In this document: positions 1 through 64,000 of the stretch, piece after piece
Numbering within the stretch: the stretch's first letter is position 1
How the letters are laid out: every line of letters begins with the position of its first letter
Origin: Frondihabitans australicus
GTDB taxonomy: Bacteria > Actinomycetota > Actinomycetes > Actinomycetales > Microbacteriaceae
DNA: 64,000 nucleotides
NCBI RefSeq assembly: GCF_003634555.1
Contig: NZ_RBKS01000001.1
Location: 620,001 to 684,000 of the forward strand
Direction of reading: 5' to 3'
Notes under the pieces: generated by a model
Told to the model about the DNA's origin: nothing
The model's database searches: none
What the model saw: the letters and a program-made list of their open reading frames with translations, nothing else
Program-made: the position numbers and the translations under genes

Positions 1-371
1 TCGAAGTCTCGAGTGACCTGGACGCTCCATTCCTCGGAGTCTTTCAGTTACTCGTCAACGAGCGTGACGAAGAGCTCGTCCGCGCGATCACCCGGCCGTC
101 CTCGGACGCCGGCGATCGGCAGCTGGTTTTCGGATTGGAGGAAGGCGTGGCGGGGGTGCTGGCCGAAGCGGCCCTGGCGATGCGAACCGAGCTCCGCGAC
201 GGCGGAACTTGGGAGGCAGGAACTGTTGGATCGGTGCTCGAGTCAATGCTCGATGACGTCGAAAGTCGTGGACTCTCGCTTCCGGGTTCTGGCCCGGAGG
301 CTGCGTCCGACTTCAGGAGCCGCCTTAGCGGCGTCGTGCGCTCGCTTGGATACGGTAGGACCTTCACATGA
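1..371 (+). CDS. C-terminal end of an unidentified protein, cut by the window edge
   Basis: The frame is open from the left edge (first full codon at base 3) to a TGA at 369-371, giving about 122 residues of a longer protein. I do not recognise it. The visible part is acidic and leucine-rich, predicted mostly helical, and ends in SLGYGRTFT. The stop overlaps the ATG of the next gene in an ATGA, so the two are translationally coupled. Inference: since the next gene resembles DUF6339, this may be one of the proteins that travel with it in restriction-type operons, but I cannot match it to the Z1 or PD-(D/E)XK members from this fragment. Base composition looks lower in GC than the metabolic genes further right. 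Confidence 0.6.
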   Translation, partial: EVSSDLDAPFLGVFQLLVNERDEELVRAITRPSSDAGDRQLVFGLEEGVAGVLAEAALAMRTELRDGGTWEAGTVGSVLESMLDDVESRGLSLPGSGPEAASDFRSRLSGVVRSLGYGRTFT

Positions 372-1090
372 GCGTCTTATGGCCACGACTAACGGCTTCG
401 GTGGCAGCGGCTATGTACGTCGAAGCACGTCGAGGAACTCTTCGACCTTCGGATAGCCATCCGGCACAGATATTCGCGCCTGTTGGTGGACGGCGCGCGA
501 CGCCAAGCGAGGTCGCGGACCTAGCCTCTACTGTCCGACAGCTCGCTGAGCGCTTCGGATTCCCGGATCGAAGCGAGGTGACTTCGCGTATCGCGTTCGA
601 CCGCGCGGCAGTGCCACTGATCGGTACGAAGCTGGATCTCAGCTGGTCTGAGGCTGCCTCTAGGGACGTGTGGTCTTTCCTCGCGCTCGTCGCCCTGCCC
701 GATGTCACGTCTTGGCGATTTGGGACCGACAATGTGGAGCGGTGGGTCGCCTCGGATCCGAACCGTCACACGTGGTCTCGACTGTGGTGGCAGGCCGTGG
801 TCTTCGAGGGCGATTTGGCGCTTCTGGCCGAACTTACGGAAAGTGACCTCAATCAGGTTTTTGAACGCCGTCGAATCGGTGGTGACCCGCGCCTCGCATG
901 TGCAATCGCACGTGCGGTCGTTTCGCGCACGATCGGCGGTGAGGGGCGGCGTGACATCATCCGTGACGTTACGGCGCGAGTCCGCCGACGCCTGGCATGG
1001 GCGGACATGTACTCGCTCGAGGCGAGCGTGCTGGACTCGGTGATATCGGGATTCGTTGATGAATCGATTCGGAGGATTCGGGTGTCCTAG
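368..1090 (+). CDS. DUF6339 family protein, probable defence-operon component
   Basis: A 240-residue cytoplasmic protein with no signal peptide or membrane segment. Residues about 99-113 (RDVWSFLALVALPDV) followed by SWRF, then TWSRLWWQA near 135-143 and LNQVFERR near 161-168, match my memory of the DUF6339 family, whose biochemical role is unknown. Established context: DUF6339 genes are often seen at the 3' end of operons encoding a Z1-domain protein, a cytosine methyltransferase and a Vsr-like nuclease. Those partners would lie left of this window. The start overlaps the previous stop by 4 bp. GC is lower than in flanking metabolic genes, which fits horizontal acquisition. The family assignment is from memory of the motif pattern, so moderate confidence. 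Confidence 0.6.
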   Translation: MSVLWPRLTASVAAAMYVEARRGTLRPSDSHPAQIFAPVGGRRATPSEVADLASTVRQLAERFGFPDRSEVTSRIAFDRAAVPLIGTKLDLSWSEAASRDVWSFLALVALPDVTSWRFGTDNVERWVASDPNRHTWSRLWWQAVVFEGDLALLAELTESDLNQVFERRRIGGDPRLACAIARAVVSRTIGGEGRRDIIRDVTARVRRRLAWADMYSLEASVLDSVISGFVDESIRRIRVS

Positions 1091-1257
1091 CGCATCGCCC
1101 CGCCTGCGGGACAGGCTCACTGGGCCGCGTCTAAACGAATCGACGGCTCGATCGGGTGATTGCGGGCTATGTGCTCGAAGTCGCTTGCGCATCGTTAGTG
1201 AATCGCACGATTGGGACCGCTGAATGTTTCTTCTGGGAGGTCAACATCAAAGACAGA

Positions 1258-2178
1258 ATGACAGGCGTCCTCGCAGGCATGGCCGCGGGCGACGCACTGG
1301 GGGCGGGGTACGAGTTCGGCCCCGCGCTTCCGGACGACGAGGCTGTCGCCATGCGGGGCGGGGGCGTGTTCAACTGGGCTCCGGGGGAGTGGACGGACGA
1401 CACTTCCATGGCGGTGCCGATCGGCCGGGCTTTGGCTCGGGGGGACGATCTCGCTGCTCCTGCGACCCTGGGGTTGATCGTCGACGAGTGGGCGGTGTGG
1501 GCCCAGACCGCTCCGGACGTGGGGAATCAGACGCGAGCCGTGCTCGGGATGCTGGCGACGCAGGGCTCGAGCGAAGACGATGCGCGGCGCGCAGCCGAAG
1601 CGGTGCACCGGAGCCAGGGGCAGTCGGCTGGGAACGGGTCGCTGATGCGGACTGCTCCGGTGGCGCTCGGGTACCTCGACGACCCCGCCGGGCTGGCTTC
1701 CGTCGCACGTCGAGTGAGCGACCTCACGCACTTCGACCCGGAGGCCGGGGATGCGTGTGTGCTGTGGTGCTTGGCGATCCGGCGGGCTGTCGTCGACGGG
1801 GAGCACTCGTTGCGGGACGGTCTTTCGGCTCTGCCTGCTGCGCGGCAGTCGCTGTGGGCCTCGCGCATCGACGTGGCCGAGGCGTCGCAGCCGCGCGACT
1901 TCGAGCACAACGGGTGGGTCGTCGAGGCGCTGCAGGGGGCGTGGTCGGCGATCACGCACGGGTCGTCGCTCGTCGACGTGCTTTCGCGCGCGGTGCGGGG
2001 CGGGAACGACACGGACACGGTGGCGGCTATCGCTGGGGGGTTGGCGGGGGCGTACTACGGGGTCGGCGGGGTGCCGTCCGCGTGGCGCGAGGTGTTGCAC
2101 GGGTGGCCGGGGTTGGACTTTGGGGGGTTGGTGGAGCTGGCGGGGGCTGCCGCTCTGGGTGGTGCGCCCCGGCGCTAG
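1258..2178 (+). CDS. ADP-ribosylglycohydrolase family protein (DraG-like)
   Basis: A 306-residue enzyme expected to remove ADP-ribose from modified targets using two Mg2+ ions. The N-terminus has the family pattern GMAAGDALGAGYEF (7-20). The metal-binding TDDT lies at 46-49, GNGSLMR at 125-131 and GGNDTDTVAAIAGG near 248-261, so all key acidic residues are present. The ATG at 1258 gives the usual N-terminus, but the GGGAGG at 1235-1240 lies 17 bases upstream. An in-frame ATC at 1246 sits at better spacing, so the start is uncertain. It stands alone downstream of the DUF6339 operon and converges with the GmrSD-type gene, 19 bp apart. No ADP-ribosyltransferase partner is visible here. Confidence 0.88.
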   Translation: MTGVLAGMAAGDALGAGYEFGPALPDDEAVAMRGGGVFNWAPGEWTDDTSMAVPIGRALARGDDLAAPATLGLIVDEWAVWAQTAPDVGNQTRAVLGMLATQGSSEDDARRAAEAVHRSQGQSAGNGSLMRTAPVALGYLDDPAGLASVARRVSDLTHFDPEAGDACVLWCLAIRRAVVDGEHSLRDGLSALPAARQSLWASRIDVAEASQPRDFEHNGWVVEALQGAWSAITHGSSLVDVLSRAVRGGNDTDTVAAIAGGLAGAYYGVGGVPSAWREVLHGWPGLDFGGLVELAGAAALGGAPRR

Positions 2179-2197
2179 CGAATTCGACCCGAGCGCA

Positions 2198-4318
2198 TCA
2201 AATACCGGACGCGTAGTCGGAGCGGACATCGGCCAGGGTCCGAGTCAGCGTCTCGTCGACGCACCAGAAATTCCAGCCGGCAACCGTGCCGCCGCCCTGC
2301 AGGAATCGCGCGGCACCGCTGACCGTCGCGAAGACTCGATCGGCCATCGCAAGGTGGCCGTTCTCTTCGACGATTGCGGTGGAGCCGCGATAGGCGGCGG
2401 GCTTGGCGTAGAGGACAGCGCCGGCAGAGACCGCGCCGGCGCGGAGTAGGTCGGCCACTTCAACCCGATACTGAGCCCTCTCAACGGCTGAGTCTGTCGA
2501 GCTCACGTGGCCCTGTGGCACCGGCCAGATCGCGAGGATGCTGTCGATCAGGCTCGATGTGCGGGTACGGATGTCCTCTTCGGTCCACGCCTCGGCGTGC
2601 TCGTGGACCACGTTCCGGACGAGCAGCAGGGTGTCGTGCCGAATCAAGGACGCGCGCTTACCAGCCTCGCCGGTCCAGCCTGCATTCGACAGCCGCGTGT
2701 TGAGGGACTGCGTGACCAGCGTCAGATTTCCGAGCGTCTGGACGAGCTGGTCACGATCGGTGTCGTTGACAGTGTCGTCGCCCCAGTTGGCGCGCCACTC
2801 CTGAGGCATGATGTGCTCGATCGTGCACACCCCGCGCGAAACCGGTGCCGCTGAGAATGGCCGTTGGCCATCGATCCCGAAGCCCCGATAGCGGTCCTCG
2901 ACCGCCTCCAGCACCATTCGAAGACGGCCCCGACGAAGGCGTCGATAGGCCTCGAGGTCGACGAGCTCACGACGCACTTCGGCATCGTCGGGCCAATAGC
3001 CGACGGTAGATCGCTGCGACGTCAAGAAGTCTCGGGCCACGTCGTCGATGCGCGCTCCGGCAGGGCGCTGACTCAGCGTCGTCAGCAGGTCGACGATGAA
3101 TCGGTTCGCGCCCTGCGACTGCACGCGCACGAGCGCTCGACGCACGAACCACGACTCCAGCACACCCAGGAACCGGTCGCGTTCGTCGTCAGTGATCGCG
3201 GCTTGCTCCCGCTCGCCCAGCCAGATCAAAACAGGCTTGGCCAGCTCGGAATCCAGGGTGCTGATTCTGTAGACGAAGAGCGCGACGCGGTCGAGGGCTC
3301 CGTCGTGCGACTCCGAGGCCTCCGTGAAGGCACGGTAGCGATCTGCCGCCGCCTTGAGGTCCTTCAGAAGTGCGTTCACATCACCCGATGACGAATTCAC
3401 GTAGCGCTTGAACTGAGCGAACACCTCCCGCGCCGGGATATCGAGCAGTGTGCGCGCGGTGAGCCACTGAGTGAGGAAGAGCGAGCTCCGGGTGTAGCGG
3501 ATGCGGCCCGCCGTGACTTCGGCCTCCCAGAAGGGGGTCTCGAAGGCGTACCAGTACTCCAGGTACGCCTGCTCGGTCGCCTCGTCAGTCCCATCGAATC
3601 TCTGGAAGACGAAGTTCTTGATCAGATCCGCGGCGGTCAGCGGCGTGCCGCGGGCATTCAGCGTCTCGAAGATCTCCTGCGCATCTTCATTCGCCTGCAA
3701 TTGGATGGAAACGAGCTGGAGCCGCGTCGTCACGGCAGGCACGAGCAGGCCGGCTCGAGAGTCCGCGGTCGAGGCGTCGGAGTCGAGCCACGAGGCGATG
3801 CTTCGGGCGAAGAACTCGTGAGCGTCACGGAGTCGTCCTGCCGGGAGCACGCGGTAGTCGACGGGCGACGGAGCCGACATCACCGCGGCGAACGTCTCGC
3901 GGTCACGGTTGGTCGGCCACACCTTGAAGCGATCTTCGACGCCCACACGGAACGACTCACCGTTTTCGACAAGGCCTTCCACCTGGCCCGCGAGACCGAC
4001 ATAGCCACGATCGACCAGCTCGGCGTGGAGGGCGTCGAGCAAGACCTGGAGCGTTGTCAGCCGCTGCTGCCCGTCGATGACCGTGTGCTGTGGCAGGCCA
4101 CCGAGGACGGTCTGCTGGGTCTGCAGGACCACGGCGCCGAGGAAGTGCGTGGCCTGCGAGTCGCCCGCTGCGATCGCGTCGACAAGTCTCGTGATGTCGT
4201 TCCACAGCGGCTCCCATTGGAGCTCTCTCGACCAGACATAGGGCCGCTGGAAGAGCGGAACCACCAACCTCTGAGGTGCGAAGAAGACCTGCTGCGGGGA
4301 GGTGACCTGCGTGAGCAT
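2198..4318 (-). CDS. GmrSD-type DUF262/DUF1524 protein with C-terminal RAMA-like domain
   Basis: A 706-residue protein related to the type IV modification-dependent restriction enzyme GmrSD and to the anti-phage protein BrxU. The DUF262 (GmrS-like) half has the nucleotide-binding pattern VIDGQQRLTTLQ at 80-91 after the PLFQRPYVWS segment at 21-30. The DUF1524 (GmrD-like, HNH-type nuclease) part shows EHIMPQ near 501-506 followed by GNLTLVTQSLN. Residues about 617-690 end in the ARFLQGG..AGWNFW pattern of RAMA domains, which accompany restriction and methylase proteins and may read DNA modification. Inference: a modified-DNA nuclease. It is monocistronic, converges on the ADP-ribosylglycohydrolase, and is moderately lower in GC than neighbours. 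Key nuclease and QQR motifs look intact. Confidence 0.85.
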   Translation of the reverse strand: MLTQVTSPQQVFFAPQRLVVPLFQRPYVWSRELQWEPLWNDITRLVDAIAAGDSQATHFLGAVVLQTQQTVLGGLPQHTVIDGQQRLTTLQVLLDALHAELVDRGYVGLAGQVEGLVENGESFRVGVEDRFKVWPTNRDRETFAAVMSAPSPVDYRVLPAGRLRDAHEFFARSIASWLDSDASTADSRAGLLVPAVTTRLQLVSIQLQANEDAQEIFETLNARGTPLTAADLIKNFVFQRFDGTDEATEQAYLEYWYAFETPFWEAEVTAGRIRYTRSSLFLTQWLTARTLLDIPAREVFAQFKRYVNSSSGDVNALLKDLKAAADRYRAFTEASESHDGALDRVALFVYRISTLDSELAKPVLIWLGEREQAAITDDERDRFLGVLESWFVRRALVRVQSQGANRFIVDLLTTLSQRPAGARIDDVARDFLTSQRSTVGYWPDDAEVRRELVDLEAYRRLRRGRLRMVLEAVEDRYRGFGIDGQRPFSAAPVSRGVCTIEHIMPQEWRANWGDDTVNDTDRDQLVQTLGNLTLVTQSLNTRLSNAGWTGEAGKRASLIRHDTLLLVRNVVHEHAEAWTEEDIRTRTSSLIDSILAIWPVPQGHVSSTDSAVERAQYRVEVADLLRAGAVSAGAVLYAKPAAYRGSTAIVEENGHLAMADRVFATVSGAARFLQGGGTVAGWNFWCVDETLTRTLADVRSDYASGI

Positions 4319-4410
4319 TCGGGAGCTTTCGGTCGAGCGGGCGGGGCGGGTGATCCGACGATCTCACATCAGACCGCTCTCGGGCGGCGACGTGCAGGCG
4401 AATGTCCCGG

Positions 4411-5694
4411 TCAGTCCCTGTCGTCGTCAGCAGCGCTATCGAATAAACGCCCTCGAAGCGACCGCCCGCGACTCAGCGCCGCCGCGCCGAACTTGCCGGC
4501 GACAGTGACGCCCTCCGTGCCCAGACGGCTGGCGACCCTGATGCCCTCGGCGCCGAGCTGCGCTGCGGCCTCGACCCCCTCGGCTCCTGCCTCGAGAGCC
4601 TTGTCCTTCGTGTCGACGGCCGCTTCCGACCAGCGCCTCGAAGAGATCGACTCTCGGTCGCCCTCGATGCCGAGGCGCTCGTGGAAGGCGACGACGTCGG
4701 CGGCCACACCGTTGCCCGACTGGACGATGGCGCCGGGAGCGAACGGATGCAGCAGCACCTTCGAGTTCGCCGACGAGGCGGCTGCGTCCATGCGGCGCAG
4801 GAGCCCGAGCGTGGTCTGGCTGATGACGTTCCGGCGCTTGTCGCGTGAAAGCTCGACGCCGCGGCGGTGGGCGTCCAGCTCGTCGGGCGACGAGTCGAGG
4901 ACGCGATCGAGTTCGAGGACCGCGAGGGCATCCTGCAGCTGGAAGCATCGCGCGATGACCGCGAGCCACTCCTCGACGGTCCCCTCGGCGTCGATGAAGG
5001 TGTCGTGGAGGTCGCCGACCTTCGAGTGGCGCTCCATCTTGTCGGCGAGGGCATCGAGCTGCCGGAGTGCGTAGGCCTGGGTGGTCTTGAGAGTCGACGA
5101 CGTCCCCTGCACCTTCGACCAGGTCACCTCGGACACGCGGCCGACTTCTTCACGCAGGATCATCGCCTCGTCGATCTCGAGTTCGGCTCCGATCATGCCC
5201 GCCACGGCTTCGTCCTTCTGGGCTCGCAGCACGTCGTCGACCTTGGCGTCGATCGTGGCGAGATAGGCGGTGATCTCGTCCATGGACTGCTTCATGGCCA
5301 GCTGCGCCATGATGCCCGCGGCGCCGGCGAGGACGGCCGGGTTCGTCAGCATGGCGCCCGCACCGCGTGAGTACTCGAGAATGCTGCTGATCTGACCGTT
5401 GTTCGTCATGATCGCGCGTGCCAGCCCGGGCGTCGAACCCGCCATCGGTACTCCGGAGGCGAGGGCCGCGGCTGATGCCTGCGAGAGCTGGATCCAGCGA
5501 CCCGAGTTGGCTGCGATCGTCGCGCCGGACTGCGCGGCCGCCGCGCCGACGCTGAGAGTCGACCCGAGTCGGGACAGGCCGAGGTCGCGCGACTCGGTGA
5601 TGCCCTGACCGGTCAAGAATCGCTCGATCGCCCCGGGATCGCCGATGACGGCGATGCCGTTGCCATCGCGGATGAGTTCGAGTTCGTCGTTCAT
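4411..5694 (-). CDS. Unknown protein with C-terminal synuclein-like 11-residue repeats
   Basis: A 427-residue protein of unknown function. The ATG at 5694 has a G-rich ribosome site (GGGGGG) 5 bases upstream; longer open frames above it have no support. The N-terminus (MNDELELIRDGNGIAVIGDP) is acidic. The middle has an Ala/Gly-rich stretch around residues 95-165 and then long helical, charged sequence likely to form coiled coil. The C-terminus from about 366 to 405 repeats a pattern with EG[VI] at 372, 383 and 394 and (L/A/F)G at 369, 380, 391 and 402, an exact 11-residue period ending in a basic segment. It lies 92 bp upstream of the GmrSD-like gene on the same strand, so it may share its transcript. 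Defence or stress role is inference only. Confidence 0.8.
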   Translation of the reverse strand: MNDELELIRDGNGIAVIGDPGAIERFLTGQGITESRDLGLSRLGSTLSVGAAAAQSGATIAANSGRWIQLSQASAAALASGVPMAGSTPGLARAIMTNNGQISSILEYSRGAGAMLTNPAVLAGAAGIMAQLAMKQSMDEITAYLATIDAKVDDVLRAQKDEAVAGMIGAELEIDEAMILREEVGRVSEVTWSKVQGTSSTLKTTQAYALRQLDALADKMERHSKVGDLHDTFIDAEGTVEEWLAVIARCFQLQDALAVLELDRVLDSSPDELDAHRRGVELSRDKRRNVISQTTLGLLRRMDAAASSANSKVLLHPFAPGAIVQSGNGVAADVVAFHERLGIEGDRESISSRRWSEAAVDTKDKALEAGAEGVEAAAQLGAEGIRVASRLGTEGVTVAGKFGAAALSRGRSLRGRLFDSAADDDRD

Positions 5695-5771
5695 GCGTCC
5701 CCCCAAGGAAGCCGTGCTGGTGATCGTTGTCGTGATTGTGTCGTGAGCCGCCGACAGCGCCGGGTCGTTCG

Positions 5772-6104
5772 TCAGGACCCGCTCGACGCCGAGAACGGCA
5801 CGACCAGCGCTAGCAGGATGAGGATGATCGGGACCGGCAGGAAGCCGCAGACGATGCCGGCGATGGCCTGGGTGCGGCGGAAGCCGCCGGCGCGGTTCGC
5901 GGTGCCGACGCCGATGAAGCCGAAGATGATGGCGAGCAGGGCCGGCAGCCAGCAGAGGAAGATGCCGGCGATCGGGATCAGCGACAGCGCGGCGCCGACG
6001 ATTCCGAGGATGAGTGACGCGATCGCGAGGCCGTTCGACTGGGGCTTCGGCGCGAACTGGACGTAGACCTGCTGAACCGGCTGGTTCGGGTCGAAGTTCG
6101 ACAT
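5772..6104 (-). CDS. DUF4190 domain membrane protein
   Basis: A 110-residue protein. After a short proline/glutamine-rich cytoplasmic N-terminus it has the DUF4190 pattern NGLAIASLILGIVGA at about 24-38, followed by at least two further hydrophobic helices, giving a small polytopic membrane protein. The function of DUF4190 is not known; many actinobacteria carry several copies. The ATG at 6104 is preceded by GGAAAGG at good spacing, which decides it over the longer upstream frame. It precedes the 11-residue-repeat protein gene on the same strand with a 77-bp gap, so co-transcription is possible. Confidence 0.82.
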   Translation of the reverse strand: MSNFDPNQPVQQVYVQFAPKPQSNGLAIASLILGIVGAALSLIPIAGIFLCWLPALLAIIFGFIGVGTANRAGGFRRTQAIAGIVCGFLPVPIILILLALVVPFSASSGS

Positions 6105-6236
6105 GTGTGGCCTTTCCCGACCGAACCGCTCGGTCTCCCCGTCGACCATTCTGGTGGCTCGGGCGGGGCGTGAGGGAGCCCCAGGGCGGGGGATGGGGGT
6201 CGACCCGCGGGGCCCGCGACTGTCGGAGGCCACCCG

Positions 6237-6242
6237 TAGAGT
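6237..6242 (+). promoter_or_regulatory. Candidate -10 hexamer TAGAGT
   Basis: TAGAGT lies 5 bases before the ATG at 6248 and 23 before the ATG at 6266. Spacing fits a transcript starting at or close to 6248. That would be leaderless if the first ATG is used, or would leave an 18-base leader carrying GAAAGGA if the second is used. No clear -35 was seen. Confidence 0.4.
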
Positions 6243-6265
6243 CACGCATGACGAAAGGACCGCGC

Positions 6266-6538
6266 ATGACCTCACCGTTCGAAGAAGCCCTGCTCGAGAG
6301 CCTCCGCGAGAACGCGGTCGTGCTCGACGATCCGGAGTGGAATTCCACGTCGATGCTCATCGACGGGCTCGTCGACGTGAACGCGCTGGCGATCCTGGCG
6401 TACCACCTGGCGGCCGACTTCGTCGACGAGAACACCTACGTCACGATCAACGGCCGGCGGCAGCCGCAGACGCCGATGGAGATCGCGCGGGCGCTGCGAC
6501 GCAACGCGGTCGACTTCGACTCGTACACGGCGATCTAG
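6266..6538 (+). CDS. Small conserved-looking hypothetical protein, 90 residues
   Basis: A soluble acidic 90-residue protein (MTSPFEEALLESLREN...) with no recognised domain. It has a hydrophobic helix VNALAILAYHLAADFV and the C-terminal segment PMEIARALRRNAVDFDSYTAI. The GAAAGGA at 6252-6258 sits 7 bases before the ATG at 6266, so I prefer that start; an ATG at 6248 would add six residues. Divergent from the DUF4190 gene. Codon use and G/C third positions are typical of real genes in this window, which supports it being expressed. Function unknown. Confidence 0.6.
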   Translation: MTSPFEEALLESLRENAVVLDDPEWNSTSMLIDGLVDVNALAILAYHLAADFVDENTYVTINGRRQPQTPMEIARALRRNAVDFDSYTAI

Positions 6539-6642
6539 GCCCGGCCCGCGCGGCAGACAGCGCAGCGGGCCGCTCGGCGGACCGGGAGCCGCGCGACGAC
6601 GAACGCGTCCACGGCGGACGCGGCGCAGGAGCCGAAGCACAC

Positions 6643-7125
6643 CTACCCCTCCCGCAGCACCCTCTCCTCCTCCCGTTGCACGGCCTCCGCGCGCGTGAAG
6701 AAGTCGATCATCGTGGAGAGTTCCGCGGGGGAGTATCGGGCGAGCAGCTCTGCACCGCGCCGGACGATGGGCTCGTGGAGGGCCCACGCGTGCTCCTGCA
6801 GCGACTTCGTCGTCGTCACGAGAACACGGCGCGCATCGGAGGGGTGAGGGGTGCGCACCACATGGCCGGCCGCGACGAGACGGTCGACCATCGTCGTGAC
6901 ACTGCCGCTCGTGAGGCCCAGGGCGGCACCGAGCTGAGCCGGAGTCGCACCGTCGGCGAACTCGAACATCAGGAGTTCGACGCAGCGTCCGTCGGTCTGA
7001 TTGATGCCGAGCGCCGCCGCCACCGCGCGATCGAAGTCGTCGACGGCCGCCTGGTAGCGCCGGATCGCCTCGCCGAATGCGCCGACCAGATCAGCGGGCG
7101 CCGCCGCGTGACTTTCTCTTGACAT
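6643..7125 (-). CDS. MarR family transcriptional regulator
   Basis: A 160-residue MarR-type dimeric repressor. The winged helix-turn-helix spans about residues 55-115, with recognition-helix region LGLTSGSVTTMVDRLVAAGHV and wing residues HPSDARRVLVTTT. Helices at both ends form the dimer interface. It is divergent from an FAD monooxygenase gene across 73 bp that contains two copies of the same palindrome, CTTGA-N3-TCAAG. One palindrome covers its own start codon, strongly suggesting autorepression. By analogy with similar pairs it probably senses an aromatic or other small ligand that the monooxygenase modifies. The ATG at 7125 has GGAAGG 8 bases upstream. Confidence 0.92.
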   Translation of the reverse strand: MSRESHAAAPADLVGAFGEAIRRYQAAVDDFDRAVAAALGINQTDGRCVELLMFEFADGATPAQLGAALGLTSGSVTTMVDRLVAAGHVVRTPHPSDARRVLVTTTKSLQEHAWALHEPIVRRGAELLARYSPAELSTMIDFFTRAEAVQREEERVLREG

Positions 7126-7130
7126 TCAAG
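7118..7130. promoter_or_regulatory. MarR operator copy 1, CTTGACATTCAAG
   Basis: Perfect inverted repeat CTTGA-CAT-TCAAG. The CAT in its centre is the complement of the marR start codon (7123-7125), so bound repressor would sit on the translation start. It matches copy 2 at 7165-7177 in both arms. Confidence 0.7.
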
Positions 7131-7164
7131 AGACCTTCCCTCATGCTCGTGTCGACCGATTTCA

Positions 7165-7177
7165 CTTGAAAATCAAG
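7165..7177. promoter_or_regulatory. MarR operator copy 2, CTTGAAAATCAAG
   Basis: Perfect inverted repeat CTTGA-AAA-TCAAG, centre 47 bp from copy 1 and 22 bp upstream of the monooxygenase GTG. Two identical half-site pairs in a 73-bp divergent promoter next to a MarR gene make this a confident operator prediction. Confidence 0.72.
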
Positions 7178-7198
7178 ATACACGGGAAGGTGGCGACA

Positions 7199-8422
7199 GT
7201 GAAGGTACTCATCATCGGCGGGGGAGTCGGCGGGCCCGTGCTGGCCCTCGCCCTGGCGAGGGCAGGCCTGGATGCCGAGGTCGAGGTCGTCGAGGCCCGC
7301 ACGCCGAGCGAGGTCGAGGAGGGCTCGTGGATCACCTTCCAGGCCAACGGAATGGACGCCCTCCGCGCCATCGACGCCGCCGGCCCGCTCGAAGAGCAGG
7401 GCTACCCCGTCGAGACGATCTCGTTCGTCAACGGTCGCGGGCGCTCGCTCGGAAGCATGCCGCTCGCGGCGAGTCGCCCCGACCGCCTGACGTCGCGGAT
7501 GCTCGCCCGCCGCACGCTCGCCGGCGGCATCGGGCAGCTCGCACGCGACCGCGGCATCACCCTCACGCACGGTGTCCGCTTCGTGAGCGCGCGCTACGAG
7601 GGCTCGCAGGTCGTCGCCACCTTCAACGACGGCAGCGAGCGGCGGGCCGACCTCCTCGTCGGAGCAGACGGCATCTGGTCGCGCGTCCGCACCTTCATCG
7701 ACCCGAGCGCCGCGCGGCCCCGCTACGTGCCGGTGCTCAACGTCGGCGGCCACCTGCCCGGCTTCCGTGTCGATGTGCCGCAGGGCGAGTTCCGCATGCA
7801 GTTCGGAACCCGCTGCTTCTTCGCGTGGATGCCCACGCCCGACGGCGGCACCGTCTGGTTCGCCAACCCTCCGCACCCGGGCGAACCCGAGCGAGGGTCG
7901 CTCGAGCGGATCTCCGACGCCTCCTGGCGCTCCACGCTCCACACCCTCATGGCGCAGGATCACGGACCCGCCCACGACATAATCGACGCCGCGCCCGAAC
8001 CCCTCCGCGCGTGGGCCACGTACGACCTCCCGACCGTGCGGCGGTGGCACGATTCCCGCGCGGCGGTGCTGCTCGGGGACGCCGCCCACGCGGTCGCGCC
8101 GTCCGCCGGCCAGGGCGCGTCGATGGCGCTGGAGGACGCGGTGACCCTCGCTCGGTGCCTCCGCGACGCGCCCGGAGCCACGGACTCCGCTCGCATCGCC
8201 GCCGCCCTGCCGCGGTACGAGGCGCTGCGCCGGGCGCGCACCGAGAAGATCGTCGCGTACGGGCATCGGTCGTCGAACTCGAAGGCGGCCGGGCCTCTCG
8301 GGCGGGTGGTGCGTGACGCGATCCTGCCGCTGATGTTCGCCCGTGCGGCTCGTGACGGCGGGAAGTCGATGATGTGGCTGCAGGGGCACCACGTGGAGTT
8401 CGATGCGCCCGTTGAGTTCTGA
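7199..8422 (+). CDS. FAD-dependent monooxygenase (group A, PHBH-like)
   Basis: A 407-residue flavoprotein that would hydroxylate or otherwise oxidise an aromatic or similar substrate with NAD(P)H and O2. The FAD ADP-binding motif GGGVGGPVLALALARAG is at about 6-22. The DG motif LLVGADGIWSRVR is near 150-162, and the ribityl-binding GD motif LLGDAAHAVAPSAGQG near 290-305. It resembles the TetX/PHBH family, but the substrate is unknown. The GTG at 7199 with GGGAAGG 8 bases upstream is preferred over a TTG at 7166 that lies inside the operator. It is divergent from and presumably repressed by the MarR protein. Confidence 0.9.
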   Translation: MKVLIIGGGVGGPVLALALARAGLDAEVEVVEARTPSEVEEGSWITFQANGMDALRAIDAAGPLEEQGYPVETISFVNGRGRSLGSMPLAASRPDRLTSRMLARRTLAGGIGQLARDRGITLTHGVRFVSARYEGSQVVATFNDGSERRADLLVGADGIWSRVRTFIDPSAARPRYVPVLNVGGHLPGFRVDVPQGEFRMQFGTRCFFAWMPTPDGGTVWFANPPHPGEPERGSLERISDASWRSTLHTLMAQDHGPAHDIIDAAPEPLRAWATYDLPTVRRWHDSRAAVLLGDAAHAVAPSAGQGASMALEDAVTLARCLRDAPGATDSARIAAALPRYEALRRARTEKIVAYGHRSSNSKAAGPLGRVVRDAILPLMFARAARDGGKSMMWLQGHHVEFDAPVEF

Positions 8423-8659
8423 GGTCGCGGTGACGGTTCCGAGCTCGTGGTGACGCTTGCAGGCGGGCGTGCTCGCCGGCGCGCCGGCGCGCGTGCGTGC
8501 GTGGGCGAGGCGATGACGCGTGCTGGCCACGGGGCGCGCCCGCGCGCGGCCCGGCGGGGCGACGCGCCGGAGGGGGAGTCGCGCCGGGGGCGACGCAACG
8601 GTTTTCGGGCAACGGCAGGGTGCCGCGGCGGTGCGTCTTGCCCGAAAGGCGTTGGCTTG

Positions 8660-8717
8660 GCCGGCGGACGTTGCGTGAACCGGCGGACGTTGCGTGACCC
8701 GGCGGGCGTTGCGTGGC
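8660..8717. repeat. Three tandem copies of a 19-bp unit
   Basis: Units share the core GCGGACGTTGCGTGA or GCGGGCGTTGCGTGG. They are imperfect and lie in non-coding sequence downstream of the monooxygenase. Confidence 0.55.
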
Positions 8718-8787
8718 CTGGGGGAGCCTGCACGGACGGTCGAGCCGGCGCCTGGGCGACGAGGGGGTTGTGTCGCTCTGCGTTATA

Positions 8788-8880
8788 CAGGTTCGCCTGA
8801 ATTCAGGAATTCCTGAAGCTGGCCTCACCCTCGACTTGAACCCCAATTTCAGGTGCGCCTGAATTCAGGCGAAGCTGAAG
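8788..8880. repeat. Pair of nested palindromes around CCTGAATTCAGG
   Basis: CCTGAATTCAGG occurs in both halves, at 8796-8807 and 8859-8870. The second is part of the perfect 16-bp palindrome CGCCTGAATTCAGGCG (8857-8872). Flanks are also related (CAGGTTCG and CAGGTGCG on the left, GAAGCT on the right). The centres are 63 bp apart, i.e. six helical turns, in AT-rich sequence upstream of the GNAT gene. This could be a two-site operator or a relic. Confidence 0.6.
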
Positions 8881-9060
8881 GACGCCCGCGGGCACAGGAC
8901 CCTGGCCGCCGGGCGGGCCGGCGGCTGGTGAGCGCGGGGGCGCGGCCGACCGGTCCGCGGGCTAGCGCGCGAAGGGCACCCCGGGGTCACGCCCGCAGGC
9001 GGTCCACGGGCGCGCGATCGGACCTGTCGCCGCGGGGGAGAGGCGCGGCACGATGAGGGC

Positions 9061-9621
9061 ATGACCACGCTCCGCTTCAGCAACGACCCCGCCGACATCG
9101 ACATCGAGGTCGTGCACCGTTGGTTGTCCGAGCAGTCGTACTGGGCGGCCGGGCGCAGCCGCGAAGCGCACGAGCGCGCGATGGCGGCGTCCCGCAACTA
9201 CGCCGTGCTGGCGGACGAAGCTGCGCCGGGCGACCCCGCGAAAGGAGAGCGTGTGGCCAGCGACCCTGCGCCGGGCGACCCCGCGGCAGGCGAGCGTGTG
9301 GCCGGCGACTCCGCGCCGGGCGACCCTGCGCCGGGCGACCCCGCGACTGGCGAGCGCATCGTCGGCTACGCGCGCGTGATCACCGACGAGGTGACCTTCG
9401 CCTGGTTGGCCGACGTGTTCGTCGATCCTGGGTCCCGGGGCCTCGGAGTCGGCAAGCTCCTCGTGGCGGGAATCGTCGCCGAGCTGGAGCCTCTCGGCCT
9501 CAAGCGGATCGCGCTGCGGACGTCCGACGCGCACGGTCTCTACGCGCAGTTCGGCTTCGCGCCCCTCGGCGGCACGCCCGACGAGGGCATGTGGATGCAG
9601 CGCACTCCTGCCCCGGCCTGA
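9061..9621 (+). CDS. GNAT family N-acetyltransferase with tandem-repeat insert
   Basis: A 186-residue acetyltransferase. The core after the insert reads VGYARVITDEVTFAWLADVF (about 101-120), followed by the acetyl-CoA pyrophosphate-binding RGLGVGK at 126-132 and the C-terminal ALRTSDAHGLYAQFGF signature. Between strand NYAVLAD (47-52) and VGYARV, where relatives normally have a short turn, residues about 55-99 form three copies of a 15-residue unit built on APGDPAxGERVA plus a five-residue partial copy. The insert is in frame, so the enzyme may still fold with a protruding disordered loop. The target substrate is unknown. It stands alone; downstream is a hairpin and the kinase-like gene. Confidence 0.88.
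   Translation: MTTLRFSNDPADIDIEVVHRWLSEQSYWAAGRSREAHERAMAASRNYAVLADEAAPGDPAKGERVASDPAPGDPAAGERVAGDSAPGDPAPGDPATGERIVGYARVITDEVTFAWLADVFVDPGSRGLGVGKLLVAGIVAELEPLGLKRIALRTSDAHGLYAQFGFAPLGGTPDEGMWMQRTPAPA
9223..9363 (+). repeat. 45-bp in-frame coding tandem repeat
   Basis: Three 45-bp copies, each beginning GCGCCGGGCGACCC, with a 15-bp partial duplication before the last. Third-position differences between copies (for example GTGTGG against GCATCG) show the expansion is not brand new. The unit length is a multiple of three, so the reading frame survives copy-number changes. Confidence 0.8.
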
Positions 9622-9624
9622 CGC

Positions 9625-9682
9625 CGAGTGGCACCGTTCTGCTGATGAAGCACGCCGCGCATCAGCAGTTTTCTGGCACTCG
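9625..9682. repeat. Dispersed hairpin, GAGTGGCA family, copy 1
   Basis: An imperfect inverted repeat starting CGAGTGGCA and ending GGCACTCG, with inner arms CTGCTGATG/CATCAGCAG. It lies between the GNAT gene and the kinase-like gene. The same outer arms and CATCAGCAG segment recur at 10581-10636 and 10801-10860. Confidence 0.75.
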
Positions 9683-9701
9683 AGGGCGGCAGACTGAGGG
9701 T

Positions 9702-10529
9702 GTGATCGGCGACGAGGCTCCGGGCGATGAGACTCTGCGGGCGTTCGGGCTCGATCCGGGCGAGGCGGGCCTCCCCGTGCGGCTCGAGGGCGGGCGCGGG
9801 CTGACGTGGGCGGCGGGAGCCGTGATCCTGCGCCCCCATGACGAGCCCGACGAAGCGATCTGGAAGGCCGAGACCCTCGAGCGCCTGCCTCCCGGCGACG
9901 GGTTCACGGTGCCGGCGCCGCGACGCACGGTCGACGGCGGCTGGCTCGCCGACGGGTGGGAGGCCCAGGCCCGGGTCGCAGGAGCAGCCGCCCCGTCCCG
10001 CGTGGCCGACGTCGTCGCGGCCGGCACCGCCTTCCACCGAGCGTTGGCGAACGTCGAACGGCCGGCGTTCATCGCCCGCAAGACCAACCGCTGGAGCATC
10101 GCCGATCGCCTCGCCTGGGGCGACCCCGAGCCGCCCGGCGCCCCGGCCGCCGCGCTGCCGGACGACCCTCAGCTCGCCGCGCTCGTCGGCGCGCTCGAGC
10201 CCCTCGACCTCCCCTCGCAGGTGATCCACGGCGACCTGCTCGGCAACGTCCTCTTCGCGCCGGGGCTCCCGCCCGCCGTGATCGACTGGGCGCCGTACTG
10301 GAGGCCGGTCGGCTTCGGCGCGGCGGTCGCGGTCGCCGACGCGGTCGTCTGGCACGGGGTCGGGCTGCAGGAGCTGGCGCACGACCACGGCCACACCGGG
10401 TGGCGCCAGCTCCTGCTCCGCGCCCTCGTGTACCGCATCGCCACACAGCACTTCGCCGGCCGGTGGGACTCGCGCTTCGCCGCCCGTCACGCCCCCGTCG
10501 TCGCTGCCGCCCTCGCCCTCCCGCGGTAG
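9702..10529 (+). CDS. Aminoglycoside-phosphotransferase-like protein (TIGR02569-like)
   Basis: A 275-residue protein of the protein-kinase-like APH fold. The catalytic-loop pattern is VIHGDLLGNVLF at about 175-186, and the Mg-binding VIDWAPYWRP follows near 194-203. The sequence after it (FGAAVAVADAVVW) resembles the actinobacterial TIGR02569 family as I remember it. That family has an APH fold but no proven substrate. The GTG at 9702 is favoured because the upstream in-frame ATG at 9645 would translate through a dispersed hairpin. The ribosome site is weak (GAGGG directly upstream), so the start is uncertain. Monocistronic. Confidence 0.75.
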   Translation: MIGDEAPGDETLRAFGLDPGEAGLPVRLEGGRGLTWAAGAVILRPHDEPDEAIWKAETLERLPPGDGFTVPAPRRTVDGGWLADGWEAQARVAGAAAPSRVADVVAAGTAFHRALANVERPAFIARKTNRWSIADRLAWGDPEPPGAPAAALPDDPQLAALVGALEPLDLPSQVIHGDLLGNVLFAPGLPPAVIDWAPYWRPVGFGAAVAVADAVVWHGVGLQELAHDHGHTGWRQLLLRALVYRIATQHFAGRWDSRFAARHAPVVAAALALPR

Positions 10530-10580
10530 CCCGCCGCCCTCGCCCCCGCCCGCCCTCGCCCCGCCCCGCTCCAGGGCGCC

Positions 10581-10636
10581 GAGTGGCAGAAAACTGCGGA
10601 TGCGCGTCGCCCGACATCAGCAGCTTTCTGCCACTC
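10581..10636. repeat. Dispersed hairpin, GAGTGGCA family, copy 2
   Basis: Arms GAGTGGCAGAAAACTGCGG... and ...CAGCAGCTTTCTGCCACTC pair over 22 bp with two mismatches around a 12-nt loop. Related to copies at 9625 and 10801. Confidence 0.82.
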
Positions 10637-10713
10637 GGGGGAGAGCAGGTGGGCCCGAGCATCGTGCCGGGCGCCCCGAGCTGGGCGTGGCGTCGTGTGC
10701 CGCGTCCAACGTC

Positions 10714-10749
10714 ATTTCAGATCGCGTTGAATCCAACGCGATCTGAAAT
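10714..10749. terminator. Perfect 16-bp stem hairpin
   Basis: ATTTCAGATCGCGTTG at 10714-10729 pairs exactly with CAACGCGATCTGAAAT at 10734-10749 around loop AATC. It begins with AT-rich bases, so read in either direction the stem ends in A/T-rich sequence. A bidirectional terminator between the convergent genes is plausible. Confidence 0.6.
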
Positions 10750-10800
10750 CACCGGGAGGACAACACATCCCGTGTCACGTGCCGAGCCTCCACGCTCCCG

Positions 10801-10860
10801 GCGAGTGGCAGAAAAGTGCGGATGCGCGGCACCCGGCATCAGCAGATTTCTGCCACTCGC
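10801..10860. repeat. Dispersed hairpin, GAGTGGCA family, copy 3
   Basis: Arms GCGAGTGGCAGAAAAGTGCG and the matching ...ATTTCTGCCACTCGC pair over 25 bp with about three mismatches. It lies 60 bp past the permease stop (10920). Same family as 9625 and 10581. Confidence 0.82.
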
Positions 10861-10919
10861 GGGAGCGGGGGCGGGGCGGGGCGGGCGAGGGAGGCCAGCA
10901 GGAGCCAGCAGGAGCCCGG

Positions 10920-11840
10920 CTACTTCAGCCCCGACTCCGCAATACCCTGCACGAACTGCCGCTGGAAGATCAGGAAGACGATGATCACCGGGATCATCGA
11001 CAGCAGCGTCACCGCCATGATCTGATCCCACGGGTGCGAGTACGCGCCGTTGAGCGAGTTGAGCCCGACCGACATCGTGAAGCGGTTCGACGTCTGCAGC
11101 GTGACCAGCGGCCAGATGAAGTCGTTCCAGCGCCAGACGAAGGTGAGGATCGTCAGCACCGCGATCAGCGGCCCGCTCATCGGCAGCACGACCCGCAGGA
11201 AGATCCGCAGCTCGCTCGCCCCGTCCACCCGCGCCGCCTCGATCAGCTCGTCGGGCAGCGCCACCAGGAACTGCCGCGCGATGAAGATGCAGATGCCCTG
11301 CGCGGCCGACGGCAGGATCACCGACCAGTACGAGTTGACGAGCCCCAGCTTCGAGATGATCACGAACTCCGGCACCACGATCACCTGGATCGGCACCATG
11401 ATCGTCAAGAGCATCAGCGCGAACAGCGCGTTGCGGCCCCGGAACCGGTACTTCGCGAACGCGTAGCCGGCGAGCAGCGAGATCGACACCGAGATGAGCA
11501 CGCTCGCGACCGAGATGATCGTCGAGTTCAGCATCCACGTGCCGATCGGCTGATCCTCGAACACGCGCGCGAACACGCTGAGGTCGAAGTGCTTCGGCCA
11601 GAGCGAGAAGCCCGAGCCCTGCGACAGGCCGCCGGGGCTGATCGCGGTGACGAACACCCAGTACACCGGGAAGAACATCACCAGCGCACCCAATGCCAGC
11701 AGCGCCCAGACGACCCACCTCCCGACCGCCCCGCGCGTCGACCCGCGTCGACGACGCCCCGCGCCCGACGAACCCGACGCGCCGGGCGCAGGATCCAGTA
11801 CCCGCACCCCCGACGTCTTCCCTGCACCGACAGCCGTCAC
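10920..11840 (-). CDS. Carbohydrate ABC transporter permease (MalG-type)
   Basis: A 306-residue inner-membrane permease of a CUT1 sugar importer. A basic, glycine/serine-rich N-terminus precedes six membrane helices. The EAA loop near 205-225 reads ELIEAARVDGASELRIFLRVVLPM and contacts the ATPase. The GTG start (11840) overlaps the TGA of the other permease (GTGA), showing tight coupling. It is the last gene of an operon running GH4 glycosidase, binding protein, permease, permease. No ATP-binding gene is present, as usual for actinobacterial CUT1 systems that share an MsiK-type ATPase. Confidence 0.93.
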   Translation of the reverse strand: MTAVGAGKTSGVRVLDPAPGASGSSGAGRRRRGSTRGAVGRWVVWALLALGALVMFFPVYWVFVTAISPGGLSQGSGFSLWPKHFDLSVFARVFEDQPIGTWMLNSTIISVASVLISVSISLLAGYAFAKYRFRGRNALFALMLLTIMVPIQVIVVPEFVIISKLGLVNSYWSVILPSAAQGICIFIARQFLVALPDELIEAARVDGASELRIFLRVVLPMSGPLIAVLTILTFVWRWNDFIWPLVTLQTSNRFTMSVGLNSLNGAYSHPWDQIMAVTLLSMIPVIIVFLIFQRQFVQGIAESGLK

Positions 11841-12844
11841 GACTCCTCCTCCGTCCTCTTCGCGATCCGATTCCGCAGCAGCGTCAGAAGCAGCAGCACC
11901 ACGACCAGGAACACGCCGATCGCCGACGCGTAGCCCATCTGACCGTTGGTGAAGGCCGAGCGGAAGATGTACTGGATGAGCACCGTGGTCGAGAACCCGG
12001 GCCCTCCGCCCGTCATCACGTAGATCACGTCGAACGCCTGCAGCGAGAACACGACGTTCAGGACGATGAGCATGTACGTGGTGGGGTTCAGGAGGGGCCA
12101 GGTGATGCCGGTGAAGCGTCGCCAGGATCCTGCGCCATCGATCTGAGCCGCCTCGAGCAGCGACGGGTTGATGCCCTGCAGCGCGGCGAGGTACGTCACC
12201 ATGCAGAAGCCGATGCGGCCCCAGACGACCGCGAGGATCACCGTCACCATGGCCCAGTCGGGCGACGTCAGCCAGCCGATGCGGGGCAGCCCGATCGCCT
12301 GGAGGAAGGCGTCGACCACGCCGTCGTTGCTGTCGAACATCCAGATGAACACCAGCGACACGGCGACGCCCGAGACCACCATCGGCAGGAAGTACAGGCT
12401 GCGGATGATGCCTCGGCCCGGCAGCTTCCGGTTCAGCATGATGGCGAGCAGGAGCCCGAGAGCCGCGCTCGTGGGCACCGTCCCCACCGTGAAGATGAGG
12501 GTGTTCTTCACCGCCTCCCAGAACAGCGGCGTCGTGAGCATCGTCTGGTAGTTCTGCAGCCCGACGAAGGTGCCGCCGCCGAACACCTGCACGTTCTCGA
12601 AGCTGAGCACGACGGAGGCGAGGATCGGGGCGAACGCGAACACCGAGAACAGCACGAGGCTCGGGGTGACGAACGCCCACGGGGCGACGCGCGACTCGCG
12701 CCGCGAGCGACCGGAGCGGCCGGAACGACCCGCGCCGCCGGTGCCTCCGACGGCGCCGGCGCCGCGACCGCGGGACGGGCGGCGCCCGCCGACGGAGATC
12801 CTCCCGTCGGCGGGCGCTTCACTGCGGGTGGGGACGCTCGTCAT
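11837..12844 (-). CDS. Carbohydrate ABC transporter permease (MalF-type)
   Basis: A 335-residue permease. Residues 1-50 are an unusually Arg/Gly/Ser-rich cytoplasmic tail, with repeated GRSGRSGRS. Six hydrophobic helices follow, and the EAA loop LLEAAQIDGAGSWRRFTGITWPLL near 225-248. It pairs with the downstream permease to form the channel. The ATG overlaps the stop of the binding-protein gene (ATGA), and its own stop overlaps the next start. All three gene junctions in this importer overlap by 4 bp, fixing stoichiometry through coupled translation. Confidence 0.93.
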   Translation of the reverse strand: MTSVPTRSEAPADGRISVGGRRPSRGRGAGAVGGTGGAGRSGRSGRSRRESRVAPWAFVTPSLVLFSVFAFAPILASVVLSFENVQVFGGGTFVGLQNYQTMLTTPLFWEAVKNTLIFTVGTVPTSAALGLLLAIMLNRKLPGRGIIRSLYFLPMVVSGVAVSLVFIWMFDSNDGVVDAFLQAIGLPRIGWLTSPDWAMVTVILAVVWGRIGFCMVTYLAALQGINPSLLEAAQIDGAGSWRRFTGITWPLLNPTTYMLIVLNVVFSLQAFDVIYVMTGGGPGFSTTVLIQYIFRSAFTNGQMGYASAIGVFLVVVLLLLTLLRNRIAKRTEEES

Positions 12845-14190
12845 GACGCCGCGTTCTGGATGCCCGACGCGATGGCCTTCGCCGTCGCCGTCGGAGTCTG
12901 GCTGCCGATGAAGCACAGGTCGAGCTGGTCGGCCAGCACCTCGTTGATCGTCGCGAAGTCGGGCAGCGTCTCGACCTTCGCCATGGCCGCCGGCACCGTC
13001 TTCGCCTGCTCGCTGAACAGTGCCATCTGCTTCGACTGCGACGAGAACGTGAGCGTCTCGTCCTGCAGCGCGGTCCGGACGGGGAGGAAGAGGTCGGTCT
13101 CGCAGAAGTACTTCATGTTCGCCTCGTTGCAGACGAACTGGATGAAGTCGGCCGCGACGGCCGGGCTCTTCGACGACTTCGACACCGACAGCAGGTTGCC
13201 GCCGAGGTCGGAGGCGCGCGACTTGTCCTGCGGCATGTAGGTGATGTCCCACTTGTCGGTGGAGAAGCCCTTCGCGACCTCGCCCATGATCCAGTCGCCC
13301 CAGATCATGAGGCCGACCTGGCCCGACGTGAAGAGGTTCTCGACCGCCGCCGTCGTCGACCCCTTGATCGTGTTCGACTTCGGGATCAGGCCCTCGTTGT
13401 AGAGGTTCTGGAACCACGCGATCGCCTCGATGCCGGTGGCGTTGTCGATGGCCGGCGTCTTGCCGTCGTCCTCCAGCAGCTTGCCGCCGTGCATGTAGAG
13501 GAACGGCAGCCACCGGTACGCCGTGTTCGCCCCCTCGAAGCCGTACGCGACGGCGGCCTTGCCGGTCTCCTGCTTGACGTCCTTCGCCAGCGACAGGAAC
13601 TGGTCCCAGGTCCACGCGTCGTCGATCGTCGTCGGGATCTTCGCACCGACCTTCGCCATGACGTCCTTGCGGTAGTACGTGCCGAAGGTGTCGGTGTGCT
13701 GCGGGATCCCGTGCACCTTGCCGTCGACCTGCGCGGCCTTCCAGAACGTCTCGCCGAAGCCGTCCCCGTAGCCCTTCTTCAGGTAGTCGTCGAGGGCGAC
13801 GAAGCCGCCGTTCTGCGCCCACCGGCCGAAGCCCTGCCAGGTGTTGCGGATGATGTCGGGCGCGTTGCCGCCGGCGAGCTGGGTCGACATGTACTGGTTG
13901 AAGTCGCCGTTCGGCGTCACCTGCACCTTGATGTTCACGCCGGGGTACATCTTCTTGTACTCGGCGGCGAACTTGCGGTACGCGACGACGTCGGCCGGGA
14001 TGTTCCAGGTGGTGAGCACCAGGTCGGCCTTCGTGCTCTTCGTCACCGCCGCGGTCCCCGCGCTGGCACCGGTCGAGGTGCTGCAGGCGGCGAGAGCGGG
14101 AGCGAGGGCCGCGAGGCCGGCGGCGCTCGCCGCGTACTTCAGGACGGTGCGGCGACTGACGCCGGGTGTCTCGCTGTCGTGTCCGGGCAT
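12841..14190 (-). CDS. Extracellular sugar-binding lipoprotein of the CUT1 importer
   Basis: A 449-residue solute-binding protein. The N-terminus has a twin-arginine SRRTVLKYAA at 12-21, a hydrophobic core and the lipobox LAAC with cysteine 36, so it is predicted to be exported by Tat and lipid-anchored. The mature part follows the family 1 binding-protein fold (VVLTTWNIPAD-like start, LMIWGDW near 290). The substrate is inferred as an alpha-galactoside from the upstream GH4 enzyme and AraC regulator. The gap of 136 bp to the GH4 gene is G-rich but has no clear separate promoter. Confidence 0.92.
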   Translation of the reverse strand: MPGHDSETPGVSRRTVLKYAASAAGLAALAPALAACSTSTGASAGTAAVTKSTKADLVLTTWNIPADVVAYRKFAAEYKKMYPGVNIKVQVTPNGDFNQYMSTQLAGGNAPDIIRNTWQGFGRWAQNGGFVALDDYLKKGYGDGFGETFWKAAQVDGKVHGIPQHTDTFGTYYRKDVMAKVGAKIPTTIDDAWTWDQFLSLAKDVKQETGKAAVAYGFEGANTAYRWLPFLYMHGGKLLEDDGKTPAIDNATGIEAIAWFQNLYNEGLIPKSNTIKGSTTAAVENLFTSGQVGLMIWGDWIMGEVAKGFSTDKWDITYMPQDKSRASDLGGNLLSVSKSSKSPAVAADFIQFVCNEANMKYFCETDLFLPVRTALQDETLTFSSQSKQMALFSEQAKTVPAAMAKVETLPDFATINEVLADQLDLCFIGSQTPTATAKAIASGIQNAAS

Positions 14191-14310
14191 GGGAACTCCT
14201 TTGTTCGTGGTGGGTGCGCGCGAGGGCGCGCGGGAGCGAGCCGGCGGCCGCTGTCGTTCCGCCGGGCGGGGTGGGTCTGAGTTCTGGTCTCTGGGGTCTG
14301 GTCGGGTGAG

Positions 14311-14333
14311 GTGGGGTGGGGTGGGGTCAGTGG
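14311..14333 (+). other. G-quadruplex-forming run
   Basis: Runs GGGG-T-GGGG-T-GGGG-TCAGT-GGG lie on the strand opposite the transcripts, at the GH4 stop codon and start of the 136-bp spacer. A quadruplex on the non-template side, or the C-rich mRNA, could affect read-through into the transporter genes. Confidence 0.45.
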
Positions 14334-15778
14334 GCGGCGTCGGCCAGCGCGGCGGGCTCAGGATCGGGGAGCGTGCTCGCTGCTCCTGCGCCCGGCACCT
14401 CGACCCCCTCGGGCAGCCGCAGCGCCTCGGGCAGGAGGGCGCGGTGGGCCTGGAGCAGTTCGTCGGTCATCGCGTGGATCTGGTCGAGGGTGCAGTGGGC
14501 CGCGGTCAGGGGGTCCATCGCGACGGCGTGGTAGACGTTCTCGCGGTTGCCGGTGAGCGCCGCCTGCACGGCGAGCGTCTGGACGTTGACGTTCGTGCGG
14601 TTGAGCGCGGCGAGCTGCAGCGGGAGGTCGCCGACGTAGGTCGGCTGCACTCCTGAGCGGTCGACGAGGCAGGGCACCTCGACGCAGGCGTCGTCCGGCA
14701 GGTTCGTGATGAGGGCGCCGCGGTTCGGCACGTTGCCGTAGATCACGCTCGGCACGCCGGTCACGAGCGAGTTGACGATCGTGGCGCCGTACTCGACGCT
14801 CGGCTCGAGGTGGTCCTTGAGCTTCGCGAGCTGCTGGTCGATGTCGCCCTGCTCGTCGTGTGCCGAGCAGATCTCGTAGTAGTCCCAGCGCTCGGGGATG
14901 AACTCGAGCGTCGTCTCGGCGTCCTTGCGGAAGTATGGCAGGTACTCCGAGGCGTGGTGGCTCGACTCGGTCTCGAAGAAGCCGAAGGCGTCCATGAGCG
15001 TCGTGCGGACCTGCTCGTTGCCGCCCTCGTAGTTGCTCTCGGCCGTGGCCGCCTCGCTGTGGTCGCCGTCATCCTGCAGGAGCCCGGCGCCACCCCGACC
15101 GCGGAGGTGCTTGGCCGCCATCACCTCGCGCAGCCGCGGGTAGAGGTCTTCGCCGTGGCGCTCGAACTTCAGGATCCACGCCTGGTGGTTGATGCCGGCC
15201 GAGATGTAGTTCACCTCGTCGTACGGCACGCCGAGAGTGCGCGCGAGCATGCGGGTCGTGCCCTGCACGCTGTGGCAGAGGCCGACGGTCGTGAGGCCCT
15301 TGGCGTTGAGGAACGCCGTCGCCATCGCCATCGGATTGGCGTAGTTGATGAACTGCGCGTCGGGGCAGAGCTCGAGGGCATCCTGAGCGATCGCCTCGTA
15401 GACGGGTGCGGAGCGCAGGAACCGGAACACGCCGCCGGGGCCGACGGTGTCGCCGACCGTCTGGTCGACGCCGTACCGGCGCGGGATCTCGACGTCCCAG
15501 CGGTACGAGTCGATGCCGCCGACCTGGAAGGTGATGATCACGACGTCGGCGTCGGTGAGGGCCTCCCGTCGGTCGCTCGTCGCGACGATGTCGGTGTCGA
15601 AGCCGTGGTGCTCGGCGAGCTCGCGGGCTCCTGCCGCCACTCGCTCGACGCGCTCGGCGTTGATGTCCATCAGGCACAGCTGCGCGTCGCGCAGGGCCGG
15701 GAAGCTCAGGAGGTCGCCGATGAGGCGGAAGGGGAACACGAAGCCGCCGGCTCCGATGATCGTGATTTTCGTCGTCAT
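14327..15778 (-). CDS. melA: Glycoside hydrolase family 4, probable alpha-galactosidase (MelA-like)
   Basis: A 483-residue NAD+- and Mn2+-dependent GH4 glycosidase, cytoplasmic. The Rossmann motif IIGAGGFVFPFRLIGDLL starts at residue 7. The YANPMAM segment and the metal ligands in GLCHSVQGT and GINHQAW are present. GH4 also contains alpha-glucosidases and phospho-glycosidases. The CHSVQGT motif and the AraC plus CUT1 neighbours favour galactosidase (or glucuronidase) action on an imported disaccharide. First gene of the operon with the ABC importer, divergent from the AraC regulator over 91 bp. Full length, no defects. Confidence 0.88.
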   Translation of the reverse strand: MTTKITIIGAGGFVFPFRLIGDLLSFPALRDAQLCLMDINAERVERVAAGARELAEHHGFDTDIVATSDRREALTDADVVIITFQVGGIDSYRWDVEIPRRYGVDQTVGDTVGPGGVFRFLRSAPVYEAIAQDALELCPDAQFINYANPMAMATAFLNAKGLTTVGLCHSVQGTTRMLARTLGVPYDEVNYISAGINHQAWILKFERHGEDLYPRLREVMAAKHLRGRGGAGLLQDDGDHSEAATAESNYEGGNEQVRTTLMDAFGFFETESSHHASEYLPYFRKDAETTLEFIPERWDYYEICSAHDEQGDIDQQLAKLKDHLEPSVEYGATIVNSLVTGVPSVIYGNVPNRGALITNLPDDACVEVPCLVDRSGVQPTYVGDLPLQLAALNRTNVNVQTLAVQAALTGNRENVYHAVAMDPLTAAHCTLDQIHAMTDELLQAHRALLPEALRLPEGVEVPGAGAASTLPDPEPAALADAAH

Positions 15779-15869
15779 GAAGGGCAGGTTAGGAACCGAC
15801 GCCGGGTCGTGACCTCCGTCTGGCGCGGTGGTTCTTCCAGAATCCTCAGATCGTGTCTATGGTGATCGC

Positions 15870-16814
15870 GTGAGCCAACGACGGCTTCTCGAAGCCCCCC
15901 TCCAGTCCGAGTCCTTCTGCGACCAGCCGCGCCTGAGTGACGTCGACGTCGAGGTCGACGTCCCCGCCATCTGGGTGCGACACGGCCGCCCGCCGCACAT
16001 GCCGCGGCCCCACCGGCACGACGATCTCGAGCTGAACTTCGTCGTCTCGGGCGAGCTCGACTACCTGTTCGGAGGCATGCCGCTCAAAGTATGCGCTGGG
16101 CAGATCGCCGTGTTCTGGGGTGCCACTCCCCATCGTCTCGTTGAACAGGACGACGAGTCGTCGATCGAATGCCTCTGGGTGCATATACCGCTGGAGACCG
16201 TCTTCGGGTGGGCTCTGCCGCGCGACTACCTCAGCGACCTGCTTACCAGTCGACCGATCGTGCTGCCGTCCGACTCGGCCGGGCGCGACGTCGAGTCGAT
16301 GTTCCACTCCTGGATGAGCGACCTCATGGACGAAGGGGCGCAGGACTTCGCGCTGCTGGAGATCCATGCGCTCGTGCGGCGTCTGCTGCATCGGCACGCG
16401 GAGCATCTGGCGGCGGTCGCGGCGTCGGAGGGGGCGGCGGGGGCCGATCCTGCGCCCCTGGGGCTGACGCCGACACCGGGTGCGCACGCCGACGGCATGC
16501 AGCACGTGGTCGAGATGGCGCGGTACGTGACGGCGAACTTCCGGTCGGAGATCGCGGCCGCCGACATCGCCCGCGCGACGCACCTCAACCCGAACTACGC
16601 GATGACGCTGTTCCGAGAGACGGTGGGCACCACGCTCGGCGCGTACCTCACGCGGTGCCGGGTGGCGGAGGCGCAGCGACTGCTGCTCACGACGAGCCTC
16701 ACGACGGTCGAGATCGCCGACGCGGCCGGGTTCGGGTCGCAGTCGTCGTTCTACGCGCACTTCACTCGCACGTGCGGGGTGTCGCCGAGCGCGTATCGGC
16801 GCAGCCTCCGCTAG
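15870..16814 (+). CDS. AraC family regulator of the alpha-galactoside operon (MelR-like)
   Basis: A 314-residue activator. The N-terminal cupin-like sugar-sensing domain contains HMPRPHRHDDLELNFVVSG near 37-55. The C-terminal double HTH covers about 215-310, with VEIADAAGFGSQSSFYAHFTR and GVSPSAYRRSLR typical of AraC/XylS. It is divergent from the GH4-ABC operon, which it probably activates on binding the substrate. The GTG at 15870 has only a weak ribosome site; a GTG at 15828 is an alternative adding 14 residues. Confidence 0.9.
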   Translation: MSQRRLLEAPLQSESFCDQPRLSDVDVEVDVPAIWVRHGRPPHMPRPHRHDDLELNFVVSGELDYLFGGMPLKVCAGQIAVFWGATPHRLVEQDDESSIECLWVHIPLETVFGWALPRDYLSDLLTSRPIVLPSDSAGRDVESMFHSWMSDLMDEGAQDFALLEIHALVRRLLHRHAEHLAAVAASEGAAGADPAPLGLTPTPGAHADGMQHVVEMARYVTANFRSEIAAADIARATHLNPNYAMTLFRETVGTTLGAYLTRCRVAEAQRLLLTTSLTTVEIADAAGFGSQSSFYAHFTRTCGVSPSAYRRSLR

Positions 16815-16878
16815 CCGGCCGCGCCGCCGCGCGCGCCGTCAGACAGGGCGGGCGGGGCGGAGGCGGGCGGCCGTCTGG

Positions 16879-16884
16879 CAGGGT
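16879..16884 (+). promoter_or_regulatory. Candidate -10 element CAGGGT, leaderless spacing
   Basis: CAGGGT is followed by six bases (GGAGGC) and the ATG of the HAD gene. This matches the spacing of the TAGCGT elements before the genes at 39012, 40330 and 47716. Weaker hexamer than those. Confidence 0.3.
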
Positions 16885-16890
16885 GGAGGC

Positions 16891-17547
16891 ATGCTCTCCC
16901 CGCTGCTGCGCGCCTGCCTCTTCGACATGGACGGCACCATCGTCGACTCGACACCCGTCGGCAACCGGGCCTGGGGGCGGTGGGCCGACGAGGCGGGCAT
17001 CGTCGATCGCACGTTCATGGAGACGTTCCACGGGAGGCCGGGGCTCGAGGTGCTGGCCGAGATCCTGCCCGCCGACCAGATCGACACGGCCTTCGCGCGC
17101 CTCGTCGACCTCGAGGCGAACGACGTCGAGGGGGTCGAGGCGATCGCAGGAGCCGAGGCGCTCCTGTCGAGCCTCGACGACACGCAGCGCGCCATCGTCA
17201 CGTCGAGCCAGCCCAGCATCGTGCCGGTGCGGCTGGCCGCGGCCGGGCTCGACCGCCCATCGATCGTCGTCACGGCCGACCAGACCGCGCGGGGCAAACC
17301 GCACCCCGACCCCTTCCTGCGCGGTGCGTCGTTGCTCGGCGTGGCGCCGGGGGAGTGTGCCGTCTTCGAAGACACACCGCCCGGCATCGAGGCCGCTCGG
17401 GCCGCCGGGGTCGCGTTCGTGGTGGGCGTGCGGGGCACGCATCCCGATGCCGCGCTGCAGGGTGCCGACGTGATCGTCGACGACCTCTCCGCCGTGCGCG
17501 TCGAGCCTGCCGCCGAGGGCGCCTTCCGGCTCGTCGTCTCCGCGTAG
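16891..17547 (+). CDS. HAD superfamily sugar-phosphate phosphatase or mutase-like hydrolase
   Basis: A 218-residue HAD enzyme of the beta-phosphoglucomutase/GPP branch. Motif I is FDMDGTIVDSTP (11-22) with nucleophile and acid Asp. Motif II is IVTSSQPS near 106-113, the lysine of motif III is in ARGKPHPDPF near 130-139, and motif IV is FEDTPPGIEAARAAG near 160-174. The cap domain lies between motifs I and II, as in C1 HADs. The substrate is probably a small sugar phosphate or polyol phosphate. It follows the AraC gene on the same strand with a 76-bp gap but probably has its own promoter. Confidence 0.9.
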   Translation: MLSPLLRACLFDMDGTIVDSTPVGNRAWGRWADEAGIVDRTFMETFHGRPGLEVLAEILPADQIDTAFARLVDLEANDVEGVEAIAGAEALLSSLDDTQRAIVTSSQPSIVPVRLAAAGLDRPSIVVTADQTARGKPHPDPFLRGASLLGVAPGECAVFEDTPPGIEAARAAGVAFVVGVRGTHPDAALQGADVIVDDLSAVRVEPAAEGAFRLVVSA

Positions 17548-17560
17548 CCCGCCCTCCTCT

Positions 17561-17618
17561 GCGACAAAACGCGACACCTGCGACGCGCTCCGACGTCGCA
17601 GGTGTCGCGTTTTGTCGC
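17561..17618. repeat. Dispersed long hairpin, GCGACAAAACGCGACA family, copy 1
   Basis: A perfect 25-bp stem (17561-17585 with 17594-17618) and an 8-nt loop. Outer 16 bp GCGACAAAACGCGACA are shared with copies at 22398, 24164 and (one change) 32567. It lies 14 bp past the HAD stop codon. Confidence 0.92.
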
Positions 17619-17670
17619 GCGGGGAACCGGGAGCGGCGCGAAGGGGCGTGCGGCGGCGCGCCAAACTTGT

Positions 17671-17683
17671 TAGTCTGGCTAAA
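17671..17683. promoter_or_regulatory. Small palindrome TTAGTCTGGCTAA before the MFS gene
   Basis: TTAG-N5-CTAA in AT-rich sequence upstream of the transporter GTG, resembling a MarR/TetR-type half-site pair. No regulator gene is adjacent on this side, so the binder is unknown. Confidence 0.35.
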
Positions 17684-17717
17684 TAACTATCGCCGACCGA
17701 CAGGAGCGCCACCACCC

Positions 17718-18995
17718 GTGAAGAGACGATTCGCGTCCGGTTTCTCCCGCACCTTCGTGTCGCTGGGCACCCGCAACTACCGTCTCTTCTTCATCGGCCA
17801 GCTGGTGTCGAACAGCGGAAACTGGCTCACGAACGTCGCCCTGACGCTGCTCGTCCTCGATCGGACGGGCAGCGGCACGGCCGTGGGGTGGCTCGTCGCC
17901 TGCCAGTACGGGCCGATCCTGTTCTTCTCGATCTACGCCGGCTCGATCGCCGACCGGGTCGACAAGCGCAAGCTGCTCTACGTCACGCAGTCGCTCGAGA
18001 TGGCCGAGTCGGTGCTGCTGGCGGTGTTCGCGTTCATTCCGGGCACGTCGCTCGCCGTCTTCTACGTGATCGCGACCCTCGGCGGCTGCCTGCTCGCGGC
18101 CGACAATCCGGCGAGGCGCTCGTTCGTGCGCGAGCTGGTGCCGCGCTCGCAGGTGTCGAACGCCGTCACGCTCTACAGCTCGATGGTCAACCTCTCCCGC
18201 ATCGTCGGGCCCGCCATCGCCGGTCTGCTGGTCTCGACGCTCGGCTTCGGCTGGGCGTTCGCGATCGACGCCGCGTCGTACTCGGTCGTGATCGTCGCGC
18301 TGATCCGCATGAACGGCGCCGAGTTCTTCACCTCGCCGCGCGCCGTGAAGGCTAAGGGGCAGGTGATCGCGGGCGTCAAATACATCTGGCGCACGCCCGA
18401 GCTCGCGGTCTCGTTCGCCATGCTCCTGGTGATCGGCCTGCTCAGCTACAACTTCAACGTCACCTACCCGCTGCTCGTCGAGAAGGGTCTGCACGGCTCG
18501 GCGCTCCAGTACACGCTGCTGTACTCGTCGTTCAGCATCGGAGCGCTCGTCGGCACCCTGTTCGTGGCTCGGCGCACGACGATCACGCTCCGCACCATCA
18601 TCCTGAGCGCAGGAGCCTTCGGAATCGCTCTCACAGCCCTGGCGTTCGTGCCGAACATCCCGGTCGCGTACCTCGTCGCGGCCGCCGTCGGAGCCGTGTC
18701 GATCTCGTACATGACCGCCACCACGGCGATGGCGCAGCTGCGCGCCGAGCCGTCGATGGCGGGTCGCGTGATCGCCGTGCAGACGGTACTGCAGATCGGC
18801 ACCACACCGATCGGCGGGCCGCTGCTCGGATGGGTGGCCGATGTCGCAGGAGCCCGCGTCCCCATCCTCATCGGAGGCGTCGCCGCGCTCGCCACCTTCG
18901 CCGTGGCGGCGGCGACGGCCCGGCGCAGGATGAACGCCGACCCGCTCGAGGAGGTCGCGCGCGACACGGCGGCTACGCCGACCGTGTCGCGCTGA
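17718..18995 (+). CDS. MFS exporter (EntS/MFS_3 type)
   Basis: A 425-residue protein with 12 hydrophobic segments. The N-terminus RNYRLFFIGQLVSNSGNWLTNVAL matches the MFS_3 group. It continues GSIADRVDKRKLLY in loop 2-3, and NPARRSFVRELVP after helix 4 is also typical. This group includes siderophore and drug exporters; the substrate here is unknown. The GTG at 17718 has AGGAG 11 bases upstream. Convergent with the alcohol dehydrogenase gene, 16 bp apart. No adjacent siderophore genes. Confidence 0.88.
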   Translation: MKRRFASGFSRTFVSLGTRNYRLFFIGQLVSNSGNWLTNVALTLLVLDRTGSGTAVGWLVACQYGPILFFSIYAGSIADRVDKRKLLYVTQSLEMAESVLLAVFAFIPGTSLAVFYVIATLGGCLLAADNPARRSFVRELVPRSQVSNAVTLYSSMVNLSRIVGPAIAGLLVSTLGFGWAFAIDAASYSVVIVALIRMNGAEFFTSPRAVKAKGQVIAGVKYIWRTPELAVSFAMLLVIGLLSYNFNVTYPLLVEKGLHGSALQYTLLYSSFSIGALVGTLFVARRTTITLRTIILSAGAFGIALTALAFVPNIPVAYLVAAAVGAVSISYMTATTAMAQLRAEPSMAGRVIAVQTVLQIGTTPIGGPLLGWVADVAGARVPILIGGVAALATFAVAAATARRRMNADPLEEVARDTAATPTVSR

Positions 18996-19011
18996 CCGCC
19001 CGCCGCACCGG

Positions 19012-20061
19012 CTACGCGTCAAGGTCGGCCAGGTCGAGCACGAATCGGTACCGCACGTCGCCGCGCTCCAGGCGGTCCAGTGCCTCCGAGACGCGAGCGG
19101 ACGGCAGCACCTCGACGTCGGCCGTGATGCCGTGCTCGGCGCAGAACGCGAGCAGCTCGGCCGTGTGCAGCCGGCCGCCGGTGCCTGACGCGAACACGCG
19201 CTTGCGGCCCGGGAGGAAGGCGAAGAAGCGCGGCGGGGTCATCAGCGGATTGCCGAGCATGCAGAACGAGCCGTCGAGACCGAGCATGCCCAGCAGGGGC
19301 TCGAGGGCGTGCTCGGCCGAGATCGTGTCGATGACGAGATCGAAGCGACCACGGGCATCCTGCACCGCCTGCTCGTCGGTCGTGTCGAGCAGGGCGGTGG
19401 CGCCGAGGCTGATCGCGTCGTCGGTCTTCGCCGTGCCGCGGCTCAGCACCGTGACCTCGGCGCCGAGAGCCGCGGCGAGCTTGACGGCGAGGTGACCGAG
19501 GCCGCCGAGCCCGGCGACCGCGACGCGGCTGCCCGGGCCGATGCCGGAGGCGACGAGGGGCTCCCAGACCGAGATGCCGGCGCACATCAGGGGTGCGGCC
19601 GCGGCCGCGTCGAGGCCGTCGGGCAGGCGGTAGGCGAAGGTCGACTTCAGCACGTACTCGCGGCTGTAGAGGCCCTGCGTCTTCGTGCCGTCGACGCGGT
19701 CGGTGCCGCCGTAGGTGGTGACGGGCCCCTGCCAGCAGTAGTTCTCCTGGCCGGCGAGGCACATCGCGCACTCACCGCACGAGTCGACGATCGTGCCGAT
19801 CGCGACTCGATCGCCCATGACGAGGTCGGTCACGGCCGGTCCGACGGCGGTGACGACGCCGGTCGCCTCGTGCCCGGGCACGATGTCGCCCTCGCCGAGC
19901 ATTCCCTGGATGCGGTGGAGGTCGCTGTGGCAGACGCCGCAGAAGTCGACTCGCACGGCGATGTCGTCGTCGCGGAGGTCGCGGCGCTCGAAGGCGGTGC
20001 GCTCCAGATCGGTGGGTCGGTCGCTCGCACTGTTGCTCTGCCAGCCGGTGGTCGTTCGCAT
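19012..20061 (-). CDS. Zinc-dependent alcohol/aldehyde dehydrogenase (AdhA/YahK-like)
   Basis: A 349-residue medium-chain dehydrogenase. Catalytic Zn ligands lie in CGVCHSDLH (about 40-48) and GHEATG (about 62-67). The structural Zn cysteines are in CGECAMCLAGQENYC (about 94-108). The cofactor motif AGLGGLGHLAVKLAAALG is near 175-192. The pattern matches cinnamyl-alcohol-dehydrogenase-type NADPH aldehyde reductases. The ATG at 20061 has GAGAGGA upstream. It follows the TetR gene on the same strand, with two CGGAA-N6-TTCCG palindromes in the 99-bp gap, so it is the likely TetR target, perhaps for aldehyde detoxification. Confidence 0.9.
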   Translation of the reverse strand: MRTTTGWQSNSASDRPTDLERTAFERRDLRDDDIAVRVDFCGVCHSDLHRIQGMLGEGDIVPGHEATGVVTAVGPAVTDLVMGDRVAIGTIVDSCGECAMCLAGQENYCWQGPVTTYGGTDRVDGTKTQGLYSREYVLKSTFAYRLPDGLDAAAAAPLMCAGISVWEPLVASGIGPGSRVAVAGLGGLGHLAVKLAAALGAEVTVLSRGTAKTDDAISLGATALLDTTDEQAVQDARGRFDLVIDTISAEHALEPLLGMLGLDGSFCMLGNPLMTPPRFFAFLPGRKRVFASGTGGRLHTAELLAFCAEHGITADVEVLPSARVSEALDRLERGDVRYRFVLDLADLDA

Positions 20062-20080
20062 GGGGGTCCTCTCGAAATCG

Positions 20081-20138
20081 TCCGCACGAAGCGGAATGAC
20101 GATTCCGATACTACGCTTAAGCGGAAGATGGATTCCGC
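20081..20138. promoter_or_regulatory. TetR operator cluster, CGGAA-N6-TTCCG twice
   Basis: CGGAATGACGATTCCG (20092-20107) and CGGAAGATGGATTCCG (20122-20137) share identical arms with centres 30 bp apart. A third overlapping inverted repeat, TCCGC-N5-GCGGA, is at 20081-20095. All lie between the TetR stop and the dehydrogenase start. Confidence 0.7.
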
Positions 20139-20160
20139 ATAAGACCATGAAGAAGCGGAC

Positions 20161-20766
20161 TCAGGAGGCGAGCGGCGTGCCTCCCGATGGTCGAAGCCCG
20201 TCGATGTGCACTCTGACGAACCGGCGCCAGCGCTCGTCGTCGGCCTCGGGCAGGGCCTCCATCACTCCTCGCAGAGCCACGAGTAGCGCCTTGATGTCGG
20301 CGCCTGTCACGTCGGATGAGAGCACGCCTGCGGCCACCGCGTTGACCGTGAGCTGCTCGACCTTGGCGTTCGTCACCGGACGATCGGTTCGCTCGCCGAG
20401 GCGGTCGAGCAGCGCGGCCGAATAGAGCCGCTTCTCGGAGGTGAATCGGCCGACGTAGTCGAGAAAGGTGAGCAGCCCGCGTTCCGCGTCGCCGTCGTCG
20501 AGGGCGGCGTCGGCGGCCGCGTCGAGTTCGGCGGAGAGCTGCTCGGCGATGGCGTCGAGCAGGGCGTCCTTGCCCGCGAAACGTCGGTAGATCGTGCCGA
20601 CGCCGACTCCCGCGCGAGCCGCGATCTCTTCCATGCTGGCATCGGGGCCGCGTTCGGCGAAGGCTGCGCGAGCGGCCTCGATGACCCGCTGCTCGTTGCG
20701 CACGGCGTCGCGCCGAGGAGCACGAGCGCTGGCGAGAGCTCGCGAGGCGTCGGCGGTCGATGGCAT
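20161..20766 (-). CDS. TetR family transcriptional regulator
   Basis: A 201-residue repressor. The N-terminal HTH (about 20-66) reads VIEAARAAFAERGPDASMEEIAARAGVGVGTIYRRF, followed by a helical ligand-binding domain like TetR_C_33 (SBI/YcdC-like). It lies upstream of the Zn-dehydrogenase on the same strand. The paired palindromes between the two genes are its probable operator. The inducer is unknown, probably an aldehyde or toxic alcohol. The gene is divergent from the sugar porter. Confidence 0.92.
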   Translation of the reverse strand: MPSTADASRALASARAPRRDAVRNEQRVIEAARAAFAERGPDASMEEIAARAGVGVGTIYRRFAGKDALLDAIAEQLSAELDAAADAALDDGDAERGLLTFLDYVGRFTSEKRLYSAALLDRLGERTDRPVTNAKVEQLTVNAVAAGVLSSDVTGADIKALLVALRGVMEALPEADDERWRRFVRVHIDGLRPSGGTPLAS

Positions 20767-20861
20767 GCCACGAGCGTATCCCGACGGCGCCGCGCCCTCG
20801 ACGCAGCGTGTCCGCCGTCGGAGCGCTCCATTCCGAAAAGTGGAAGAATGGCTTGCGCAAA

Positions 20862-20901
20862 TGACAGGACATAGGGGTAGGGTTCACGTGTCCTAATGTC
20901 A
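20862..20901. promoter_or_regulatory. Imperfect inverted repeat upstream of the sugar porter
   Basis: TGACA.GGACA at 20862-20871 faces TGTCC...TGTCA at 20889-20901, immediately upstream of the AAAGGAG ribosome site (20905-20911). Possible operator; no dedicated regulator is adjacent other than TetR, whose own sites look different. Confidence 0.35.
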
Positions 20902-20917
20902 GAACAAAGGAGTTCCC

Positions 20918-22387
20918 GTGTCGACAACGACTGGTACGTCGGACACAGCCACGGGCGGCGCGATCTCGCTGCCGCCCCTCACCACAGGGCCCCACAGCAA
21001 GCGCCTCGGAATGGTCGCGCTCGTCGCCACCTTCGGCGGCCTCCTCTTCGGCTACGACACCAGCGTCATCAACGGCGCGCTCAGCCCGATGGTGCAGGAG
21101 CTGCACCTGACGGCGCTCTCTGAGGGCGGCGTCACCTCAGGACTCCTCTTCGGCGCCGCGGTCGGCGCCATCACCGGCGGTCGCCTGTCGGACGCCTGGG
21201 GTCGACGCAAGTCGATCATGCTCATGGCGGTGCTGTTCTTCATCGGCGCGATCCTCTGCGTCATCGCGCCGACGTTCGGCGTCATGCTCGCCGGCCGCAT
21301 CGTTCTCGGCCTCGCCGTCGGCGCAGCGTCGACGATCGTCCCGGTCTTCCTTGCCGAACTCGCTCCGTACGAGATCCGAGGATCGATCGCGGGCCGCAAC
21401 GAGTTCGCGATCGTGCTCGGCCAGCTCCTGGCCTTCTGCATCAATGCCGCCATCGCCATCATCGCCGGCGGCGAGGGCCACGGCGTGTGGCGCATCATGC
21501 TGGCCGTCGAGGCCCTGCCGGCGATCGCGCTGTTCATCGGCATGATCCGCATGCCCGAGTCGCCGCGCTGGCTCGTCTCGAAGGGCCGCGACGCCGAGGC
21601 GCTCGAGGTGCTGTCGACGCTCCGCACGAAGGAGCGCGCCGAGGCCGAGCTCAAGGACGTCGAGCGCGTCACGACGGAAGACAAGAACGTCGTGAAGATG
21701 GACCTCGGGTCGATCCTGCGCAACAAGTGGCTGATCCGGATCCTGCTCGTCGGCATCGGCCTCGGCGTCGCCCAGCAGCTCACCGGAATCAACGCGGTCA
21801 TGTACTACGGCCAGTCGGTGCTCCGCGAGGCCGGCTTCGGCGCGCAGGTCGCGCTCATCGTCAACATCGGCCCCGGCATCGTCGCGGTGATCGGCGCCAT
21901 CATCGCGCTGCGGATGATGGACCACTTCTCGCGCCGCCTCACGTTCATCCTCGGCTTCACGCTGACGACGATCTGCCACCTGCTCATCGGCATCGGCTCG
22001 GTCGCGCTGCCCGTCGGCAACCCGGCCCGCCCGTGGGTGCTGCTCGTGCTCATCATCGCGTTCGTCGGCTCGATGCAGACCTTCCTCAACGTCGCCACCT
22101 GGGTGACGCTGTCGGAGATCTTCCCGCTGAAGATGCGCGGCTTCGGCATCGGCGTGTCGGTGTTCTGCCTCTGGATCGCGAACGCCTTCCTCGGCCTGTA
22201 CTTCCCGACGATCATCAGCGCGTTCGGCATCACGGGCACGTTCTTCGGCTTCGCCGTCGTCAACGCCCTCGCGCTGCTGTTCGTGTGGCGCGCCGTCCCC
22301 GAGACGCGCGGCCGCACGCTCGAGAAGCTCGAGGAGGACGTCACCACGGGCGCGATCTACACGCAGAACGTGAAGTCGCGCGCCTAG
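20918..22387 (+). CDS. Sugar porter family MFS transporter
   Basis: A 489-residue, 12-helix sugar:H+ symporter. Signatures are GGLLFGYDTSVINGAL near 42-57, GRLSDAWGRRKSIM after helix 2, and PESPRWLVSKGR at the end of helix 6. QQLTGINAVMYYG is near 286-298 and PETRGRTLEKLE at the C-terminus. All are classic for the XylE/GLUT-type family (TC 2.A.1.1). The sugar is unknown. The GTG at 20918 has AAAGGAG 6 bases upstream. It stands alone and may feed several catabolic genes in the window. Confidence 0.95.
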   Translation: MSTTTGTSDTATGGAISLPPLTTGPHSKRLGMVALVATFGGLLFGYDTSVINGALSPMVQELHLTALSEGGVTSGLLFGAAVGAITGGRLSDAWGRRKSIMLMAVLFFIGAILCVIAPTFGVMLAGRIVLGLAVGAASTIVPVFLAELAPYEIRGSIAGRNEFAIVLGQLLAFCINAAIAIIAGGEGHGVWRIMLAVEALPAIALFIGMIRMPESPRWLVSKGRDAEALEVLSTLRTKERAEAELKDVERVTTEDKNVVKMDLGSILRNKWLIRILLVGIGLGVAQQLTGINAVMYYGQSVLREAGFGAQVALIVNIGPGIVAVIGAIIALRMMDHFSRRLTFILGFTLTTICHLLIGIGSVALPVGNPARPWVLLVLIIAFVGSMQTFLNVATWVTLSEIFPLKMRGFGIGVSVFCLWIANAFLGLYFPTIISAFGITGTFFGFAVVNALALLFVWRAVPETRGRTLEKLEEDVTTGAIYTQNVKSRA

Positions 22388-22397
22388 CCCCCCTCTT

Positions 22398-22455
22398 GCG
22401 ACAAAACGCGACAATCGCGACGTCTCCGGGCGTCGCGATTGTCGCGTTTTGTCGC
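22398..22455. repeat. Dispersed long hairpin, GCGACAAAACGCGACA family, copy 2
   Basis: A perfect 25-bp stem (22398-22422 with 22431-22455) and an 8-nt loop. The inner nine stem bases (ATCGCGACG) differ from copy 1 (CCTGCGACG), yet both stems pair perfectly, so changes on one side are compensated on the other. It lies 10 bp past the sugar-porter stop. Confidence 0.92.
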
Positions 22456-22477
22456 GGAGGAGTGGTCTCCGGCCAGG

Positions 22478-22537
22478 GCCTCCCGAAAACGACTCCGCGC
22501 ACCCGATTTCGCGTGCGCAGAGTCGTTTTCGGGAGGC
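22478..22537. terminator. Second hairpin in the same convergent gap
   Basis: GCCTCCCGAAAACGACTC (22478-22495) pairs perfectly with GAGTCGTTTTCGGGAGGC (22520-22537). It is adjacent to the next gene's stop at 22539. A different sequence family, but the same layout and a related AAAACG/CGTTTT core. Confidence 0.8.
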
Positions 22538-22538
22538 G

Positions 22539-23735
22539 CTAGGAGGTGTGCGGGCGCGGGCGACGCCGCGCGGAGCCGACGGCGAACGCGACGAGGGCCA
22601 CGAGGGCGAGGGCCGCGCCGGTGAGCGGGATGGCGATCGACGCTCCCGATCCTGCGAGCTCGAAGCCGCCCAGGACGGGCGCGAGGGCGATCCCGACGTA
22701 CATCGCGGTCGAATACCACGACAGGGCGATGCCGGCGGTGGCCGGGTCGATGCTCACGAGGCGGTGTTGCACCGGCACGACGGCGCCGAACGCGAGCACG
22801 CCCCAGACGAAGAACGCCACGGCGAGGAGCGCGTACGACCCTGCCAGCACGGGCACCAGGCCCAGCACGACGACCTCGCCGCCGAGCCCGATCGCGACCA
22901 TGGCGCGAGAGCCGAGCCGGTCGGTCAGCCGCCCCGACAGGTTCGTGCCCACGACGCCTCCGAGACCGAAGAGCAGCAGCAGGATGGCGAGAAGCCCCGA
23001 CGACCCCGACGTCGACGCCGCCGTGACCGGGCTCACGAAGATGTAGACGATGTTGAACCCGGCGGTCAGGAGCAGCGCCGACACGAGCGTCAGCACCATC
23101 GCGCCGCCTCGAAGCGTCGCCAGCCGAGCCCGCAGGCCGATCGCCGCACCGAGGGGCACGTCTCGCACGAGAACGCCGATCGCGACCGCGAGCAGGGCAC
23201 CCAGGATCGCGAGAGCGCCGAGCGGCAGACGCCATCCACCGACGCCGGCCAGCGCCGTCCCGACCGGTGAGCCGAGTGCGGTCGCGAACGTGAAGCCGAG
23301 GGCGGCGATCGCCAGTGCTCGACCCCGCTGGTCGGCCGGAAGGAGCGTGGGCGCGGCCGCGGTGGCCGCGGGGACCAGCGCGGCACCGCCGATCGCGGCG
23401 AGGACGCGGCCGACCTCGAACATCCCGAGGCTGGTGCTCACCGCGGTCACGGCGGTGCCGACCGCGATGACGGCGAGCCCGGCCGTCATGAGGTGCGTGC
23501 GGTCGATGCGCGCGAGCCCGACCGAGAGGGCCGGCGAGACGACGGCCACGATGATCGAGTACAGCGTGATCGTGTAGCCGACGCTGGTCTCTGTCGTGCC
23601 GAGCCCGCGGGCGATCTGGGGGAGGAGACCGGCGATGACGAACGCGTTGGTGCCGACGACGAAGAGGGCGCCGGCGAGGATGCCGAGGCGTGCCGTCACG
23701 ATGCGTGAGGCGTACGATTGTTCGATAACCGTCAT
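22539..23735 (-). CDS. MFS exporter (AraJ/DHA1-like)
   Basis: A 398-residue protein with 12 membrane helices of the DHA1/AraJ group. It starts ALFVVGTNAFVIAGLLPQIARGLG and carries DRTHLMTAGLAVIAVG in loop 2-3. LLPADQRGRALAIAALG is at the end of helix 4. Related proteins export sugars, drugs or arabinose-like compounds. It is divergent from an ArsR-type regulator gene over 56 bp containing a perfect palindrome, so expression is presumably controlled by that regulator. Confidence 0.9.
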   Translation of the reverse strand: MTVIEQSYASRIVTARLGILAGALFVVGTNAFVIAGLLPQIARGLGTTETSVGYTITLYSIIVAVVSPALSVGLARIDRTHLMTAGLAVIAVGTAVTAVSTSLGMFEVGRVLAAIGGAALVPAATAAAPTLLPADQRGRALAIAALGFTFATALGSPVGTALAGVGGWRLPLGALAILGALLAVAIGVLVRDVPLGAAIGLRARLATLRGGAMVLTLVSALLLTAGFNIVYIFVSPVTAASTSGSSGLLAILLLLFGLGGVVGTNLSGRLTDRLGSRAMVAIGLGGEVVVLGLVPVLAGSYALLAVAFFVWGVLAFGAVVPVQHRLVSIDPATAGIALSWYSTAMYVGIALAPVLGGFELAGSGASIAIPLTGAALALVALVAFAVGSARRRPRPHTS

Positions 23736-23753
23736 ACGATCAGAGTACGCCGT

Positions 23754-23773
23754 AGTTCGATAGTTGTCGAACT
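23754..23773. promoter_or_regulatory. ArsR-type operator AGTTCGA-N6-TCGAACT
   Basis: Perfect 7-bp arms separated by TAGTTG, between the divergent MFS and ArsR genes and 18 bp upstream of the regulator ATG. A related GTTCGATAAC lies in the first codons of the MFS gene (23719-23728), possibly a second half-site. Confidence 0.65.
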
Positions 23774-23791
23774 GTTTTTCGAAGGAGTCGC

Positions 23792-24115
23792 ATGTCCGAC
23801 TACCCCGTCCCCGACATGGCCGACGTGACGATGGTCGAGATCCTGCGAGCCGTGGCCGATCCGATCCGCCTGCACATCGTCGGCGTGCTGGCCGACGGCG
23901 AGCCGAAGGCGAAGACGCTCGACGGGTGGGGCGTCGACATCACGAAGTCGACCATGTCGCACCACTTCAAGATCCTGCGCGAGGCCGGCGTCACGCGCAC
24001 GCTCGTCGACGGGCGCAACCATGCGATCCAGCTGCGGCGGCAGGAGCTCGATGAGAGATTCCCGGGGCTGATCCCTGCGCTCATCGCGAGCATGCCCGCC
24101 CCGCCCGCGGCGTAG
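23792..24115 (+). CDS. ArsR family winged-helix regulator
   Basis: A 107-residue regulator. It opens with MVEILRAVADPIRLHIVGVLADGE and has the recognition helix in STMSHHFKILREAGVTRT near 52-69 and the wing VDGRNHAIQLRR. No cysteine metal box is present, so it is unlikely to sense metal ions. It resembles the HTH_20 regulators that control adjacent MFS exporters. The ATG has GAAGGAG upstream. Divergent from the AraJ-like exporter with a shared operator. Confidence 0.92.
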   Translation: MSDYPVPDMADVTMVEILRAVADPIRLHIVGVLADGEPKAKTLDGWGVDITKSTMSHHFKILREAGVTRTLVDGRNHAIQLRRQELDERFPGLIPALIASMPAPPAA

Positions 24116-24163
24116 CGAGCCTCCGACGCCTCCGTCCCCCGAGCCCGTCTCTTCGAGCCCCGG

Positions 24164-24221
24164 GCGACAAAACGCGACACCTGCGACGCCCCGATGTGTC
24201 GCAGGTGTCGCGTTTTGTCGC
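24164..24221. repeat. Dispersed long hairpin, GCGACAAAACGCGACA family, copy 3
   Basis: A 24-bp perfect stem (24164-24187 with 24198-24221) whose arms match copy 1; the loop differs. It lies between the convergent ArsR and Zn-dehydrogenase genes. Confidence 0.92.
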
Positions 24222-24240
24222 AGAGGGGGAGAGTGAGGGG

Positions 24241-25302
24241 CTAGGGGAGCCGCGGGTCGACGTGGAGCTTCGGCCCGGGCCCGGCGCCGGCGGGGCGTGA
24301 GCCGGCGAGCACGGGTCCGACCCCGTCGAGCGACACGGTGGCGGCGACGAGAGGCCGAGGGTCGACGACGCCCGACGCGTACGCCTCGATCGCCCCGGCG
24401 AGTCCGCCCGAGGCGCTGAGCACTCCGACCGCGGTCACGTCTTTCAGGGCGAGGTCGCGCGAGTCGACGAGCGACGGCGCGCCCGACAGCCCGATGAAGA
24501 CGACGCGGCCGCCCGGCTCGACCAGGTCGACGGCGAGGGCGGGAGACGAGGCGCCGTTCGACGCGTCGATGACGGCGTCGAACGGGCCGGCGGGCGGCGA
24601 GTCCGCTCCTGCCGGGAGACCGGCATCGGCCGGCGCCGCGGACCCGTCGGCCAGCGACACGGTGTCGAACTCCAGGGAGCGGGCGAAGGCGAGCGAGCCT
24701 GGCGTGACCCCGGCGAGCTGTACCGCGGCTCCTGCCGCCTGAGCGAAGAGCGCGCAGAGCAGGCCGATGGTGCCCGGCCCGAGCACGAGCACGCGTGACC
24801 CTTTCGACAGCGCCGCACCGCGCACGGCCCGCAGTGCGTTGCCGCCGGGCTCGACGAGCGCCCCTGCGACCGAGTCGACCGACGAGGGCAGCGCGTGCAG
24901 CGACGACGCCGGCACCACGAGCTGCGAGGCGAGGGCTCCGGGCCAGCCGCCGCGGATCCCGATCTCGTACCGGTCGTCGCAGAGGTGCTGGCGCCCCGAG
25001 AGGCATCGGCGACAGTGGCCGCAGCCGAGCATCGTGTCGCCGGTCGTCCGCGTGCCGACGAGCGCCGGAGAGACGCCCGGGCCGACGGCCGAGATCGTGC
25101 CGCACCACTCGTGCCCGAGCCGCAGCGGGTACGCCGCGTGCCCCTGGTGCAGGTACGCCATCTCGCCCGAGAAGAACTCGGCGTCGGTGCCGCACACCCC
25201 GACCCGTTCGACATCGACGACCACCTGGCCCTCCGAGGGCGCAGGATCGGGCACCTCCTCGACCGCATACCTCCCCGGCCCGGTGACGACGAACGCGCGC
25301 AC
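24241..25302 (-). CDS. Zinc-binding dehydrogenase (polyol/threonine dehydrogenase type)
   Basis: A 353-residue medium-chain dehydrogenase. Catalytic-site residues are GVCGTDAEFF (about 35-44) and LRLGHEWCG (about 60-68). A CGHCRRCLSGRQHLC segment near 94-108 carries the structural-zinc cysteines, and the cofactor motif LGPGTIGLLCALFAQAAG is near 171-188. The GTG start lies 3 bp past the FAH-family stop, so it is the last gene of the SDR-IclR-FAH operon. In this pathway it could oxidise the free sugar or the 2-keto-3-deoxy intermediate. An alternative is a distinct substrate oxidation upstream of the dehydratase. Confidence 0.88.
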   Translation of the reverse strand: MRAFVVTGPGRYAVEEVPDPAPSEGQVVVDVERVGVCGTDAEFFSGEMAYLHQGHAAYPLRLGHEWCGTISAVGPGVSPALVGTRTTGDTMLGCGHCRRCLSGRQHLCDDRYEIGIRGGWPGALASQLVVPASSLHALPSSVDSVAGALVEPGGNALRAVRGAALSKGSRVLVLGPGTIGLLCALFAQAAGAAVQLAGVTPGSLAFARSLEFDTVSLADGSAAPADAGLPAGADSPPAGPFDAVIDASNGASSPALAVDLVEPGGRVVFIGLSGAPSLVDSRDLALKDVTAVGVLSASGGLAGAIEAYASGVVDPRPLVAATVSLDGVGPVLAGSRPAGAGPGPKLHVDPRLP

Positions 25303-25305
25303 GGC

Positions 25306-26166
25306 CTACCGCGGCCCGACGACGGTCTGGCGCTGCGACCCCAGCCCGTCGATGCCGAGCTCCATCACGTCGCCCGGCTGCAGCCAGATCTGCGGGTCGA
25401 AGCCCATGCCGACGCCGGGAGGAGTGCCGGTGTCGATGAGGTCGCCGGGCTCGAGCACCATGAACTGCGACAGGTGGTGCACGATGAAGTAGGGGTCGAA
25501 GATCATCGTCGACGTCGAGCCGTCCTGCCGCCGCACGCCGTTGACGTCGAGCCACATTCCGAGGTCGCCGACGTCGGAGATCTCGTCGGGCGTGACGAGC
25601 CACGGCCCGGTCGGGTTGAACGTCTCGGCCGACTTGCCCTTCGACCACTGCCCGCCGCGCTCCATCTGGAACGCGCGCTCGGAGACGTCGTTGACGACGG
25701 TGAATCCGGCGATGGCGTCGCGGGCCTCGTCGACCGAGTCGAGGTACGAGGTGCGGCGGCCGATGACGATGCCGAGCTCGACCTCCCAATCGGGCTTCGT
25801 CGACCCGCGGGGGATCCGCACGTCGTCGTTCGGGCCGACGAGGGTGTTCGGCGACTTCGTGAACAGGATCGGCTCGCTCGGCACCGCCTGCCCGGTCTCT
25901 TTCGCGTGGTCGGAGTAGTTGAGGCCGATGCAGAGGATCTGGTGCGGGCGGGCGATCGGAGCGCCGACGCGTTCGTCGGTGAACGGGGTCGCTGCTCCTG
26001 CCGCCTGCTTCGACGCCACGAGCGCCGGAAGCGTGGCGAGGCCGCCCGAGCCGAAGAACGCCTCGTCGAAGTCGGGCACGACGTCGCCGACATCGACGTA
26101 GTGGTCGACGTCGACGCGCACGACCGGCCTCTCGTGGCCGGGTTCGCCGAGGCGCATGAGCTTCAT
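25306..26166 (-). CDS. FAH family hydrolase, probable 2,4-diketo-3-deoxyaldonate hydrolase
   Basis: A 286-residue member of the fumarylacetoacetate hydrolase family. ILCIGLNYSDHAKET (about 77-91) supplies the catalytic His. Metal-binding acidic residues are E128 and E130 of DWEVEL, with NDVSER further on; GTPPGVGMG closes the site. Family members next to an SDR and an aldonate dehydratase cleave 2,4-diketo-3-deoxy acids to pyruvate plus lactate or glycolate (for example in L-fuconate and L-rhamnonate pathways). That role is inferred from neighbours here. A strong AAGGAG precedes the ATG. Third gene of the operon. Confidence 0.88.
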   Translation of the reverse strand: MKLMRLGEPGHERPVVRVDVDHYVDVGDVVPDFDEAFFGSGGLATLPALVASKQAAGAATPFTDERVGAPIARPHQILCIGLNYSDHAKETGQAVPSEPILFTKSPNTLVGPNDDVRIPRGSTKPDWEVELGIVIGRRTSYLDSVDEARDAIAGFTVVNDVSERAFQMERGGQWSKGKSAETFNPTGPWLVTPDEISDVGDLGMWLDVNGVRRQDGSTSTMIFDPYFIVHHLSQFMVLEPGDLIDTGTPPGVGMGFDPQIWLQPGDVMELGIDGLGSQRQTVVGPR

Positions 26167-26211
26167 GGTTCTCCTTCTGGGGTGGGGTGGCTGGAGGGCG
26201 CAGGATCCGAG

Positions 26212-27030
26212 TCAGTCCGCTCCCGACACGATCGCTCGGATCGCGCTGAGATCGCGCACGAGGTCCCCGATCGGCATGCGGTAGGCGAGCCCCGAGATGC
26301 TGATGCCGCCCGTGGGGACAGTCGGCGACGCGAGGAAGGCCGGCAGCGCGAGGCAGTTCACGCCGGCCTCGTTCTCTTGATCGTCGATCGAGTAGCCGCG
26401 CTCGCGGATGAGCTCGAGCTGGTCGTGAAGGGCCTCGGGTGTCGCGGCCGTCGTCTCCGTCCGCGCCTCGAGCGGCTCGTCGCCGATCCAGTCGCGCACG
26501 GCGTCGAGGGTCGGCAGCTCGTACGACAGCAGGAGCTTGCCGACGGCCGTCGAGTGCGCGGGGTTGCGCCCGCCCACGGTCGACGAGAGCTTCACGGCGC
26601 CGACCAGCGGGTCGACCTTCGACCGGTACACCACCCAGCGCCCGTCGAGGACGGCGTAGTGCGCCGTCTCGCCGTAGCGGTGGGCGAGGCGCTCCAGGAT
26701 CCCGGTGACCCGCACGTGGTCGGGCCGCCCCTCGGCGTGCGCGAAGGCCAGGCGCAGGAACTCGTCGCCGAGGATGTAGTGGCCGTGGCCGTCCTGCGCC
26801 GCGAGGCCCGCGCGCCGCAGCGACGCGAGGGCGCGGTGCACCGTCGGCTTCGGTGCCCGGATGACCGTGACGAGCTCGTCGAGGCTCGCGCCCTGGGTGT
26901 GCTTGGCCAGCTCGACGAGCACCGCCAGCACGCGGTCGGCGCCGACGACGCGGTCGGGCTCGGCCGAGGCGGCGCCGGTGGCGGCGGCGCCGGTCGCCGT
27001 GACGGTCGTCGGAGCAGCCACGGCGCTCAC
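26212..27030 (-). CDS. IclR family transcriptional regulator
   Basis: A 272-residue regulator. An Ala/Thr-rich N-terminus precedes the winged HTH (about 25-85; SLDELVTVIRAPKPTVHRALASLRRAGL). The effector domain follows, with RNPAHSTAVGKLLLS near 139-153 and GYSIDDQENEAGVNCLALP near 205-223. The GTG overlaps the SDR stop in a GTGA. Being inside the operon it regulates, it probably responds to a pathway intermediate. The likely target is the GTTCCA-N5-TGGAAC palindrome between the divergent SDR and dehydratase genes. Confidence 0.93.
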   Translation of the reverse strand: MSAVAAPTTVTATGAAATGAASAEPDRVVGADRVLAVLVELAKHTQGASLDELVTVIRAPKPTVHRALASLRRAGLAAQDGHGHYILGDEFLRLAFAHAEGRPDHVRVTGILERLAHRYGETAHYAVLDGRWVVYRSKVDPLVGAVKLSSTVGGRNPAHSTAVGKLLLSYELPTLDAVRDWIGDEPLEARTETTAATPEALHDQLELIRERGYSIDDQENEAGVNCLALPAFLASPTVPTGGISISGLAYRMPIGDLVRDLSAIRAIVSGAD

Positions 27031-27773
27031 ACCCGCAGCGACGTCATGCCGCCGTCGACGCGGAGGATCGAGCCGGTCGTCGACGCGGCGACCGGCGAGG
27101 CGAGCGAAGCGATGGCGTAGGCGACCTCGTCGGCTGAGACAAGACGGCCGAGCGGCTGCCGCGCGCGAAGCGCCGCTGCCGCGGCAGACGGATCGGGCGC
27201 GGCGTCGAGCAGGCGGCCGACCCACGGGGTGTCGGCGGTGCCTGGTGCGACGGCGTTCACGCGGATGCCCTCGTGCACGTGGTCGGCGGCCATCGCGAGC
27301 GTCAGCGCGGCGACGGCGCCCTTCGACGCGGCGTAGAGGGCGCGCTGCACGACGCCGACGAACGCGACCGACGAGCAGGTGTTCACCACCGAGGCGTGGG
27401 CCGACCGGCGCAGGTGGGGGAGCGCGGCCCGCGTCACGCGGGCCATCGCCACCACGTTCACGTCGAGCACGCGATGCCACTCGTCGTCGGGGTTCTCGGA
27501 GACGTCGCCCGCGGCGCCGATTCCCGCGTTGTTGATGAGGACGTCGATGCCCCCGAGCTCCTGCGCCACCCGCTCGATCGCCGTGTCGACGGCCGACGAA
27601 TCGGTGATGTCGCACTCGATCGCCAGCACGCCGTCGGGCGCCCCCGAGATCGCGCGATCGAGCACGGCGACGCGGGCCCCGCGTGACAGGAGGAGGCTGG
27701 CGGTGGTGGCGCCGATGCCACTCGCCCCGCCCGTCACGACGGCGACCAGCCCTTCGAACTCCGTTGTTGTCAT
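27027..27773 (-). CDS. SDR oxidoreductase, probable 2-keto-3-deoxyaldonate dehydrogenase
   Basis: A 248-residue classical short-chain dehydrogenase. The NAD(P) motif is TGGASGIG (14-21), NNAG at 81-84, catalytic Ser134/135, Tyr147 and Lys151 in YAASK. The C-terminus GSILRVDGGMTSLRV is typical. D39 after strand 2 (VAVLDR) favours NAD+. First gene of the operon, divergent from the IlvD-type dehydratase. In the proposed pathway it oxidises the 2-keto-3-deoxy acid at C4 to the diketo acid cleaved by the FAH-family enzyme. That substrate is inference. Confidence 0.9.
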   Translation of the reverse strand: MTTTEFEGLVAVVTGGASGIGATTASLLLSRGARVAVLDRAISGAPDGVLAIECDITDSSAVDTAIERVAQELGGIDVLINNAGIGAAGDVSENPDDEWHRVLDVNVVAMARVTRAALPHLRRSAHASVVNTCSSVAFVGVVQRALYAASKGAVAALTLAMAADHVHEGIRVNAVAPGTADTPWVGRLLDAAPDPSAAAAALRARQPLGRLVSADEVAYAIASLASPVAASTTGSILRVDGGMTSLRV

Positions 27774-27821
27774 GCCACGAGTATGGCTACAGTGAAGAAG
27801 ATTTCCAACCCGCGGTTGTGA

Positions 27822-27838
27822 GTTCCAATAAATGGAAC
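27822..27838. promoter_or_regulatory. Candidate IclR operator GTTCCA-ATAAA-TGGAAC
   Basis: A perfect 6-bp-arm palindrome in the 89-bp space between the divergent SDR and dehydratase starts. The TGGAA/TTCCA arms resemble IclR/KdgR-type sites, and a further half-site TTTCCA is at 27812-27817. It would let one regulator control both transcripts. Confidence 0.65.
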
Positions 27839-27862
27839 ACGCGGCACCGAGAACGGACTGCA

Positions 27863-29575
27863 ATGGAGCATCGGAGCTCTCAGTGGTACGGCGGCGACGA
27901 CCGCAACGCGTACATCCACCGCGCATGGATGCGCCGCGGGCTGCCCGCCGACGCCTTCGACGGCCGGCCGCACATCGCCATCGCGAACACCGCGAGCGAC
28001 CTCACGCCGTGCAACGCGCACCTCACCGAGGTGGCGCGGTCGGTGAAGGAGGGAATCTGGGCGGCCGGGGGAGTGCCGCTCGAGCTCCCCGTCGTCTCGC
28101 TCGGCGAGACGAACGTGCGCCCGACGGCGATGCTCTGGCGCAACATGGCCGCGATGAGCACCGAGGAGATGCTCCGCGCGAACCCGATCGACGGCGTCGT
28201 GCTCCTCGGCGGGTGCGACAAGACGATCCCGTCGCTGCTCATGGCCGCGGCCTCGGTCGACCTGCCGGCCCTCGTGATCCCCGGCGGCCCGATGCTCACC
28301 GGCACCTTCCGCGGCGAGGCGCTCGGCTGCGGCACCGACGTGTGGCGGCTCAGCGAGGAGGTCCGGGCCGGCACCCTCACGAACGAGCAGTTCCACCGCA
28401 GCGAGTCGTCGATGATCCGGTCGCGGGGCCACTGCAACACCATGGGCACGGCGTCGACGATGGGGTTGCTGGCCGAGGCGCTCGGGACGGTGCTTCCTGG
28501 GCTCGCCGGGACCCCTGCTCCTGACAGCCGCCTGCTCGAGATGTCGCACGAGTCGGGACGGCTGATCGTCGACCTCGTCGAGCGCGACCTGCGCCCGTCG
28601 CGTCTGCTCACGAAGGCGTCGTTCCACAACGCGATCGTCACCCTGGCCGCGATCGGCGGCTCCACGAACGCGGTCGTGCATCTGCTCGCGATCGCCGGCC
28701 GCCTCGGCATCGACCTGACGCTCGCCGACTTCGACCGCATCGGCTCCGGCGTCCCGCTGCTGGTCAACCTCCAGCCGGCGGGCACCTTCCTCATGGAAGA
28801 CCTCTTCCGCGCGGGCGGCCTGCAGGCGGTCCTCCGCGAGGTGCAGGATCTGCTCGACCCCACGGCCATCACGGTCTCCGGCCGGCCCCTCGTCGACCAC
28901 CTGAACGAGGCGACCGTGTGGGACGCCTCGGTCATCGCGCATAGAGAAGAGCCCCTGCAGCCCGACGCCGGGATCGCCGTTCTGCGCGGCAACCTGGCCC
29001 CGGACGGCGCGATCATCAAGCCCGCCGCCGCGTCGATCCACCTGCTGAAGCACCGGGGCCGGGCCATCGTCTTCGACTCGATCGAGGACTTCCGCGCCCG
29101 CATCGACGACCCCGACCTCGACGTCGACGCCGACTCCGTGCTGGTGCTTCGAGGCTGCGGCCCTCGCGGGTACCCCGGCATGCCCGAGGTGTCGAACATG
29201 CCGCTGCCGAAGAAGCTGCTCGAGCAGGGCGTGCGCGACATGGTGCGCATCTGCGACGGCCGGATGAGCGGGACGGCGTACGGCACCGTGATCCTGCACG
29301 TCGCCCCGGAGGCCGCCGCCGGCGGGCCCCTCGCGCGCGTGCGGACCGGCGACTGGATCACGCTCGACGTGCACCGGCGCCGCCTCGACGTCGACGTGCC
29401 GCAGGACGAGCTCGACGCGCGCGAGCCGAACCAGGCCACGCTCGACGGGTTCGCGAAGCCGCGCCGCGGCTGGGAGCGGCTCTACGTCGACCACGTGACG
29501 CAGGCCGACACGGGCGCCGACCTCGACTTCCTCGTGGGGTCGAGCGGAGACGCGGTGGCGCGTGAGTCGCACTGA
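27863..29575 (+). CDS. IlvD/Edd family aldonic-acid dehydratase
   Basis: A 570-residue dehydratase requiring an Fe-S cluster and Mg2+. Cluster cysteines are in GGCDKT (near 117-122) and GHCNTMGT (near 189-196), and GGSTNAVVHLLA lies near 274-285. GCGPRGYPGMPE is near 431-442, and the DGRMSGTAYGTVILHV segment near 468 carries the catalytic serine. Motifs and neighbours favour a sugar-acid dehydratase (arabinonate, galactonate or fuconate type) over dihydroxy-acid dehydratase. The ribosome site at 27863 is weak. It overlaps the start of the FAD/Fe-S gene by 14 bp, forming one operon. Confidence 0.9.
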   Translation: MEHRSSQWYGGDDRNAYIHRAWMRRGLPADAFDGRPHIAIANTASDLTPCNAHLTEVARSVKEGIWAAGGVPLELPVVSLGETNVRPTAMLWRNMAAMSTEEMLRANPIDGVVLLGGCDKTIPSLLMAAASVDLPALVIPGGPMLTGTFRGEALGCGTDVWRLSEEVRAGTLTNEQFHRSESSMIRSRGHCNTMGTASTMGLLAEALGTVLPGLAGTPAPDSRLLEMSHESGRLIVDLVERDLRPSRLLTKASFHNAIVTLAAIGGSTNAVVHLLAIAGRLGIDLTLADFDRIGSGVPLLVNLQPAGTFLMEDLFRAGGLQAVLREVQDLLDPTAITVSGRPLVDHLNEATVWDASVIAHREEPLQPDAGIAVLRGNLAPDGAIIKPAAASIHLLKHRGRAIVFDSIEDFRARIDDPDLDVDADSVLVLRGCGPRGYPGMPEVSNMPLPKKLLEQGVRDMVRICDGRMSGTAYGTVILHVAPEAAAGGPLARVRTGDWITLDVHRRRLDVDVPQDELDAREPNQATLDGFAKPRRGWERLYVDHVTQADTGADLDFLVGSSGDAVARESH

Positions 29576-32528
29576 CGGGCGTCGCACGAGCGCGGTCGGC
29601 TCCGGCGGGAAGGCGTTCACCACGATCGGGGTCTCGGATCCTGCGCTCGTCGCGGCCCTCGAGCAGGCGGCGCCCGGAGCCGTGAGCTCGCGGCCGTCGG
29701 ACCGCCTCGCCCTCGCGCACGACGCGTCGCACTACCTCGTCACGCCGCAGGTCGTCGTCACGCCGCGCACGGCAGCGGAGGTCGGGGCGGTCGTGGCGGC
29801 GGCTCGGGCACGCGGTGCCGGGGTCACGTTCCGCTCGGGCGGGACGAGCCTGTCGGGCCAGGCGCAGGCGCCGGGGGTGCTGATCGACACTCGCCGCCAC
29901 TTCCGCGGCATCGAGCCTCTGGGCCCCGACGCCGCCAGGGTGCGGGTCGAGCCCGGTGCGACCGTGCGGCAGGTGAATGCCCGGCTGGCGGGGGCGCGGC
30001 GGCGTCTCGGGCCTGATCCTGCGTCCGAAGCGGCCTGCACGCTGGGCGGGGTGATCGCGAACAACTCGAGCGGGATGACGTGCGGCACCACGGCGAACAC
30101 CTACGCGACGCTCGACACGATCGTGGTCGTGCTCGCCGACGGCACGGTCGTCGACACGTCGCTGCCCGACGCCGACGCACGTCTGCGGGCGGCGCGCCCC
30201 GACGTCCACGACGGTCTGCTCGCGCTGCGCGGGCGGGTGATGCAGGAGCCGACGCTGGTCGCCTCCGTCGCCCGCCACCACTCGCTCAAGAACACCATGG
30301 GGTACGGGCTGAACGCTCTGACGGACTTCGCCTCGCCCGCCGAGATGCTGGCCCACCTCGTCGTCGGCAGCGAGGGGACGCTCGCGTTCGTCGCGTCGGC
30401 CGTGCTCCGGACGCTGCCGGTGCGGGCGCACCTGGCGACGGCGATGCTGTACTTCTCATCGCTCCGCGACGCCACCGACGCCCTGCCGGTGCTCGTCGAC
30501 TCGGGAGCCGCCGCGATCGAGCTGCTCGACGCCACCAGCCTGCGGGTGGCCCAGCGCGACGCCGGCGCCGATGCGTCGCTGCGCGATCTCGCCGTGGACG
30601 GTCATGCGGCGCTGCTCGTGGAGTACCAGGAGACCACGGCGGCTGGGCTGAGGTCGCGACTCGAGGTGGCCTCCGGCTTGCTGACCGCGCTGCCGCTCGC
30701 GCAGCCCGCCGCGTTCACGACCGATGCGGCCGCACGCGCGGCCCTGTGGCACATCCGCAAAGACCTCTACGCGACCGTCGCGGGCGCTCGCCCCTCGGGC
30801 ACGACAGCGCTGCTGGAGGACGTCGCCGTGCCGGTCGCGAGCCTCGCCGACGTCTGCGAGCGTCTCGTCGGGCTGTTCGCCGAGCACGGCTACGACGACG
30901 CCGTGATCTTCGGGCACGCGAAAGACGGCAACATCCACTTCATGCTCACCGAGCACTTCGACGACCAGGCCTCGCTCGCCCGCTACGACGCCTTCACCGA
31001 GGAGATGGTGGCGCTCGTGCTGGCCGCCGGCGGCACGCTCAAGGCGGAGCACGGCACGGGGCGCATCATGGCGCCGTACGTGCGGCTGCAGTACGGCGAC
31101 GAGCTCTACGAGGTGATGCTCGGGGTGAAGCGGCTGCTCGACCCCGAGGGCGTGCTGAACCCCGGCGTGGTGCTGCCGGCCGGGGACGTGTGGCCTGGCG
31201 CGGGCGCGACCGCCGACGTGGACGCCGCCGAGCGGCATGGTGCGCACCGTGCCGCCACCGTGCCCCTCAAGACGTCGCCGCCGATCGAGGTCGAGGCCGA
31301 CTCCTGCGTCGAGTGCGGCTACTGCGAGCCCGTCTGCCCCTCGAAAGACCTCACCCGCACCCCGCGGCAGCGCATCGTGCTCCGTCGCGAGCGTGCCCGC
31401 GCGCTCGCCGCCGGAGACACCGCCCTCGTCGCCGAGCTCGACGCCGACTACGACTACGACGGACTCGACACCTGCGCCGCCGACGGCATGTGCCAGACGG
31501 CGTGCCCGGTGCTCATCGACACCGGCAAGCTCGTGAAACGCCTGCGGGCGACGCAGACGACCCCCCTCGAGCGGGCGGCGTGGGCCGGCGCGGCGAAGCA
31601 CTGGGGCGCAGCGACGCGCGCCGGGTCGGCGGCGCTCACCGCGGCCGCGCACCTGCCGGCTCCGCTCGTCACCGGGGCGTCGCAGCTGGCCCGCGGGCTT
31701 CTGGGCGACGACACGGTGCCGCTGTGGGCGCGCGACCTGCCGGCGGGCGGAGGCGTGAGGCACGGGCAGACCTCCCGCGATCCTGCGGCCGTGTTCTTCC
31801 CCGCGTGCATCCAGACGCTGTTCGGGCCCGCGGCCGACGGCCCGGGAGCGTCGGGCGCCCTGCAGGCCCTCTGCGACCGGGCGGGCGTGGCGCTGCGCGT
31901 GCCGCAGGGCATCGGCGCCTTCTGCTGCTCGACGCCGTGGAAGTCGAAGGGCATGGGCGCAGGATCCGAGACCATGGCGGCGACCGTCCTCCCGGCCCTG
32001 TGGGAGTCGTCCGACCACGGCCGCCTCCCGGTCGTCTGCGATGCGGCCTCGTGCACCGAGGGACTCGAGGGTCTCGTGGCCGCCGCCGCCGCGTACCCCG
32101 GGCTGCGCGTGGTCGACGCGGTGACGTTCGTCGACGAGGTGGTGCTGCCACGGCTGCGCTCCGCGGGGCTCGTGCCGGTGCCAGCGCCTCTCGGCCGGCT
32201 CGCCCTGCACCCGACGTGCTCGTCGACGCGCCTCGGGTCGAACGACGCCCTGCTGCGCGTGGCCGGCGTCGCGGCGCGCGAGGTCGTCGTGCCCGACGAC
32301 TGGGGCTGCTGCGCCTTCGCCGGCGACCGCGGCATGCTGCACCCCGAGCTCACGGCGTCGGCCACGGCGCGGGAGGCCGCCGGAGTGGTCGCCGCCGCAC
32401 TCGACGGGGGAGCGTTCGACGCCTACGCCTCATGCAACCGCACCTGCGAGCTCGGCATGACCCGCGCGACCGGGCACCCGTACGAGCACGTGCTCGAGGT
32501 GCTGCTGCGCGCCCTCCCGCCCCGCTGA
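29562..32528 (+). CDS. FAD-linked oxidase with 4Fe-4S and CCG domains (lactate/glycolate dehydrogenase type)
   Basis: A 988-residue single-chain flavo-iron-sulfur dehydrogenase. An FAD-binding type 4 domain (about 40-250, FRSGGTSLSGQAQAPGVLID) is followed by an FAD-oxidase C domain. FGHAKDGNIHFML lies near 453-465 and EHGTGR near 496-501. Next come two Fe-S motifs, CVECGYCEPVC (about 583-593) and CAADGMCQTAC (about 637-647), and two CCG domains (FCCSTPW near 787, WGCCAFAG near 914). This layout equals GlcDEF/LldEF fused, as in D-lactate or glycolate dehydrogenases. It fits a pathway releasing lactate or glycolate. It shares a transcript with the dehydratase. Confidence 0.9.
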   Translation: MSRTDGRRTSAVGSGGKAFTTIGVSDPALVAALEQAAPGAVSSRPSDRLALAHDASHYLVTPQVVVTPRTAAEVGAVVAAARARGAGVTFRSGGTSLSGQAQAPGVLIDTRRHFRGIEPLGPDAARVRVEPGATVRQVNARLAGARRRLGPDPASEAACTLGGVIANNSSGMTCGTTANTYATLDTIVVVLADGTVVDTSLPDADARLRAARPDVHDGLLALRGRVMQEPTLVASVARHHSLKNTMGYGLNALTDFASPAEMLAHLVVGSEGTLAFVASAVLRTLPVRAHLATAMLYFSSLRDATDALPVLVDSGAAAIELLDATSLRVAQRDAGADASLRDLAVDGHAALLVEYQETTAAGLRSRLEVASGLLTALPLAQPAAFTTDAAARAALWHIRKDLYATVAGARPSGTTALLEDVAVPVASLADVCERLVGLFAEHGYDDAVIFGHAKDGNIHFMLTEHFDDQASLARYDAFTEEMVALVLAAGGTLKAEHGTGRIMAPYVRLQYGDELYEVMLGVKRLLDPEGVLNPGVVLPAGDVWPGAGATADVDAAERHGAHRAATVPLKTSPPIEVEADSCVECGYCEPVCPSKDLTRTPRQRIVLRRERARALAAGDTALVAELDADYDYDGLDTCAADGMCQTACPVLIDTGKLVKRLRATQTTPLERAAWAGAAKHWGAATRAGSAALTAAAHLPAPLVTGASQLARGLLGDDTVPLWARDLPAGGGVRHGQTSRDPAAVFFPACIQTLFGPAADGPGASGALQALCDRAGVALRVPQGIGAFCCSTPWKSKGMGAGSETMAATVLPALWESSDHGRLPVVCDAASCTEGLEGLVAAAAAYPGLRVVDAVTFVDEVVLPRLRSAGLVPVPAPLGRLALHPTCSSTRLGSNDALLRVAGVAAREVVVPDDWGCCAFAGDRGMLHPELTASATAREAAGVVAAALDGGAFDAYASCNRTCELGMTRATGHPYEHVLEVLLRALPPR

Positions 32529-32566
32529 GCTCGCCTTCCACCCCACCCCCTCCGCGGCGAGCCGGC

Positions 32567-32624
32567 GCGACAAAATGCGACACCTGCGACACACGGGGGC
32601 GTAGCAGGTGTCGCGTTTTGTCGC
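32567..32624. repeat. Dispersed long hairpin, GCGACAAAACGCGACA family, copy 4
   Basis: Arms 32567-32590 and 32601-32624 match copy 1 except for ACGCG to ATGCG on the left (a G-T pair in RNA) and one mismatch near the loop. It lies between convergent genes, 15 bp before the next stop codon. Confidence 0.9.
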
Positions 32625-32639
32625 AGGGCGGCGCCGGGA

Positions 32640-33944
32640 CTACGCGTCGACGCGCGCCGCAGCCTCCGGCGCGGCGACGGCCAGCCGCGGCCGCCGAGGC
32701 GTCACGGCGGCGAGCAGTACCCCGCAGCCGGCGATCGCCGCCCCGAGCAGCACGAAGCCGAGCGCGGTCGAGCCCGTCACGTCGTCGAGCCAGCCGACGA
32801 TGTACGGCCCGAGGAACCCGCCGAGGTTGCCGATGCCGCCGATGAGGCCGAGACCGACCGCGAGCACCTCGGTGCGCAGCAGCAGCGGCGGCAGCGCGAA
32901 GAACGCCCCGTGCACGTAGAGGCCCGCGGCGACGACGCAGAGCAGGACGTACTCGGGCACTCCGCCGCCGACGAACTGCCCGACGACGAGCGCGACCGCA
33001 GCAACCGAGAGCGGCACGAGCACGGTCGTGCGGCGCGAGCCCAGGCGGTCGGTGCGCGTCGAGATGACCACCATCGCGGCGAGTCCGAAGACGTACGGGA
33101 TCGCCGTGAGGAACCCGACGAGCTCGGTCGACCCGCCGGTCATGTCACTGAGCACCTGCGGCAGCCACAGCGTGAAGCCGTAGAACCCGGCGTTGTAGAG
33201 GAACCAGGCGGCGACGAGCGCGATGACGATCGGGTTCTTCACGACGTCGCGGTAGCGGGTCGACGTGGTGATCGACTCGGTCTTGATGACCTCGTCGGCC
33301 GCGATGGCCGTCTCGATGTCGGCCGCCTCGCGAGCGGATGCCCAGCGGGCCCGGCGCGGGGTGTCGGCGATCACGAAGAACCACACGATCGCCCAGACGA
33401 GCGGCGGCAGCCCCTCGAGTATCATGACGCCGCGCCAGTCGAACGACGACAGCAGCGTGCCCGTGATCGGCGCCGCGATGATCGGCGCGAGCGGAATGGC
33501 GAGCAGCCACAGGCCCGAGGCGCGAGCGCGCTCCTTCTGCGGGAACCACCGCGACAGCAGGATCAGGGTCGCCGGCTGCACCCCGCCCTCGAACACCCCG
33601 AGAAAGAATCGCGCCGTGAACAGCTCGCCCGTGTTGTGCACGAGGCCCGTCCAGACGGCGCAGAGACCCCAGAAGACCATCAGGATCAGGACCACGTACT
33701 TCGCGCTCCACTTCTGCGCGATGATCGCCGCCGGCACCTGCGTGAAGAAGTAGCCGATGAAGAAGATGCCCGACACGAGACCCTTGTCGGTCGCGGTGAG
33801 GTGGAGGTCGTCGTCCATCTGCGGCAGCACGAACGAGAGGTTCGTGCGGTCGAAGTAGGCGAGGAGGTACATGACGCTGGCCACGGGGATGAGGAGGATC
33901 CAGCGGCGCCCGAGCGGCGGGCGAACGGAGGGTGCGGTAGTCAC
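32640..33944 (-). CDS. MFS carrier of the anion:cation symporter family
   Basis: A 434-residue, 12-helix transporter. AYFDRTNLSFVLPQMDDDLHLTATDKGLVSGIFFIGYF near 29-66 and RFFLGVFEGGVQPATLILLSRWFP near 114-137 are hallmarks of the ACS family (TC 2.A.1.14), which imports organic acids such as galactonate, glucarate or tartrate. GTG at 33944 with AGGACA upstream; a longer open frame has no support. It is 37 bp downstream of the cyclase-family gene on the same strand, so co-transcribed. It is the probable aldonate importer for the adjacent catabolic cluster. Confidence 0.9.
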   Translation of the reverse strand: MTTAPSVRPPLGRRWILLIPVASVMYLLAYFDRTNLSFVLPQMDDDLHLTATDKGLVSGIFFIGYFFTQVPAAIIAQKWSAKYVVLILMVFWGLCAVWTGLVHNTGELFTARFFLGVFEGGVQPATLILLSRWFPQKERARASGLWLLAIPLAPIIAAPITGTLLSSFDWRGVMILEGLPPLVWAIVWFFVIADTPRRARWASAREAADIETAIAADEVIKTESITTSTRYRDVVKNPIVIALVAAWFLYNAGFYGFTLWLPQVLSDMTGGSTELVGFLTAIPYVFGLAAMVVISTRTDRLGSRRTTVLVPLSVAAVALVVGQFVGGGVPEYVLLCVVAAGLYVHGAFFALPPLLLRTEVLAVGLGLIGGIGNLGGFLGPYIVGWLDDVTGSTALGFVLLGAAIAGCGVLLAAVTPRRPRLAVAAPEAAARVDA

Positions 33945-33981
33945 TGCGGTGTGTCCTGTCGACGGTGGGATGAGTGAAGGG

Positions 33982-34665
33982 CTAGGGGAGGGTCGCGAAA
34001 GCCCGCACGGGCGCCCCGTCGCTGCCCGGCACGTTGAGCGGCAGCGCGTAGAACGGCACCCGTTCGGCCGGGAGCGACCAGAGGTTCGTGAGGTACTCGA
34101 TGAGCGGCGTGCCCGAGGCCAGCAGGATCGAGTGGCACGCCCAGTCGTCGGCGTGACCCCGCGGGTGTCGCTCGAAGTGCGGGTCGTAGGGGGCGCGCGT
34201 CGCACGATCCTGCGGGAAGTCGAATCCGGCGGCCGAGACTCCGCGCTCCTGCAGCCAGGTGGCGGCGGAGGCCGAGACGTAGGGGGAGCGCAGCCAGTAG
34301 TCGGGCGACGTGGTCGGGTGGCGGAGCTCGTGGTCGGTGCGGAGGAGCGCGATGTCGCCGGCGGTGACCGCTGCTCCTGCGCCCTCGAGGTGCTCGGCCG
34401 TGATCTCGGTGTCGTCGCCGAGGCCGGAGAGGTCGATCACGACCGCGTCGCCCGCGAGACGAGAGAGGTCGACCTCGCCGAGCGGCGGGAGCGCGTCGTC
34501 GAGGTGGCTGGGCGCGTCGACGTGCGTGAAGGCGTGCGCGGCGATGTCGAGCGTGGTCGACGTGAATGGCTGGCCCTCGGCGACGGCGTGCTTGTGCGCG
34601 AACGAGACCGAGAAGCGCCAGTGGTCGACGATCGGCATCGAGAGGTCGATGAGAGTGGGAGGCAT
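33982..34665 (-). CDS. Cyclase family protein (kynurenine formamidase fold)
   Basis: A 227-residue metal-dependent hydrolase of PF04199. The metal-binding motif HxFTHVDAPSH is at 44-54 (family pattern HxGTHxDxPxH, with Gly replaced by Phe). The catalytic His/Glu region is ADDWACHSILL near 158-168. Family members open amide or ester bonds in kynurenine, isatin and sugar-derived lactones. Here the partner is an acid transporter. Inference: it could hydrolyse a lactone or amide to the acid that enters the IlvD-type dehydratase. GGAG precedes the ATG. Confidence 0.82.
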   Translation of the reverse strand: MPPTLIDLSMPIVDHWRFSVSFAHKHAVAEGQPFTSTTLDIAAHAFTHVDAPSHLDDALPPLGEVDLSRLAGDAVVIDLSGLGDDTEITAEHLEGAGAAVTAGDIALLRTDHELRHPTTSPDYWLRSPYVSASAATWLQERGVSAAGFDFPQDRATRAPYDPHFERHPRGHADDWACHSILLASGTPLIEYLTNLWSLPAERVPFYALPLNVPGSDGAPVRAFATLP

Positions 34666-34707
34666 GGGACTCCATTGTCGTGCTCGGCGATCGGCTGATC
34701 GTCTTTC

Positions 34708-34720
34708 CTATACGATATAG
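34708..34720. promoter_or_regulatory. Palindrome CTATACGATATAG in the divergent promoter
   Basis: Perfect CTATA-CGA-TATAG, 43 bp upstream of the cyclase start and 80 bp upstream of the glutamate decarboxylase start. It is AT-rich in a GC-rich setting and also overlaps possible -10 sequences. GntR (FCD)-type regulators bind similar sites; none is adjacent. Confidence 0.5.
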
Positions 34721-34799
34721 CGCCTCAGTGCGAGGCCGCAACACGCGCGAGTGAAGCGCTGTCAGCCGCACGAAGGCATCGGCGAGCAGGATCAGCAGC

Positions 34800-36221
34800 A
34801 TGACCGACGATGCTCTCGACGACACCTTCTCGGGCAGCCCGCTCACGCGGCGCTCGCCGAAGACCCGCTTCCCGCTCCACGAGCAGGAACCCCGCGACAC
34901 CTACCAGCTGGTGCACGACGAGCTGATGCTCGACGGCGTCGCCCGCATGAACCTCGCGACGTTCTGCACCACCTGGGTCGAACCCGAGGTGCGGGCCCTC
35001 ATGGCCGAGTCGCTCGACAAGAACATCGTCGACAAAGACGAGTACCCGCAGACCGCCGAGCTCGAGACCCGCTGCGTGCGCATGCTCGCCGACCTCTTCC
35101 ACTCGCCCGACCCGACGTCGACCAGGGGCACCTCGACGACGGGGTCCAGCGAGGCCGCGATGCTAGCCGGGCTTGCCGCCAAGTGGCGCTGGAAGGCCCG
35201 TCGGGCATCGGCGGGCCAGGGCGCAGGAGCAGGCACCCCCACCCCGAACATCGTCTCCGGGCCCGTCCAGGTCTGCTGGGAGAAGTTCGCGCGGTACTTC
35301 GACGTCGAGCTGCGCCAGGCGCCGATGCCCGAGGGCTTCACGCTCACGCCGGAGCAGGCGCTCGAGCGCATCGACGAGAACACCATCGCGGTCGTGGTCA
35401 CCCTCGGCCAGACCTTCACGGGCCTGTTCGAAGACGTGGCGGCGATCAGCGCCGCCCTCGACGACCTCGAGGCGCGCACGGGTCAGAGCGTCGACATCCA
35501 CGTCGACGCCGCCTCGGGCGGGTTCGTGGCGCCGTTCTGCGCGTCCGACCTCGTCTGGGACTTCCGGCTGCCGCGGGTGAAGTCGATCAACGCCTCGGGG
35601 CACAAGACCGGCCTGGCGCCGATCGGCGTCGGCTGGGTGATCTGGCGCGAGGCCGCCGACCTGCCCGACGAGCTCGTCTTCGACGTCAACTACCTCGGCG
35701 GCAGCCTGCCGACCTTCGGCCTCAACTTCTCACGGCCGGGCGGCCAGGTGATCGCGTCGTACTACGACTTCGTGCGGCTAGGGCGCGAGGGCTACACGAA
35801 GGTGCAGTCCGAGACGTACGCGGTCGCGAAGCACCTCGCCCGCGAGATCGCCGCGCTCGGCCGGTTCGCGATCGTGCACGACGGCAGCGCGCGGCGCGGC
35901 ATCCCGGCCGTCACCTGGTCCATGCCGCAGGGCGACACGTCGCCGTTTACGCTCTTCGACCTCGCCGAGGAGCTCCGGACCCGCGGCTGGCTCGTCCCCG
36001 CCTACACGCTGCCCGCCGATCAGCAGCAGACCGCCGTCCAGCGCATCATCGTCCGCCACGGACTCAGCCTCGACCTGGCCGACCTCCTGCTCGACGATCT
36101 CCGACGGGCGCTCGAGAAGCTCGACGACCGGCCGCCGTCGCGGTCGCTCACCCCCGCCGAGGGGCGGAGCTTCGACCACACGGCGATCGCGCGGGTGGCC
36201 GACGCGAGAAGCGGCTCCTGA
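34800..36221 (+). CDS. gadB: Glutamate decarboxylase
   Basis: A 473-residue PLP enzyme converting glutamate to GABA and CO2, consuming a proton. TSTTGSSEAAMLAGLA near 117-132 binds the cofactor phosphate. HVDAASGGFVAPF near 237-249 contains the PLP-contacting Asp. SINASGHKTG near 262-271 holds the Schiff-base lysine. It is of normal length for bacterial GAD. No GABA antiporter is adjacent. The class II amidotransferase gene starts 3 bp after its stop, so they are co-expressed. It is divergent from the cyclase-MFS unit. The distant polyamine/GABA-type oxidoreductase in this window could share the GABA pool (inference). Confidence 0.94.
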   Translation: MTDDALDDTFSGSPLTRRSPKTRFPLHEQEPRDTYQLVHDELMLDGVARMNLATFCTTWVEPEVRALMAESLDKNIVDKDEYPQTAELETRCVRMLADLFHSPDPTSTRGTSTTGSSEAAMLAGLAAKWRWKARRASAGQGAGAGTPTPNIVSGPVQVCWEKFARYFDVELRQAPMPEGFTLTPEQALERIDENTIAVVVTLGQTFTGLFEDVAAISAALDDLEARTGQSVDIHVDAASGGFVAPFCASDLVWDFRLPRVKSINASGHKTGLAPIGVGWVIWREAADLPDELVFDVNYLGGSLPTFGLNFSRPGGQVIASYYDFVRLGREGYTKVQSETYAVAKHLAREIAALGRFAIVHDGSARRGIPAVTWSMPQGDTSPFTLFDLAEELRTRGWLVPAYTLPADQQQTAVQRIIVRHGLSLDLADLLLDDLRRALEKLDDRPPSRSLTPAEGRSFDHTAIARVADARSGS

Positions 36222-36224
36222 GCC

Positions 36225-37049
36225 ATGTGCCGTCTCTTCGGGCTGCACGCCGGCACCAAGCCCGCCGACGCGACGTTCTGGCTGCTCGACGCGCCCGACA
36301 GCCTCTCATCGCAGAGCCACCGCAACCAGGACGGCTTCGGCATCGGCACCTGGTCGCCCTCGGGCGAGGCCGTCGTCGACAAGGCGCCGCGGCCGGCCTG
36401 GTCGGACTCCGACTTCGCGACGGCGGCCCACGACCTCACGGGCACGACGTTCGTGGCGCACGTGCGGCATGCCACGGCGGGCGGGCTGACCGACGAGAAC
36501 ACCCACCCGTTCCTGCAGCAGGGCAGGCTCTTCGCACACAACGGCGCCCTCGGCGGAGGCGACCTCGCGACCCTGGACGCGCATCTACGTTCGCTGTCGG
36601 TCGGCGGGCGGCCCGCGCTCGACCTCGTGCTCGGTCAGACCGACAGCGAGCGGTACTTTGCGCTCGTCACCGCGTCGATCGAGGCGCGGGGCGGCGACGT
36701 CGAGGCGGGCGTCGCCGACGCCGTCGCCTGGATGACCGGCCGCCTGCCCGTCGTCTCGCTGAACTTCGTCCTGACGACGCCGACCGACGTCTGGGCGCTT
36801 CGCCTGCCCGCGACCGACACGCTCTACGTGCTCGAGAGGCCCGCCGGCGGCGAGTCGGGCGGCGCTCTCCGGGTGCGGGGCAGTCAGCTGGCGGCAGGAT
36901 CCGCGGCACTCGCCGACCGGGCCTCCCTCGTGGTCGCCAGTGAGCCCCTCGACGGAGAGCCCGGCTGGCGCGGCCTGGAGCCCGGCGAGCTCGTGCACGT
37001 CGGCCCGTCGCTCGCGGTGGAGTCGACCCGCCTGCCGTCGGCCTCCTAG
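36225..37049 (+). CDS. Class II glutamine amidotransferase (YafJ/EgtC-like)
   Basis: A 274-residue N-terminal-nucleophile hydrolase. Cys2 (MCRLFGLHAG) is the catalytic residue. Glutamine-binding residues are in HRNQDGFGIG (about 33-42), AHVRHATAG (about 79-87) and AHNGALGG (about 105-112). The partner acceptor is unknown; EgtC acts on gamma-glutamyl compounds. It is 3 bp behind gadB, which suggests release of glutamate from a gamma-glutamyl donor to feed decarboxylation (inference). Its stop overlaps that of the convergent CGNR gene by 4 bp. Confidence 0.85.
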   Translation: MCRLFGLHAGTKPADATFWLLDAPDSLSSQSHRNQDGFGIGTWSPSGEAVVDKAPRPAWSDSDFATAAHDLTGTTFVAHVRHATAGGLTDENTHPFLQQGRLFAHNGALGGGDLATLDAHLRSLSVGGRPALDLVLGQTDSERYFALVTASIEARGGDVEAGVADAVAWMTGRLPVVSLNFVLTTPTDVWALRLPATDTLYVLERPAGGESGGALRVRGSQLAAGSAALADRASLVVASEPLDGEPGWRGLEPGELVHVGPSLAVESTRLPSAS

Positions 37050-37723
37050 CCCCGCGACCTGGCGGCGTGCCGCGCGACGCGCACCCGGTCGCCGCAGGCC
37101 GTCGAGCACCAGATGCGTCGGGCGTGATCCTGCCGGAACAGCCGGGAGCAGTCGGGTGCGGCGCACTCGCGCACCCTCAGAGCTGCGGGCGAGGCGAGGA
37201 GGGCGATGGCGTCGCGGGCGAGCGCTGCGGCGGCGTCGTCGACCCGAGCGCGGGCGCCTCGCGCGTCGGCGCCTCGCCCGTCGGCGCCCCGACCGCGGGC
37301 GCCGGGCGCGCCGGCGCGGTGCGGGACGAGGCGGGCGATCGCCGGGGCGTGCGGATCGCCGTGTCGGGTGCGGTGGCCGTGCCCGTCGACGAGCGCGGGG
37401 TCGGCGACGCCGGCCACGACGAGGGCGGGCACGACGGGCACTCTCGCGGCGGCGTCGTTGATCCGCCGCACCGCCTCCTGGGGCAGGCGCGACGGCCCGG
37501 CTTCCAGCGCCGCGCGCACGGCCGCTCGCAAGTCGGTGATCCGAGGCCCGGGCGCAGGATCCGAGTCCCCGACCGGCAGAGCGTGCTCCGTCGCCCACTC
37601 GCGCCACGCCGCCGCGTCGGCCACGAAGTCGACGGCACCGCGCGCCCCCACGACGAGCGTGTTCACGAGCGCGAGCGCGATCGAGTCGGACTCGCCGGGG
37701 GCGGGCGGGGGGAACGTCGCCAT
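37046..37723 (-). CDS. ABATE/CGNR zinc-finger transcription factor
   Basis: A 225-residue regulator. The N-terminal ABATE domain (stress-sensing) has SIALALVNTLVVG near 14-26. The C-terminal CGNR-type zinc finger is CAAPDCSRLFRQDHARRIWC...C near 187-211, ending in a DNA-binding helix. Between them, residues about 137-160 are a low-complexity Gly-Arg-Ala-Asp repeat (GRGADGRGADARGAR) absent from typical relatives, encoded by a GC-rich tandem repeat at about 37248-37316. It is divergent from the beta-propeller gene with an inverted repeat between. It converges with the amidotransferase, with overlapping stop codons. Confidence 0.85.
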   Translation of the reverse strand: MATFPPPAPGESDSIALALVNTLVVGARGAVDFVADAAAWREWATEHALPVGDSDPAPGPRITDLRAAVRAALEAGPSRLPQEAVRRINDAAARVPVVPALVVAGVADPALVDGHGHRTRHGDPHAPAIARLVPHRAGAPGARGRGADGRGADARGARARVDDAAAALARDAIALLASPAALRVRECAAPDCSRLFRQDHARRIWCSTACGDRVRVARHAARSRG

Positions 37724-37783
37724 CGGGACGCCTTTCTTACGAAGTGATTACCGGGCTCCTGCGCCCCTGTCGTCGTCTCGACG

Positions 37784-37813
37784 CTAATGGTAAATCTTGG
37801 CAATATCCATTAG
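37784..37813. promoter_or_regulatory. Inverted repeat CTAATGG-N16-CCATTAG
   Basis: Perfect 7-bp arms in an AT-rich divergent promoter. The right arm ends 4 bp before the AAGGAG of the beta-propeller gene. Good candidate binding site for the divergent CGNR regulator. Confidence 0.55.
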
Positions 37814-37829
37814 TTCTAAGGAGCATGTC

Positions 37830-38993
37830 ATGAGAGCACTCACCCGCATCGGTGCCGTCTCGGCCGCCTCGATCGCCCTGGTCGGCGCGTTCGGTTCGGC
37901 CGCGCAGGCTGCGACGCCGTCGGCTTCGGCGGTCGCCGCGCACGCCTCGTTCAGTGCGCACGGCTCGTCGTCCGGCGCCGTGTTCGTCGAGACCGACAGC
38001 ACCGTGGGCAACGCCGTGGTGGCCTATCGCCGCGCCGCCGACGGAACGCTCACCCAGTCGGGCCGCTACGCCACCGGCGGCGTCGGCGGCGTGCTGGGCG
38101 GCTCGGTCGTCGACCACACCGCCTCGGAGGGCGCCGTCGCGCGCAGCGAGGGCGACCTGCTCACGGTGAACGCCGGCAGCGACACGGTCACGTCGTTCCG
38201 GGTCGACGGAGACCGGCTCGCGCGCGTCTCGAGCGTCTCGTCGGGCGGCGACTTTCCCGTGAGCATCGCCACGCGGGGCGCCTACGTGTTCGTGCTCAAC
38301 GCCCGAGACGGCGGATCGGTGCAGGGCTACCTGAATCTCGGCGGGCGTCTGGTCGCGCTGCCCGGCTCGCACCGCGCTCTCGGGCTCGACCCCGCCGCGA
38401 CGCCGGAGTTCACGACGACGCCGGCACAGGTGTCGTTCACCCCCGACGGCAGCCACCTCGTCGTCAGCACGAAGGGCAACACGAGCGCGTTCGAGGTGTT
38501 CGGCGTGCGCGGCCTCCTCGGCCTCTCGGCGAAGCCCGTCACGACGACGGTCGCCGGCGCCGTGCCGTTCGGCTTCACCTTCGACGCGCGCGGCCGCATC
38601 GTCGCGACCGAGGCCGGCCCCAACGCCGTCGCCACGTTCGCCGTGCAGCCGTCGGGTGCCGTGACGCCCGTCTCGCAGACCCTCACGGGGCAGGCCGCGA
38701 CGTGCTGGATCGTCGAGGCCGACGGGCGCTTCTACGCCTCGAACGCCGGCAGCGGCACGCTCTCGACCATCGCCGAGACCGCCTCGGGCCAGGTGTCGGT
38801 GCAGGCCACGACCGCGACCGACGCCGGAACCGTCGACGCCGCGGCCACGCCCGACGGGCGCTACGTGTACGCGCAGACCGGTGCGACCGGCACGCTCGAC
38901 GAGTTCCGGGTGGGGGCCGACGGGTCGCTCGTGCGGATCGGCTCGGTCGTGGTGCCCGACGCGGTCGGCGGCGAGGGCATCGTCGCCGAGTAG
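37830..38993 (+). CDS. Secreted beta-propeller protein (lactonase family-like)
   Basis: A 387-residue exported protein. A Sec signal peptide (basic start, hydrophobic core, cleavage near AQA-ATP at about 27) precedes seven-bladed propeller repeats such as VSFTPDGSHLVVSTKGN and TPDGRYVYAQTGATGTLDEF. The pattern resembles the 6-phosphogluconolactonase-like (Pgl/YbhE) family, although real activity cannot be read from sequence. AAGGAG precedes the ATG at good spacing. It is divergent from the CGNR regulator. It ends 18 bp before the sugar-acid kinase gene, so they may be co-transcribed; the kinase also has its own candidate -10. Confidence 0.8.
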   Translation: MRALTRIGAVSAASIALVGAFGSAAQAATPSASAVAAHASFSAHGSSSGAVFVETDSTVGNAVVAYRRAADGTLTQSGRYATGGVGGVLGGSVVDHTASEGAVARSEGDLLTVNAGSDTVTSFRVDGDRLARVSSVSSGGDFPVSIATRGAYVFVLNARDGGSVQGYLNLGGRLVALPGSHRALGLDPAATPEFTTTPAQVSFTPDGSHLVVSTKGNTSAFEVFGVRGLLGLSAKPVTTTVAGAVPFGFTFDARGRIVATEAGPNAVATFAVQPSGAVTPVSQTLTGQAATCWIVEADGRFYASNAGSGTLSTIAETASGQVSVQATTATDAGTVDAAATPDGRYVYAQTGATGTLDEFRVGADGSLVRIGSVVVPDAVGGEGIVAE

Positions 38994-38999
38994 TCGGGC

Positions 39000-39005
39000 T
39001 AGCGT
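39000..39005 (+). promoter_or_regulatory. TAGCGT -10 element, leaderless spacing, before the kinase gene
   Basis: TAGCGT is followed by GGAGGG and the ATG at 39012. The same string with the same 6-base spacing precedes the next gene at 40330. Confidence 0.5.
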
Positions 39006-39011
39006 GGAGGG

Positions 39012-40295
39012 ATGAGCCAGCAGCGCCTCACCGTCGTGCTCGACGACGACCCGACCGGAACCCAGATGGCCACCGACGTCACCGTCCTGCTCGACTGGTC
39101 GGCCGAGGCGATCGCCGACGTGCTCCGCGCCGAGCGCGCCGTCTACGTGCAGACGAACTCGCGGGCGATCGACGAGTCGGCCGCCCGGGCGCTGGCCGCC
39201 GACCTGCGCGCCGCGATCGATCAGGCGGCGCAGGAGCTCGCCGAACCCGTCCTCGTCGTGCTCCGGGGCGACTCCACGCTGCGCGGCCACGTGTTCGCGG
39301 AGTCCGACGCCTTCCTCGGCGACGCGGGCCGGATCCTCTTCGTGCCGGCCTTCCCCCAGGGCGGCCGGACCACGATCGGCGGGGTCCACCGGGTCCGGAT
39401 CGACGGCGTCGACGTGCCCGCGGGCGAGACCGAGTTCGCCGGCGACCCCGTTTTCGGCTTCCACTCGTCGAACCTCGTCGAGTGGGTGGCCGAGAAGGGA
39501 GAGCGGGCGGCGTTCACCGTCTCGCTCGCCGAGCTGCGAGACTCCGATCGCGAACCGGGAGCCGCCGTCGCCGACGCACTGGCCGCGGCGGCTCCCGGCG
39601 AGGTCGTCGCGCCCGACGCCGAGACCGACGACGACGTGCGCCTGATCCACGCGGGCCTCGAGCTGGCACTCGGCCGGGGAGTGCATGTGGTGGTGCGCTC
39701 GGCCGCGACGCTGGCCGCCCTGTGCGCAGGCAGGCTGAGCGACGGCTTCCTGCCGCGGCCGGTCGTGACCGCGGCTCCTGCGGCCCTGGTGGTGTGCGGG
39801 TCGCACACGGGTGCCGCGACCGAGCAGCTCGACCGCCTCGTCGCGCACCTCGGCGTGACGCCCGTCGAGGTCTCGACCGACGACGCCCTCCGCGAACCCG
39901 AGGCCGCCGGGCGCGCCGCCGCAGCCCAAGCGCGCAGGAGCCTCGAGACCGCCCGCGTGGTGATCCTCTCCACCGAGCGCCAACGCCGCGCCGCCGACGA
40001 CACCCTGCAGCACGGCGAGCGCGTCATGCGGGCCCTCATGGTCGCCGCCCGAGAGCTCGCGCCGGGCTTCGCCGTGGTCGTGTCGAAGGGCGGGATCACG
40101 TCCGCCGAGGTGGCCCGCACGGCGATCGGCGCCGAGCGCGCGCACGTCCGCGGCCAGATCGCGCCGGGCATCTCGGTGTGGAGCCTCGACGGCGCGGCCG
40201 GCCCGACGACGCAGATCGTCGTGCCGGGCAACGTCGGCGGCGCCGAGACGCTCGTCGACGCCCTCGCGGCCGTCGGCCACGGCGCCGCCGGCTGA
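39012..40295 (+). CDS. otnK: Four-carbon acid sugar kinase (OtnK/DUF1537 family)
   Basis: A 427-residue kinase of the DUF1537 family, which phosphorylates 3-oxo-tetronates or threonate. The N-terminal domain has DDDPTGTQ (11-18) and LRGDSTLRGH near 84-93, for substrate binding. The C-terminal nucleotide domain has VVCGSHTG near 257-264 and PGNVGG near the end. Next to a DenD-like dehydrogenase it would act as 3-oxo-tetronate 4-kinase in D-erythronate use (established pathway). The aldolase (OtnC) and isomerase (OtnI) are not in this window. The first codons and leader are nearly the same as those of the next gene. Confidence 0.85.
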   Translation: MSQQRLTVVLDDDPTGTQMATDVTVLLDWSAEAIADVLRAERAVYVQTNSRAIDESAARALAADLRAAIDQAAQELAEPVLVVLRGDSTLRGHVFAESDAFLGDAGRILFVPAFPQGGRTTIGGVHRVRIDGVDVPAGETEFAGDPVFGFHSSNLVEWVAEKGERAAFTVSLAELRDSDREPGAAVADALAAAAPGEVVAPDAETDDDVRLIHAGLELALGRGVHVVVRSAATLAALCAGRLSDGFLPRPVVTAAPAALVVCGSHTGAATEQLDRLVAHLGVTPVEVSTDDALREPEAAGRAAAAQARRSLETARVVILSTERQRRAADDTLQHGERVMRALMVAARELAPGFAVVVSKGGITSAEVARTAIGAERAHVRGQIAPGISVWSLDGAAGPTTQIVVPGNVGGAETLVDALAAVGHGAAG

Positions 40296-40317
40296 GGCGC
40301 TCGTTCCGGGCGAGGGC

Positions 40318-40323
40318 TAGCGT
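40318..40323 (+). promoter_or_regulatory. TAGCGT -10 element, leaderless spacing, before denD
   Basis: TAGCGT, then GGGGGC and the ATG at 40330. Part of a leader shared with the kinase gene. Confidence 0.5.
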
Positions 40324-40329
40324 GGGGGC

Positions 40330-41319
40330 ATGAGCCAGAGCAGCCTCACCGTCGTCATCACGGGGGGTGCGGGCTTCCTCGGCTCGCTCCTCGCCCGCAC
40401 GCTTCTCAAGGCCGGGTCTCTCGGCGTCGGAGGGGCGGCACCGCAGGCGATCGGCCGGCTCCTGCTCGTCGATCTCGTGGCCCCGAGACCCGAGCTTGCC
40501 GCCGACGAGCGGGTCGAGGCCGTCGTCGGCGAGCTCGATGACGTGGCGCAGGAGCTCCCCGACGCCGACGTGGTGTTCCATCTGGCGGGTGTGGTCAGCG
40601 GCGCGGCCGAGGCCGACTTCGACCTCGGGCTGCACACCAACCTCGACGGCACGCGCCTCGTGCTGGAGCGCGCCCGCGCGCAGGCCACGCCGCCGGTGCT
40701 GGTGTTCGCGTCGTCGGTCGCGGTCTTCGGCGCCGACCCCGCGCTCGGGCCGATCGGGCGGGTCGACGACGACACGCTGCCCAGGCCGCAGTCGAGCTAC
40801 GGCATCCAGAAGTTCATCGGCGAGCAGCTCGTCGCCGACTACGCCCGGAAGGGCTTCGTGCGCGGCCGCAGCGTGCGGCTGATGACCGTCTCGGTGCGGC
40901 CGGGAAAGCCGAACGCGGCGGCGTCGAGCTTCCTGTCGGGCATCATCCGCGAGCCGCTCGCGGGCGAGCGCGCCGTGTGCCCGGTCGATCCCGACCTGCC
41001 CGTCGCGCTGTCGTCGCCGCGGAAGACGATCGAGGGCATCATGCTCGCCGCGACCGCCGCCGACGACGCGTGGGGGAGCCTCACGGCGATGACGCTTCCG
41101 GGCCTCACGACCACGCCGAGGGCGATGGCCGCGGCCCTCGACGCGGTCACGGGCGAGGAGACGAGCGCCCTGATCGACTGGGCGCCTGATCCGGCGATCG
41201 AGGCCATCGTCATCACCTGGGCCGCCGACGTCGCGACTCCCCGGGCCGAGTCGATGGGACTCGCTCCCGAGGCGTCGTTCGACGACATCGTGCGGCAGTA
41301 CGTGGAGTCGCTGGGCTAG
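40330..41319 (+). CDS. denD: D-erythronate dehydrogenase-like extended SDR (DenD)
   Basis: A 329-residue NAD-dependent epimerase/dehydratase-type protein. TGGAGFLGSLLARTL (11-25) binds NAD. The catalytic SSYGIQK has Tyr near 157 and Lys near 161, and HLAGVVSG is near 77-84. The combination with a DUF1537 kinase matches DenD, which oxidises D-erythronate at C3. The family also includes other sugar-acid dehydrogenases. It lies 34 bp after the kinase stop. The stop codon abuts the convergent phospholipase stop at 41320 with no spacer and no terminator between. Confidence 0.85.
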   Translation: MSQSSLTVVITGGAGFLGSLLARTLLKAGSLGVGGAAPQAIGRLLLVDLVAPRPELAADERVEAVVGELDDVAQELPDADVVFHLAGVVSGAAEADFDLGLHTNLDGTRLVLERARAQATPPVLVFASSVAVFGADPALGPIGRVDDDTLPRPQSSYGIQKFIGEQLVADYARKGFVRGRSVRLMTVSVRPGKPNAAASSFLSGIIREPLAGERAVCPVDPDLPVALSSPRKTIEGIMLAATAADDAWGSLTAMTLPGLTTTPRAMAAALDAVTGEETSALIDWAPDPAIEAIVITWAADVATPRAESMGLAPEASFDDIVRQYVESLG

Positions 41320-43515
41320 CTACTCCACGCGGCCGGCGAACCGGTAGCGGAACCCGTCGCCGGTGTTCGCGGTGACGATGACGTCGTAGTAGCCCCACTC
41401 GTCGACCGGCCAGAAGACCGTGGAGGTCTTGCCGCCCTTGACCGTGACCGTCTGCGTCTTCGTGACGAAGTCGTTCGACGTGAGCGTGAAGATCGCCTGC
41501 GGCGTGCCGCCGTTCGCCAGCGCGAGCGAGAGGGCCGGCTTCTTCCCGGTGACCAGCGTCGCCGTCGCCGACGGGATCGGCACGTCGGTGTGAGTGCCTG
41601 AGAGGACCGTGCCGGCGAAGCGGCGGAGGAACCGGTCGGGGCCGTAGACCGAGAAGTCGTAGCGGCCGTCGAGGCCCGGGAGGGCGGCGTTCCAGGTGTA
41701 CGAGGCCGTCGTCTTCGGGGCGAGGGTGTGCGGCGTCGACGCGAACGCGATCCAGGCGTTCGGGAACACCTGGTGCGAGACGCCCTGCGTGCCGTCGTTG
41801 TGCATCGTCAGCGTGACGGCGCCGTTCGCGCGGTTCACCGCCACGTTGGCGTACTGGCGGTAGGGGAGTGCGCGGTGCTGGGCGGTCCCGGGATCCTGCA
41901 CCGGCATCTTCTGCGCACCGACGGCGGGTTCGCGGATCGACGGCTTGGACGCGTCGGCGTCCGCGGCCGCGACGAGCTTCTGCGTCTCCGAGAGGGGCAG
42001 CACCTCGGCGGCCGTCGGGATCGAGAAGTCGGGGTTCTGGAAGTCGAAGCACGACGTGAGGTCGCCCGAGATGGTGCGGCGCCAGGCCGAGATGTTCGGC
42101 TCTTCCACGCCCGTCCAGGTCTCGAGGAACCGGATGATCGACGTGTGGTCGAAGACCTGCGAGTTCACCCAGCCGCCGCGGCTCCAGGGCGAGACCACGG
42201 TGAGCGGCACTCGCGTGCCGTAGCCGATCGGCAGCCCGTCGACGTACTCGTCGGTCGTGCCCGGCTCGGCGAGCGGCGGGATCATGTGGTCGAAGTAGCC
42301 GTCGTTCTCGTCGTAGTTGATGAGCAGCACGGTGCTCGCCCAGGTGTCCGGGTTGCTCATCAGCGCCTGGATCACCGCGTTCGTGTAGTGCGCGCCGTAG
42401 TCGGGGCTCGCCGCCGGGTGCTCGCACCAGCCGTAGGGTGCGACGACGTACGACACCTCGGGCAGCGTGTTCGCCGCGGCGTCCTTGCCGAACTCGCTCA
42501 GCAGGTAGGTGACGTCCAGGCCCTTGCCGGAGTCGGGCTTCCAGCCGGTGTTGAGGCCGCCGTTGATCGCGAGGGCCTGGGTCGCAGGATCCGAGGACGC
42601 CAGCGCGTCGTGGTACTGGTGGAACAGCCACAGCGGGTTGTCGCCGTAGTCGCCGACATAGGGGTGGCTGCCGGAGTCGCCGACCTCGTCGTTCGAGTAC
42701 GTCTTCCAGGTGACGCCGGCCTTCTGCAGGCGCTCCGGGTAGGTGGTCCAGCTGTAGACGGGGTTGTAGTCGGCCGGGTTGTCGGTCGCCGGGCCGCCGA
42801 GGCCGCCCTGCGGGTTGATCATGCCGGTCCACTGGTAGAGGCGGTTCGGCGTCGTCGGGCCGATCAGCGAGCAGTGGTAGTGGTCGGCGATCGTGAAGGC
42901 CGACGCGAGCGTGTGGTGGAACGGGATGTCGTCCTTGGTGAAGTAGCCCATCGTCTGCTCCGACTTGGCCGCCACCCAGTTGTTCCACGCGCCCTTGTTC
43001 CACGCCGTGTGGCCGCCGCCCCACGAGTGGTCGAGGCCGCCGGCGTTCTGCGCGTTGTAGTTCGCGGAGTCGAGCGGGAACGGCAGCATGTGGCCGCCGT
43101 CGGTGCGGGTCGGGTCGGGCTGCGCGAAGATCGTCCCGCCGCCCGGCAGCTCGAGGGCCTGCTTGTCGCTGTAGCCGCGGACGCCCGGGAGGGTGCCGTA
43201 GTAGTGGTCGAACGAGCGGTTCTCCTGCATGAGGATCACCACGTGCTTGACGTCCTTGATCGAGCGGGTGGCGCCCTTCTTGGCTGCTGACGCGGCGGAC
43301 GTCGTCGCGGCGTCGGCGGAGGCGCCCTGCCCGAACGCGCCCGTCTGGGATCCTGCGGCCACACCCGCCATGATCGCGGCCGCGCCGCCGAGGAGGATCG
43401 TGCGACGGCTGACGCCCGGGCGGATCTCGGTCGGGTAGGAGTGGCCCTGGTCGAGGGGAGGGGCCGCGTTCAGCGTGACCTTCGGGGCGTGCTCTTCGGG
43501 CTTCGACTTGCTCAT
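41320..43515 (-). CDS. Secreted non-haemolytic-type phospholipase C
   Basis: A 731-residue phosphoesterase (PF04185). Twin arginines at 37-38 (SRRTILLGG) and a hydrophobic stretch give a Tat signal. The catalytic-metal motif QENRSFDHYYGTLPG is at 97-111, and ENDGYFDHMIPP near 352 supplies further ligands. The C-terminus carries two DUF756-type beta domains of about 80 residues. It would release phosphorylated headgroups from phospholipids outside the cell. The ATG at 43515 is preceded by GAGAAGAAG. It lies 29 bp downstream of the EEP-fold gene in one operon. Choline or phosphate acquisition is the likely use. Confidence 0.9.
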   Translation of the reverse strand: MSKSKPEEHAPKVTLNAAPPLDQGHSYPTEIRPGVSRRTILLGGAAAIMAGVAAGSQTGAFGQGASADAATTSAASAAKKGATRSIKDVKHVVILMQENRSFDHYYGTLPGVRGYSDKQALELPGGGTIFAQPDPTRTDGGHMLPFPLDSANYNAQNAGGLDHSWGGGHTAWNKGAWNNWVAAKSEQTMGYFTKDDIPFHHTLASAFTIADHYHCSLIGPTTPNRLYQWTGMINPQGGLGGPATDNPADYNPVYSWTTYPERLQKAGVTWKTYSNDEVGDSGSHPYVGDYGDNPLWLFHQYHDALASSDPATQALAINGGLNTGWKPDSGKGLDVTYLLSEFGKDAAANTLPEVSYVVAPYGWCEHPAASPDYGAHYTNAVIQALMSNPDTWASTVLLINYDENDGYFDHMIPPLAEPGTTDEYVDGLPIGYGTRVPLTVVSPWSRGGWVNSQVFDHTSIIRFLETWTGVEEPNISAWRRTISGDLTSCFDFQNPDFSIPTAAEVLPLSETQKLVAAADADASKPSIREPAVGAQKMPVQDPGTAQHRALPYRQYANVAVNRANGAVTLTMHNDGTQGVSHQVFPNAWIAFASTPHTLAPKTTASYTWNAALPGLDGRYDFSVYGPDRFLRRFAGTVLSGTHTDVPIPSATATLVTGKKPALSLALANGGTPQAIFTLTSNDFVTKTQTVTVKGGKTSTVFWPVDEWGYYDVIVTANTGDGFRYRFAGRVE

Positions 43516-43544
43516 GGCTTCTTCTTCTCGTGTCGGTGTCGGTG

Positions 43545-45614
43545 CTACTTGACGGTGAAGGTGGTGACGACGGCCGCGCGGTTCGAGATCCACGCGTTGC
43601 CGCCGGTGTTCGTCGGGCCCTGCGGGAACCCGTCGACGAGCGTGTGCGACTCGTCGACCGAGAGCTTCCCGGAGTAGTCGACGTAGTCGAGCCGCTCCGG
43701 CCCGTCGGTCTGCGCCGTGCTCGTCGACGACGTGCCGGCGGCCGTGGCGGCGTCAACGGTCGCGGCCGCGCCGGTGGTGACGGGCGGGAAGATCGACGTG
43801 GTCTGGCCCGAGTCCTTCGCGGCGTTCGGGTGCTCGGCGCGGTAGGAGTCGGTGAGGCCGGCATCGAGCAGGAGCTGCGGAACCGGCCAGGCGACCGACC
43901 CGATGCCGCAGTGGCTCGCCGCCGTCTTGGACGTCCAGTCGCTCGCCGCGGGCGACTCGAGGTCGCCGAGCACGAGGTTCGGCACGTTCTTCGTCGTGGC
44001 CTTCTCGATCGCCTTCGACAGCGCCTTCGCCTGGCTGTAGCGGAGCGTCGCCTTCTCGGTCGCGACGATCTCCTTCGAGGTCGGCGTCGCCGTCGCTGCG
44101 CACGCGGCGGCCGGACCGAACGCGTCGGAGTCGAGCTGCGTGCTCCACACCTGGAGGCGGGTGCCCGCGACGTTCACGAGGGCCGCGACGGCGGGGACGC
44201 CGGTGGGCACGGCGCCGTTGTCCTTCGCCAGCGGGTAGCGGCTGATGATCGCCTGCCCGCCGGCCGACTCGACGTGACCCCAGCCGAGCAGCTTCGCGAC
44301 CAGCGTGGCCTGCGTGCCGAGGGTGTCCTGGAGGCCGACGACGTCGAGGCGGTTCGAGACGATGGAGCCGACGAGCTTCTCGCGGGCTCCTGCGACATGG
44401 CTGCCGCCATCCCACATGTCGAGCGTCGCCGCCTTGACCTGGGGCTTCGCGTTCTTCGCGCTCAGCGGGAACTCGACCGTGATCGTGCCCGTGACACCAG
44501 CGGTGTCGGTCGCCTGGATCGTGACCGTGCCCTCGTCGTTCGCCGACTTGCTCGGGCTCGACGGCGTCGTGCCGGTGATCTCGCCCGTGGTCGAGACCTT
44601 GAGCCAGGAGCTGCCGGAGGTCTTCGCGAACGAGACCGCTGCCGTCGGCGAAGCTCCGCCCGGCCCGAACCAGAGGCCGTTCACGCTCGTGTCGACGGCG
44701 GTCACCGGGGCGGTCGCGGCGACGGTCATGTCGTCGGTGACGAAGTGGGCCGTGGTGGGGGTGGGGTCGTACGGCGGCGGATCCTGCACCTGGAAGGTGA
44801 TCGGCTTGGCCAGCCAGGTGTAGCCGTCGTCGTAGAGCAGGTAGGCGGTGATGTCGTGCCCGCTGGTGAGGCCGGCGCCGCTGACCGTGAGGGTGCCGGA
44901 CGTCGCGCTGCCGGTGTAGGTGTAGGCGGTCGACGGGCTGTTGTACGACTGGCTCGTGGGGCCGTCGGCCGGGTCGTTGTACACGCCGACCCAGTTGAGG
45001 GAGTTCGGGGTGTCGGTCGACCAGCTGAAGGTGAGCGGCTGGCCCGCGATCGGGTTCTTCGTGTCGAGGGTCAGCGTGCCCGTCGGCGAGGGAGCCGGGG
45101 CGGCCGCGACCTGGAACGTGATCGGCTGCGACAGCCAGGTGTAGCCGTCGTCGTAGAGGAGGTAGGCGGTGATGTCGTGGCCCGCCGTGAGCTTCGCGCC
45201 GCTCACGGTCAGGGTGCCCGAGGTGTCGTCGCCCGAGGCGGCGTCCTTCGTGTACGTGTAGGCGGTGCTGCCGCCGACGTACTTCTGGTTCACGGGGCCG
45301 TTGCTCGGCGTGTTGTAGACGCCGACCCAGTTGAGGTCGTTCGGCTGGTCGGTGGTGTAGCTGAACGTGAGGTCCTGCCCGGCGACCGGGTTCTGCGTGA
45401 GCAGCTTCAGCGTTCCGGTCGGGGTGGGCGCCGTCGCCGTCGGGGTCGAAGTGGCAGTCGGCGTGGACGTTGCGGTGGCGGACGCGGCGGTCGCCGCGGT
45501 GCCACTCGTCGCTGTGCCTGCTGTGGCCGAGGCGATGGACGGGATGGCGATGCCGACCACGGCGAGCGAGGCGACGATCACCCCGATCAGCAGCTTGCGC
45601 GAAACACGGGGCAT
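43545..45614 (-). CDS. Secreted EEP-fold protein with two repeated beta domains, catalytic motifs altered
   Basis: A 689-residue exported protein. A Sec signal (about 1-32) and a Thr/Pro/Ala-rich linker precede two repeats of about 95 residues (each with LNWVGVYN, STAYTYT and GHDITAYLLYDDGYTWL). A cadherin-like segment follows, then an endonuclease/exonuclease/phosphatase-like domain from about 400. Catalytic landmarks of that family are changed: GLQDT for the usual QE, GDLES for GDxN, and SNR for SDH near the C-terminus. RLDYVDY is kept. It may therefore bind rather than cut its ligand. It precedes the phospholipase C gene on the same transcript. Confidence 0.82.
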   Translation of the reverse strand: MPRVSRKLLIGVIVASLAVVGIAIPSIASATAGTATSGTAATAASATATSTPTATSTPTATAPTPTGTLKLLTQNPVAGQDLTFSYTTDQPNDLNWVGVYNTPSNGPVNQKYVGGSTAYTYTKDAASGDDTSGTLTVSGAKLTAGHDITAYLLYDDGYTWLSQPITFQVAAAPAPSPTGTLTLDTKNPIAGQPLTFSWSTDTPNSLNWVGVYNDPADGPTSQSYNSPSTAYTYTGSATSGTLTVSGAGLTSGHDITAYLLYDDGYTWLAKPITFQVQDPPPYDPTPTTAHFVTDDMTVAATAPVTAVDTSVNGLWFGPGGASPTAAVSFAKTSGSSWLKVSTTGEITGTTPSSPSKSANDEGTVTIQATDTAGVTGTITVEFPLSAKNAKPQVKAATLDMWDGGSHVAGAREKLVGSIVSNRLDVVGLQDTLGTQATLVAKLLGWGHVESAGGQAIISRYPLAKDNGAVPTGVPAVAALVNVAGTRLQVWSTQLDSDAFGPAAACAATATPTSKEIVATEKATLRYSQAKALSKAIEKATTKNVPNLVLGDLESPAASDWTSKTAASHCGIGSVAWPVPQLLLDAGLTDSYRAEHPNAAKDSGQTTSIFPPVTTGAAATVDAATAAGTSSTSTAQTDGPERLDYVDYSGKLSVDESHTLVDGFPQGPTNTGGNAWISNRAAVVTTFTVK

Positions 45615-45879
45615 GGGTGTCGATCTCCCTCGGACGCACGATCACCGGCTCGGCCGGTCGGCGCCTCTCAGGCGCCGGGACGACTCTTTCTGCATGATGT
45701 GAATCGACTCGGCCGCCCGTGTGACCGGACTCGGAATGGCGTCTGAACTTCGCGTGCCCCGGGGTACACCGGTGTCCGCCATGGAGCTCGCTCGGCGCTC
45801 CGCGCGTCGAATCGGCGACCGCGCGCGCCCTAGGGCCCGCGTTCACGCCGGTCGGGCGCGCCGACGCCGCCAAAGCGGG
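45615..45879. other. Leader/promoter region of the phospholipase operon
   Basis: 265 bp without a gene. It contains hairpins ACCGGC-TCG-GCCGGT (45644-45658) and GGCGCC-TCTCA-GGCGCC (45660-45676) close to the EEP start, and the palindrome ACACCGGTGT near 45768. I looked for GTTCAC-type PHO boxes and saw no convincing pair. Confidence 0.5.
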
Positions 45880-47193
45880 TCAGACGGAGTCGGCAGCCAG
45901 CGCAGGCCGGTCGATCGACTCCGGCAGGAGGCGGCCGAGCGCCAGCGCCCCGAGCGACGTCACGCCCATCCCCACGGTGGCGACGATCGCCCAGGTGATC
46001 GGCGTCGCGCTGCCGAGCAGCACACCGGCGAGCTGGGGCCCGATGAGCCCGGCGACCGACGACATCGTGAAGCTCGCCGCGTTGTAGCGGCCGCGCAGCT
46101 CGTCCGGGGCCAGCTCGTTCGGCAGCCCGCCCTCGACGGGTGCGTACATCGTCTCGCCGAGGCCGAACACGCCGAGCGAGACGACCAGGGCGACGCTCGC
46201 GCCGACGGTGCCGAGCCCGGGAAGGTCGGCGAACAGAGTGATCGCCCAGGCGAGCGTGAAGATGCCGCCGGCGACGAGCAGCATCCGGCTGCGACGCCAG
46301 CGGTGGGTGAGGCGGCTGACCAGGAGCTGCGTCACGACGATCGCGGCGGTGTTCGCCGCGAACGCGAACCCGACCGCCCGGGGCCCCGCCCCGACGACGA
46401 GCGTGGCGTACGCACCGAACGGCCCGTTGAGCTGGGCGTACCCGAAGAGGAAGAGGAGGAAGTTCACCGCGAGGAACGCGACGAAGGCCCGGTCGCGGAG
46501 CACGGCCCGGTAGCCGCCGTGCGTGCGGGTCTGGGCGTGCTCCTGCGCGCCTGCGTCGACCGCCACGGGCCCGAAGCCCGGGCTCGTGCGCAGGAAGACG
46601 ACGACGATCGCCGCGAACGCGAACGTCGAGGCCGCGTCGAGCAGGTAGATGAGCTCGAAGGTCGCAGGATGCGCGACGCTGACGAACAGGCCCGACACGA
46701 GGCCGCCGATGCCGATGCCGGCGTTGAGGATGCCGAACCGCAGGGCGAACGCGTGCGGCCGCTTGTCGGGCGGGAGCTGAGCGGCGACGAGGCCGTTCAT
46801 GGTCGGCCAGGTCATCGCGCTGCCACCCGACTCGAGGGCGACCGCGACGAACGAGACGACGACCGCGAAGCCGCCGGAGCCGACCGGCGCCGCGAGGAGC
46901 ACGCCGCTGAGGCCCATGAGGGTCATTCCGACGACGATGAGGCGGCCGAGCCCCAGACGGTCGCTCAGCGACCCGCTCACCGGGGCGAGCGCGAACGCGG
47001 CGACCGCGCCGACGGCCACGATCGTGCCGGCCAGAGGCAGGCTGATGTGCCGCACGCCGTGCAGGTAGACGAAGAGGAACGGCAGCGTGAGGCCGGTGCC
47101 GAGCGACGAGATCATCGTGCCGGCGAGCGAGAACCGCCACGCCCGCCGCCCCGCGGCGATGCGTTCGTCTGACCAGATCTCGGTGGTGCTCAC
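45880..47193 (-). CDS. MFS transporter, probable drug exporter
   Basis: A 437-residue protein with 12 hydrophobic segments. It starts FSLAGTMISSLGTGLTLPFLFVYLH, with SGSLSDRLGLGRLIVVG in loop 2-3. AFALRFGILNAGIGIGGLVSG in helix 5 is an efflux-type motif C. RGRYNAASF near 365-373 resembles MdtH/YqjV-type exporters. The substrate is unknown. It is divergent from a VOC-family gene, 98 bp apart, which may form a resistance pair (inference). Confidence 0.88.
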   Translation of the reverse strand: MSTTEIWSDERIAAGRRAWRFSLAGTMISSLGTGLTLPFLFVYLHGVRHISLPLAGTIVAVGAVAAFALAPVSGSLSDRLGLGRLIVVGMTLMGLSGVLLAAPVGSGGFAVVVSFVAVALESGGSAMTWPTMNGLVAAQLPPDKRPHAFALRFGILNAGIGIGGLVSGLFVSVAHPATFELIYLLDAASTFAFAAIVVVFLRTSPGFGPVAVDAGAQEHAQTRTHGGYRAVLRDRAFVAFLAVNFLLFLFGYAQLNGPFGAYATLVVGAGPRAVGFAFAANTAAIVVTQLLVSRLTHRWRRSRMLLVAGGIFTLAWAITLFADLPGLGTVGASVALVVSLGVFGLGETMYAPVEGGLPNELAPDELRGRYNAASFTMSSVAGLIGPQLAGVLLGSATPITWAIVATVGMGVTSLGALALGRLLPESIDRPALAADSV

Positions 47194-47291
47194 CCGACGA
47201 CGCTAGCGCCTGCGACCGACACTGCCGCGCCGCGCCCGCCGGTCGTAGGGTGGGCGTGACGACGCGCCGGGCGTCTCGGACGGGAGCGATC

Positions 47292-47648
47292 ATGACGGTG
47301 ACGGGCATCGGCGGGCTGTTCTTCCGCAGTTCCGACCCCGAGGCGAGAGCCGCCTGGTACCGCGACCATCTCGGCATCGACGCCGGCGGCGACCGGGTGT
47401 GGGCGCAGGACCCCGGAGACACCGTCTTCGCCCCGTTCCCGGCCGACACCGACTACTTCCCCGCCCAGTCGCAGTTCATGCTGAACCTGCGCGTCGACGA
47501 CCTCGAGTCGCTGGTCGCCCGCCTGGTCGAGGCCGGCATCGAGGTGGAGCGGCGGGAGGAGTGGGACTCCGCGGGGCTCGGGCTGTTCGCCCGGCTCAGC
47601 GACCCCGAGGGACTGCAGATCGAGCTCTGGGAGCCCGCCGCCGACTGA
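47292..47648 (+). CDS. VOC family (glyoxalase/bleomycin-resistance fold) protein
   Basis: A 118-residue single VOC module. It opens GIGGLFFRSSDPEARAAWYRDHLGI and closes DPEGLQIELWEP, with the C-terminal metal-type Glu in IELWE. An N-terminal metal His is not evident, so function as enzyme or binding protein is open. The ATG at 47292 has GGGAG 6 bases upstream. A TAGGGT at 47246-47251 could be its -10. Divergent from the MFS gene; the AKR gene follows on the same strand with its own TAGCGT element. Confidence 0.85.
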   Translation: MTVTGIGGLFFRSSDPEARAAWYRDHLGIDAGGDRVWAQDPGDTVFAPFPADTDYFPAQSQFMLNLRVDDLESLVARLVEAGIEVERREEWDSAGLGLFARLSDPEGLQIELWEPAAD

Positions 47649-47702
47649 CGGGTACTGCCAGAGGGGTACCGCCCAGGCCTGTCAGCGGCGAGAGCCCGGC
47701 CG

Positions 47703-47708
47703 TAGCGT
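47703..47708 (+). promoter_or_regulatory. TAGCGT -10 element before the aldo/keto reductase gene
   Basis: TAGCGT lies 7 bases before the ATG at 47716, a leaderless-type arrangement like that at 39012 and 40330. Confidence 0.5.
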
Positions 47709-47715
47709 CGGAGCC

Positions 47716-48636
47716 ATGACAGAGACAGCGACCACCACGCAGTCAGCCCAGCCCACACTCACCCTGAACAACGGCGTCGTCATGCCGGCCGTCGGCCTCG
47801 GCGTGTTCCAGTCGAGCCCCGACGACACCGTCAGCGCGGTGAAGACCGCCCTCGAGCTCGGCTACCGCCACATCGACACCGCCGCCGCCTACCGCAACGA
47901 GCGGCAGGTCGGCGAGGGCCTCCGCGCCTCCGGCGTGCCCCGCGAAGACGTCTTCCTCGAGACGAAGATCTGGATCAGCCAGTACGGCTACGACGAGACC
48001 CTGCACGGGTTCGAGGTCGCGGCCCGCAAGCTCGGGGTCGAGCAGATCGATCAGCTGATCCTGCACCAGCCCGCTCCCTGGATCTTCGACCGCACCCTCG
48101 AGGCCTACCGCGCCCTCGAGACCCTGCTCGCCGACGGCCGCGTCCGCTCGATCGGCGTGAGCAACTTCACCGGCGAGCACCTCGACCGCCTGATGCAGGA
48201 GCGCACCGTCGTGCCGGCCATCAACCAGATCGAGCTGCACCCGTACTTCGCCCAGCACGACAACGTCGCGGCCGACGACGCGCTCGGCATCGTCACGCAG
48301 GCGTGGTCGCCGATCGGCGGCATCACGTTCTACCCGGGCTACGACAACGCCGGGCACAAGAACCCGCTGACCGACGACACGATCCGCGCCATCGGCGAGG
48401 CCCACGGCAAGACCAACGCCCAGGTGATGATCCGCTGGCACGTCCAGGAGGGGCGCAGCGCGATCCCGAAGTCGGTCAACGCGGGCAGGATCGCGGAGAA
48501 CTTCGACGTCTTCGACTTCGAGCTCTCGGCCGACGAGCTCGCGGCGATCGACGCCCTCGACCTCGGCAAGCGGTCCGGGCCGAACCCCGACACCGTGCGG
48601 GGCCCCGAGGCGATGTTCGAGATCTCCGAGGACTGA
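47716..48636 (+). CDS. Aldo/keto reductase (AKR5, 2,5-diketogluconate reductase-like)
   Basis: A 306-residue NADPH-dependent TIM-barrel reductase. GYRHIDTAAAYRNERQVGEGLR (about 49-70) holds catalytic Asp and Tyr, and LETKIW near 81-86 the Lys. LILHQPAPW near 114 has HQ in place of the usual HWP. IGVSNFTGEHLDRL near 141 and IPKSVNAGRIAENFDVFDFELS near 254 bind the cofactor. The substrate is probably a sugar-derived ketone or aldehyde. Single gene. Confidence 0.93.
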   Translation: MTETATTTQSAQPTLTLNNGVVMPAVGLGVFQSSPDDTVSAVKTALELGYRHIDTAAAYRNERQVGEGLRASGVPREDVFLETKIWISQYGYDETLHGFEVAARKLGVEQIDQLILHQPAPWIFDRTLEAYRALETLLADGRVRSIGVSNFTGEHLDRLMQERTVVPAINQIELHPYFAQHDNVAADDALGIVTQAWSPIGGITFYPGYDNAGHKNPLTDDTIRAIGEAHGKTNAQVMIRWHVQEGRSAIPKSVNAGRIAENFDVFDFELSADELAAIDALDLGKRSGPNPDTVRGPEAMFEISED

Positions 48637-48640
48637 CCCG

Positions 48641-48670
48641 CAGCACCCCGCAGCACCCCGCAGCACCCCG
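48641..48670. repeat. Three perfect copies of CAGCACCCCG
   Basis: A 10-bp direct repeat directly after the aldo/keto reductase stop codon. Probably slippage-prone; no structure or gene attached. Confidence 0.85.
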
Positions 48671-48798
48671 CGACACGCCCCCGGACGACCCAGTTCGGGG
48701 GCGTGCGCGCGTCGGCGGCGCCCGCTACTGTGTTGCCGATCAGCTCACCTCGGCGCGCGAGGCCGATCACCCTCCGCGCCGACGCTCCCGGGGGACTC

Positions 48799-49935
48799 AT
48801 GTACTACGCACCAGAACGCCCGCCGCTCCGCTTCGTCACGCCGCCGGAGTGGCCTCAGCCGTCGCCCGCCTGGGTCGCGCGCAACCAGGGCTGGCAGCCT
48901 CCCGTCGGCTGGCTGCCGCCGGTCGACCATCCCGGTGTCAGCCTCCGCCCCGCATCGCCCGAGTGGCAGTTCTGGGTGCAGGATCCGATCGCCTGGCCGG
49001 CCTTCCGCGCCCCGTACGCGAAACCCGCCCACCGCGCGATGCTCTGGGGTGCGATCTTCTTCGTCGTCGGCATCGTCGTGACGCTGATGGGCTACCTGGG
49101 CGAGCTCGGCGGCACCTTCCTCATCCTCTGGGGCGCCATCATCTTCGGCGGTTTCCGCCTGGTGCGCGGGATCGTCGCGTACCGCTCCGTCGACGCCACG
49201 GCCCGCGCGGGGCTCGGCGCGGCGGTCCGCCAGACGCGGGCCGAACTCGACCAGAGCGCCTACGCGGCCTACCTCGACCAGACGGCCAGGGACCGCGCCG
49301 CGACGGGGCGCCCGGCGATGAGCCTCGACGAGTTCGGCATCGCGCGCGACGCCGAGCCGTGGACCTTCGAAGCGCCCGGCTACTCGTCGTGGTCGACGCA
49401 GGCACCCGCTGGTCCGGTGCCGGTCGACTCGCCGTGGGCGTCAGGCTCGACGCCGGCCGCCGCGCCCGCCTGGTCGCAGGCCTCGGTGCCGCTGGCCTCC
49501 GCCGCGCCGACCCAGCGGCCCTCGCGCCGAGTCATGTGGATCGCCATGGGTTTCGCGGTCGTCCTCGTGGCCGGAATCGTGATCCCCATCGCGATCGCGC
49601 ACGGCGGGTCGGCGTCGGCCTCATCGGGCGACGCCTCCGGCTCCAGCGTCGACGGCAACTACTACGTCGCCGACCACGACTGGAAGATCGACAACGCCGA
49701 CTCGTGCGGCGACGCGGGAGACCGCTGCTTCGTCCTGAAATTCACCCCCGAGAAGACCTGCAGCGACCTCGACCTCACGTGGGGCTTCTCGTCGACCTCC
49801 ACCGGCGACGAGAAGGCGCACCGCAGCACGAAGCTCTCCGTCGTCGCCGGTCACACGCAGATCGTGCGGATCCCCGACGACGCCGGGATCGACAAGCTCG
49901 ACTACGTCGGGCTCGACGCCGCGAACTGCGGCTGA
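48799..49935 (+). CDS. Membrane protein with extracellular C-terminal domain, unknown function
   Basis: A 378-residue protein I do not recognise. The N-terminal 80 residues are Pro/Trp-rich and cytoplasmic (PEWPQPSPAWVARNQGWQPP, reminiscent of actinobacterial DUF2510-like leaders). Two membrane helices follow (about 83-125), then a soluble linker, a third helix (MWIAMGFAVVLVAGIVIPIAI near 246-266) and an outside domain with three or four cysteines (SCGD, RCFV, TCSD, NCG). GGGGGAC precedes the ATG at 48799. Monocistronic, convergent with the LLM gene. Confidence 0.72.
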   Translation: MYYAPERPPLRFVTPPEWPQPSPAWVARNQGWQPPVGWLPPVDHPGVSLRPASPEWQFWVQDPIAWPAFRAPYAKPAHRAMLWGAIFFVVGIVVTLMGYLGELGGTFLILWGAIIFGGFRLVRGIVAYRSVDATARAGLGAAVRQTRAELDQSAYAAYLDQTARDRAATGRPAMSLDEFGIARDAEPWTFEAPGYSSWSTQAPAGPVPVDSPWASGSTPAAAPAWSQASVPLASAAPTQRPSRRVMWIAMGFAVVLVAGIVIPIAIAHGGSASASSGDASGSSVDGNYYVADHDWKIDNADSCGDAGDRCFVLKFTPEKTCSDLDLTWGFSSTSTGDEKAHRSTKLSVVAGHTQIVRIPDDAGIDKLDYVGLDAANCG

Positions 49936-49953
49936 GGCAGCCGGCCGCGGCCC

Positions 49954-51321
49954 CTACCGTCCGGCGCGCAGCGAGTAGCCGGGATGCGTGGCAGGCAGGT
50001 GTGCCGTCCCCTCGGGGAAGAGCCGCTCGCGGAAGGTGCGGGCGGGCTCGCCGGGCGCCACGACCGGGGCGATGAGCCCGCGTCGCCGCAGCTCCGGCAC
50101 GACCAGGTCGAAGAACGAGGCCGAGTCGCCCGTGGGGCCGGGCTGCACCAGGAGGCCGTCGGCTCCTGTGTGCTCCATCAGGGCCACGGTCTGGTCGACG
50201 ACCTCGGCGGGGCTGCCGACGAACGGGTTGCCCATCACGCCGTTGACGCGGAACTCCTCGAGGATCTCGCCCACGGTCGGCGCGGCCGCCCCGTCGGACC
50301 CGGTGAAGCGCTCGATGTTCGTGCGGCCGGTCTCGCTGTCGGTCGTGGCGAGCGGCTTGGACGGGTCCATCTTCGTGAGGTCCAGGCCGGTGAAGAAGGC
50401 GTATTGCACCGCGGCGTCCTCGAGCGTGAAGAAGGCGGTGACCTTCTCGCGCAGCGCGACCGCCTCGTCGTGCGTCGGCGCGACGATGAACGTGCCGGCG
50501 ACCAAGAACTTGATCGCGTCGGGCTCACGGCCGGCGGCCACCGCGCGGGCGCGGATGTCGGCGATCTGATCGCGTACCGCATCGGGCTCCGCGGCCAGGA
50601 AGACGCCCTCGGCGTAGCGGGCGGCGAGGTCGCGCCCCGAGGCCGACGCCCCGGCCTGGAAGAGCACCGGCGTGCGCTGCGGCGACGGCGGCACCGAGAA
50701 GATGCCGTCGGCCCGGTAGAACGGGCCCTCGTAGTGGATCTCGTGCACCTTCGCCGAGTCGGCGTACACGCCGGCCTCGCGGTCGACCTTCAGGGCGTCG
50801 GCCTCCCACGAGCCCTCCCACAGCGTCATGGCGAGTTTCAGGTGGTCCTCGGCGGCGGCGTATCGCTGATCGTGGGGCCGCATGGGCTCGCCGAAGAGGC
50901 GTGCCGAGGCGTTCTGGCCTGCGCCCGTGACGACGTTCCAGCCGATCCTGCCGCTCGAGTAGTGGTCGAGGCTGGCGAAGCGGCGCGCCAGAGGCACGGG
51001 CCGTTCGGCACTCGTCGACATGGTGACGACGAGGCCGAGGTGTTCGGTGACCGTCGAGAGGGCCGACATGATCGTCGCGGGGTCGGCGCGAGGGAAGAGC
51101 AGGGCGTGCTCGATGGCGGTCGGCGAGACGGTGCCGTCGATGAGGGGGTAGCCGAAGTCGTCGGCGATGAACAGGAAGTCGGCGCCGGCGGCTTCCGACC
51201 GCTTCGCGAGATCCATCCAGTAGTCGAGGGTGAGGAAGTTCACGCCAGTATTGTCGGGCAGGCGCCACGCGCCGAGCGGGCCCATCGTCTGGAATAGGCC
51301 GAAGGTCAGCGGCTTCGTCAT
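49954..51321 (-). CDS. LLM class flavin monooxygenase (NtaA/DszA/SsuD-like)
   Basis: A 455-residue FMNH2-dependent monooxygenase. The start is TKPLTFGLFQTMGPLGAWRLP; SGRIGWNVVTG near 124-134 and RTPVLFQAGASASGRDLAARYAEGVF near 215-240 are typical of the NtaA/SnaA/DszA group. That group uses reduced flavin from a separate reductase to attack C-N or C-S bonds in nitrilotriacetate, dibenzothiophene sulfone and sulfonates. No flavin reductase is adjacent. The ATG at 51321 has GAGAGGA upstream and a GTGAAC-N6-GTTCAC palindrome 13 bp above. Divergent from the HTH-DUF2690 gene. Confidence 0.9.
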   Translation of the reverse strand: MTKPLTFGLFQTMGPLGAWRLPDNTGVNFLTLDYWMDLAKRSEAAGADFLFIADDFGYPLIDGTVSPTAIEHALLFPRADPATIMSALSTVTEHLGLVVTMSTSAERPVPLARRFASLDHYSSGRIGWNVVTGAGQNASARLFGEPMRPHDQRYAAAEDHLKLAMTLWEGSWEADALKVDREAGVYADSAKVHEIHYEGPFYRADGIFSVPPSPQRTPVLFQAGASASGRDLAARYAEGVFLAAEPDAVRDQIADIRARAVAAGREPDAIKFLVAGTFIVAPTHDEAVALREKVTAFFTLEDAAVQYAFFTGLDLTKMDPSKPLATTDSETGRTNIERFTGSDGAAAPTVGEILEEFRVNGVMGNPFVGSPAEVVDQTVALMEHTGADGLLVQPGPTGDSASFFDLVVPELRRRGLIAPVVAPGEPARTFRERLFPEGTAHLPATHPGYSLRAGR

Positions 51322-51333
51322 CGGGGTCCTCTC

Positions 51334-51351
51334 GTGAACTGTTTGGTTCAC
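51334..51351. promoter_or_regulatory. Palindrome GTGAAC-N6-GTTCAC upstream of the LLM gene
   Basis: Perfect 6-bp arms, immediately upstream of the ribosome site of the flavin monooxygenase gene. TetR/GntR-like site; the regulator is not identified (the adjacent HTH protein is a membrane-anchored candidate). Confidence 0.5.
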
Positions 51352-51400
51352 TCTGCCGTACGCACATGTCGCGCGTGTTACGGCTAGTCGATGTGAAGAC

Positions 51401-52297
51401 ATGACCCAGGCTCAACTATTGTCGACAGAAACCCCGACACCGAGGAGCCCCGTGCCCGACGCCCCGCAGAGGCCCGACGCCGACGACACGACGGCCGCAT
51501 TCGCGGCCGACCTGCGCACGCTCCGGCACGACGCCGGCAACCCCACCCTCGGCCAGATCGAGCGGGAGTCCGGCGTCTCGAAGTCCGTCGTCTCCGACGC
51601 GCTCGCCGGGCGCAAGCTGCCGAGTGCCCGCACCGTGCGCGGCGTCGTCGCGGCGTGCGGCGGCGACGCGGCCGTCGTGGGGGAGTGGGTGGCACGGCGC
51701 GACGCCCTGGCCAGCGCCACCTCCCGCGATCCCGAGCCCGACGACCAGGCGGCGCAGGAGCAGGCCGACACCCCGCGCGGGGCCCGCGTCGTCCGCCTCA
51801 GCACCGCCCTCGTGGCCGCCGCCGCCGCGCTCGTGGTCGGCGTCGGCGGCACCCTCGCCGTCGTGACGGGCCTGTCGGCCGGCAGCGCGAGCGCGGACTC
51901 CGAGCCGACGCCGACCGCGATGTACGCACCGCAGATCTCGGTGAAGGTCGGCGCTGACCCCGCCGACACGAAGTGCCTCGACGACGCCGTCGTCGCCGCG
52001 AGCGAGACCGGCTCGCGCGGCACGCAGCTGCAGATCATCTACTCGACGGCGTGCCACGCGGCCTGGTCGCGGATCACGCGGTTCGACAACGAGGCCACCG
52101 GCAACGAGGTGTCGACGAGCATCTTCCGGGTGATCGCGCCTCACGCGAAAGACCGCCAGTCGACGACGGAGCCCGATGCGCAGAGCGCCTACACGACCCT
52201 CCTCGTGCGGCCGACGCCCGACACCGAGATCTGCGCCACGGGCAGCATCACGGTGAAGGGCCAGACCATCGCGGTCGGCAAAGAGGTCTGTCTGTAG
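51401..52297 (+). CDS. XRE-type HTH membrane protein with DUF2690 domain
   Basis: A 298-residue protein. The cytoplasmic N-terminal HTH (about 33-95) reads LRTLRHDAGNPTLGQIERESGVSKSVVSDALAG. One membrane helix (LSTALVAAAAALVVGVGGTLAVVTGL, near 130-155) follows. The outside C-terminal DUF2690-like domain has TKCLDDAV near 189 and QIIYSTACHAAWSRI near 208-222, with cysteines suited to a disulfide. The layout suggests a one-component sensor regulator. Start at 51401 is the first ATG; a GTG further in is possible. It is the only regulator next to the LLM gene. Confidence 0.85.
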   Translation: MTQAQLLSTETPTPRSPVPDAPQRPDADDTTAAFAADLRTLRHDAGNPTLGQIERESGVSKSVVSDALAGRKLPSARTVRGVVAACGGDAAVVGEWVARRDALASATSRDPEPDDQAAQEQADTPRGARVVRLSTALVAAAAALVVGVGGTLAVVTGLSAGSASADSEPTPTAMYAPQISVKVGADPADTKCLDDAVVAASETGSRGTQLQIIYSTACHAAWSRITRFDNEATGNEVSTSIFRVIAPHAKDRQSTTEPDAQSAYTTLLVRPTPDTEICATGSITVKGQTIAVGKEVCL

Positions 52298-52500
52298 CCG
52301 GGGCGATTCTTCCGGAATCGTTCGTTCGGAGAAATCGGACGCCGCGAGGCTTGGCCGCTGCTCCTGCGCCCCGTAGATTCGCCCCGACGGCTGTAGCTCC
52401 GCCGTCCGACTTGAGGGAGTCGCGGGGGCGGGGCGTCGTCACGTGACCCGAAACGCGTGGCCGGCCGTCATCTTCTTTCGCTCCGAACCGAGAGACCGCG

Positions 52501-52830
52501 ATGACACCCGACATGTCCACCGCTCTTCCGCCGAGCCCGCTCGCCGTGCCGCATCAGGCGGTCGCAGGATCGGCTCCCGCACGCCTCGAGGCCGTGTCAC
52601 GCCGCACGCGCGACGCGCTAATCGTGCGCGTGCTCACGTCTCTCGCCGAGGAACTCGCCTTCAGCCCCACCATGCGAGGGCTCGGCGGCAGCGCGCAGCC
52701 GGCCATGGGCGCGATTCTCGTGGCCGTCGACCACCTGGTGCGCTGCGTCGACGACGGCGCCCCGGCGGAGGTCGTCGCCGGCCGCGCTGCGGCGATCAGC
52801 GGCTCGCTCGCTGTCGCCGACGCGCTCTAG
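52501..52830 (+). CDS. Small hypothetical protein
   Basis: A 109-residue frame starting MTPDMSTALPPSPLAVPHQ, with a Pro/Ala-rich start then a helical segment (LEAVSRRTRDALIVRVLTSLAEELAF). No domain recognised and no signal peptide. GAGAG lies 10 bases before the ATG; an ATG at 52513 is an alternative. It sits between the HTH-DUF2690 and lectin genes on the same strand with a 203-bp gap upstream. Third-position GC bias supports coding, but short length leaves doubt. Confidence 0.45.
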   Translation: MTPDMSTALPPSPLAVPHQAVAGSAPARLEAVSRRTRDALIVRVLTSLAEELAFSPTMRGLGGSAQPAMGAILVAVDHLVRCVDDGAPAEVVAGRAAAISGSLAVADAL

Positions 52831-52948
52831 CCCGCCGCCCCGCCGCCGGCCGGCCGCCGAGCCCACCCGCCAAGAGGGGGCAGAGCCGCGCCGAACGGGA
52901 CAGTATGCTCGTGCTCGCCCGACCGCGGGCCCGCACGTGAGGACTCCG

Positions 52949-53722
52949 ATGACGCTCTCCCTCTCCCGCCCCTTCTCGCGCCGGCGACTGCTACTCGCCG
53001 CGATCGCCCTGGCCGCGTCGGCGGCCGTCGTCGCCGCCATGGGCCTGGCCCACCCCGCGCACGCCACGCTCCCGCAGGACCCGTATTACCTGGACGCCGG
53101 CCAGGGGCTCACTGCCGGGCAGTCGGTCTACTCGGTGTTCAACCAATACACGCTCGAGATGCAGTCCGACGGCAATCTCGTCGAGTACGGCAACGGACAC
53201 GCCCTCTGGCAGACACGCACGAGCGGGGCCGGCAACCACCTGCTGCTGCAGACCGATGGCAACCTCGTGGTCTACTCGAATAAAGGCAAGGCCCTTTGGC
53301 AGTCGGGGTCGCGGGGCAAGAACGCGGAGCTCTTCGTGAGCGACATCGACGTCTGGATCCAGGCCGGGGGTTACGAGATCTGGTCGGAGCACCCCGCAGA
53401 CACTCACACGGCCACGACCGGCGACGTGATGACCGCGGATCAGAGCCTCGACAACGCCGTGTCCCGGCTCACCCTCCAGACCGACGGCAACCTCGTCGAG
53501 TGGAACACCAACCGTGTGACCTGGTCGTCCGGCACCGGTGGCAATTCCGGTGCCACCCTGCACGTGCAGAAGGACGGCAACGTCGTCATCTACTCGTCGA
53601 AAGGCAAAGCCCTCTGGAGCACGGGAACCGGGGGAGCGGGGTCCTCAGTGGTCTTCACAGAGACGAGCAAGGGCGTCGCCGAGGTGGTCAAGGCCGGCAA
53701 GGTCCTCTGGCACGCGGGCTGA
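52949..53722 (+). CDS. Secreted bulb-type (mannose-binding) lectin protein
   Basis: A 257-residue exported protein. A twin-arginine-like basic start (SRRRLLLAAIALAASAAVVAA) and cleavage near AHA-TLP at about 40 give a signal peptide. The mature protein is two B-lectin modules with the sugar-binding QxDGNLVxY signature at LEMQSDGNLVEY, LLQTDGNLVVY and TLQTDGNLVEW; a variant is HVQKDGNVVIY. GTGAGGA at 52937 places a ribosome site 5 bases before the ATG at 52949. It may bind mannose-type glycans on hosts or competitors, as in the lectin-like bacteriocin group (inference). Confidence 0.87.
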   Translation: MTLSLSRPFSRRRLLLAAIALAASAAVVAAMGLAHPAHATLPQDPYYLDAGQGLTAGQSVYSVFNQYTLEMQSDGNLVEYGNGHALWQTRTSGAGNHLLLQTDGNLVVYSNKGKALWQSGSRGKNAELFVSDIDVWIQAGGYEIWSEHPADTHTATTGDVMTADQSLDNAVSRLTLQTDGNLVEWNTNRVTWSSGTGGNSGATLHVQKDGNVVIYSSKGKALWSTGTGGAGSSVVFTETSKGVAEVVKAGKVLWHAG

Positions 53723-53750
53723 CGCGACAGCCGCGCACGAACCTTCTAGC

Positions 53751-53786
53751 GGCCGACGAACCTTCGCGCGCGGCGGTTCGTCGGCC
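53751..53786. terminator. Hairpin between convergent lectin and cupin genes
   Basis: GGCCGACGAACC (53751-53762) pairs with GGTTCGTCGGCC (53775-53786) around a 12-nt GC-rich loop. Flanking copies of GAACCTTCTAGCGG and GGTTCTTAGCGG form further imperfect repeats. Possible bidirectional terminator. Confidence 0.65.
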
Positions 53787-53818
53787 GTTCGGAGGTTCTT
53801 AGCGGCGGACTGGCAGCG

Positions 53819-54169
53819 TCAGCGGGCCACGTACAGCTTCCGCAGCGGCTCGCGGACCGTCCAGCGCGTGCGCTCGCCCGCGTGCAGGGCGAGCAGCAGC
53901 CCCGGCGCCAGCTCGACCGTCTCGACCACCGCTCCGGCGTCGTCGAGGAAGTCGACGGTCGCGCTGCCGGCCACGATGAGCGACACCTCGTCGACCTCGA
54001 CGTCGCTCGAGGCGCCGACGGTGTGCTCCCACACGCCGACCTCGACGTCGCCGAGCGTCGCGATCTCATGAGTCCCTGACTGCGGCGACCCCGAGATGAC
54101 GTTCGCCTCGTCGACGTCCTCGAGCGAAGGCGCGATCTCGGCCAGCATCCGGCTGCGGAAGCCGCTCAC
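53819..54169 (-). CDS. Cupin domain protein
   Basis: A 116-residue single-domain cupin of the EutQ/DUF861-like type. It contains GTHEIATLGDVEVGVWEHTVG, then VDEVSLIVAGSATVDFLDDAG and ALHAGERTRWTVREPLRKLYV, forming the beta-barrel. Metal ligands are only partly conserved, as is common in this subgroup. The ATG overlaps the stop of the FAD oxidoreductase gene (4 bp), so they form one operon. The adjacent transporter and oxidase suggest a role in polyamine or amino-acid oxidation, for example binding a product. Confidence 0.85.
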   Translation of the reverse strand: MSGFRSRMLAEIAPSLEDVDEANVISGSPQSGTHEIATLGDVEVGVWEHTVGASSDVEVDEVSLIVAGSATVDFLDDAGAVVETVELAPGLLLALHAGERTRWTVREPLRKLYVAR

Positions 54170-55605
54170 GAGTCGAACCCCAGCCCGACCGCGTCGAGGG
54201 TCCGCAAGAGCAGGTTCCGCTTACCGCGCGAGTGGTCGGCGCGGTTCAGCGCCCACCGCGTCGCCTGCACGCCGAGGAAGGCGACCGGCTCGGGCGGGAA
54301 CGGCAGCGGGCGCTTCGTCACCATCGAGAGGGTGGCCCGCTCGGTGTCGAGACCGGCCAGGCGGTCGAGCATCACGTCGGCGGCGAAGTGGGTCGACGCG
54401 ACTCCGAGCCCCGTGAATCCTGCTGCTGAGGCCACACGCCCGCCGTGCGACAGCCCGAAGAACGCGCAGAACTGCGTCGAGGTGTCGATCGCGCCGGCCC
54501 ACCGATGGCTGAACCTCACGCCGTCGAGCTGCGGGAAGGTCGAGAAGAAGTGGGCCGCCAGCTTCGAGAACGTCGCCGAGCGCTCTTCGTACGACGGGTC
54601 GACCCGCCGGCCGAAGTGGTAGACGGCGTCGTACCCGCCCCACAGGATGCGGTTGTCGGCCGTCAGCCGGTAGTAGTGGAACTGGTTCGCCAGATCGCCG
54701 ATGCCCTGTCGCCCCTGCCAGCCGATCGAGGCCAGCTGAGACGGCGTCAGCGGCTCGGTCATGAGCACGTAGTCGTACACCGGCACGGTCATGAGGCGAT
54801 CCCGGCCCACGAGCGACGGGAACACATTCGTCGCGAGGGCGATCTGCGCGGCTCGGACGGTCGCCCGGTCGGTCGTCACGCTCACGCGCGAACTCAGGCG
54901 CGCCGAGCCAGAGCCCCCGCGAGTGTCGCTCGACAACCCGGCGACCGCACTGTGCTCGAACACGTCCACACCAAGCGACACCGCGGCGCGCGCCAGTTCT
55001 TTCGCCAGTTTCGCCGGGTGCACGAGCGCCGACGTCCGACGGTTCCACGACCCGGCGAGGTACGTCGGGCTGTTCACCTGCGCCCGGATCGCCTCCTGGT
55101 CGAGAAAGACGCCGTCGCCCTCGCGCAGCCACTCGACCTGGTGCTCCTCCACGGCGACGTCGAGCGAGCCGTTGCGCTCGAACTCGCAGTCGAGGCCCAG
55201 TTCGGCGACGCTCCGCTCGATGGCGTCGAGGTTCTCCATGCCCAATCGATCGAGCACGGACATCTCGTCGGGCCAGCGCGCCTCGCCGTTGCCCTCGCCG
55301 TGGGTGAGGCTGGCCTCGCAGAAGCCGCCGTTGCGGCCGGAAGCCGCCCAGCCGACCGTCTTCGCCTCGAGGAGCACGACGCGCGCTCCGGGGTCGCGCT
55401 GCTTCGCGCGGATCGCCGTCCAGAGCCCGCAGTAACCGCCGCCGACGACGACCAGGTCGGCCGTCGTGTCGGCGGTGAGCGTCGGGTAGCGGGTCTCGTC
55501 GCCGGCATCCTCGAGCCAGAACACGGCCTGACGCGTGTCGCGCAGAGCGTTCTCGACGGCGCCGCGCGGCGGGAGGTTTCGTTCGAATGCGGTGGAGTGC
55601 GACAC
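54166..55605 (-). CDS. FAD-dependent amine oxidoreductase (DAO family, PuuB-like)
   Basis: A 479-residue flavoprotein of the D-amino-acid-oxidase fold. It starts with a pre-sequence around AVFWLEDAG, then the FAD motif VVVGGGYCGLWTAIRAK (52-68). SGRNGGFCEASLTHG near 92-106 and the C-terminal GFTGLGVASTHFAADVMLDRLAG near 416 close the FAD site. The group includes gamma-glutamylputrescine oxidase and related amine oxidases. The GTG at 55605 has AGGAACA upstream. Coupled to the cupin gene and divergent from a polyamine-type ABC importer over 215 bp, so it probably oxidises the imported amine. Confidence 0.9.
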   Translation of the reverse strand: MSHSTAFERNLPPRGAVENALRDTRQAVFWLEDAGDETRYPTLTADTTADLVVVGGGYCGLWTAIRAKQRDPGARVVLLEAKTVGWAASGRNGGFCEASLTHGEGNGEARWPDEMSVLDRLGMENLDAIERSVAELGLDCEFERNGSLDVAVEEHQVEWLREGDGVFLDQEAIRAQVNSPTYLAGSWNRRTSALVHPAKLAKELARAAVSLGVDVFEHSAVAGLSSDTRGGSGSARLSSRVSVTTDRATVRAAQIALATNVFPSLVGRDRLMTVPVYDYVLMTEPLTPSQLASIGWQGRQGIGDLANQFHYYRLTADNRILWGGYDAVYHFGRRVDPSYEERSATFSKLAAHFFSTFPQLDGVRFSHRWAGAIDTSTQFCAFFGLSHGGRVASAAGFTGLGVASTHFAADVMLDRLAGLDTERATLSMVTKRPLPFPPEPVAFLGVQATRWALNRADHSRGKRNLLLRTLDAVGLGFDS

Positions 55606-55746
55606 GGTGCCCTGTTCCTGATGCTTTTCGGAGCTTCGTCTGCTGAAAACGTAGCGGATCATGCGTTTCGCGCTGAATACCGTTGTTTCAAGTGCGTTTC
55701 GTCGATTGAACCGGTCGTCGGGTCGAGTATAGGATCGGCCCACCGT

Positions 55747-55764
55747 CCGAACGTACGTGTTCGG
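55747..55764. promoter_or_regulatory. CCGAAC-N6-GTTCGG palindrome in the divergent promoter
   Basis: Six-base arms with spacer GTACGT, between the oxidase start (55605) and the ATPase start (55821). Likely operator for a regulator encoded elsewhere. TATAGGAT at 55733-55740 may be a -10 for the transporter operon. Confidence 0.55.
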
Positions 55765-55820
55765 CGTGAGAACGACCCAAGGTTTATCCCGATACCACCG
55801 ACCCGGGGGGGGCGTGCCCG

Positions 55821-56933
55821 ATGACTGTTGCTTCCGAGACCTCCGCGAGCGCGCCCGGGGGCGCGCCCGCCCCGAGCACGACAGCCGGTGGCGCGGGCGC
55901 GTCGAGCGGCGCCGCCGTCCGCCTCGACGGCATCGGCCGCCGCTTCGGCGACTCGGTCGCGGTCGAGAGGATCGACCTCGAGCTCGCCCCGGGCGAGTTC
56001 TTCGCGCTCCTGGGCCCCTCCGGCTGCGGCAAGACGACGACGCTGCGCATGGTGGGCGGCTTCGAGACGCCGAGCTACGGCCGCATCTCGCTCGGCGGCC
56101 GCGACGTCACCGACCTGCCGCCGTATCGCCGTGACGTCAACACGGTGTTCCAGTCGTACGCGCTCTTCCCGCATCTGTCTGTCTTCGACAACGTCGCGTT
56201 CGGCCTGCGCCGCACGGGCGTTGCGAAGGGGCAGATCAAGGAGCGCGTCAACCGCTACCTCGAGATGGTCGGCCTGCACGGCTTCGGCCGCCGCACGCCC
56301 GGTCAGCTCTCGGGCGGTCAGCAGCAGCGCGTCGCGCTCGCGCGGGCCCTCGTCAACGAGCCGAAGGTGCTGCTGCTCGACGAGCCGATGGGCGCCCTCG
56401 ACGCGCGCATCCGCAAGACCATGCAGGTCGAGTTGAAGCGCATCCAGCGCGAGGTCGGCATCACGTTCCTCTACGTCACCCACGACCAGTCCGAGGCGAT
56501 GGCGATGGCCGACCGCCTCGCCGTGATGAACAAGGGCATAGCCGAAGACATCGGAACCCCCGACCGCGTCTACGACCGCCCGGCCACGCACTTCGTCGCG
56601 GACTTCCTCGGCACCTGCAACCTGCTGCCGGCCCCGAGCGGAACGACCGAGCGCCTGGGCATCCGGCCCGAGAAGCTGCACCTGCACCGCGTGGCTGAAG
56701 GCGCAGGAGCAGGCGCACAGCCGACCGGCGAGAACCTCCATGCCCGCGTCGAGACCGCCACCTACTTCGGCGCGTCGAGCGAATACGTCGTCCGCACCGC
56801 CAACGGCGACTCGCTGATCGTCTACGCGCAGAACGTCCACGACTCGGCGAGGGCCCACGAGGGCGACGACGTCGAGGTGTCCTGGGCGCCCGAGCACGCC
56901 TTCCCGCTGCCCGACGCCCCCGCGGCGGCCTGA
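55821..56933 (+). CDS. Polyamine-type ABC transporter ATP-binding protein (PotA-like)
   Basis: A 370-residue ATPase. A 30-residue Ala/Gly/Ser-rich tail precedes the Walker A GPSGCGKTT (65-73). The Q-loop is in VFQSYALFPHLSV, the signature LSGGQQQRVALARAL near 163-177, Walker B LLLDEPMGALD near 183-193 and the switch His in YVTHDQSEAMAMADR. The C-terminal TOBE domain follows. It is the first gene of a four-gene importer and overlaps the binding-protein ATG by 1 bp (TGATG). Confidence 0.95.
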   Translation: MTVASETSASAPGGAPAPSTTAGGAGASSGAAVRLDGIGRRFGDSVAVERIDLELAPGEFFALLGPSGCGKTTTLRMVGGFETPSYGRISLGGRDVTDLPPYRRDVNTVFQSYALFPHLSVFDNVAFGLRRTGVAKGQIKERVNRYLEMVGLHGFGRRTPGQLSGGQQQRVALARALVNEPKVLLLDEPMGALDARIRKTMQVELKRIQREVGITFLYVTHDQSEAMAMADRLAVMNKGIAEDIGTPDRVYDRPATHFVADFLGTCNLLPAPSGTTERLGIRPEKLHLHRVAEGAGAGAQPTGENLHARVETATYFGASSEYVVRTANGDSLIVYAQNVHDSARAHEGDDVEVSWAPEHAFPLPDAPAAA

Positions 56934-58132
56934 TGCCGGCGCACGAGACGCGCTTCTCGCGGCGGGCGCTGCTGCGCGCGGGGTTCGCAGGAGCAGGGGC
57001 GCTCGCCACGAGCGCGATCCTCAGCTCCTGCAGCATCGAGGGCACCATCGCCGAGCAGGCGCAGACGAAGACGAACTGGGCCAAGTACTGGCGGGAGCAC
57101 CGGAAGACCGGCACGCTGAACTTCGCGAACTGGCCGCTCTACATCGACTCGGAGAAGGGCAAGTCGAAGTCGCTCGAGCTCTTCACGGCGTCCACCGGCA
57201 TCAGGGTCGACTACCAGGCGGTGATCCAGGACAACGCGACGTTCTACGCCACCGTCTCGCCCGAGCTGCGTGCCCACGAGGCGACCGGCTACGACATCGT
57301 CGTGATGACGAACGGGTGGGAGCTCACGGAGATGATCCAGAACGGGTTCGTCGTCGAGCTCGACCACTCGCGGCTGCCGAACTTCGCGAAGTACGCCTCT
57401 TCCAGCGTGAAGAGTCCGAACTACGACCCGGGCAACAAGCACTCGGTGGTCTGGCAGACGGGGTTCACCGGCATCGCCTACAACTCGAAGCTGATCGACC
57501 GCGAGATCACCTCGTTCGAGGACCTCTTGGATCCTGCGTTCACGGGCCACGTCGGCATGATGAGCGACAACACCGAGCTCGGCAGCGCCGCCCTCCTCGC
57601 GATCGGCGTGAAACCGGCCGACTCGACCCCGGCCGACTGGCGTCGGGCCGCCGCGTGGCTTTCGAAGCAGCGGCCGCAGGTCACCGGCTACTACGACCAG
57701 AGCTACATCGACAAGCTCGAGAACGGCGACACCTGGATCTCGCAGGCGTGGTCGGGCGACGTGTTCCAGGCGCAGCAGTCGGGATTTCCGCACATCAAGT
57801 TCGTCACGCCCAAAGAGGGCCAGATGATGTGGCACGACAACATGATGATTCCGATGCAGGCGTCGCACCCGGTCGATGCGCTCGAGTGGATGAACTTCTA
57901 CTACACGCCGAAGATCGCAGGCATCGTCGAGGACTGGGTCAACTACGTCTGCCCCGTGCCCGGTGCCGAGCAGTACATCCGTGGCCCCCTCGACGACAAG
58001 ACCGTCGCGAACAGCCCCCTGGTGTTCCCGACCGACGAGGTGCTGTCGCAGTCGAACGAGTTCTACGTCTATAAGGACTACGACGAGTACGAGGAGTGGA
58101 ACACCGTGTTCAACCCCATCATCCAGTCATGA
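56933..58132 (+). CDS. Polyamine-type ABC substrate-binding lipoprotein (PotD/PotF-like)
   Basis: A 399-residue binding protein with a Tat/lipoprotein signal: SRRALLRAGFAG at 9-20 and lipobox ILSSC with Cys33. The mature domain starts TLNFANWPLYIDS and carries YDIVVMTNGWELTEMIQNG and GFTGIAYNSKLI. These match the spermidine/putrescine-binding family (SBP_bac_8), which also binds related amines. The substrate is inferred from the divergent amine oxidase. Stop and next start overlap (ATGA). Confidence 0.93.
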   Translation: MPAHETRFSRRALLRAGFAGAGALATSAILSSCSIEGTIAEQAQTKTNWAKYWREHRKTGTLNFANWPLYIDSEKGKSKSLELFTASTGIRVDYQAVIQDNATFYATVSPELRAHEATGYDIVVMTNGWELTEMIQNGFVVELDHSRLPNFAKYASSSVKSPNYDPGNKHSVVWQTGFTGIAYNSKLIDREITSFEDLLDPAFTGHVGMMSDNTELGSAALLAIGVKPADSTPADWRRAAAWLSKQRPQVTGYYDQSYIDKLENGDTWISQAWSGDVFQAQQSGFPHIKFVTPKEGQMMWHDNMMIPMQASHPVDALEWMNFYYTPKIAGIVEDWVNYVCPVPGAEQYIRGPLDDKTVANSPLVFPTDEVLSQSNEFYVYKDYDEYEEWNTVFNPIIQS

Positions 58133-59076
58133 GCACCGCGACCATGGCGACCGACCAGGTCGCAGGAGCAGGCCCCGCGCCGACCGGCCAGACCCGCCGG
58201 CCCGTGGGGCGTCGCGGCGTCCGAGCCGCTCCCTACCTGCTGAGCCTCGCAGGCAGCGCCTGGCTGCTCATCCTCTTCGTGATCCCGCTCGTGTCGGGCC
58301 TCATCGTGTCGCTCATGTCGGGCAACCCCGAGAAGGGCTTCACGTTCACCTGGGACTGGGGCGTCTACTCGAGCATCTTCGTGAACCCGGCCGTGCCGTA
58401 CGCGACGTTCTTCGTGAGGTCGCTGGTCTACGGCGGAGCGGCGACGCTCATCACGATCATCGTCGGGTACCCGATGGCGTACTTCATCGCCTTCCGGGTG
58501 TCGCCGCGGTGGAAGAACGCGCTCCTCTTCCTCGTGCTGCTGTCGTTCCTGGTGTCGTTCGTGATCCGGATCGACATGTGGGCGTTCATCCTCGCCGACC
58601 AGGGGCCGCTGCTCACGATCCTCCGCGACCTGCATCTGGCGTCGAAGGACTTCCACATCCTCGGCACGTCGGCCGCGGTCATCGGCGGCGACGCCTACAA
58701 CGACCTCGCGTTCATGGTGCTGCCGATCTACGTGGCGCTCGAGAAGATCGAGCCGCGGTTCCTCGAGGCCGCCGGCGATCTCTACGGGTCGCCGCGCACC
58801 GTGTTCTCGCGGGTGGTGCTGCCGCTGTCGCGGTCGGGCATCTTCGCCGGCGTGCTGCTCGTCTTCATCGACACCGTCGGCGACCCGGTCGACGCGTCGC
58901 TGCTCGGCGGCACGAACACGTACACGATCGGGCAGGCGATTCAGGACGCCTACCTCACCAACCAGCAGTACAACGTGGCCGCCGCACTGTCGACGGTGCT
59001 CATGATCCTGCTCGGCATCATCCTGTTCGTCTACGCCCGGATCGCGGGCACCGAGAACATCGAGAACCTCGTATGA
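58129..59076 (+). CDS. Polyamine-type ABC permease (PotB-like)
   Basis: A 315-residue permease with a basic Ala/Gly-rich cytoplasmic start and six membrane helices. The EAA loop FLEAAGDLYGSPRTVFSRVVLPLSRSGI near 220-247 contacts the ATPase. It pairs with the following permease. ATG overlaps the previous stop, and its stop overlaps the next start, each by 4 bp. Confidence 0.94.
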   Translation: MSTATMATDQVAGAGPAPTGQTRRPVGRRGVRAAPYLLSLAGSAWLLILFVIPLVSGLIVSLMSGNPEKGFTFTWDWGVYSSIFVNPAVPYATFFVRSLVYGGAATLITIIVGYPMAYFIAFRVSPRWKNALLFLVLLSFLVSFVIRIDMWAFILADQGPLLTILRDLHLASKDFHILGTSAAVIGGDAYNDLAFMVLPIYVALEKIEPRFLEAAGDLYGSPRTVFSRVVLPLSRSGIFAGVLLVFIDTVGDPVDASLLGGTNTYTIGQAIQDAYLTNQQYNVAAALSTVLMILLGIILFVYARIAGTENIENLV

Positions 59077-59954
59077 GCGCTGTGACGCAGGATCCGAACG
59101 TCGTCGGCGGAGAGTCGCTCGACACGACGTCGCGGCGGGTCGCTGGGGAGCCTCGGCGGCGGCGTCGCCCGATCCTGCCCCTCATCTACTGGGTCGTGGT
59201 GGGCATCACGATGGTGCCGATCGTGTTCATGATCGTCTACAGCTTCAACGACGTGCCGACCGGGCGGATCTCGTTCCCCTGGTCGGGGTTCACGCCGTAC
59301 TGGTACCTCAACCTCGGGCAGGTGTCGGGGCTGACGCACGCGTTCGCGACGTCGATCGAGATCGCCGTGCTGTCGGCGCTCATCTCGATCGTGCTCGGCG
59401 TGCCGATGTCGCTCGCCATGGAGCGCTACCGCTTCTGGGGCCGCGGCGCGCTCAACGCCACGGTCTACGCCGACATCGCGGCGCCGTCGATCGTGGTCGG
59501 CGCGGCGTCGCTGTCGTTCTTCCTGTCGTCGTCGATCTCGACCGGGTTCGTCACGATCCTGCTCGTGCACTCGACGTTCAACCTCGCTTACGTCGTCGTC
59601 GTCCTGCGCGCGCGGCTGTCGGGCGCGGGCACTGCGCTGGAGGAGGCGGCGGGCGATCTGGGTGCGTCGCCGGTGGTGGCCTTCCGGACGGTGACGCTTC
59701 CGCTGCTCCTGCCCGGCATCATCGCCGGTGCCATGCTGTCGCTCGCCATGTCGATCGACGACTACGTGATCACGTCGTTCGTGGCGGGGCCGTCGGTGAC
59801 GTTCCCGCTGTTCGTTTACGGCGCCGCGAAGGTCGGCCTGCCACCGCAGGTGCTCTGCTTCGGCACGATCATCTTCGCCGTCGGCCTGCTGCTCGCGCTC
59901 GTGAACGCGCTCATCACGCGGCGTGCGCCGCGGCCGGCGTTCGACGACGAGTAG
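59073..59954 (+). CDS. Polyamine-type ABC permease (PotC-like)
   Basis: A 293-residue permease with six helices. YSFNDVPTGRISFPWSGFTPYWY after helix 1 is typical of PotC. The EAA loop LEEAAGDLGASPVVAFRTVTLPLLLPGI near 190-217 and SIDDYVITSFVAGPSVTFPLFVYG near 228-251 complete the family pattern. Last gene of the operon; the downstream TPR gene is convergent, 96 bp away. Confidence 0.94.
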   Translation: MSAVTQDPNVVGGESLDTTSRRVAGEPRRRRRPILPLIYWVVVGITMVPIVFMIVYSFNDVPTGRISFPWSGFTPYWYLNLGQVSGLTHAFATSIEIAVLSALISIVLGVPMSLAMERYRFWGRGALNATVYADIAAPSIVVGAASLSFFLSSSISTGFVTILLVHSTFNLAYVVVVLRARLSGAGTALEEAAGDLGASPVVAFRTVTLPLLLPGIIAGAMLSLAMSIDDYVITSFVAGPSVTFPLFVYGAAKVGLPPQVLCFGTIIFAVGLLLALVNALITRRAPRPAFDDE

Positions 59955-60050
59955 GGGTTCGCCGGCGGCGCACACGTCGGCGCCCCGTACGCGCGGCTTC
60001 TCGGCGTCTGCGCGCACCCTAGGGGCCGCGCGGAAGCCGGATGGCCGCGG

Positions 60051-60575
60051 TCACGCGTCCCTCGACGACTCCAGCCCCCGCACGTAGTCGGCGTTGCCGC
60101 GGATCGACGCCTTGTAGCGGTCGATGTCGGGGGAGTGGACGTGGTCGGCGATCACGTCCAACAGGGCCGCGACCGTCTCGTGCAGGCGCCCCTGAGCGTG
60201 CAGTGTGAGCGCCTCGAACGTCGCCAGGCTCGGCGAGTCGGGGTAGGCGGCGCGGGCGTTGGCGAACACCTCGGCCGAGCGCTCCAGCTCGCCGAGATTG
60301 CGCAGGGTCGAGCCGTACTGGCAGGAGCAGCGCCGAAGTACGTCGCCCTCCAGCCCGCGCGCGAGTGCTCGCTCGTAGTACCCGCACGCGGCCAGCTCGT
60401 CGCCGGCGGTGTCGTACGCGCCGCCCACCTCATAGAGCACGCGGGCGTCATCGGGGTGCTCTTCGAGGACCGCGATGAACGCGACGATCGTCGGCTGCAT
60501 GTTCTCGCGGTCGCGTGCGGCGTGGATCGCGTCTAGGTGTGCGGCGAGGGTGGGGTCGGTGGGGGTGGTGGGCAT
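60051..60575 (-). CDS. Tetratricopeptide-repeat protein
   Basis: A 174-residue helical-repeat protein. TPR-like motifs are HPDDARVLYEVGGAYDTAGDELAACGYYERAL (about 40-71), a second CSCQYGSTLRNLGELERSAEVFANARAAYPDSP, and a third ATFEALTLHAQGRLHETVAALLDVI. Homologues in Gram-positive bacteria are annotated only as TPR proteins, so the partner is unknown. It has a clean ATG at 60575, is monocistronic, and is divergent from the acyltransferase gene. Confidence 0.88.
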   Translation of the reverse strand: MPTTPTDPTLAAHLDAIHAARDRENMQPTIVAFIAVLEEHPDDARVLYEVGGAYDTAGDELAACGYYERALARGLEGDVLRRCSCQYGSTLRNLGELERSAEVFANARAAYPDSPSLATFEALTLHAQGRLHETVAALLDVIADHVHSPDIDRYKASIRGNADYVRGLESSRDA

Positions 60576-60712
60576 CGTTGCAGTCTGCCGCGATGCGCAA
60601 GATGCGCGCTCGGAGATGCAAGAAAGCGAGAATACCTCTAAAATTAGTCACGACGTCGCCGTATCCCATGGCAGACGATTTCCCACGCCGATCTCCGACG
60701 ATTGGGCTAGTC

Positions 60713-61834
60713 ATGGCGCGACGCGGCACCCTCCGCACTGTGCAGGTCCTCCGTGCCCTGGCCGCGATCATGGTCGTGTTCGCTCATCTCATCGGACCCG
60801 ACACTCTCGAGGGCCGTCTGCCGGGCCACGTCGGATTTCTCGATGGGCTGGGCCGACTGGGACCGGCTGGTGTGGGGCTCTTCTTCGTCATCAGCGGCGT
60901 GATCATGGTTCTGACGACGATGGACAGCGGCGCAGGCGTCGTCCCCGCCCGTCAATTCCTCCTGAAGAGGATCGTTCGGATCTACCCGCCGTATCTCGTG
61001 ATCACGGCATTCCTGTTCGCTGTGAGCCTGGTGTCGCCCGGGGCCGTCGATTCATCGCAAGCCATCCGTCCCGACGACGTGGCGTCGTTCCTCCTGCTTC
61101 CGCAGCTCGGTTTCCCGCTTCTCCTGGTCGGATGGACCCTGGTGTACGAGATGTACTTCTACCTCGTGTACACGCTGGCCATGTTGGTGAAGGGTCGAGC
61201 GCGAGGCGTGGTGCTCGTCGCGTGGACAGCGGCCACGTTCGTCCTGATGGAGCTCGTCCCGGCGGGCGGAAATGCCTACCTGAACCTCGCGCGCGATCCG
61301 ATCAACCTCCAGTTCGGCCTGGGTGCGCTGGTCGGCTGGCTGCTCGCGACGCGAAAAGCCGTCGCGCCGATCGTCGTGGCATCAGCCGGAACGCTCGCAT
61401 CCGTCGTCGTCCTGGTCCTCGCCGCCGAATCATTTCCTCCCATTTCGGGAGGGTCATCTCTCGGCCGATCCCTGCTCATCGGTGTCCCGTTCGCGATTCT
61501 CGTCTACGGCGCCGTCGGCCTTGAGGAACGCGGCCTGGTGCGAGCTCCGTCGGTCCTGAGCCATCTCGGCGATGTGTCCTACTCGCTCTACCTGACCCAT
61601 GTGGTGGTGCTCGGCGCGATCAAGCGCGCGGTGACCGGCCTCGACGACCAGCGCCTAGCCGTGCACCTCGGACTCCTCGTTCTGGCTCTCGCCGCCGTCG
61701 TCGTGGTCGCCGAGGTGTTCTACCGGGTCGTCGAGAAGCCGCTGCTCAGCGTGCTCCACCACCGTCTCGCTTCGGCCCTCGGCCGTCGGATGCCGCCGGT
61801 CCTCGATGAGAGGGTGCCGCCGGCCGCCGCGTGA
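60713..61834 (+). CDS. Acyltransferase 3 family membrane protein
   Basis: A 373-residue polytopic O-acyltransferase (OafA/ExoZ type). The start TVQVLRALAAIMVVFAHL contains the family's catalytic-region Arg and His. GPAGVGLFFVISGVIMV near 52-68 and FLLKRIVRIYPPYLVITAF near 84-102 are diagnostic, with about ten membrane helices. It would acetylate a surface glycan or lipid. The ATG at 60713 is preferred; an in-frame ATG at 60668 would add 15 residues. TAAAAT near 60640 may be the -10. Convergent with the GH26 lipoprotein gene. Confidence 0.9.
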   Translation: MARRGTLRTVQVLRALAAIMVVFAHLIGPDTLEGRLPGHVGFLDGLGRLGPAGVGLFFVISGVIMVLTTMDSGAGVVPARQFLLKRIVRIYPPYLVITAFLFAVSLVSPGAVDSSQAIRPDDVASFLLLPQLGFPLLLVGWTLVYEMYFYLVYTLAMLVKGRARGVVLVAWTAATFVLMELVPAGGNAYLNLARDPINLQFGLGALVGWLLATRKAVAPIVVASAGTLASVVVLVLAAESFPPISGGSSLGRSLLIGVPFAILVYGAVGLEERGLVRAPSVLSHLGDVSYSLYLTHVVVLGAIKRAVTGLDDQRLAVHLGLLVLALAAVVVVAEVFYRVVEKPLLSVLHHRLASALGRRMPPVLDERVPPAAA

Positions 61835-61850
61835 CCGACCGGCGCATTGC

Positions 61851-62915
61851 TCAGTGCGAGCTGAAGAAGGAACGGTAGGCTGCGGACGACTGCGGCAGCC
61901 TTACGTCCGTGCCGTAGAGGGTGAACTCGTTGTCGTTCATGTCGACGTCGAAGAGGATCTCGTACTCGACGAGGCCCGCACCGGTCCCCGAATGTCGTTT
62001 CACGAAATCCAGGAACCCCGTGACGAATGCCGGGCTGTCGCCGTATTGCGTGTCGGACGACCACTCGGAGACGGCCAGGGGAAGGCCCTCGTCGGCAGCG
62101 AAATCCGTATAGCCCTGCAGGCCGGTCGGCGCACCCCATTGGTCGACGGCGTCCAGTGACTGGGTCCACTGCGCTGATGTCGCGACATAGGGTGACTTGT
62201 TGTAGAAGTCGACCCCGACCACGTCCACATACTTCGCACCGGGGAAGAAACTCCGCCAGTCCATGCCCGTGCCCACCGACTGTCGATTGACGCTGAAGAC
62301 GAGCTTCGCGGCGGGAAAGATCTCCTTCTGAAGGGCGCGATACCGCTTCCAGGCCGTCATGAAGTCGCGATAGTTGCTCGTGTTGACGCTCCACGGATAC
62401 CAATCGCCGTTCATCTCGTGGGCGAAGCGAATGTAGGTCGTCGCGGATGTCGTCGAGCGAAGATGCTTCAGCTTGGTCAGCGACTCCGACCATCGGGTGT
62501 CGTAATCTCCGGCGGCGGCTCGGGCCCAGGTCTCGCCCTTGTCGATCGCTCCGACGGCTATGTCCAGAGGCTTGTGCCAGTCGGCGTACTGGCCGCCCTT
62601 CTGGAGCTGCCAGAAGTTCACGGAGTTCGCGTCGTCGTCGGACCATGTCCCTGCGATGTCCAGTGGGCGGCCGCGCCAGGACCCTATGCCGTCGTCGTTC
62701 ACGGCCTGTGTCGATCCTGAGGCTCCCGAGAGCCACTTCCCGGTCGACTGGGTGACGGCGGGGTGCCGCGTGATCGTCGGAACCGGAGCGACGGCCTGTG
62801 TGCAGCCGCTCACTGCCGCGATCAGACTGATGGCACCGACCAGGGCAGCGCTCCTGAACCCCAGGGCTGCACTTCGCGAGCGAGGCGGCCTTTTCGACGT
62901 ACGCAGTGAACTCAT
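61851..62915 (-). CDS. GH26-type glycoside hydrolase lipoprotein
   Basis: A 354-residue exported protein. A basic start and hydrophobic helix end in the lipobox VSGC, with Cys38 lipidated. The catalytic barrel shows FAHEMNGDWYPW with acid/base Glu near 167, and LAVSEWSSD with nucleophile Glu near 284. These match clan GH-A family 26 (beta-mannanase or beta-1,3/1,4-glucanase). Placed between two acyltransferase genes, it more likely trims a self-made exopolysaccharide than degrades plant mannan (inference). The ATG overlaps the stop of the upstream acyltransferase (ATGA). Confidence 0.88.
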   Translation of the reverse strand: MSSLRTSKRPPRSRSAALGFRSAALVGAISLIAAVSGCTQAVAPVPTITRHPAVTQSTGKWLSGASGSTQAVNDDGIGSWRGRPLDIAGTWSDDDANSVNFWQLQKGGQYADWHKPLDIAVGAIDKGETWARAAAGDYDTRWSESLTKLKHLRSTTSATTYIRFAHEMNGDWYPWSVNTSNYRDFMTAWKRYRALQKEIFPAAKLVFSVNRQSVGTGMDWRSFFPGAKYVDVVGVDFYNKSPYVATSAQWTQSLDAVDQWGAPTGLQGYTDFAADEGLPLAVSEWSSDTQYGDSPAFVTGFLDFVKRHSGTGAGLVEYEILFDVDMNDNEFTLYGTDVRLPQSSAAYRSFFSSH

Positions 62916-64000
62916 GAGTGCAGAGCCTTCGAGATCGGCAGGCCGATCTCGGCGGACAGCTGCCTCGTCCACGTTGCTGTCATGTGCCCTTCGTCGCGGT
63001 ACATCAACGTGTGGCCCTGGATGACGCCGCACCAGGTCGACGAGCAGAAGAAGTCGTTCAGGTCCGCGTACGAGGCGCCGCCTCGCTCGAATGCCGTTCG
63101 CTCGGAGTCGATGAACGTCTGATCCACCGCGGTCGACCGAGGCGCGCCACAGGCACTCGCCTTCTCGAGGTTGACCGACAGGCAGATCGGTACGTTATCC
63201 GGCATCTGCGGGGTGTTCGCGAGTCCCAGAACCTTGGATGCGCGAGGAAGAAGCCTCAGGGTTCGTCCCACGGCCGCGTCCCAAGCCGCCTCGCGAGTCA
63301 TGCCGTCCTGGTCGAAGGCTAGCTGATTCGTGTTGGCGAGGACGACGAGGGCCGGAGGATCCGCGCGAAGCTTCTCGAGGACCGCAGCACGCCAGGCGGT
63401 GCACTGCGGGTATCGGGTGAAGCCCAGGATCATGGTGACGTCGACGGATGCGCAGCCGACTTTCGAGTAGTCGACGACTCGAACGTGATTCGCCGTTCCC
63501 CATTTCTCGACGGCGGGAAGCCAGTGGTCGGCATGGCTGTCACCGAAGACGGCGACCGTGGTGGCACTCGAGGTGTCGCCGAACGCACAGTCGTTGACGT
63601 ACACCGCCGAGACCGTGTGGACCATGCAGTTCTCGCGACTTCCATCGGAGACCGAGTCGGTGGCGTCAGCGAGCGCCGGCGTCACGTTGGAAGGGACTAC
63701 TGAGGTGAACGTCGGGGTCGTCGTCGGCGACACGCTGTTCGCCGCGGTCGAGGAGGTCAGGGTGGACCGGGAGAAGATCGCCGAGGGGAGTGCGCTCGCT
63801 GCGACGAAGACGACGATCGCGACGACGGCTGTGACGAGTACTCGTCGGTTCGACTTCGGAGCGACGCCGCGTGCCGCACGTGATCGAAGGAACGGACGTT
63901 CGATGAACTTCCACGTGCCAGCTGCCAGAACCACGGAGAGCGCGACGAGCGCGAGCCGCTCCCAGAGAGGAAGTGTCGTGAGGCTGCCCGATGTCGAAGC
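62912..64000 (-). CDS. Acyltransferase 3-SGNH fusion protein, N-terminal part outside the window
   Basis: The visible 363 C-terminal residues run off the right edge. They include the last helices of the acyltransferase-3 domain (LALVALSVVLAAGTWKFIERPFL) and a single helix (VLVTAVVAIVVFVAASALP). An extracytoplasmic SGNH hydrolase domain follows, with VAVFGDSHADHW holding block I Ser and MYRDEGHMTATWT near the end holding the block V His. This is the OafA-type layout that moves acetyl groups from the cytoplasm to surface sugars. Cysteines in the SGNH part suggest disulfides. Coupled to the GH26 gene. Confidence 0.9.
   Translation of the reverse strand, partial: ASTSGSLTTLPLWERLALVALSVVLAAGTWKFIERPFLRSRAARGVAPKSNRRVLVTAVVAIVVFVAASALPSAIFSRSTLTSSTAANSVSPTTTPTFTSVVPSNVTPALADATDSVSDGSRENCMVHTVSAVYVNDCAFGDTSSATTVAVFGDSHADHWLPAVEKWGTANHVRVVDYSKVGCASVDVTMILGFTRYPQCTAWRAAVLEKLRADPPALVVLANTNQLAFDQDGMTREAAWDAAVGRTLRLLPRASKVLGLANTPQMPDNVPICLSVNLEKASACGAPRSTAVDQTFIDSERTAFERGGASYADLNDFFCSSTWCGVIQGHTLMYRDEGHMTATWTRQLSAEIGLPISKALHS

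Follow-up and report, generated by a model that had tools for sequence, protein, structure and literature searches.

The window, a 64-kb stretch of the Frondihabitans australicus genome, carries four long intergenic palindromes of one family, F1, at the positions reported in a preliminary description, each exactly 58 bp long (Table 1). As reported there, three of the four lie between convergent genes and every copy has a stop codon within about 50 bp; copy 1 sits between two forward-strand genes. The changed site in copy 4 described as a G-T pair is present, although this copy also carries two mismatches that the description left out. Predicted RNA folds of the four copies (six strands) range from −40 to −53 kcal/mol, with z-scores of −8.6 to −12.3, and all four are predicted to form stable G+C-rich hairpins of the kind that characterizes intrinsic terminators. 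The 16-bp arm matches the window at eight places with up to three mismatches, compared with a mean of 1.26 and a largest value of 5 in shuffled sequence, and Rfam at gathering score gives no match in the 64-kb window. Elements of two other families, F2 and F3, keep a length of 57–59 bp with arms unrelated to those of F1.

Table 1. Palindromic elements in the window, with window coordinates
Element	Position	Arms and pairing	Surroundings	Predicted RNA fold (kcal/mol)
F3-like imperfect palindrome	9625–9682	23-nt arms, 74% complementary		
F3	10580–10637 (G000:630580-630637)	CGAGTGGCA arms, 58 bp		
F3	10802–10859 (G000:630802-630859)	CGAGTGGCA arms, 58 bp		
F1 copy 1	17561–17618	25-8-25	13 nt past stop of + gene 16891–17547; next + gene from 17718; one flanking stop only	−51.4 (+), −52.0 (−)
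F1 copy 2	22398–22455	Variant inner arms ATC/GAT	Convergent junction; 10 nt past stop of + gene 20918–22387; other stop 83 nt off	−53.2
F2	22479–22536 (G000:642479-642536)	CCTCCCGAAAACGACTC arms, 58 bp	Same convergent junction as F1 copy 2; adjoins end of − gene 22539–23735	
F1 copy 3	24164–24221		Convergent genes; stops 48 and 19 nt away	−51.7
F1 copy 4	32567–32624	Most diverged window copy; T10-G49 pair; mismatches 22-37, 25-34	Convergent genes; stops 38 and 15 nt away	−41.0 (+), −39.9 (−)

Searching the 4.04-Mb genome for further copies, as the preliminary description had proposed, extends the family far beyond four, to about 77 copies by model and pattern searches. With up to three mismatches allowed in 24 core bases, the pattern occurs at 77 genomic places, 75 of which belong to the analysed set; this set comes from a model search over 150 scored candidates, enough to list at most 75 elements, and one of the two places beyond it is a further copy at 1595613. 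Both the 58-bp length and the 25-8-25 layout hold in all 75 analysed copies. The arms are near-invariant, diverging at 117 of 3750 positions (3.1%), whereas the centre differs in every one of the 75 copies and the loops look unrelated (36 loop pairs agree at seven of eight bases, 35.0 being expected). No exact solo arm exists genome-wide, since every exact arm (52 on the plus and 50 on the minus strand) belongs to the 75 palindromes; with up to two mismatches the genome holds 74 and 76 arms on the two strands, compared with 74 and 75 within the set. Complementarity of the flanks as an extension of the stem was rejected, because the 10 flanking positions pair less (274) than do shuffled flanks (298.8 ± 11.2), and the boundaries of the element are therefore sharp.

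The location of F1 was assessed with gene calls from a codon-based caller made for this analysis rather than the published annotation. None of the 75 copies falls inside a called gene, and neither outcome named beforehand as speaking against a structured family, a lack of further copies or unstructured copies within genes, was encountered. Convergent junctions hold 45 copies and tandem junctions 26, while four are called divergent, two of which have a plus-strand reading frame ending 13–18 nt before the element. At convergent junctions the median distance to a stop is 23.5 nt and 81 of 90 stops lie within 50 nt; at tandem junctions the upstream stop is the nearer one in 23 of 26 cases. F1 thus forms multicopy intergenic palindromes near the 3′ ends of flanking genes, as untagged REP-like families do. 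This location is equally expected from selection against harmful insertion and matches that of published REPs in the available text of PMC3733652. Some copies start only 1–6 nt after a stop, which counts against a role in termination, as ribosomes repress a terminator at this distance in E. coli according to the available text of PMC4824070.

The proposal that selection acts on the structure of F1 is supported for the stem spacers but not throughout the element. Paired columns 7/52, 10/49 and 17-19/40-42 covary, and at p ≤ 0.01 coupling is found for 5 of 10 paired column pairs compared with 12 of 221 unpaired ones; seven of the eight strongest unpaired column pairs fall within the 17-19/40-42 triplets. 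Total pairing (1927) exceeds a half-swap null of 1889.7 ± 8.4. Position 25 and the loop show no covariation, and in the GCGAC boxes it is the sequence itself that is conserved, which is more than pairing alone requires. In small sets of the other families (15 of 17 frames for B, 11 of 11 for C, four of four for A and eight of 10 for F2, frames with unpaired arms being dropped) the half-swap test gives no pairing excess. Larger sets do show an excess, significant only in some column blocks, for B (the 33 listed copies of 44), F3 (11 of 11) and F2 (n = 13, comprising 10 of 12 copies after removal of the 57- and 59-bp copies, and three from the smaller set; the L076 copy, which has an arm deletion, is excluded); of the 14 paired column pairs in B, one reaches significance by itself. 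Relatedness of the copies, checked against the unpaired columns, may still contribute to the covariation, and correction of palindromes by template switching could also couple the arms. In tandem copies, the strand that is transcribed has five G-U and six A-C combinations (nine others), and with no preference for G-U nothing points to RNA over DNA as the level of selection.

Each family may alternatively be the DNA site of a putative dedicated protein that reads a 29-bp half-site as a dyad and works where genes end, as a roadblock or as a nucleoid or recombination factor; the constant length would then reflect the half-site spacing that this protein measures. All 75 copies agree at 25 of the 30 positions that make up the GCGAC boxes, the boxes lie 9–10 bp apart, and the termini are paired GCGAC/GTCGC; the spacing is 26 in all 42 exact-arm copies, although 20–30 was permitted. 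The loop ends (Y in 73/75, R in 75/75) are constrained without pairing covariation, C20 is kept in 66 of 66 half-sites of family B (33 copies examined), and the sharp boundaries also fit a bound site. However, a single genome carries several arm families of equal length and unrelated sequence, which would call for several such proteins, and covariation of the spacers across the dyad is not predicted by dimer binding alone. We consider such a protein site possible but not probable.

F1 is confined to one lineage. A family-wide search of 398 Microbacteriaceae genomes, own genome included, with stricter filters and 14 candidates scored per genome, finds matches at E ≤ 1e-5 in five of them, and those in the four others are weak (best 5.1e-7), so that a full-strength F1 is absent from the 397 other genomes searched. 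The exact arm is absent from 98 of 98 relatives. In the same-genus relative G001 the model gives nine weak matches (best 2.4e-6), and in all five other members of the genus nothing at E ≤ 0.01. F1 was not found in viral contigs, in a plasmid search with one F1 junction, or in a genome-contig database queried with a pattern of partial reach (CTC-starting centres), from which records of the species itself may have been left out. At 15 sites orthologous between the two genomes F1 is absent from G001 in every case. By eye, seven of these 15 sites carry another long palindrome in G001, six of them in a 58-bp frame. An automatic scan, which missed two family A palindromes counted by eye, finds palindromes at five of the 15 F1 sites compared with two of 37 other junctions (p 0.016 with junction types pooled); the excess is not significant within convergent or tandem junctions, or within non-divergent junctions of at least 60 bp. 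On the by-eye comparison of the 15 sites, length and place seem to outlast the arm sequence at gene ends. Within 200 kb of a genome from another genus (G021), 25 palindromes form no recognisable family.

The roughly 77 lineage-specific copies, their absence at all 15 G001 sites and their REP-like location would also suit selfish, non-autonomous mobile DNA of the MITE or REP type, lacking any host function and persisting only where genes end. The mobility by a REP-associated transposase raised in the preliminary description finds no counterpart here, since PF01797 (Y1/RAYT, E ≤ 0.001) has no match in the F1 genome, while 5 of 14 control genomes match. A MITE was rejected on two further grounds. 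Target-site duplications are absent, with no direct repeat in any of the 75 copies, whether of at least 4 nt touching the element or of at least 5 nt at a shift of up to 2; and no autonomous element with F1 ends was found, all exact arms lying in palindromes, although a more diverged one may exist. The lack of exact solo arms likewise speaks against selfish DNA, and few decayed copies lie within reach of the pattern, as would be expected of copies that are old and maintained. As the arms are 3.1% diverged but the loops unrelated, a recent neutral burst fits poorly unless each new copy arises with a random centre. Selfish DNA without host function is thus quite unlikely.

We give about an even chance to a reading in which F1 is a lineage-specific, multicopy, untagged REP-like repeat that acts as a two-way hairpin at mRNA 3′ ends. 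Because F1 is symmetric, both strands specify the same long RNA hairpin, and one convergent copy can mark the 3′ ends of both mRNAs. If transcribed, the hairpin would serve in termination or protection. RNA polymerase would halt at or shortly after F1, either on the inner hairpin with the internal GTTTT tract behind it, or by way of Rho further downstream, after which the transcript would be shortened as far as the hairpin. The stem would stop 3′ exonucleases. Selection would act in cis on every copy, and a putative trans factor may recognise or spread the arms. The near-invariant boxes and fixed length should exceed the needs of a terminator or an exonuclease block, which counts against this reading.

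A narrower form of the same reading, whose probability overlaps with it, is that F1 is only an ordinary bidirectional intrinsic terminator, with an A-tract, a G+C-rich hairpin and a T-tract, the tracts being paired in an extended stem. The preliminary description had noted the lack of a T-run; this is correct beyond the full stem, where no copy has TTTT within 15 nt (0/75), but not inside the 3′ arm, where TTTT occupies positions 50-53 in 58 of 75 copies, matched by AAAA at 6-9 in as many. A scan for terminators picks out three of the four window copies because this TTTT directly follows the inner G+C-rich hairpin, and hairpins with A-tracts can be bidirectional terminators in the available text of PMC4824070. 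The tract is nonetheless short, four T only, and 17 of the 75 copies have it interrupted; C7-G52 occurs in eight. Families B and C reverse it at the same kind of site, the 5′ arm carrying T and the 3′ arm A; B, a family of the relative that lacks a T-run in its 3′ arm, has 15 of 16 copies at convergent or tandem junctions, one in a called gene and none at divergent junctions. Moreover, we know of no ordinary terminators that have 50 bp of sequence in common, as F1 does. A terminator and nothing else is accordingly conceivable but rather doubtful.

More broadly, F1, F2, F3 and B, together with A as judged from few copies, may belong to one class of gene-end elements defined by a ruler of about 58 bp, with at least four or five arm families in two species, arms rewritten from species to species and a centre specific to each copy. 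A fast-evolving putative trans factor, a DNA-binding protein or a copying enzyme, would read or deposit arms at a fixed distance; new copies might start with a random centre, and a convergent junction would swap families while its gene-end function is kept. We regard this extension as unlikely. Palindromic repeats outside genes are common, and junctions shared by two related species bear on how untagged families arise and persist without a RAYT, as they permit a direct test between functional 3′-end parts and parked mobile DNA; the 58-mer is also a defined bait for the putative reading factor.

Palindromic gene-end repeats are, as a kind, already known. The closest counterparts of the two-way hairpin proposed here are the untagged stem-loop or REP-like families (Cozzuto et al. 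2008, PMC2267715; Di Nocera et al. 2013, PMC3733652), which exist in M. tuberculosis, D. radiodurans and others (PMC3733652) and, like F1, are multicopy, species-specific and intergenic, with several per genome. The available text of these papers describes neither an exact fixed length across unrelated families nor a copy-specific random centre, and a literature search, in the portions of text available, gave no report of the fixed length, the random centre and the species-by-species arm rewriting. REPs tagged with GTAG or CGTC likewise adjoin the 3′ ends of convergent and upstream genes and vary by species, but F1 has no unpaired GTAG or CGTC end, and its stem is 25 bp compared with 8-9 bp in CGTC families (available text of PMC3733652); unlike REPs with a RAYT, it resides in a genome without a Y1 transposase match. 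Inverted DNA uptake sequences, which are possible terminators in the available text of PMC2267715, share with F1 a repeated word in inverted pairs; an uptake sequence should, however, occur in many solo copies, also in genes, and was rejected for a family of only about 77 copies with no exact arm outside its palindromes. Bidirectional intrinsic terminators have the same tract and hairpin symmetry and a place between convergent genes, whereas the T-tract of F1 is buried in the stem and not common to B and C, and its sequence conservation goes well beyond what a terminator should require. In Streptomyces, strong stem-loops that lack U-runs stand at transcript ends (PMC8269248, available text), as does F1 at gene ends in another high-G+C actinobacterium; those ends are experimentally defined and, in the same text, have no common repeat sequence, whereas F1 is a repeat known from its sequence.

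The window (C1:620001-684000 of the F. australicus genome, G000) is part of a single 4.04-Mb contig, and the four hairpins that the preliminary description placed in it are all present, above chance expectation, and belong to one family of palindromes, F1. For one of its proteins, the closest named relatives come from two Frondihabitans genomes, at 81 and 84% identity, with Frigoribacterium next. Genome-wide, the F1 arm at up to two mismatches gives 74 plus-strand and 76 minus-strand matches against 0 for the reversed control, and the inner core at up to three mismatches occurs at 77 places, with 0 in controls. With 22 copies as its input, a covariance model (R1) recovers at least 75 elements in the genome, each spanning the full 58 model positions. 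Because all exact arms (52 and 50) are accounted for by F1 palindromes, no exact solo arm exists in the genome.

All 75 copies analysed are 58 bp long with a 25-8-25 layout, and the spacing between exact arms is 26 in 42 of 42 cases when 20 to 30 was allowed. Each arm reads GCGAC-AAAAC-GCGAC-ACCT-GCGACG; taken together the arms carry 117 changes in 3750 positions, variation falling mainly at positions 7, 10, 17-19 and 25, and 25 of the 30 box positions show no variation across all copies. The 8-base centre is distinct in every copy (75/75), beginning with Y in 73 and ending with R in all 75. Likeness between centres is near the null (7/8 matches in 36 pairs vs 35.0 expected; zero matches in 18 pairs vs 3.4 expected), and no covariation indicative of pairing is seen within it. 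The boundary of the element is sharp, with the flanks pairing less than shuffled flanks, and no flanking direct repeats were found.

The proposal that selection acts on structure is supported for the stem, where pairing exceeds the null obtained by exchanging left and right halves between copies (1927 observed vs 1889.7 ± 8.4 after half-swap) and mutual information is significant for 5 of 10 paired column pairs vs 12 of 221 unpaired; the boxes, however, are conserved at the sequence level, and both structure and sequence appear to be kept in F1. Small half-swap samples of the other palindrome families gave no excess pairing, while larger samples did so for some column blocks, with 293 vs 265.0 ± 8.2 for columns 15-29 of B, 89 vs 79.1 ± 2.7 for columns 18-25 of F2 and 80 vs 66.3 ± 3.6 for columns 10-18 of F3, but none in F2 columns 26-28 or F3 columns 19-24. 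Such excess pairing may come from selection or from template correction acting on palindromes.

By our own gene caller, no copy falls inside a called gene: 45 of the 75 sit in convergent junctions, 26 in tandem ones and 4 in junctions called divergent. The same stretches, which were chosen around F1, contain 87 convergent junctions, with 195 tandem and 81 divergent ones. For two of the four copies called divergent, the element comes after a plus-strand reading frame that the caller had left unchosen. The median distance to the stop codon is 23.5 nt for convergent copies, and the upstream stop is the nearer one in 23 of 26 tandem copies.

The RNA hairpins of the four window copies are calculated at -40 to -53 kcal/mol. 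A symmetric 58-mer past the stop codons would give two convergent genes the same RNA hairpin on each of their mRNAs. There the inner hairpin together with GTTTT may halt polymerase; alternatively, the hairpin may block exonucleases following Rho termination. Stem-loop ends lacking U in Streptomyces are interpreted in these same two ways in PMC8269248, and PMC5379054 describes mRNA 3′ ends in M. tuberculosis as defined with the help of Rho. That the arms are kept while the centres drift argues that F1 copies are maintained; from the constancy of length and boxes it would follow that some factor also reads their DNA or RNA by sequence.

Two further families, F2 and F3, occur in this genome; the table lists them with other palindromes of G000 and G001. 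At four places a single junction holds an F1 and an F2 element next to each other, with 6 to 24 bp between them. A separate 16-bp perfect hairpin, ATTTCAGATCGCGTTG / CAACGCGATCTGAAAT, is flanked by two F3 elements, and short palindromes with a common GGATCC or CAGGATGCC, recurrent in G000 and in its congener G001, look like another gene-end family.

Palindromic elements and their positions
Element	Location	Coordinates	Copies and length
F2	G000, also in window		12 exact-arm copies: ten at 58 bp and one each at 57 and 59 (48-74 allowed)
F3	G000, also in window		11 copies: 5 of 58, 6 of 57 (48-74 allowed)
F1/F2 pair	window	22398-22536	
F1/F2 pair	G000	1639922-1640061	
F1/F2 pair	G000	2450026-2450147	
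F1/F2 pair	G000	3783778-3783899	
Hairpin between F3 elements	window	10714-10749	16-bp perfect hairpin
GGATCC/CAGGATGCC palindromes	G000 (L085)	1865967, 1867433	34-39 bp
GGATCC/CAGGATGCC palindrome	G001 L186	17419	34-39 bp
GGATCC/CAGGATGCC palindrome	G001 L203	4170	34-39 bp
Paired C palindromes	G001 L116	5971-6130	two of 72 bp
Family D palindromes	G001 L118, L165, L183, L187, L192		~90 bp

In G001, family B occupies 44 places at 58 bp (fixed-length pattern, up to two mismatches) and none in the 59 other genomes of the same search. A length-free scan of 1.2 Mb puts 12 of 13 clustered B palindromes at 58 bp and one at 57, by our own reading of the listed ends with the shared arm start taken as the end. 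Family C has 11 copies in a 72-bp frame; two near-identical ones, 15 bp apart in a single convergent junction, likely reflect a recent local duplication. In both B and C the 5′ arm has T and the 3′ arm A, so the class as a whole does not share a U-tract. In the best copies of family A, 14 of 15 bases at positions 11-25 agree with F1, and all 9 bases at positions 2-10 of the same frame agree with F2. Family D has arms GTCGCGAAATCGCGACC, nearly palindromic in themselves, enclosing an inner region that is conserved around GTCACATCCGTTACTGCCG. In another genus (G011) the spacing is equal in 5 of 5 copies (20-50 allowed), and a 200-kb scan of a further genome, G021, found no such family.

Full-strength F1 was found in G000 only, among 398 genomes of the bacterial family searched with R1 under strict filters. 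One junction was compared over 180 nt in 13 named relatives, and F1 is absent from all 13. Both neighbours are adjacent within 1.2 Mb of G001 for 15 of the 75 F1 sites; none of these carries F1, and seven hold, by eye, another long palindrome (three of family A, two of B, one perfect 58-bp palindrome and one 72-bp C), the others having shorter or weaker hairpins or none recognised. An automatic scan of G001 found palindromes at 5 of 15 F1 sites vs 2 of 37 non-F1 junctions (p 0.016), an excess not significant within single junction types.

In searches of open-licence literature we recognised no description either of Microbacteriaceae palindromes of this sort or of a fixed-length, random-centre palindrome class, which is weak evidence of absence. 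F1 does not match the tagged REP, RAYT and MITE features that were checked. Families of palindromes that are species-specific and lie at gene ends have been described before (PMC3733652, PMC2267715), and F1 fits the untagged kind of palindromic repeat.
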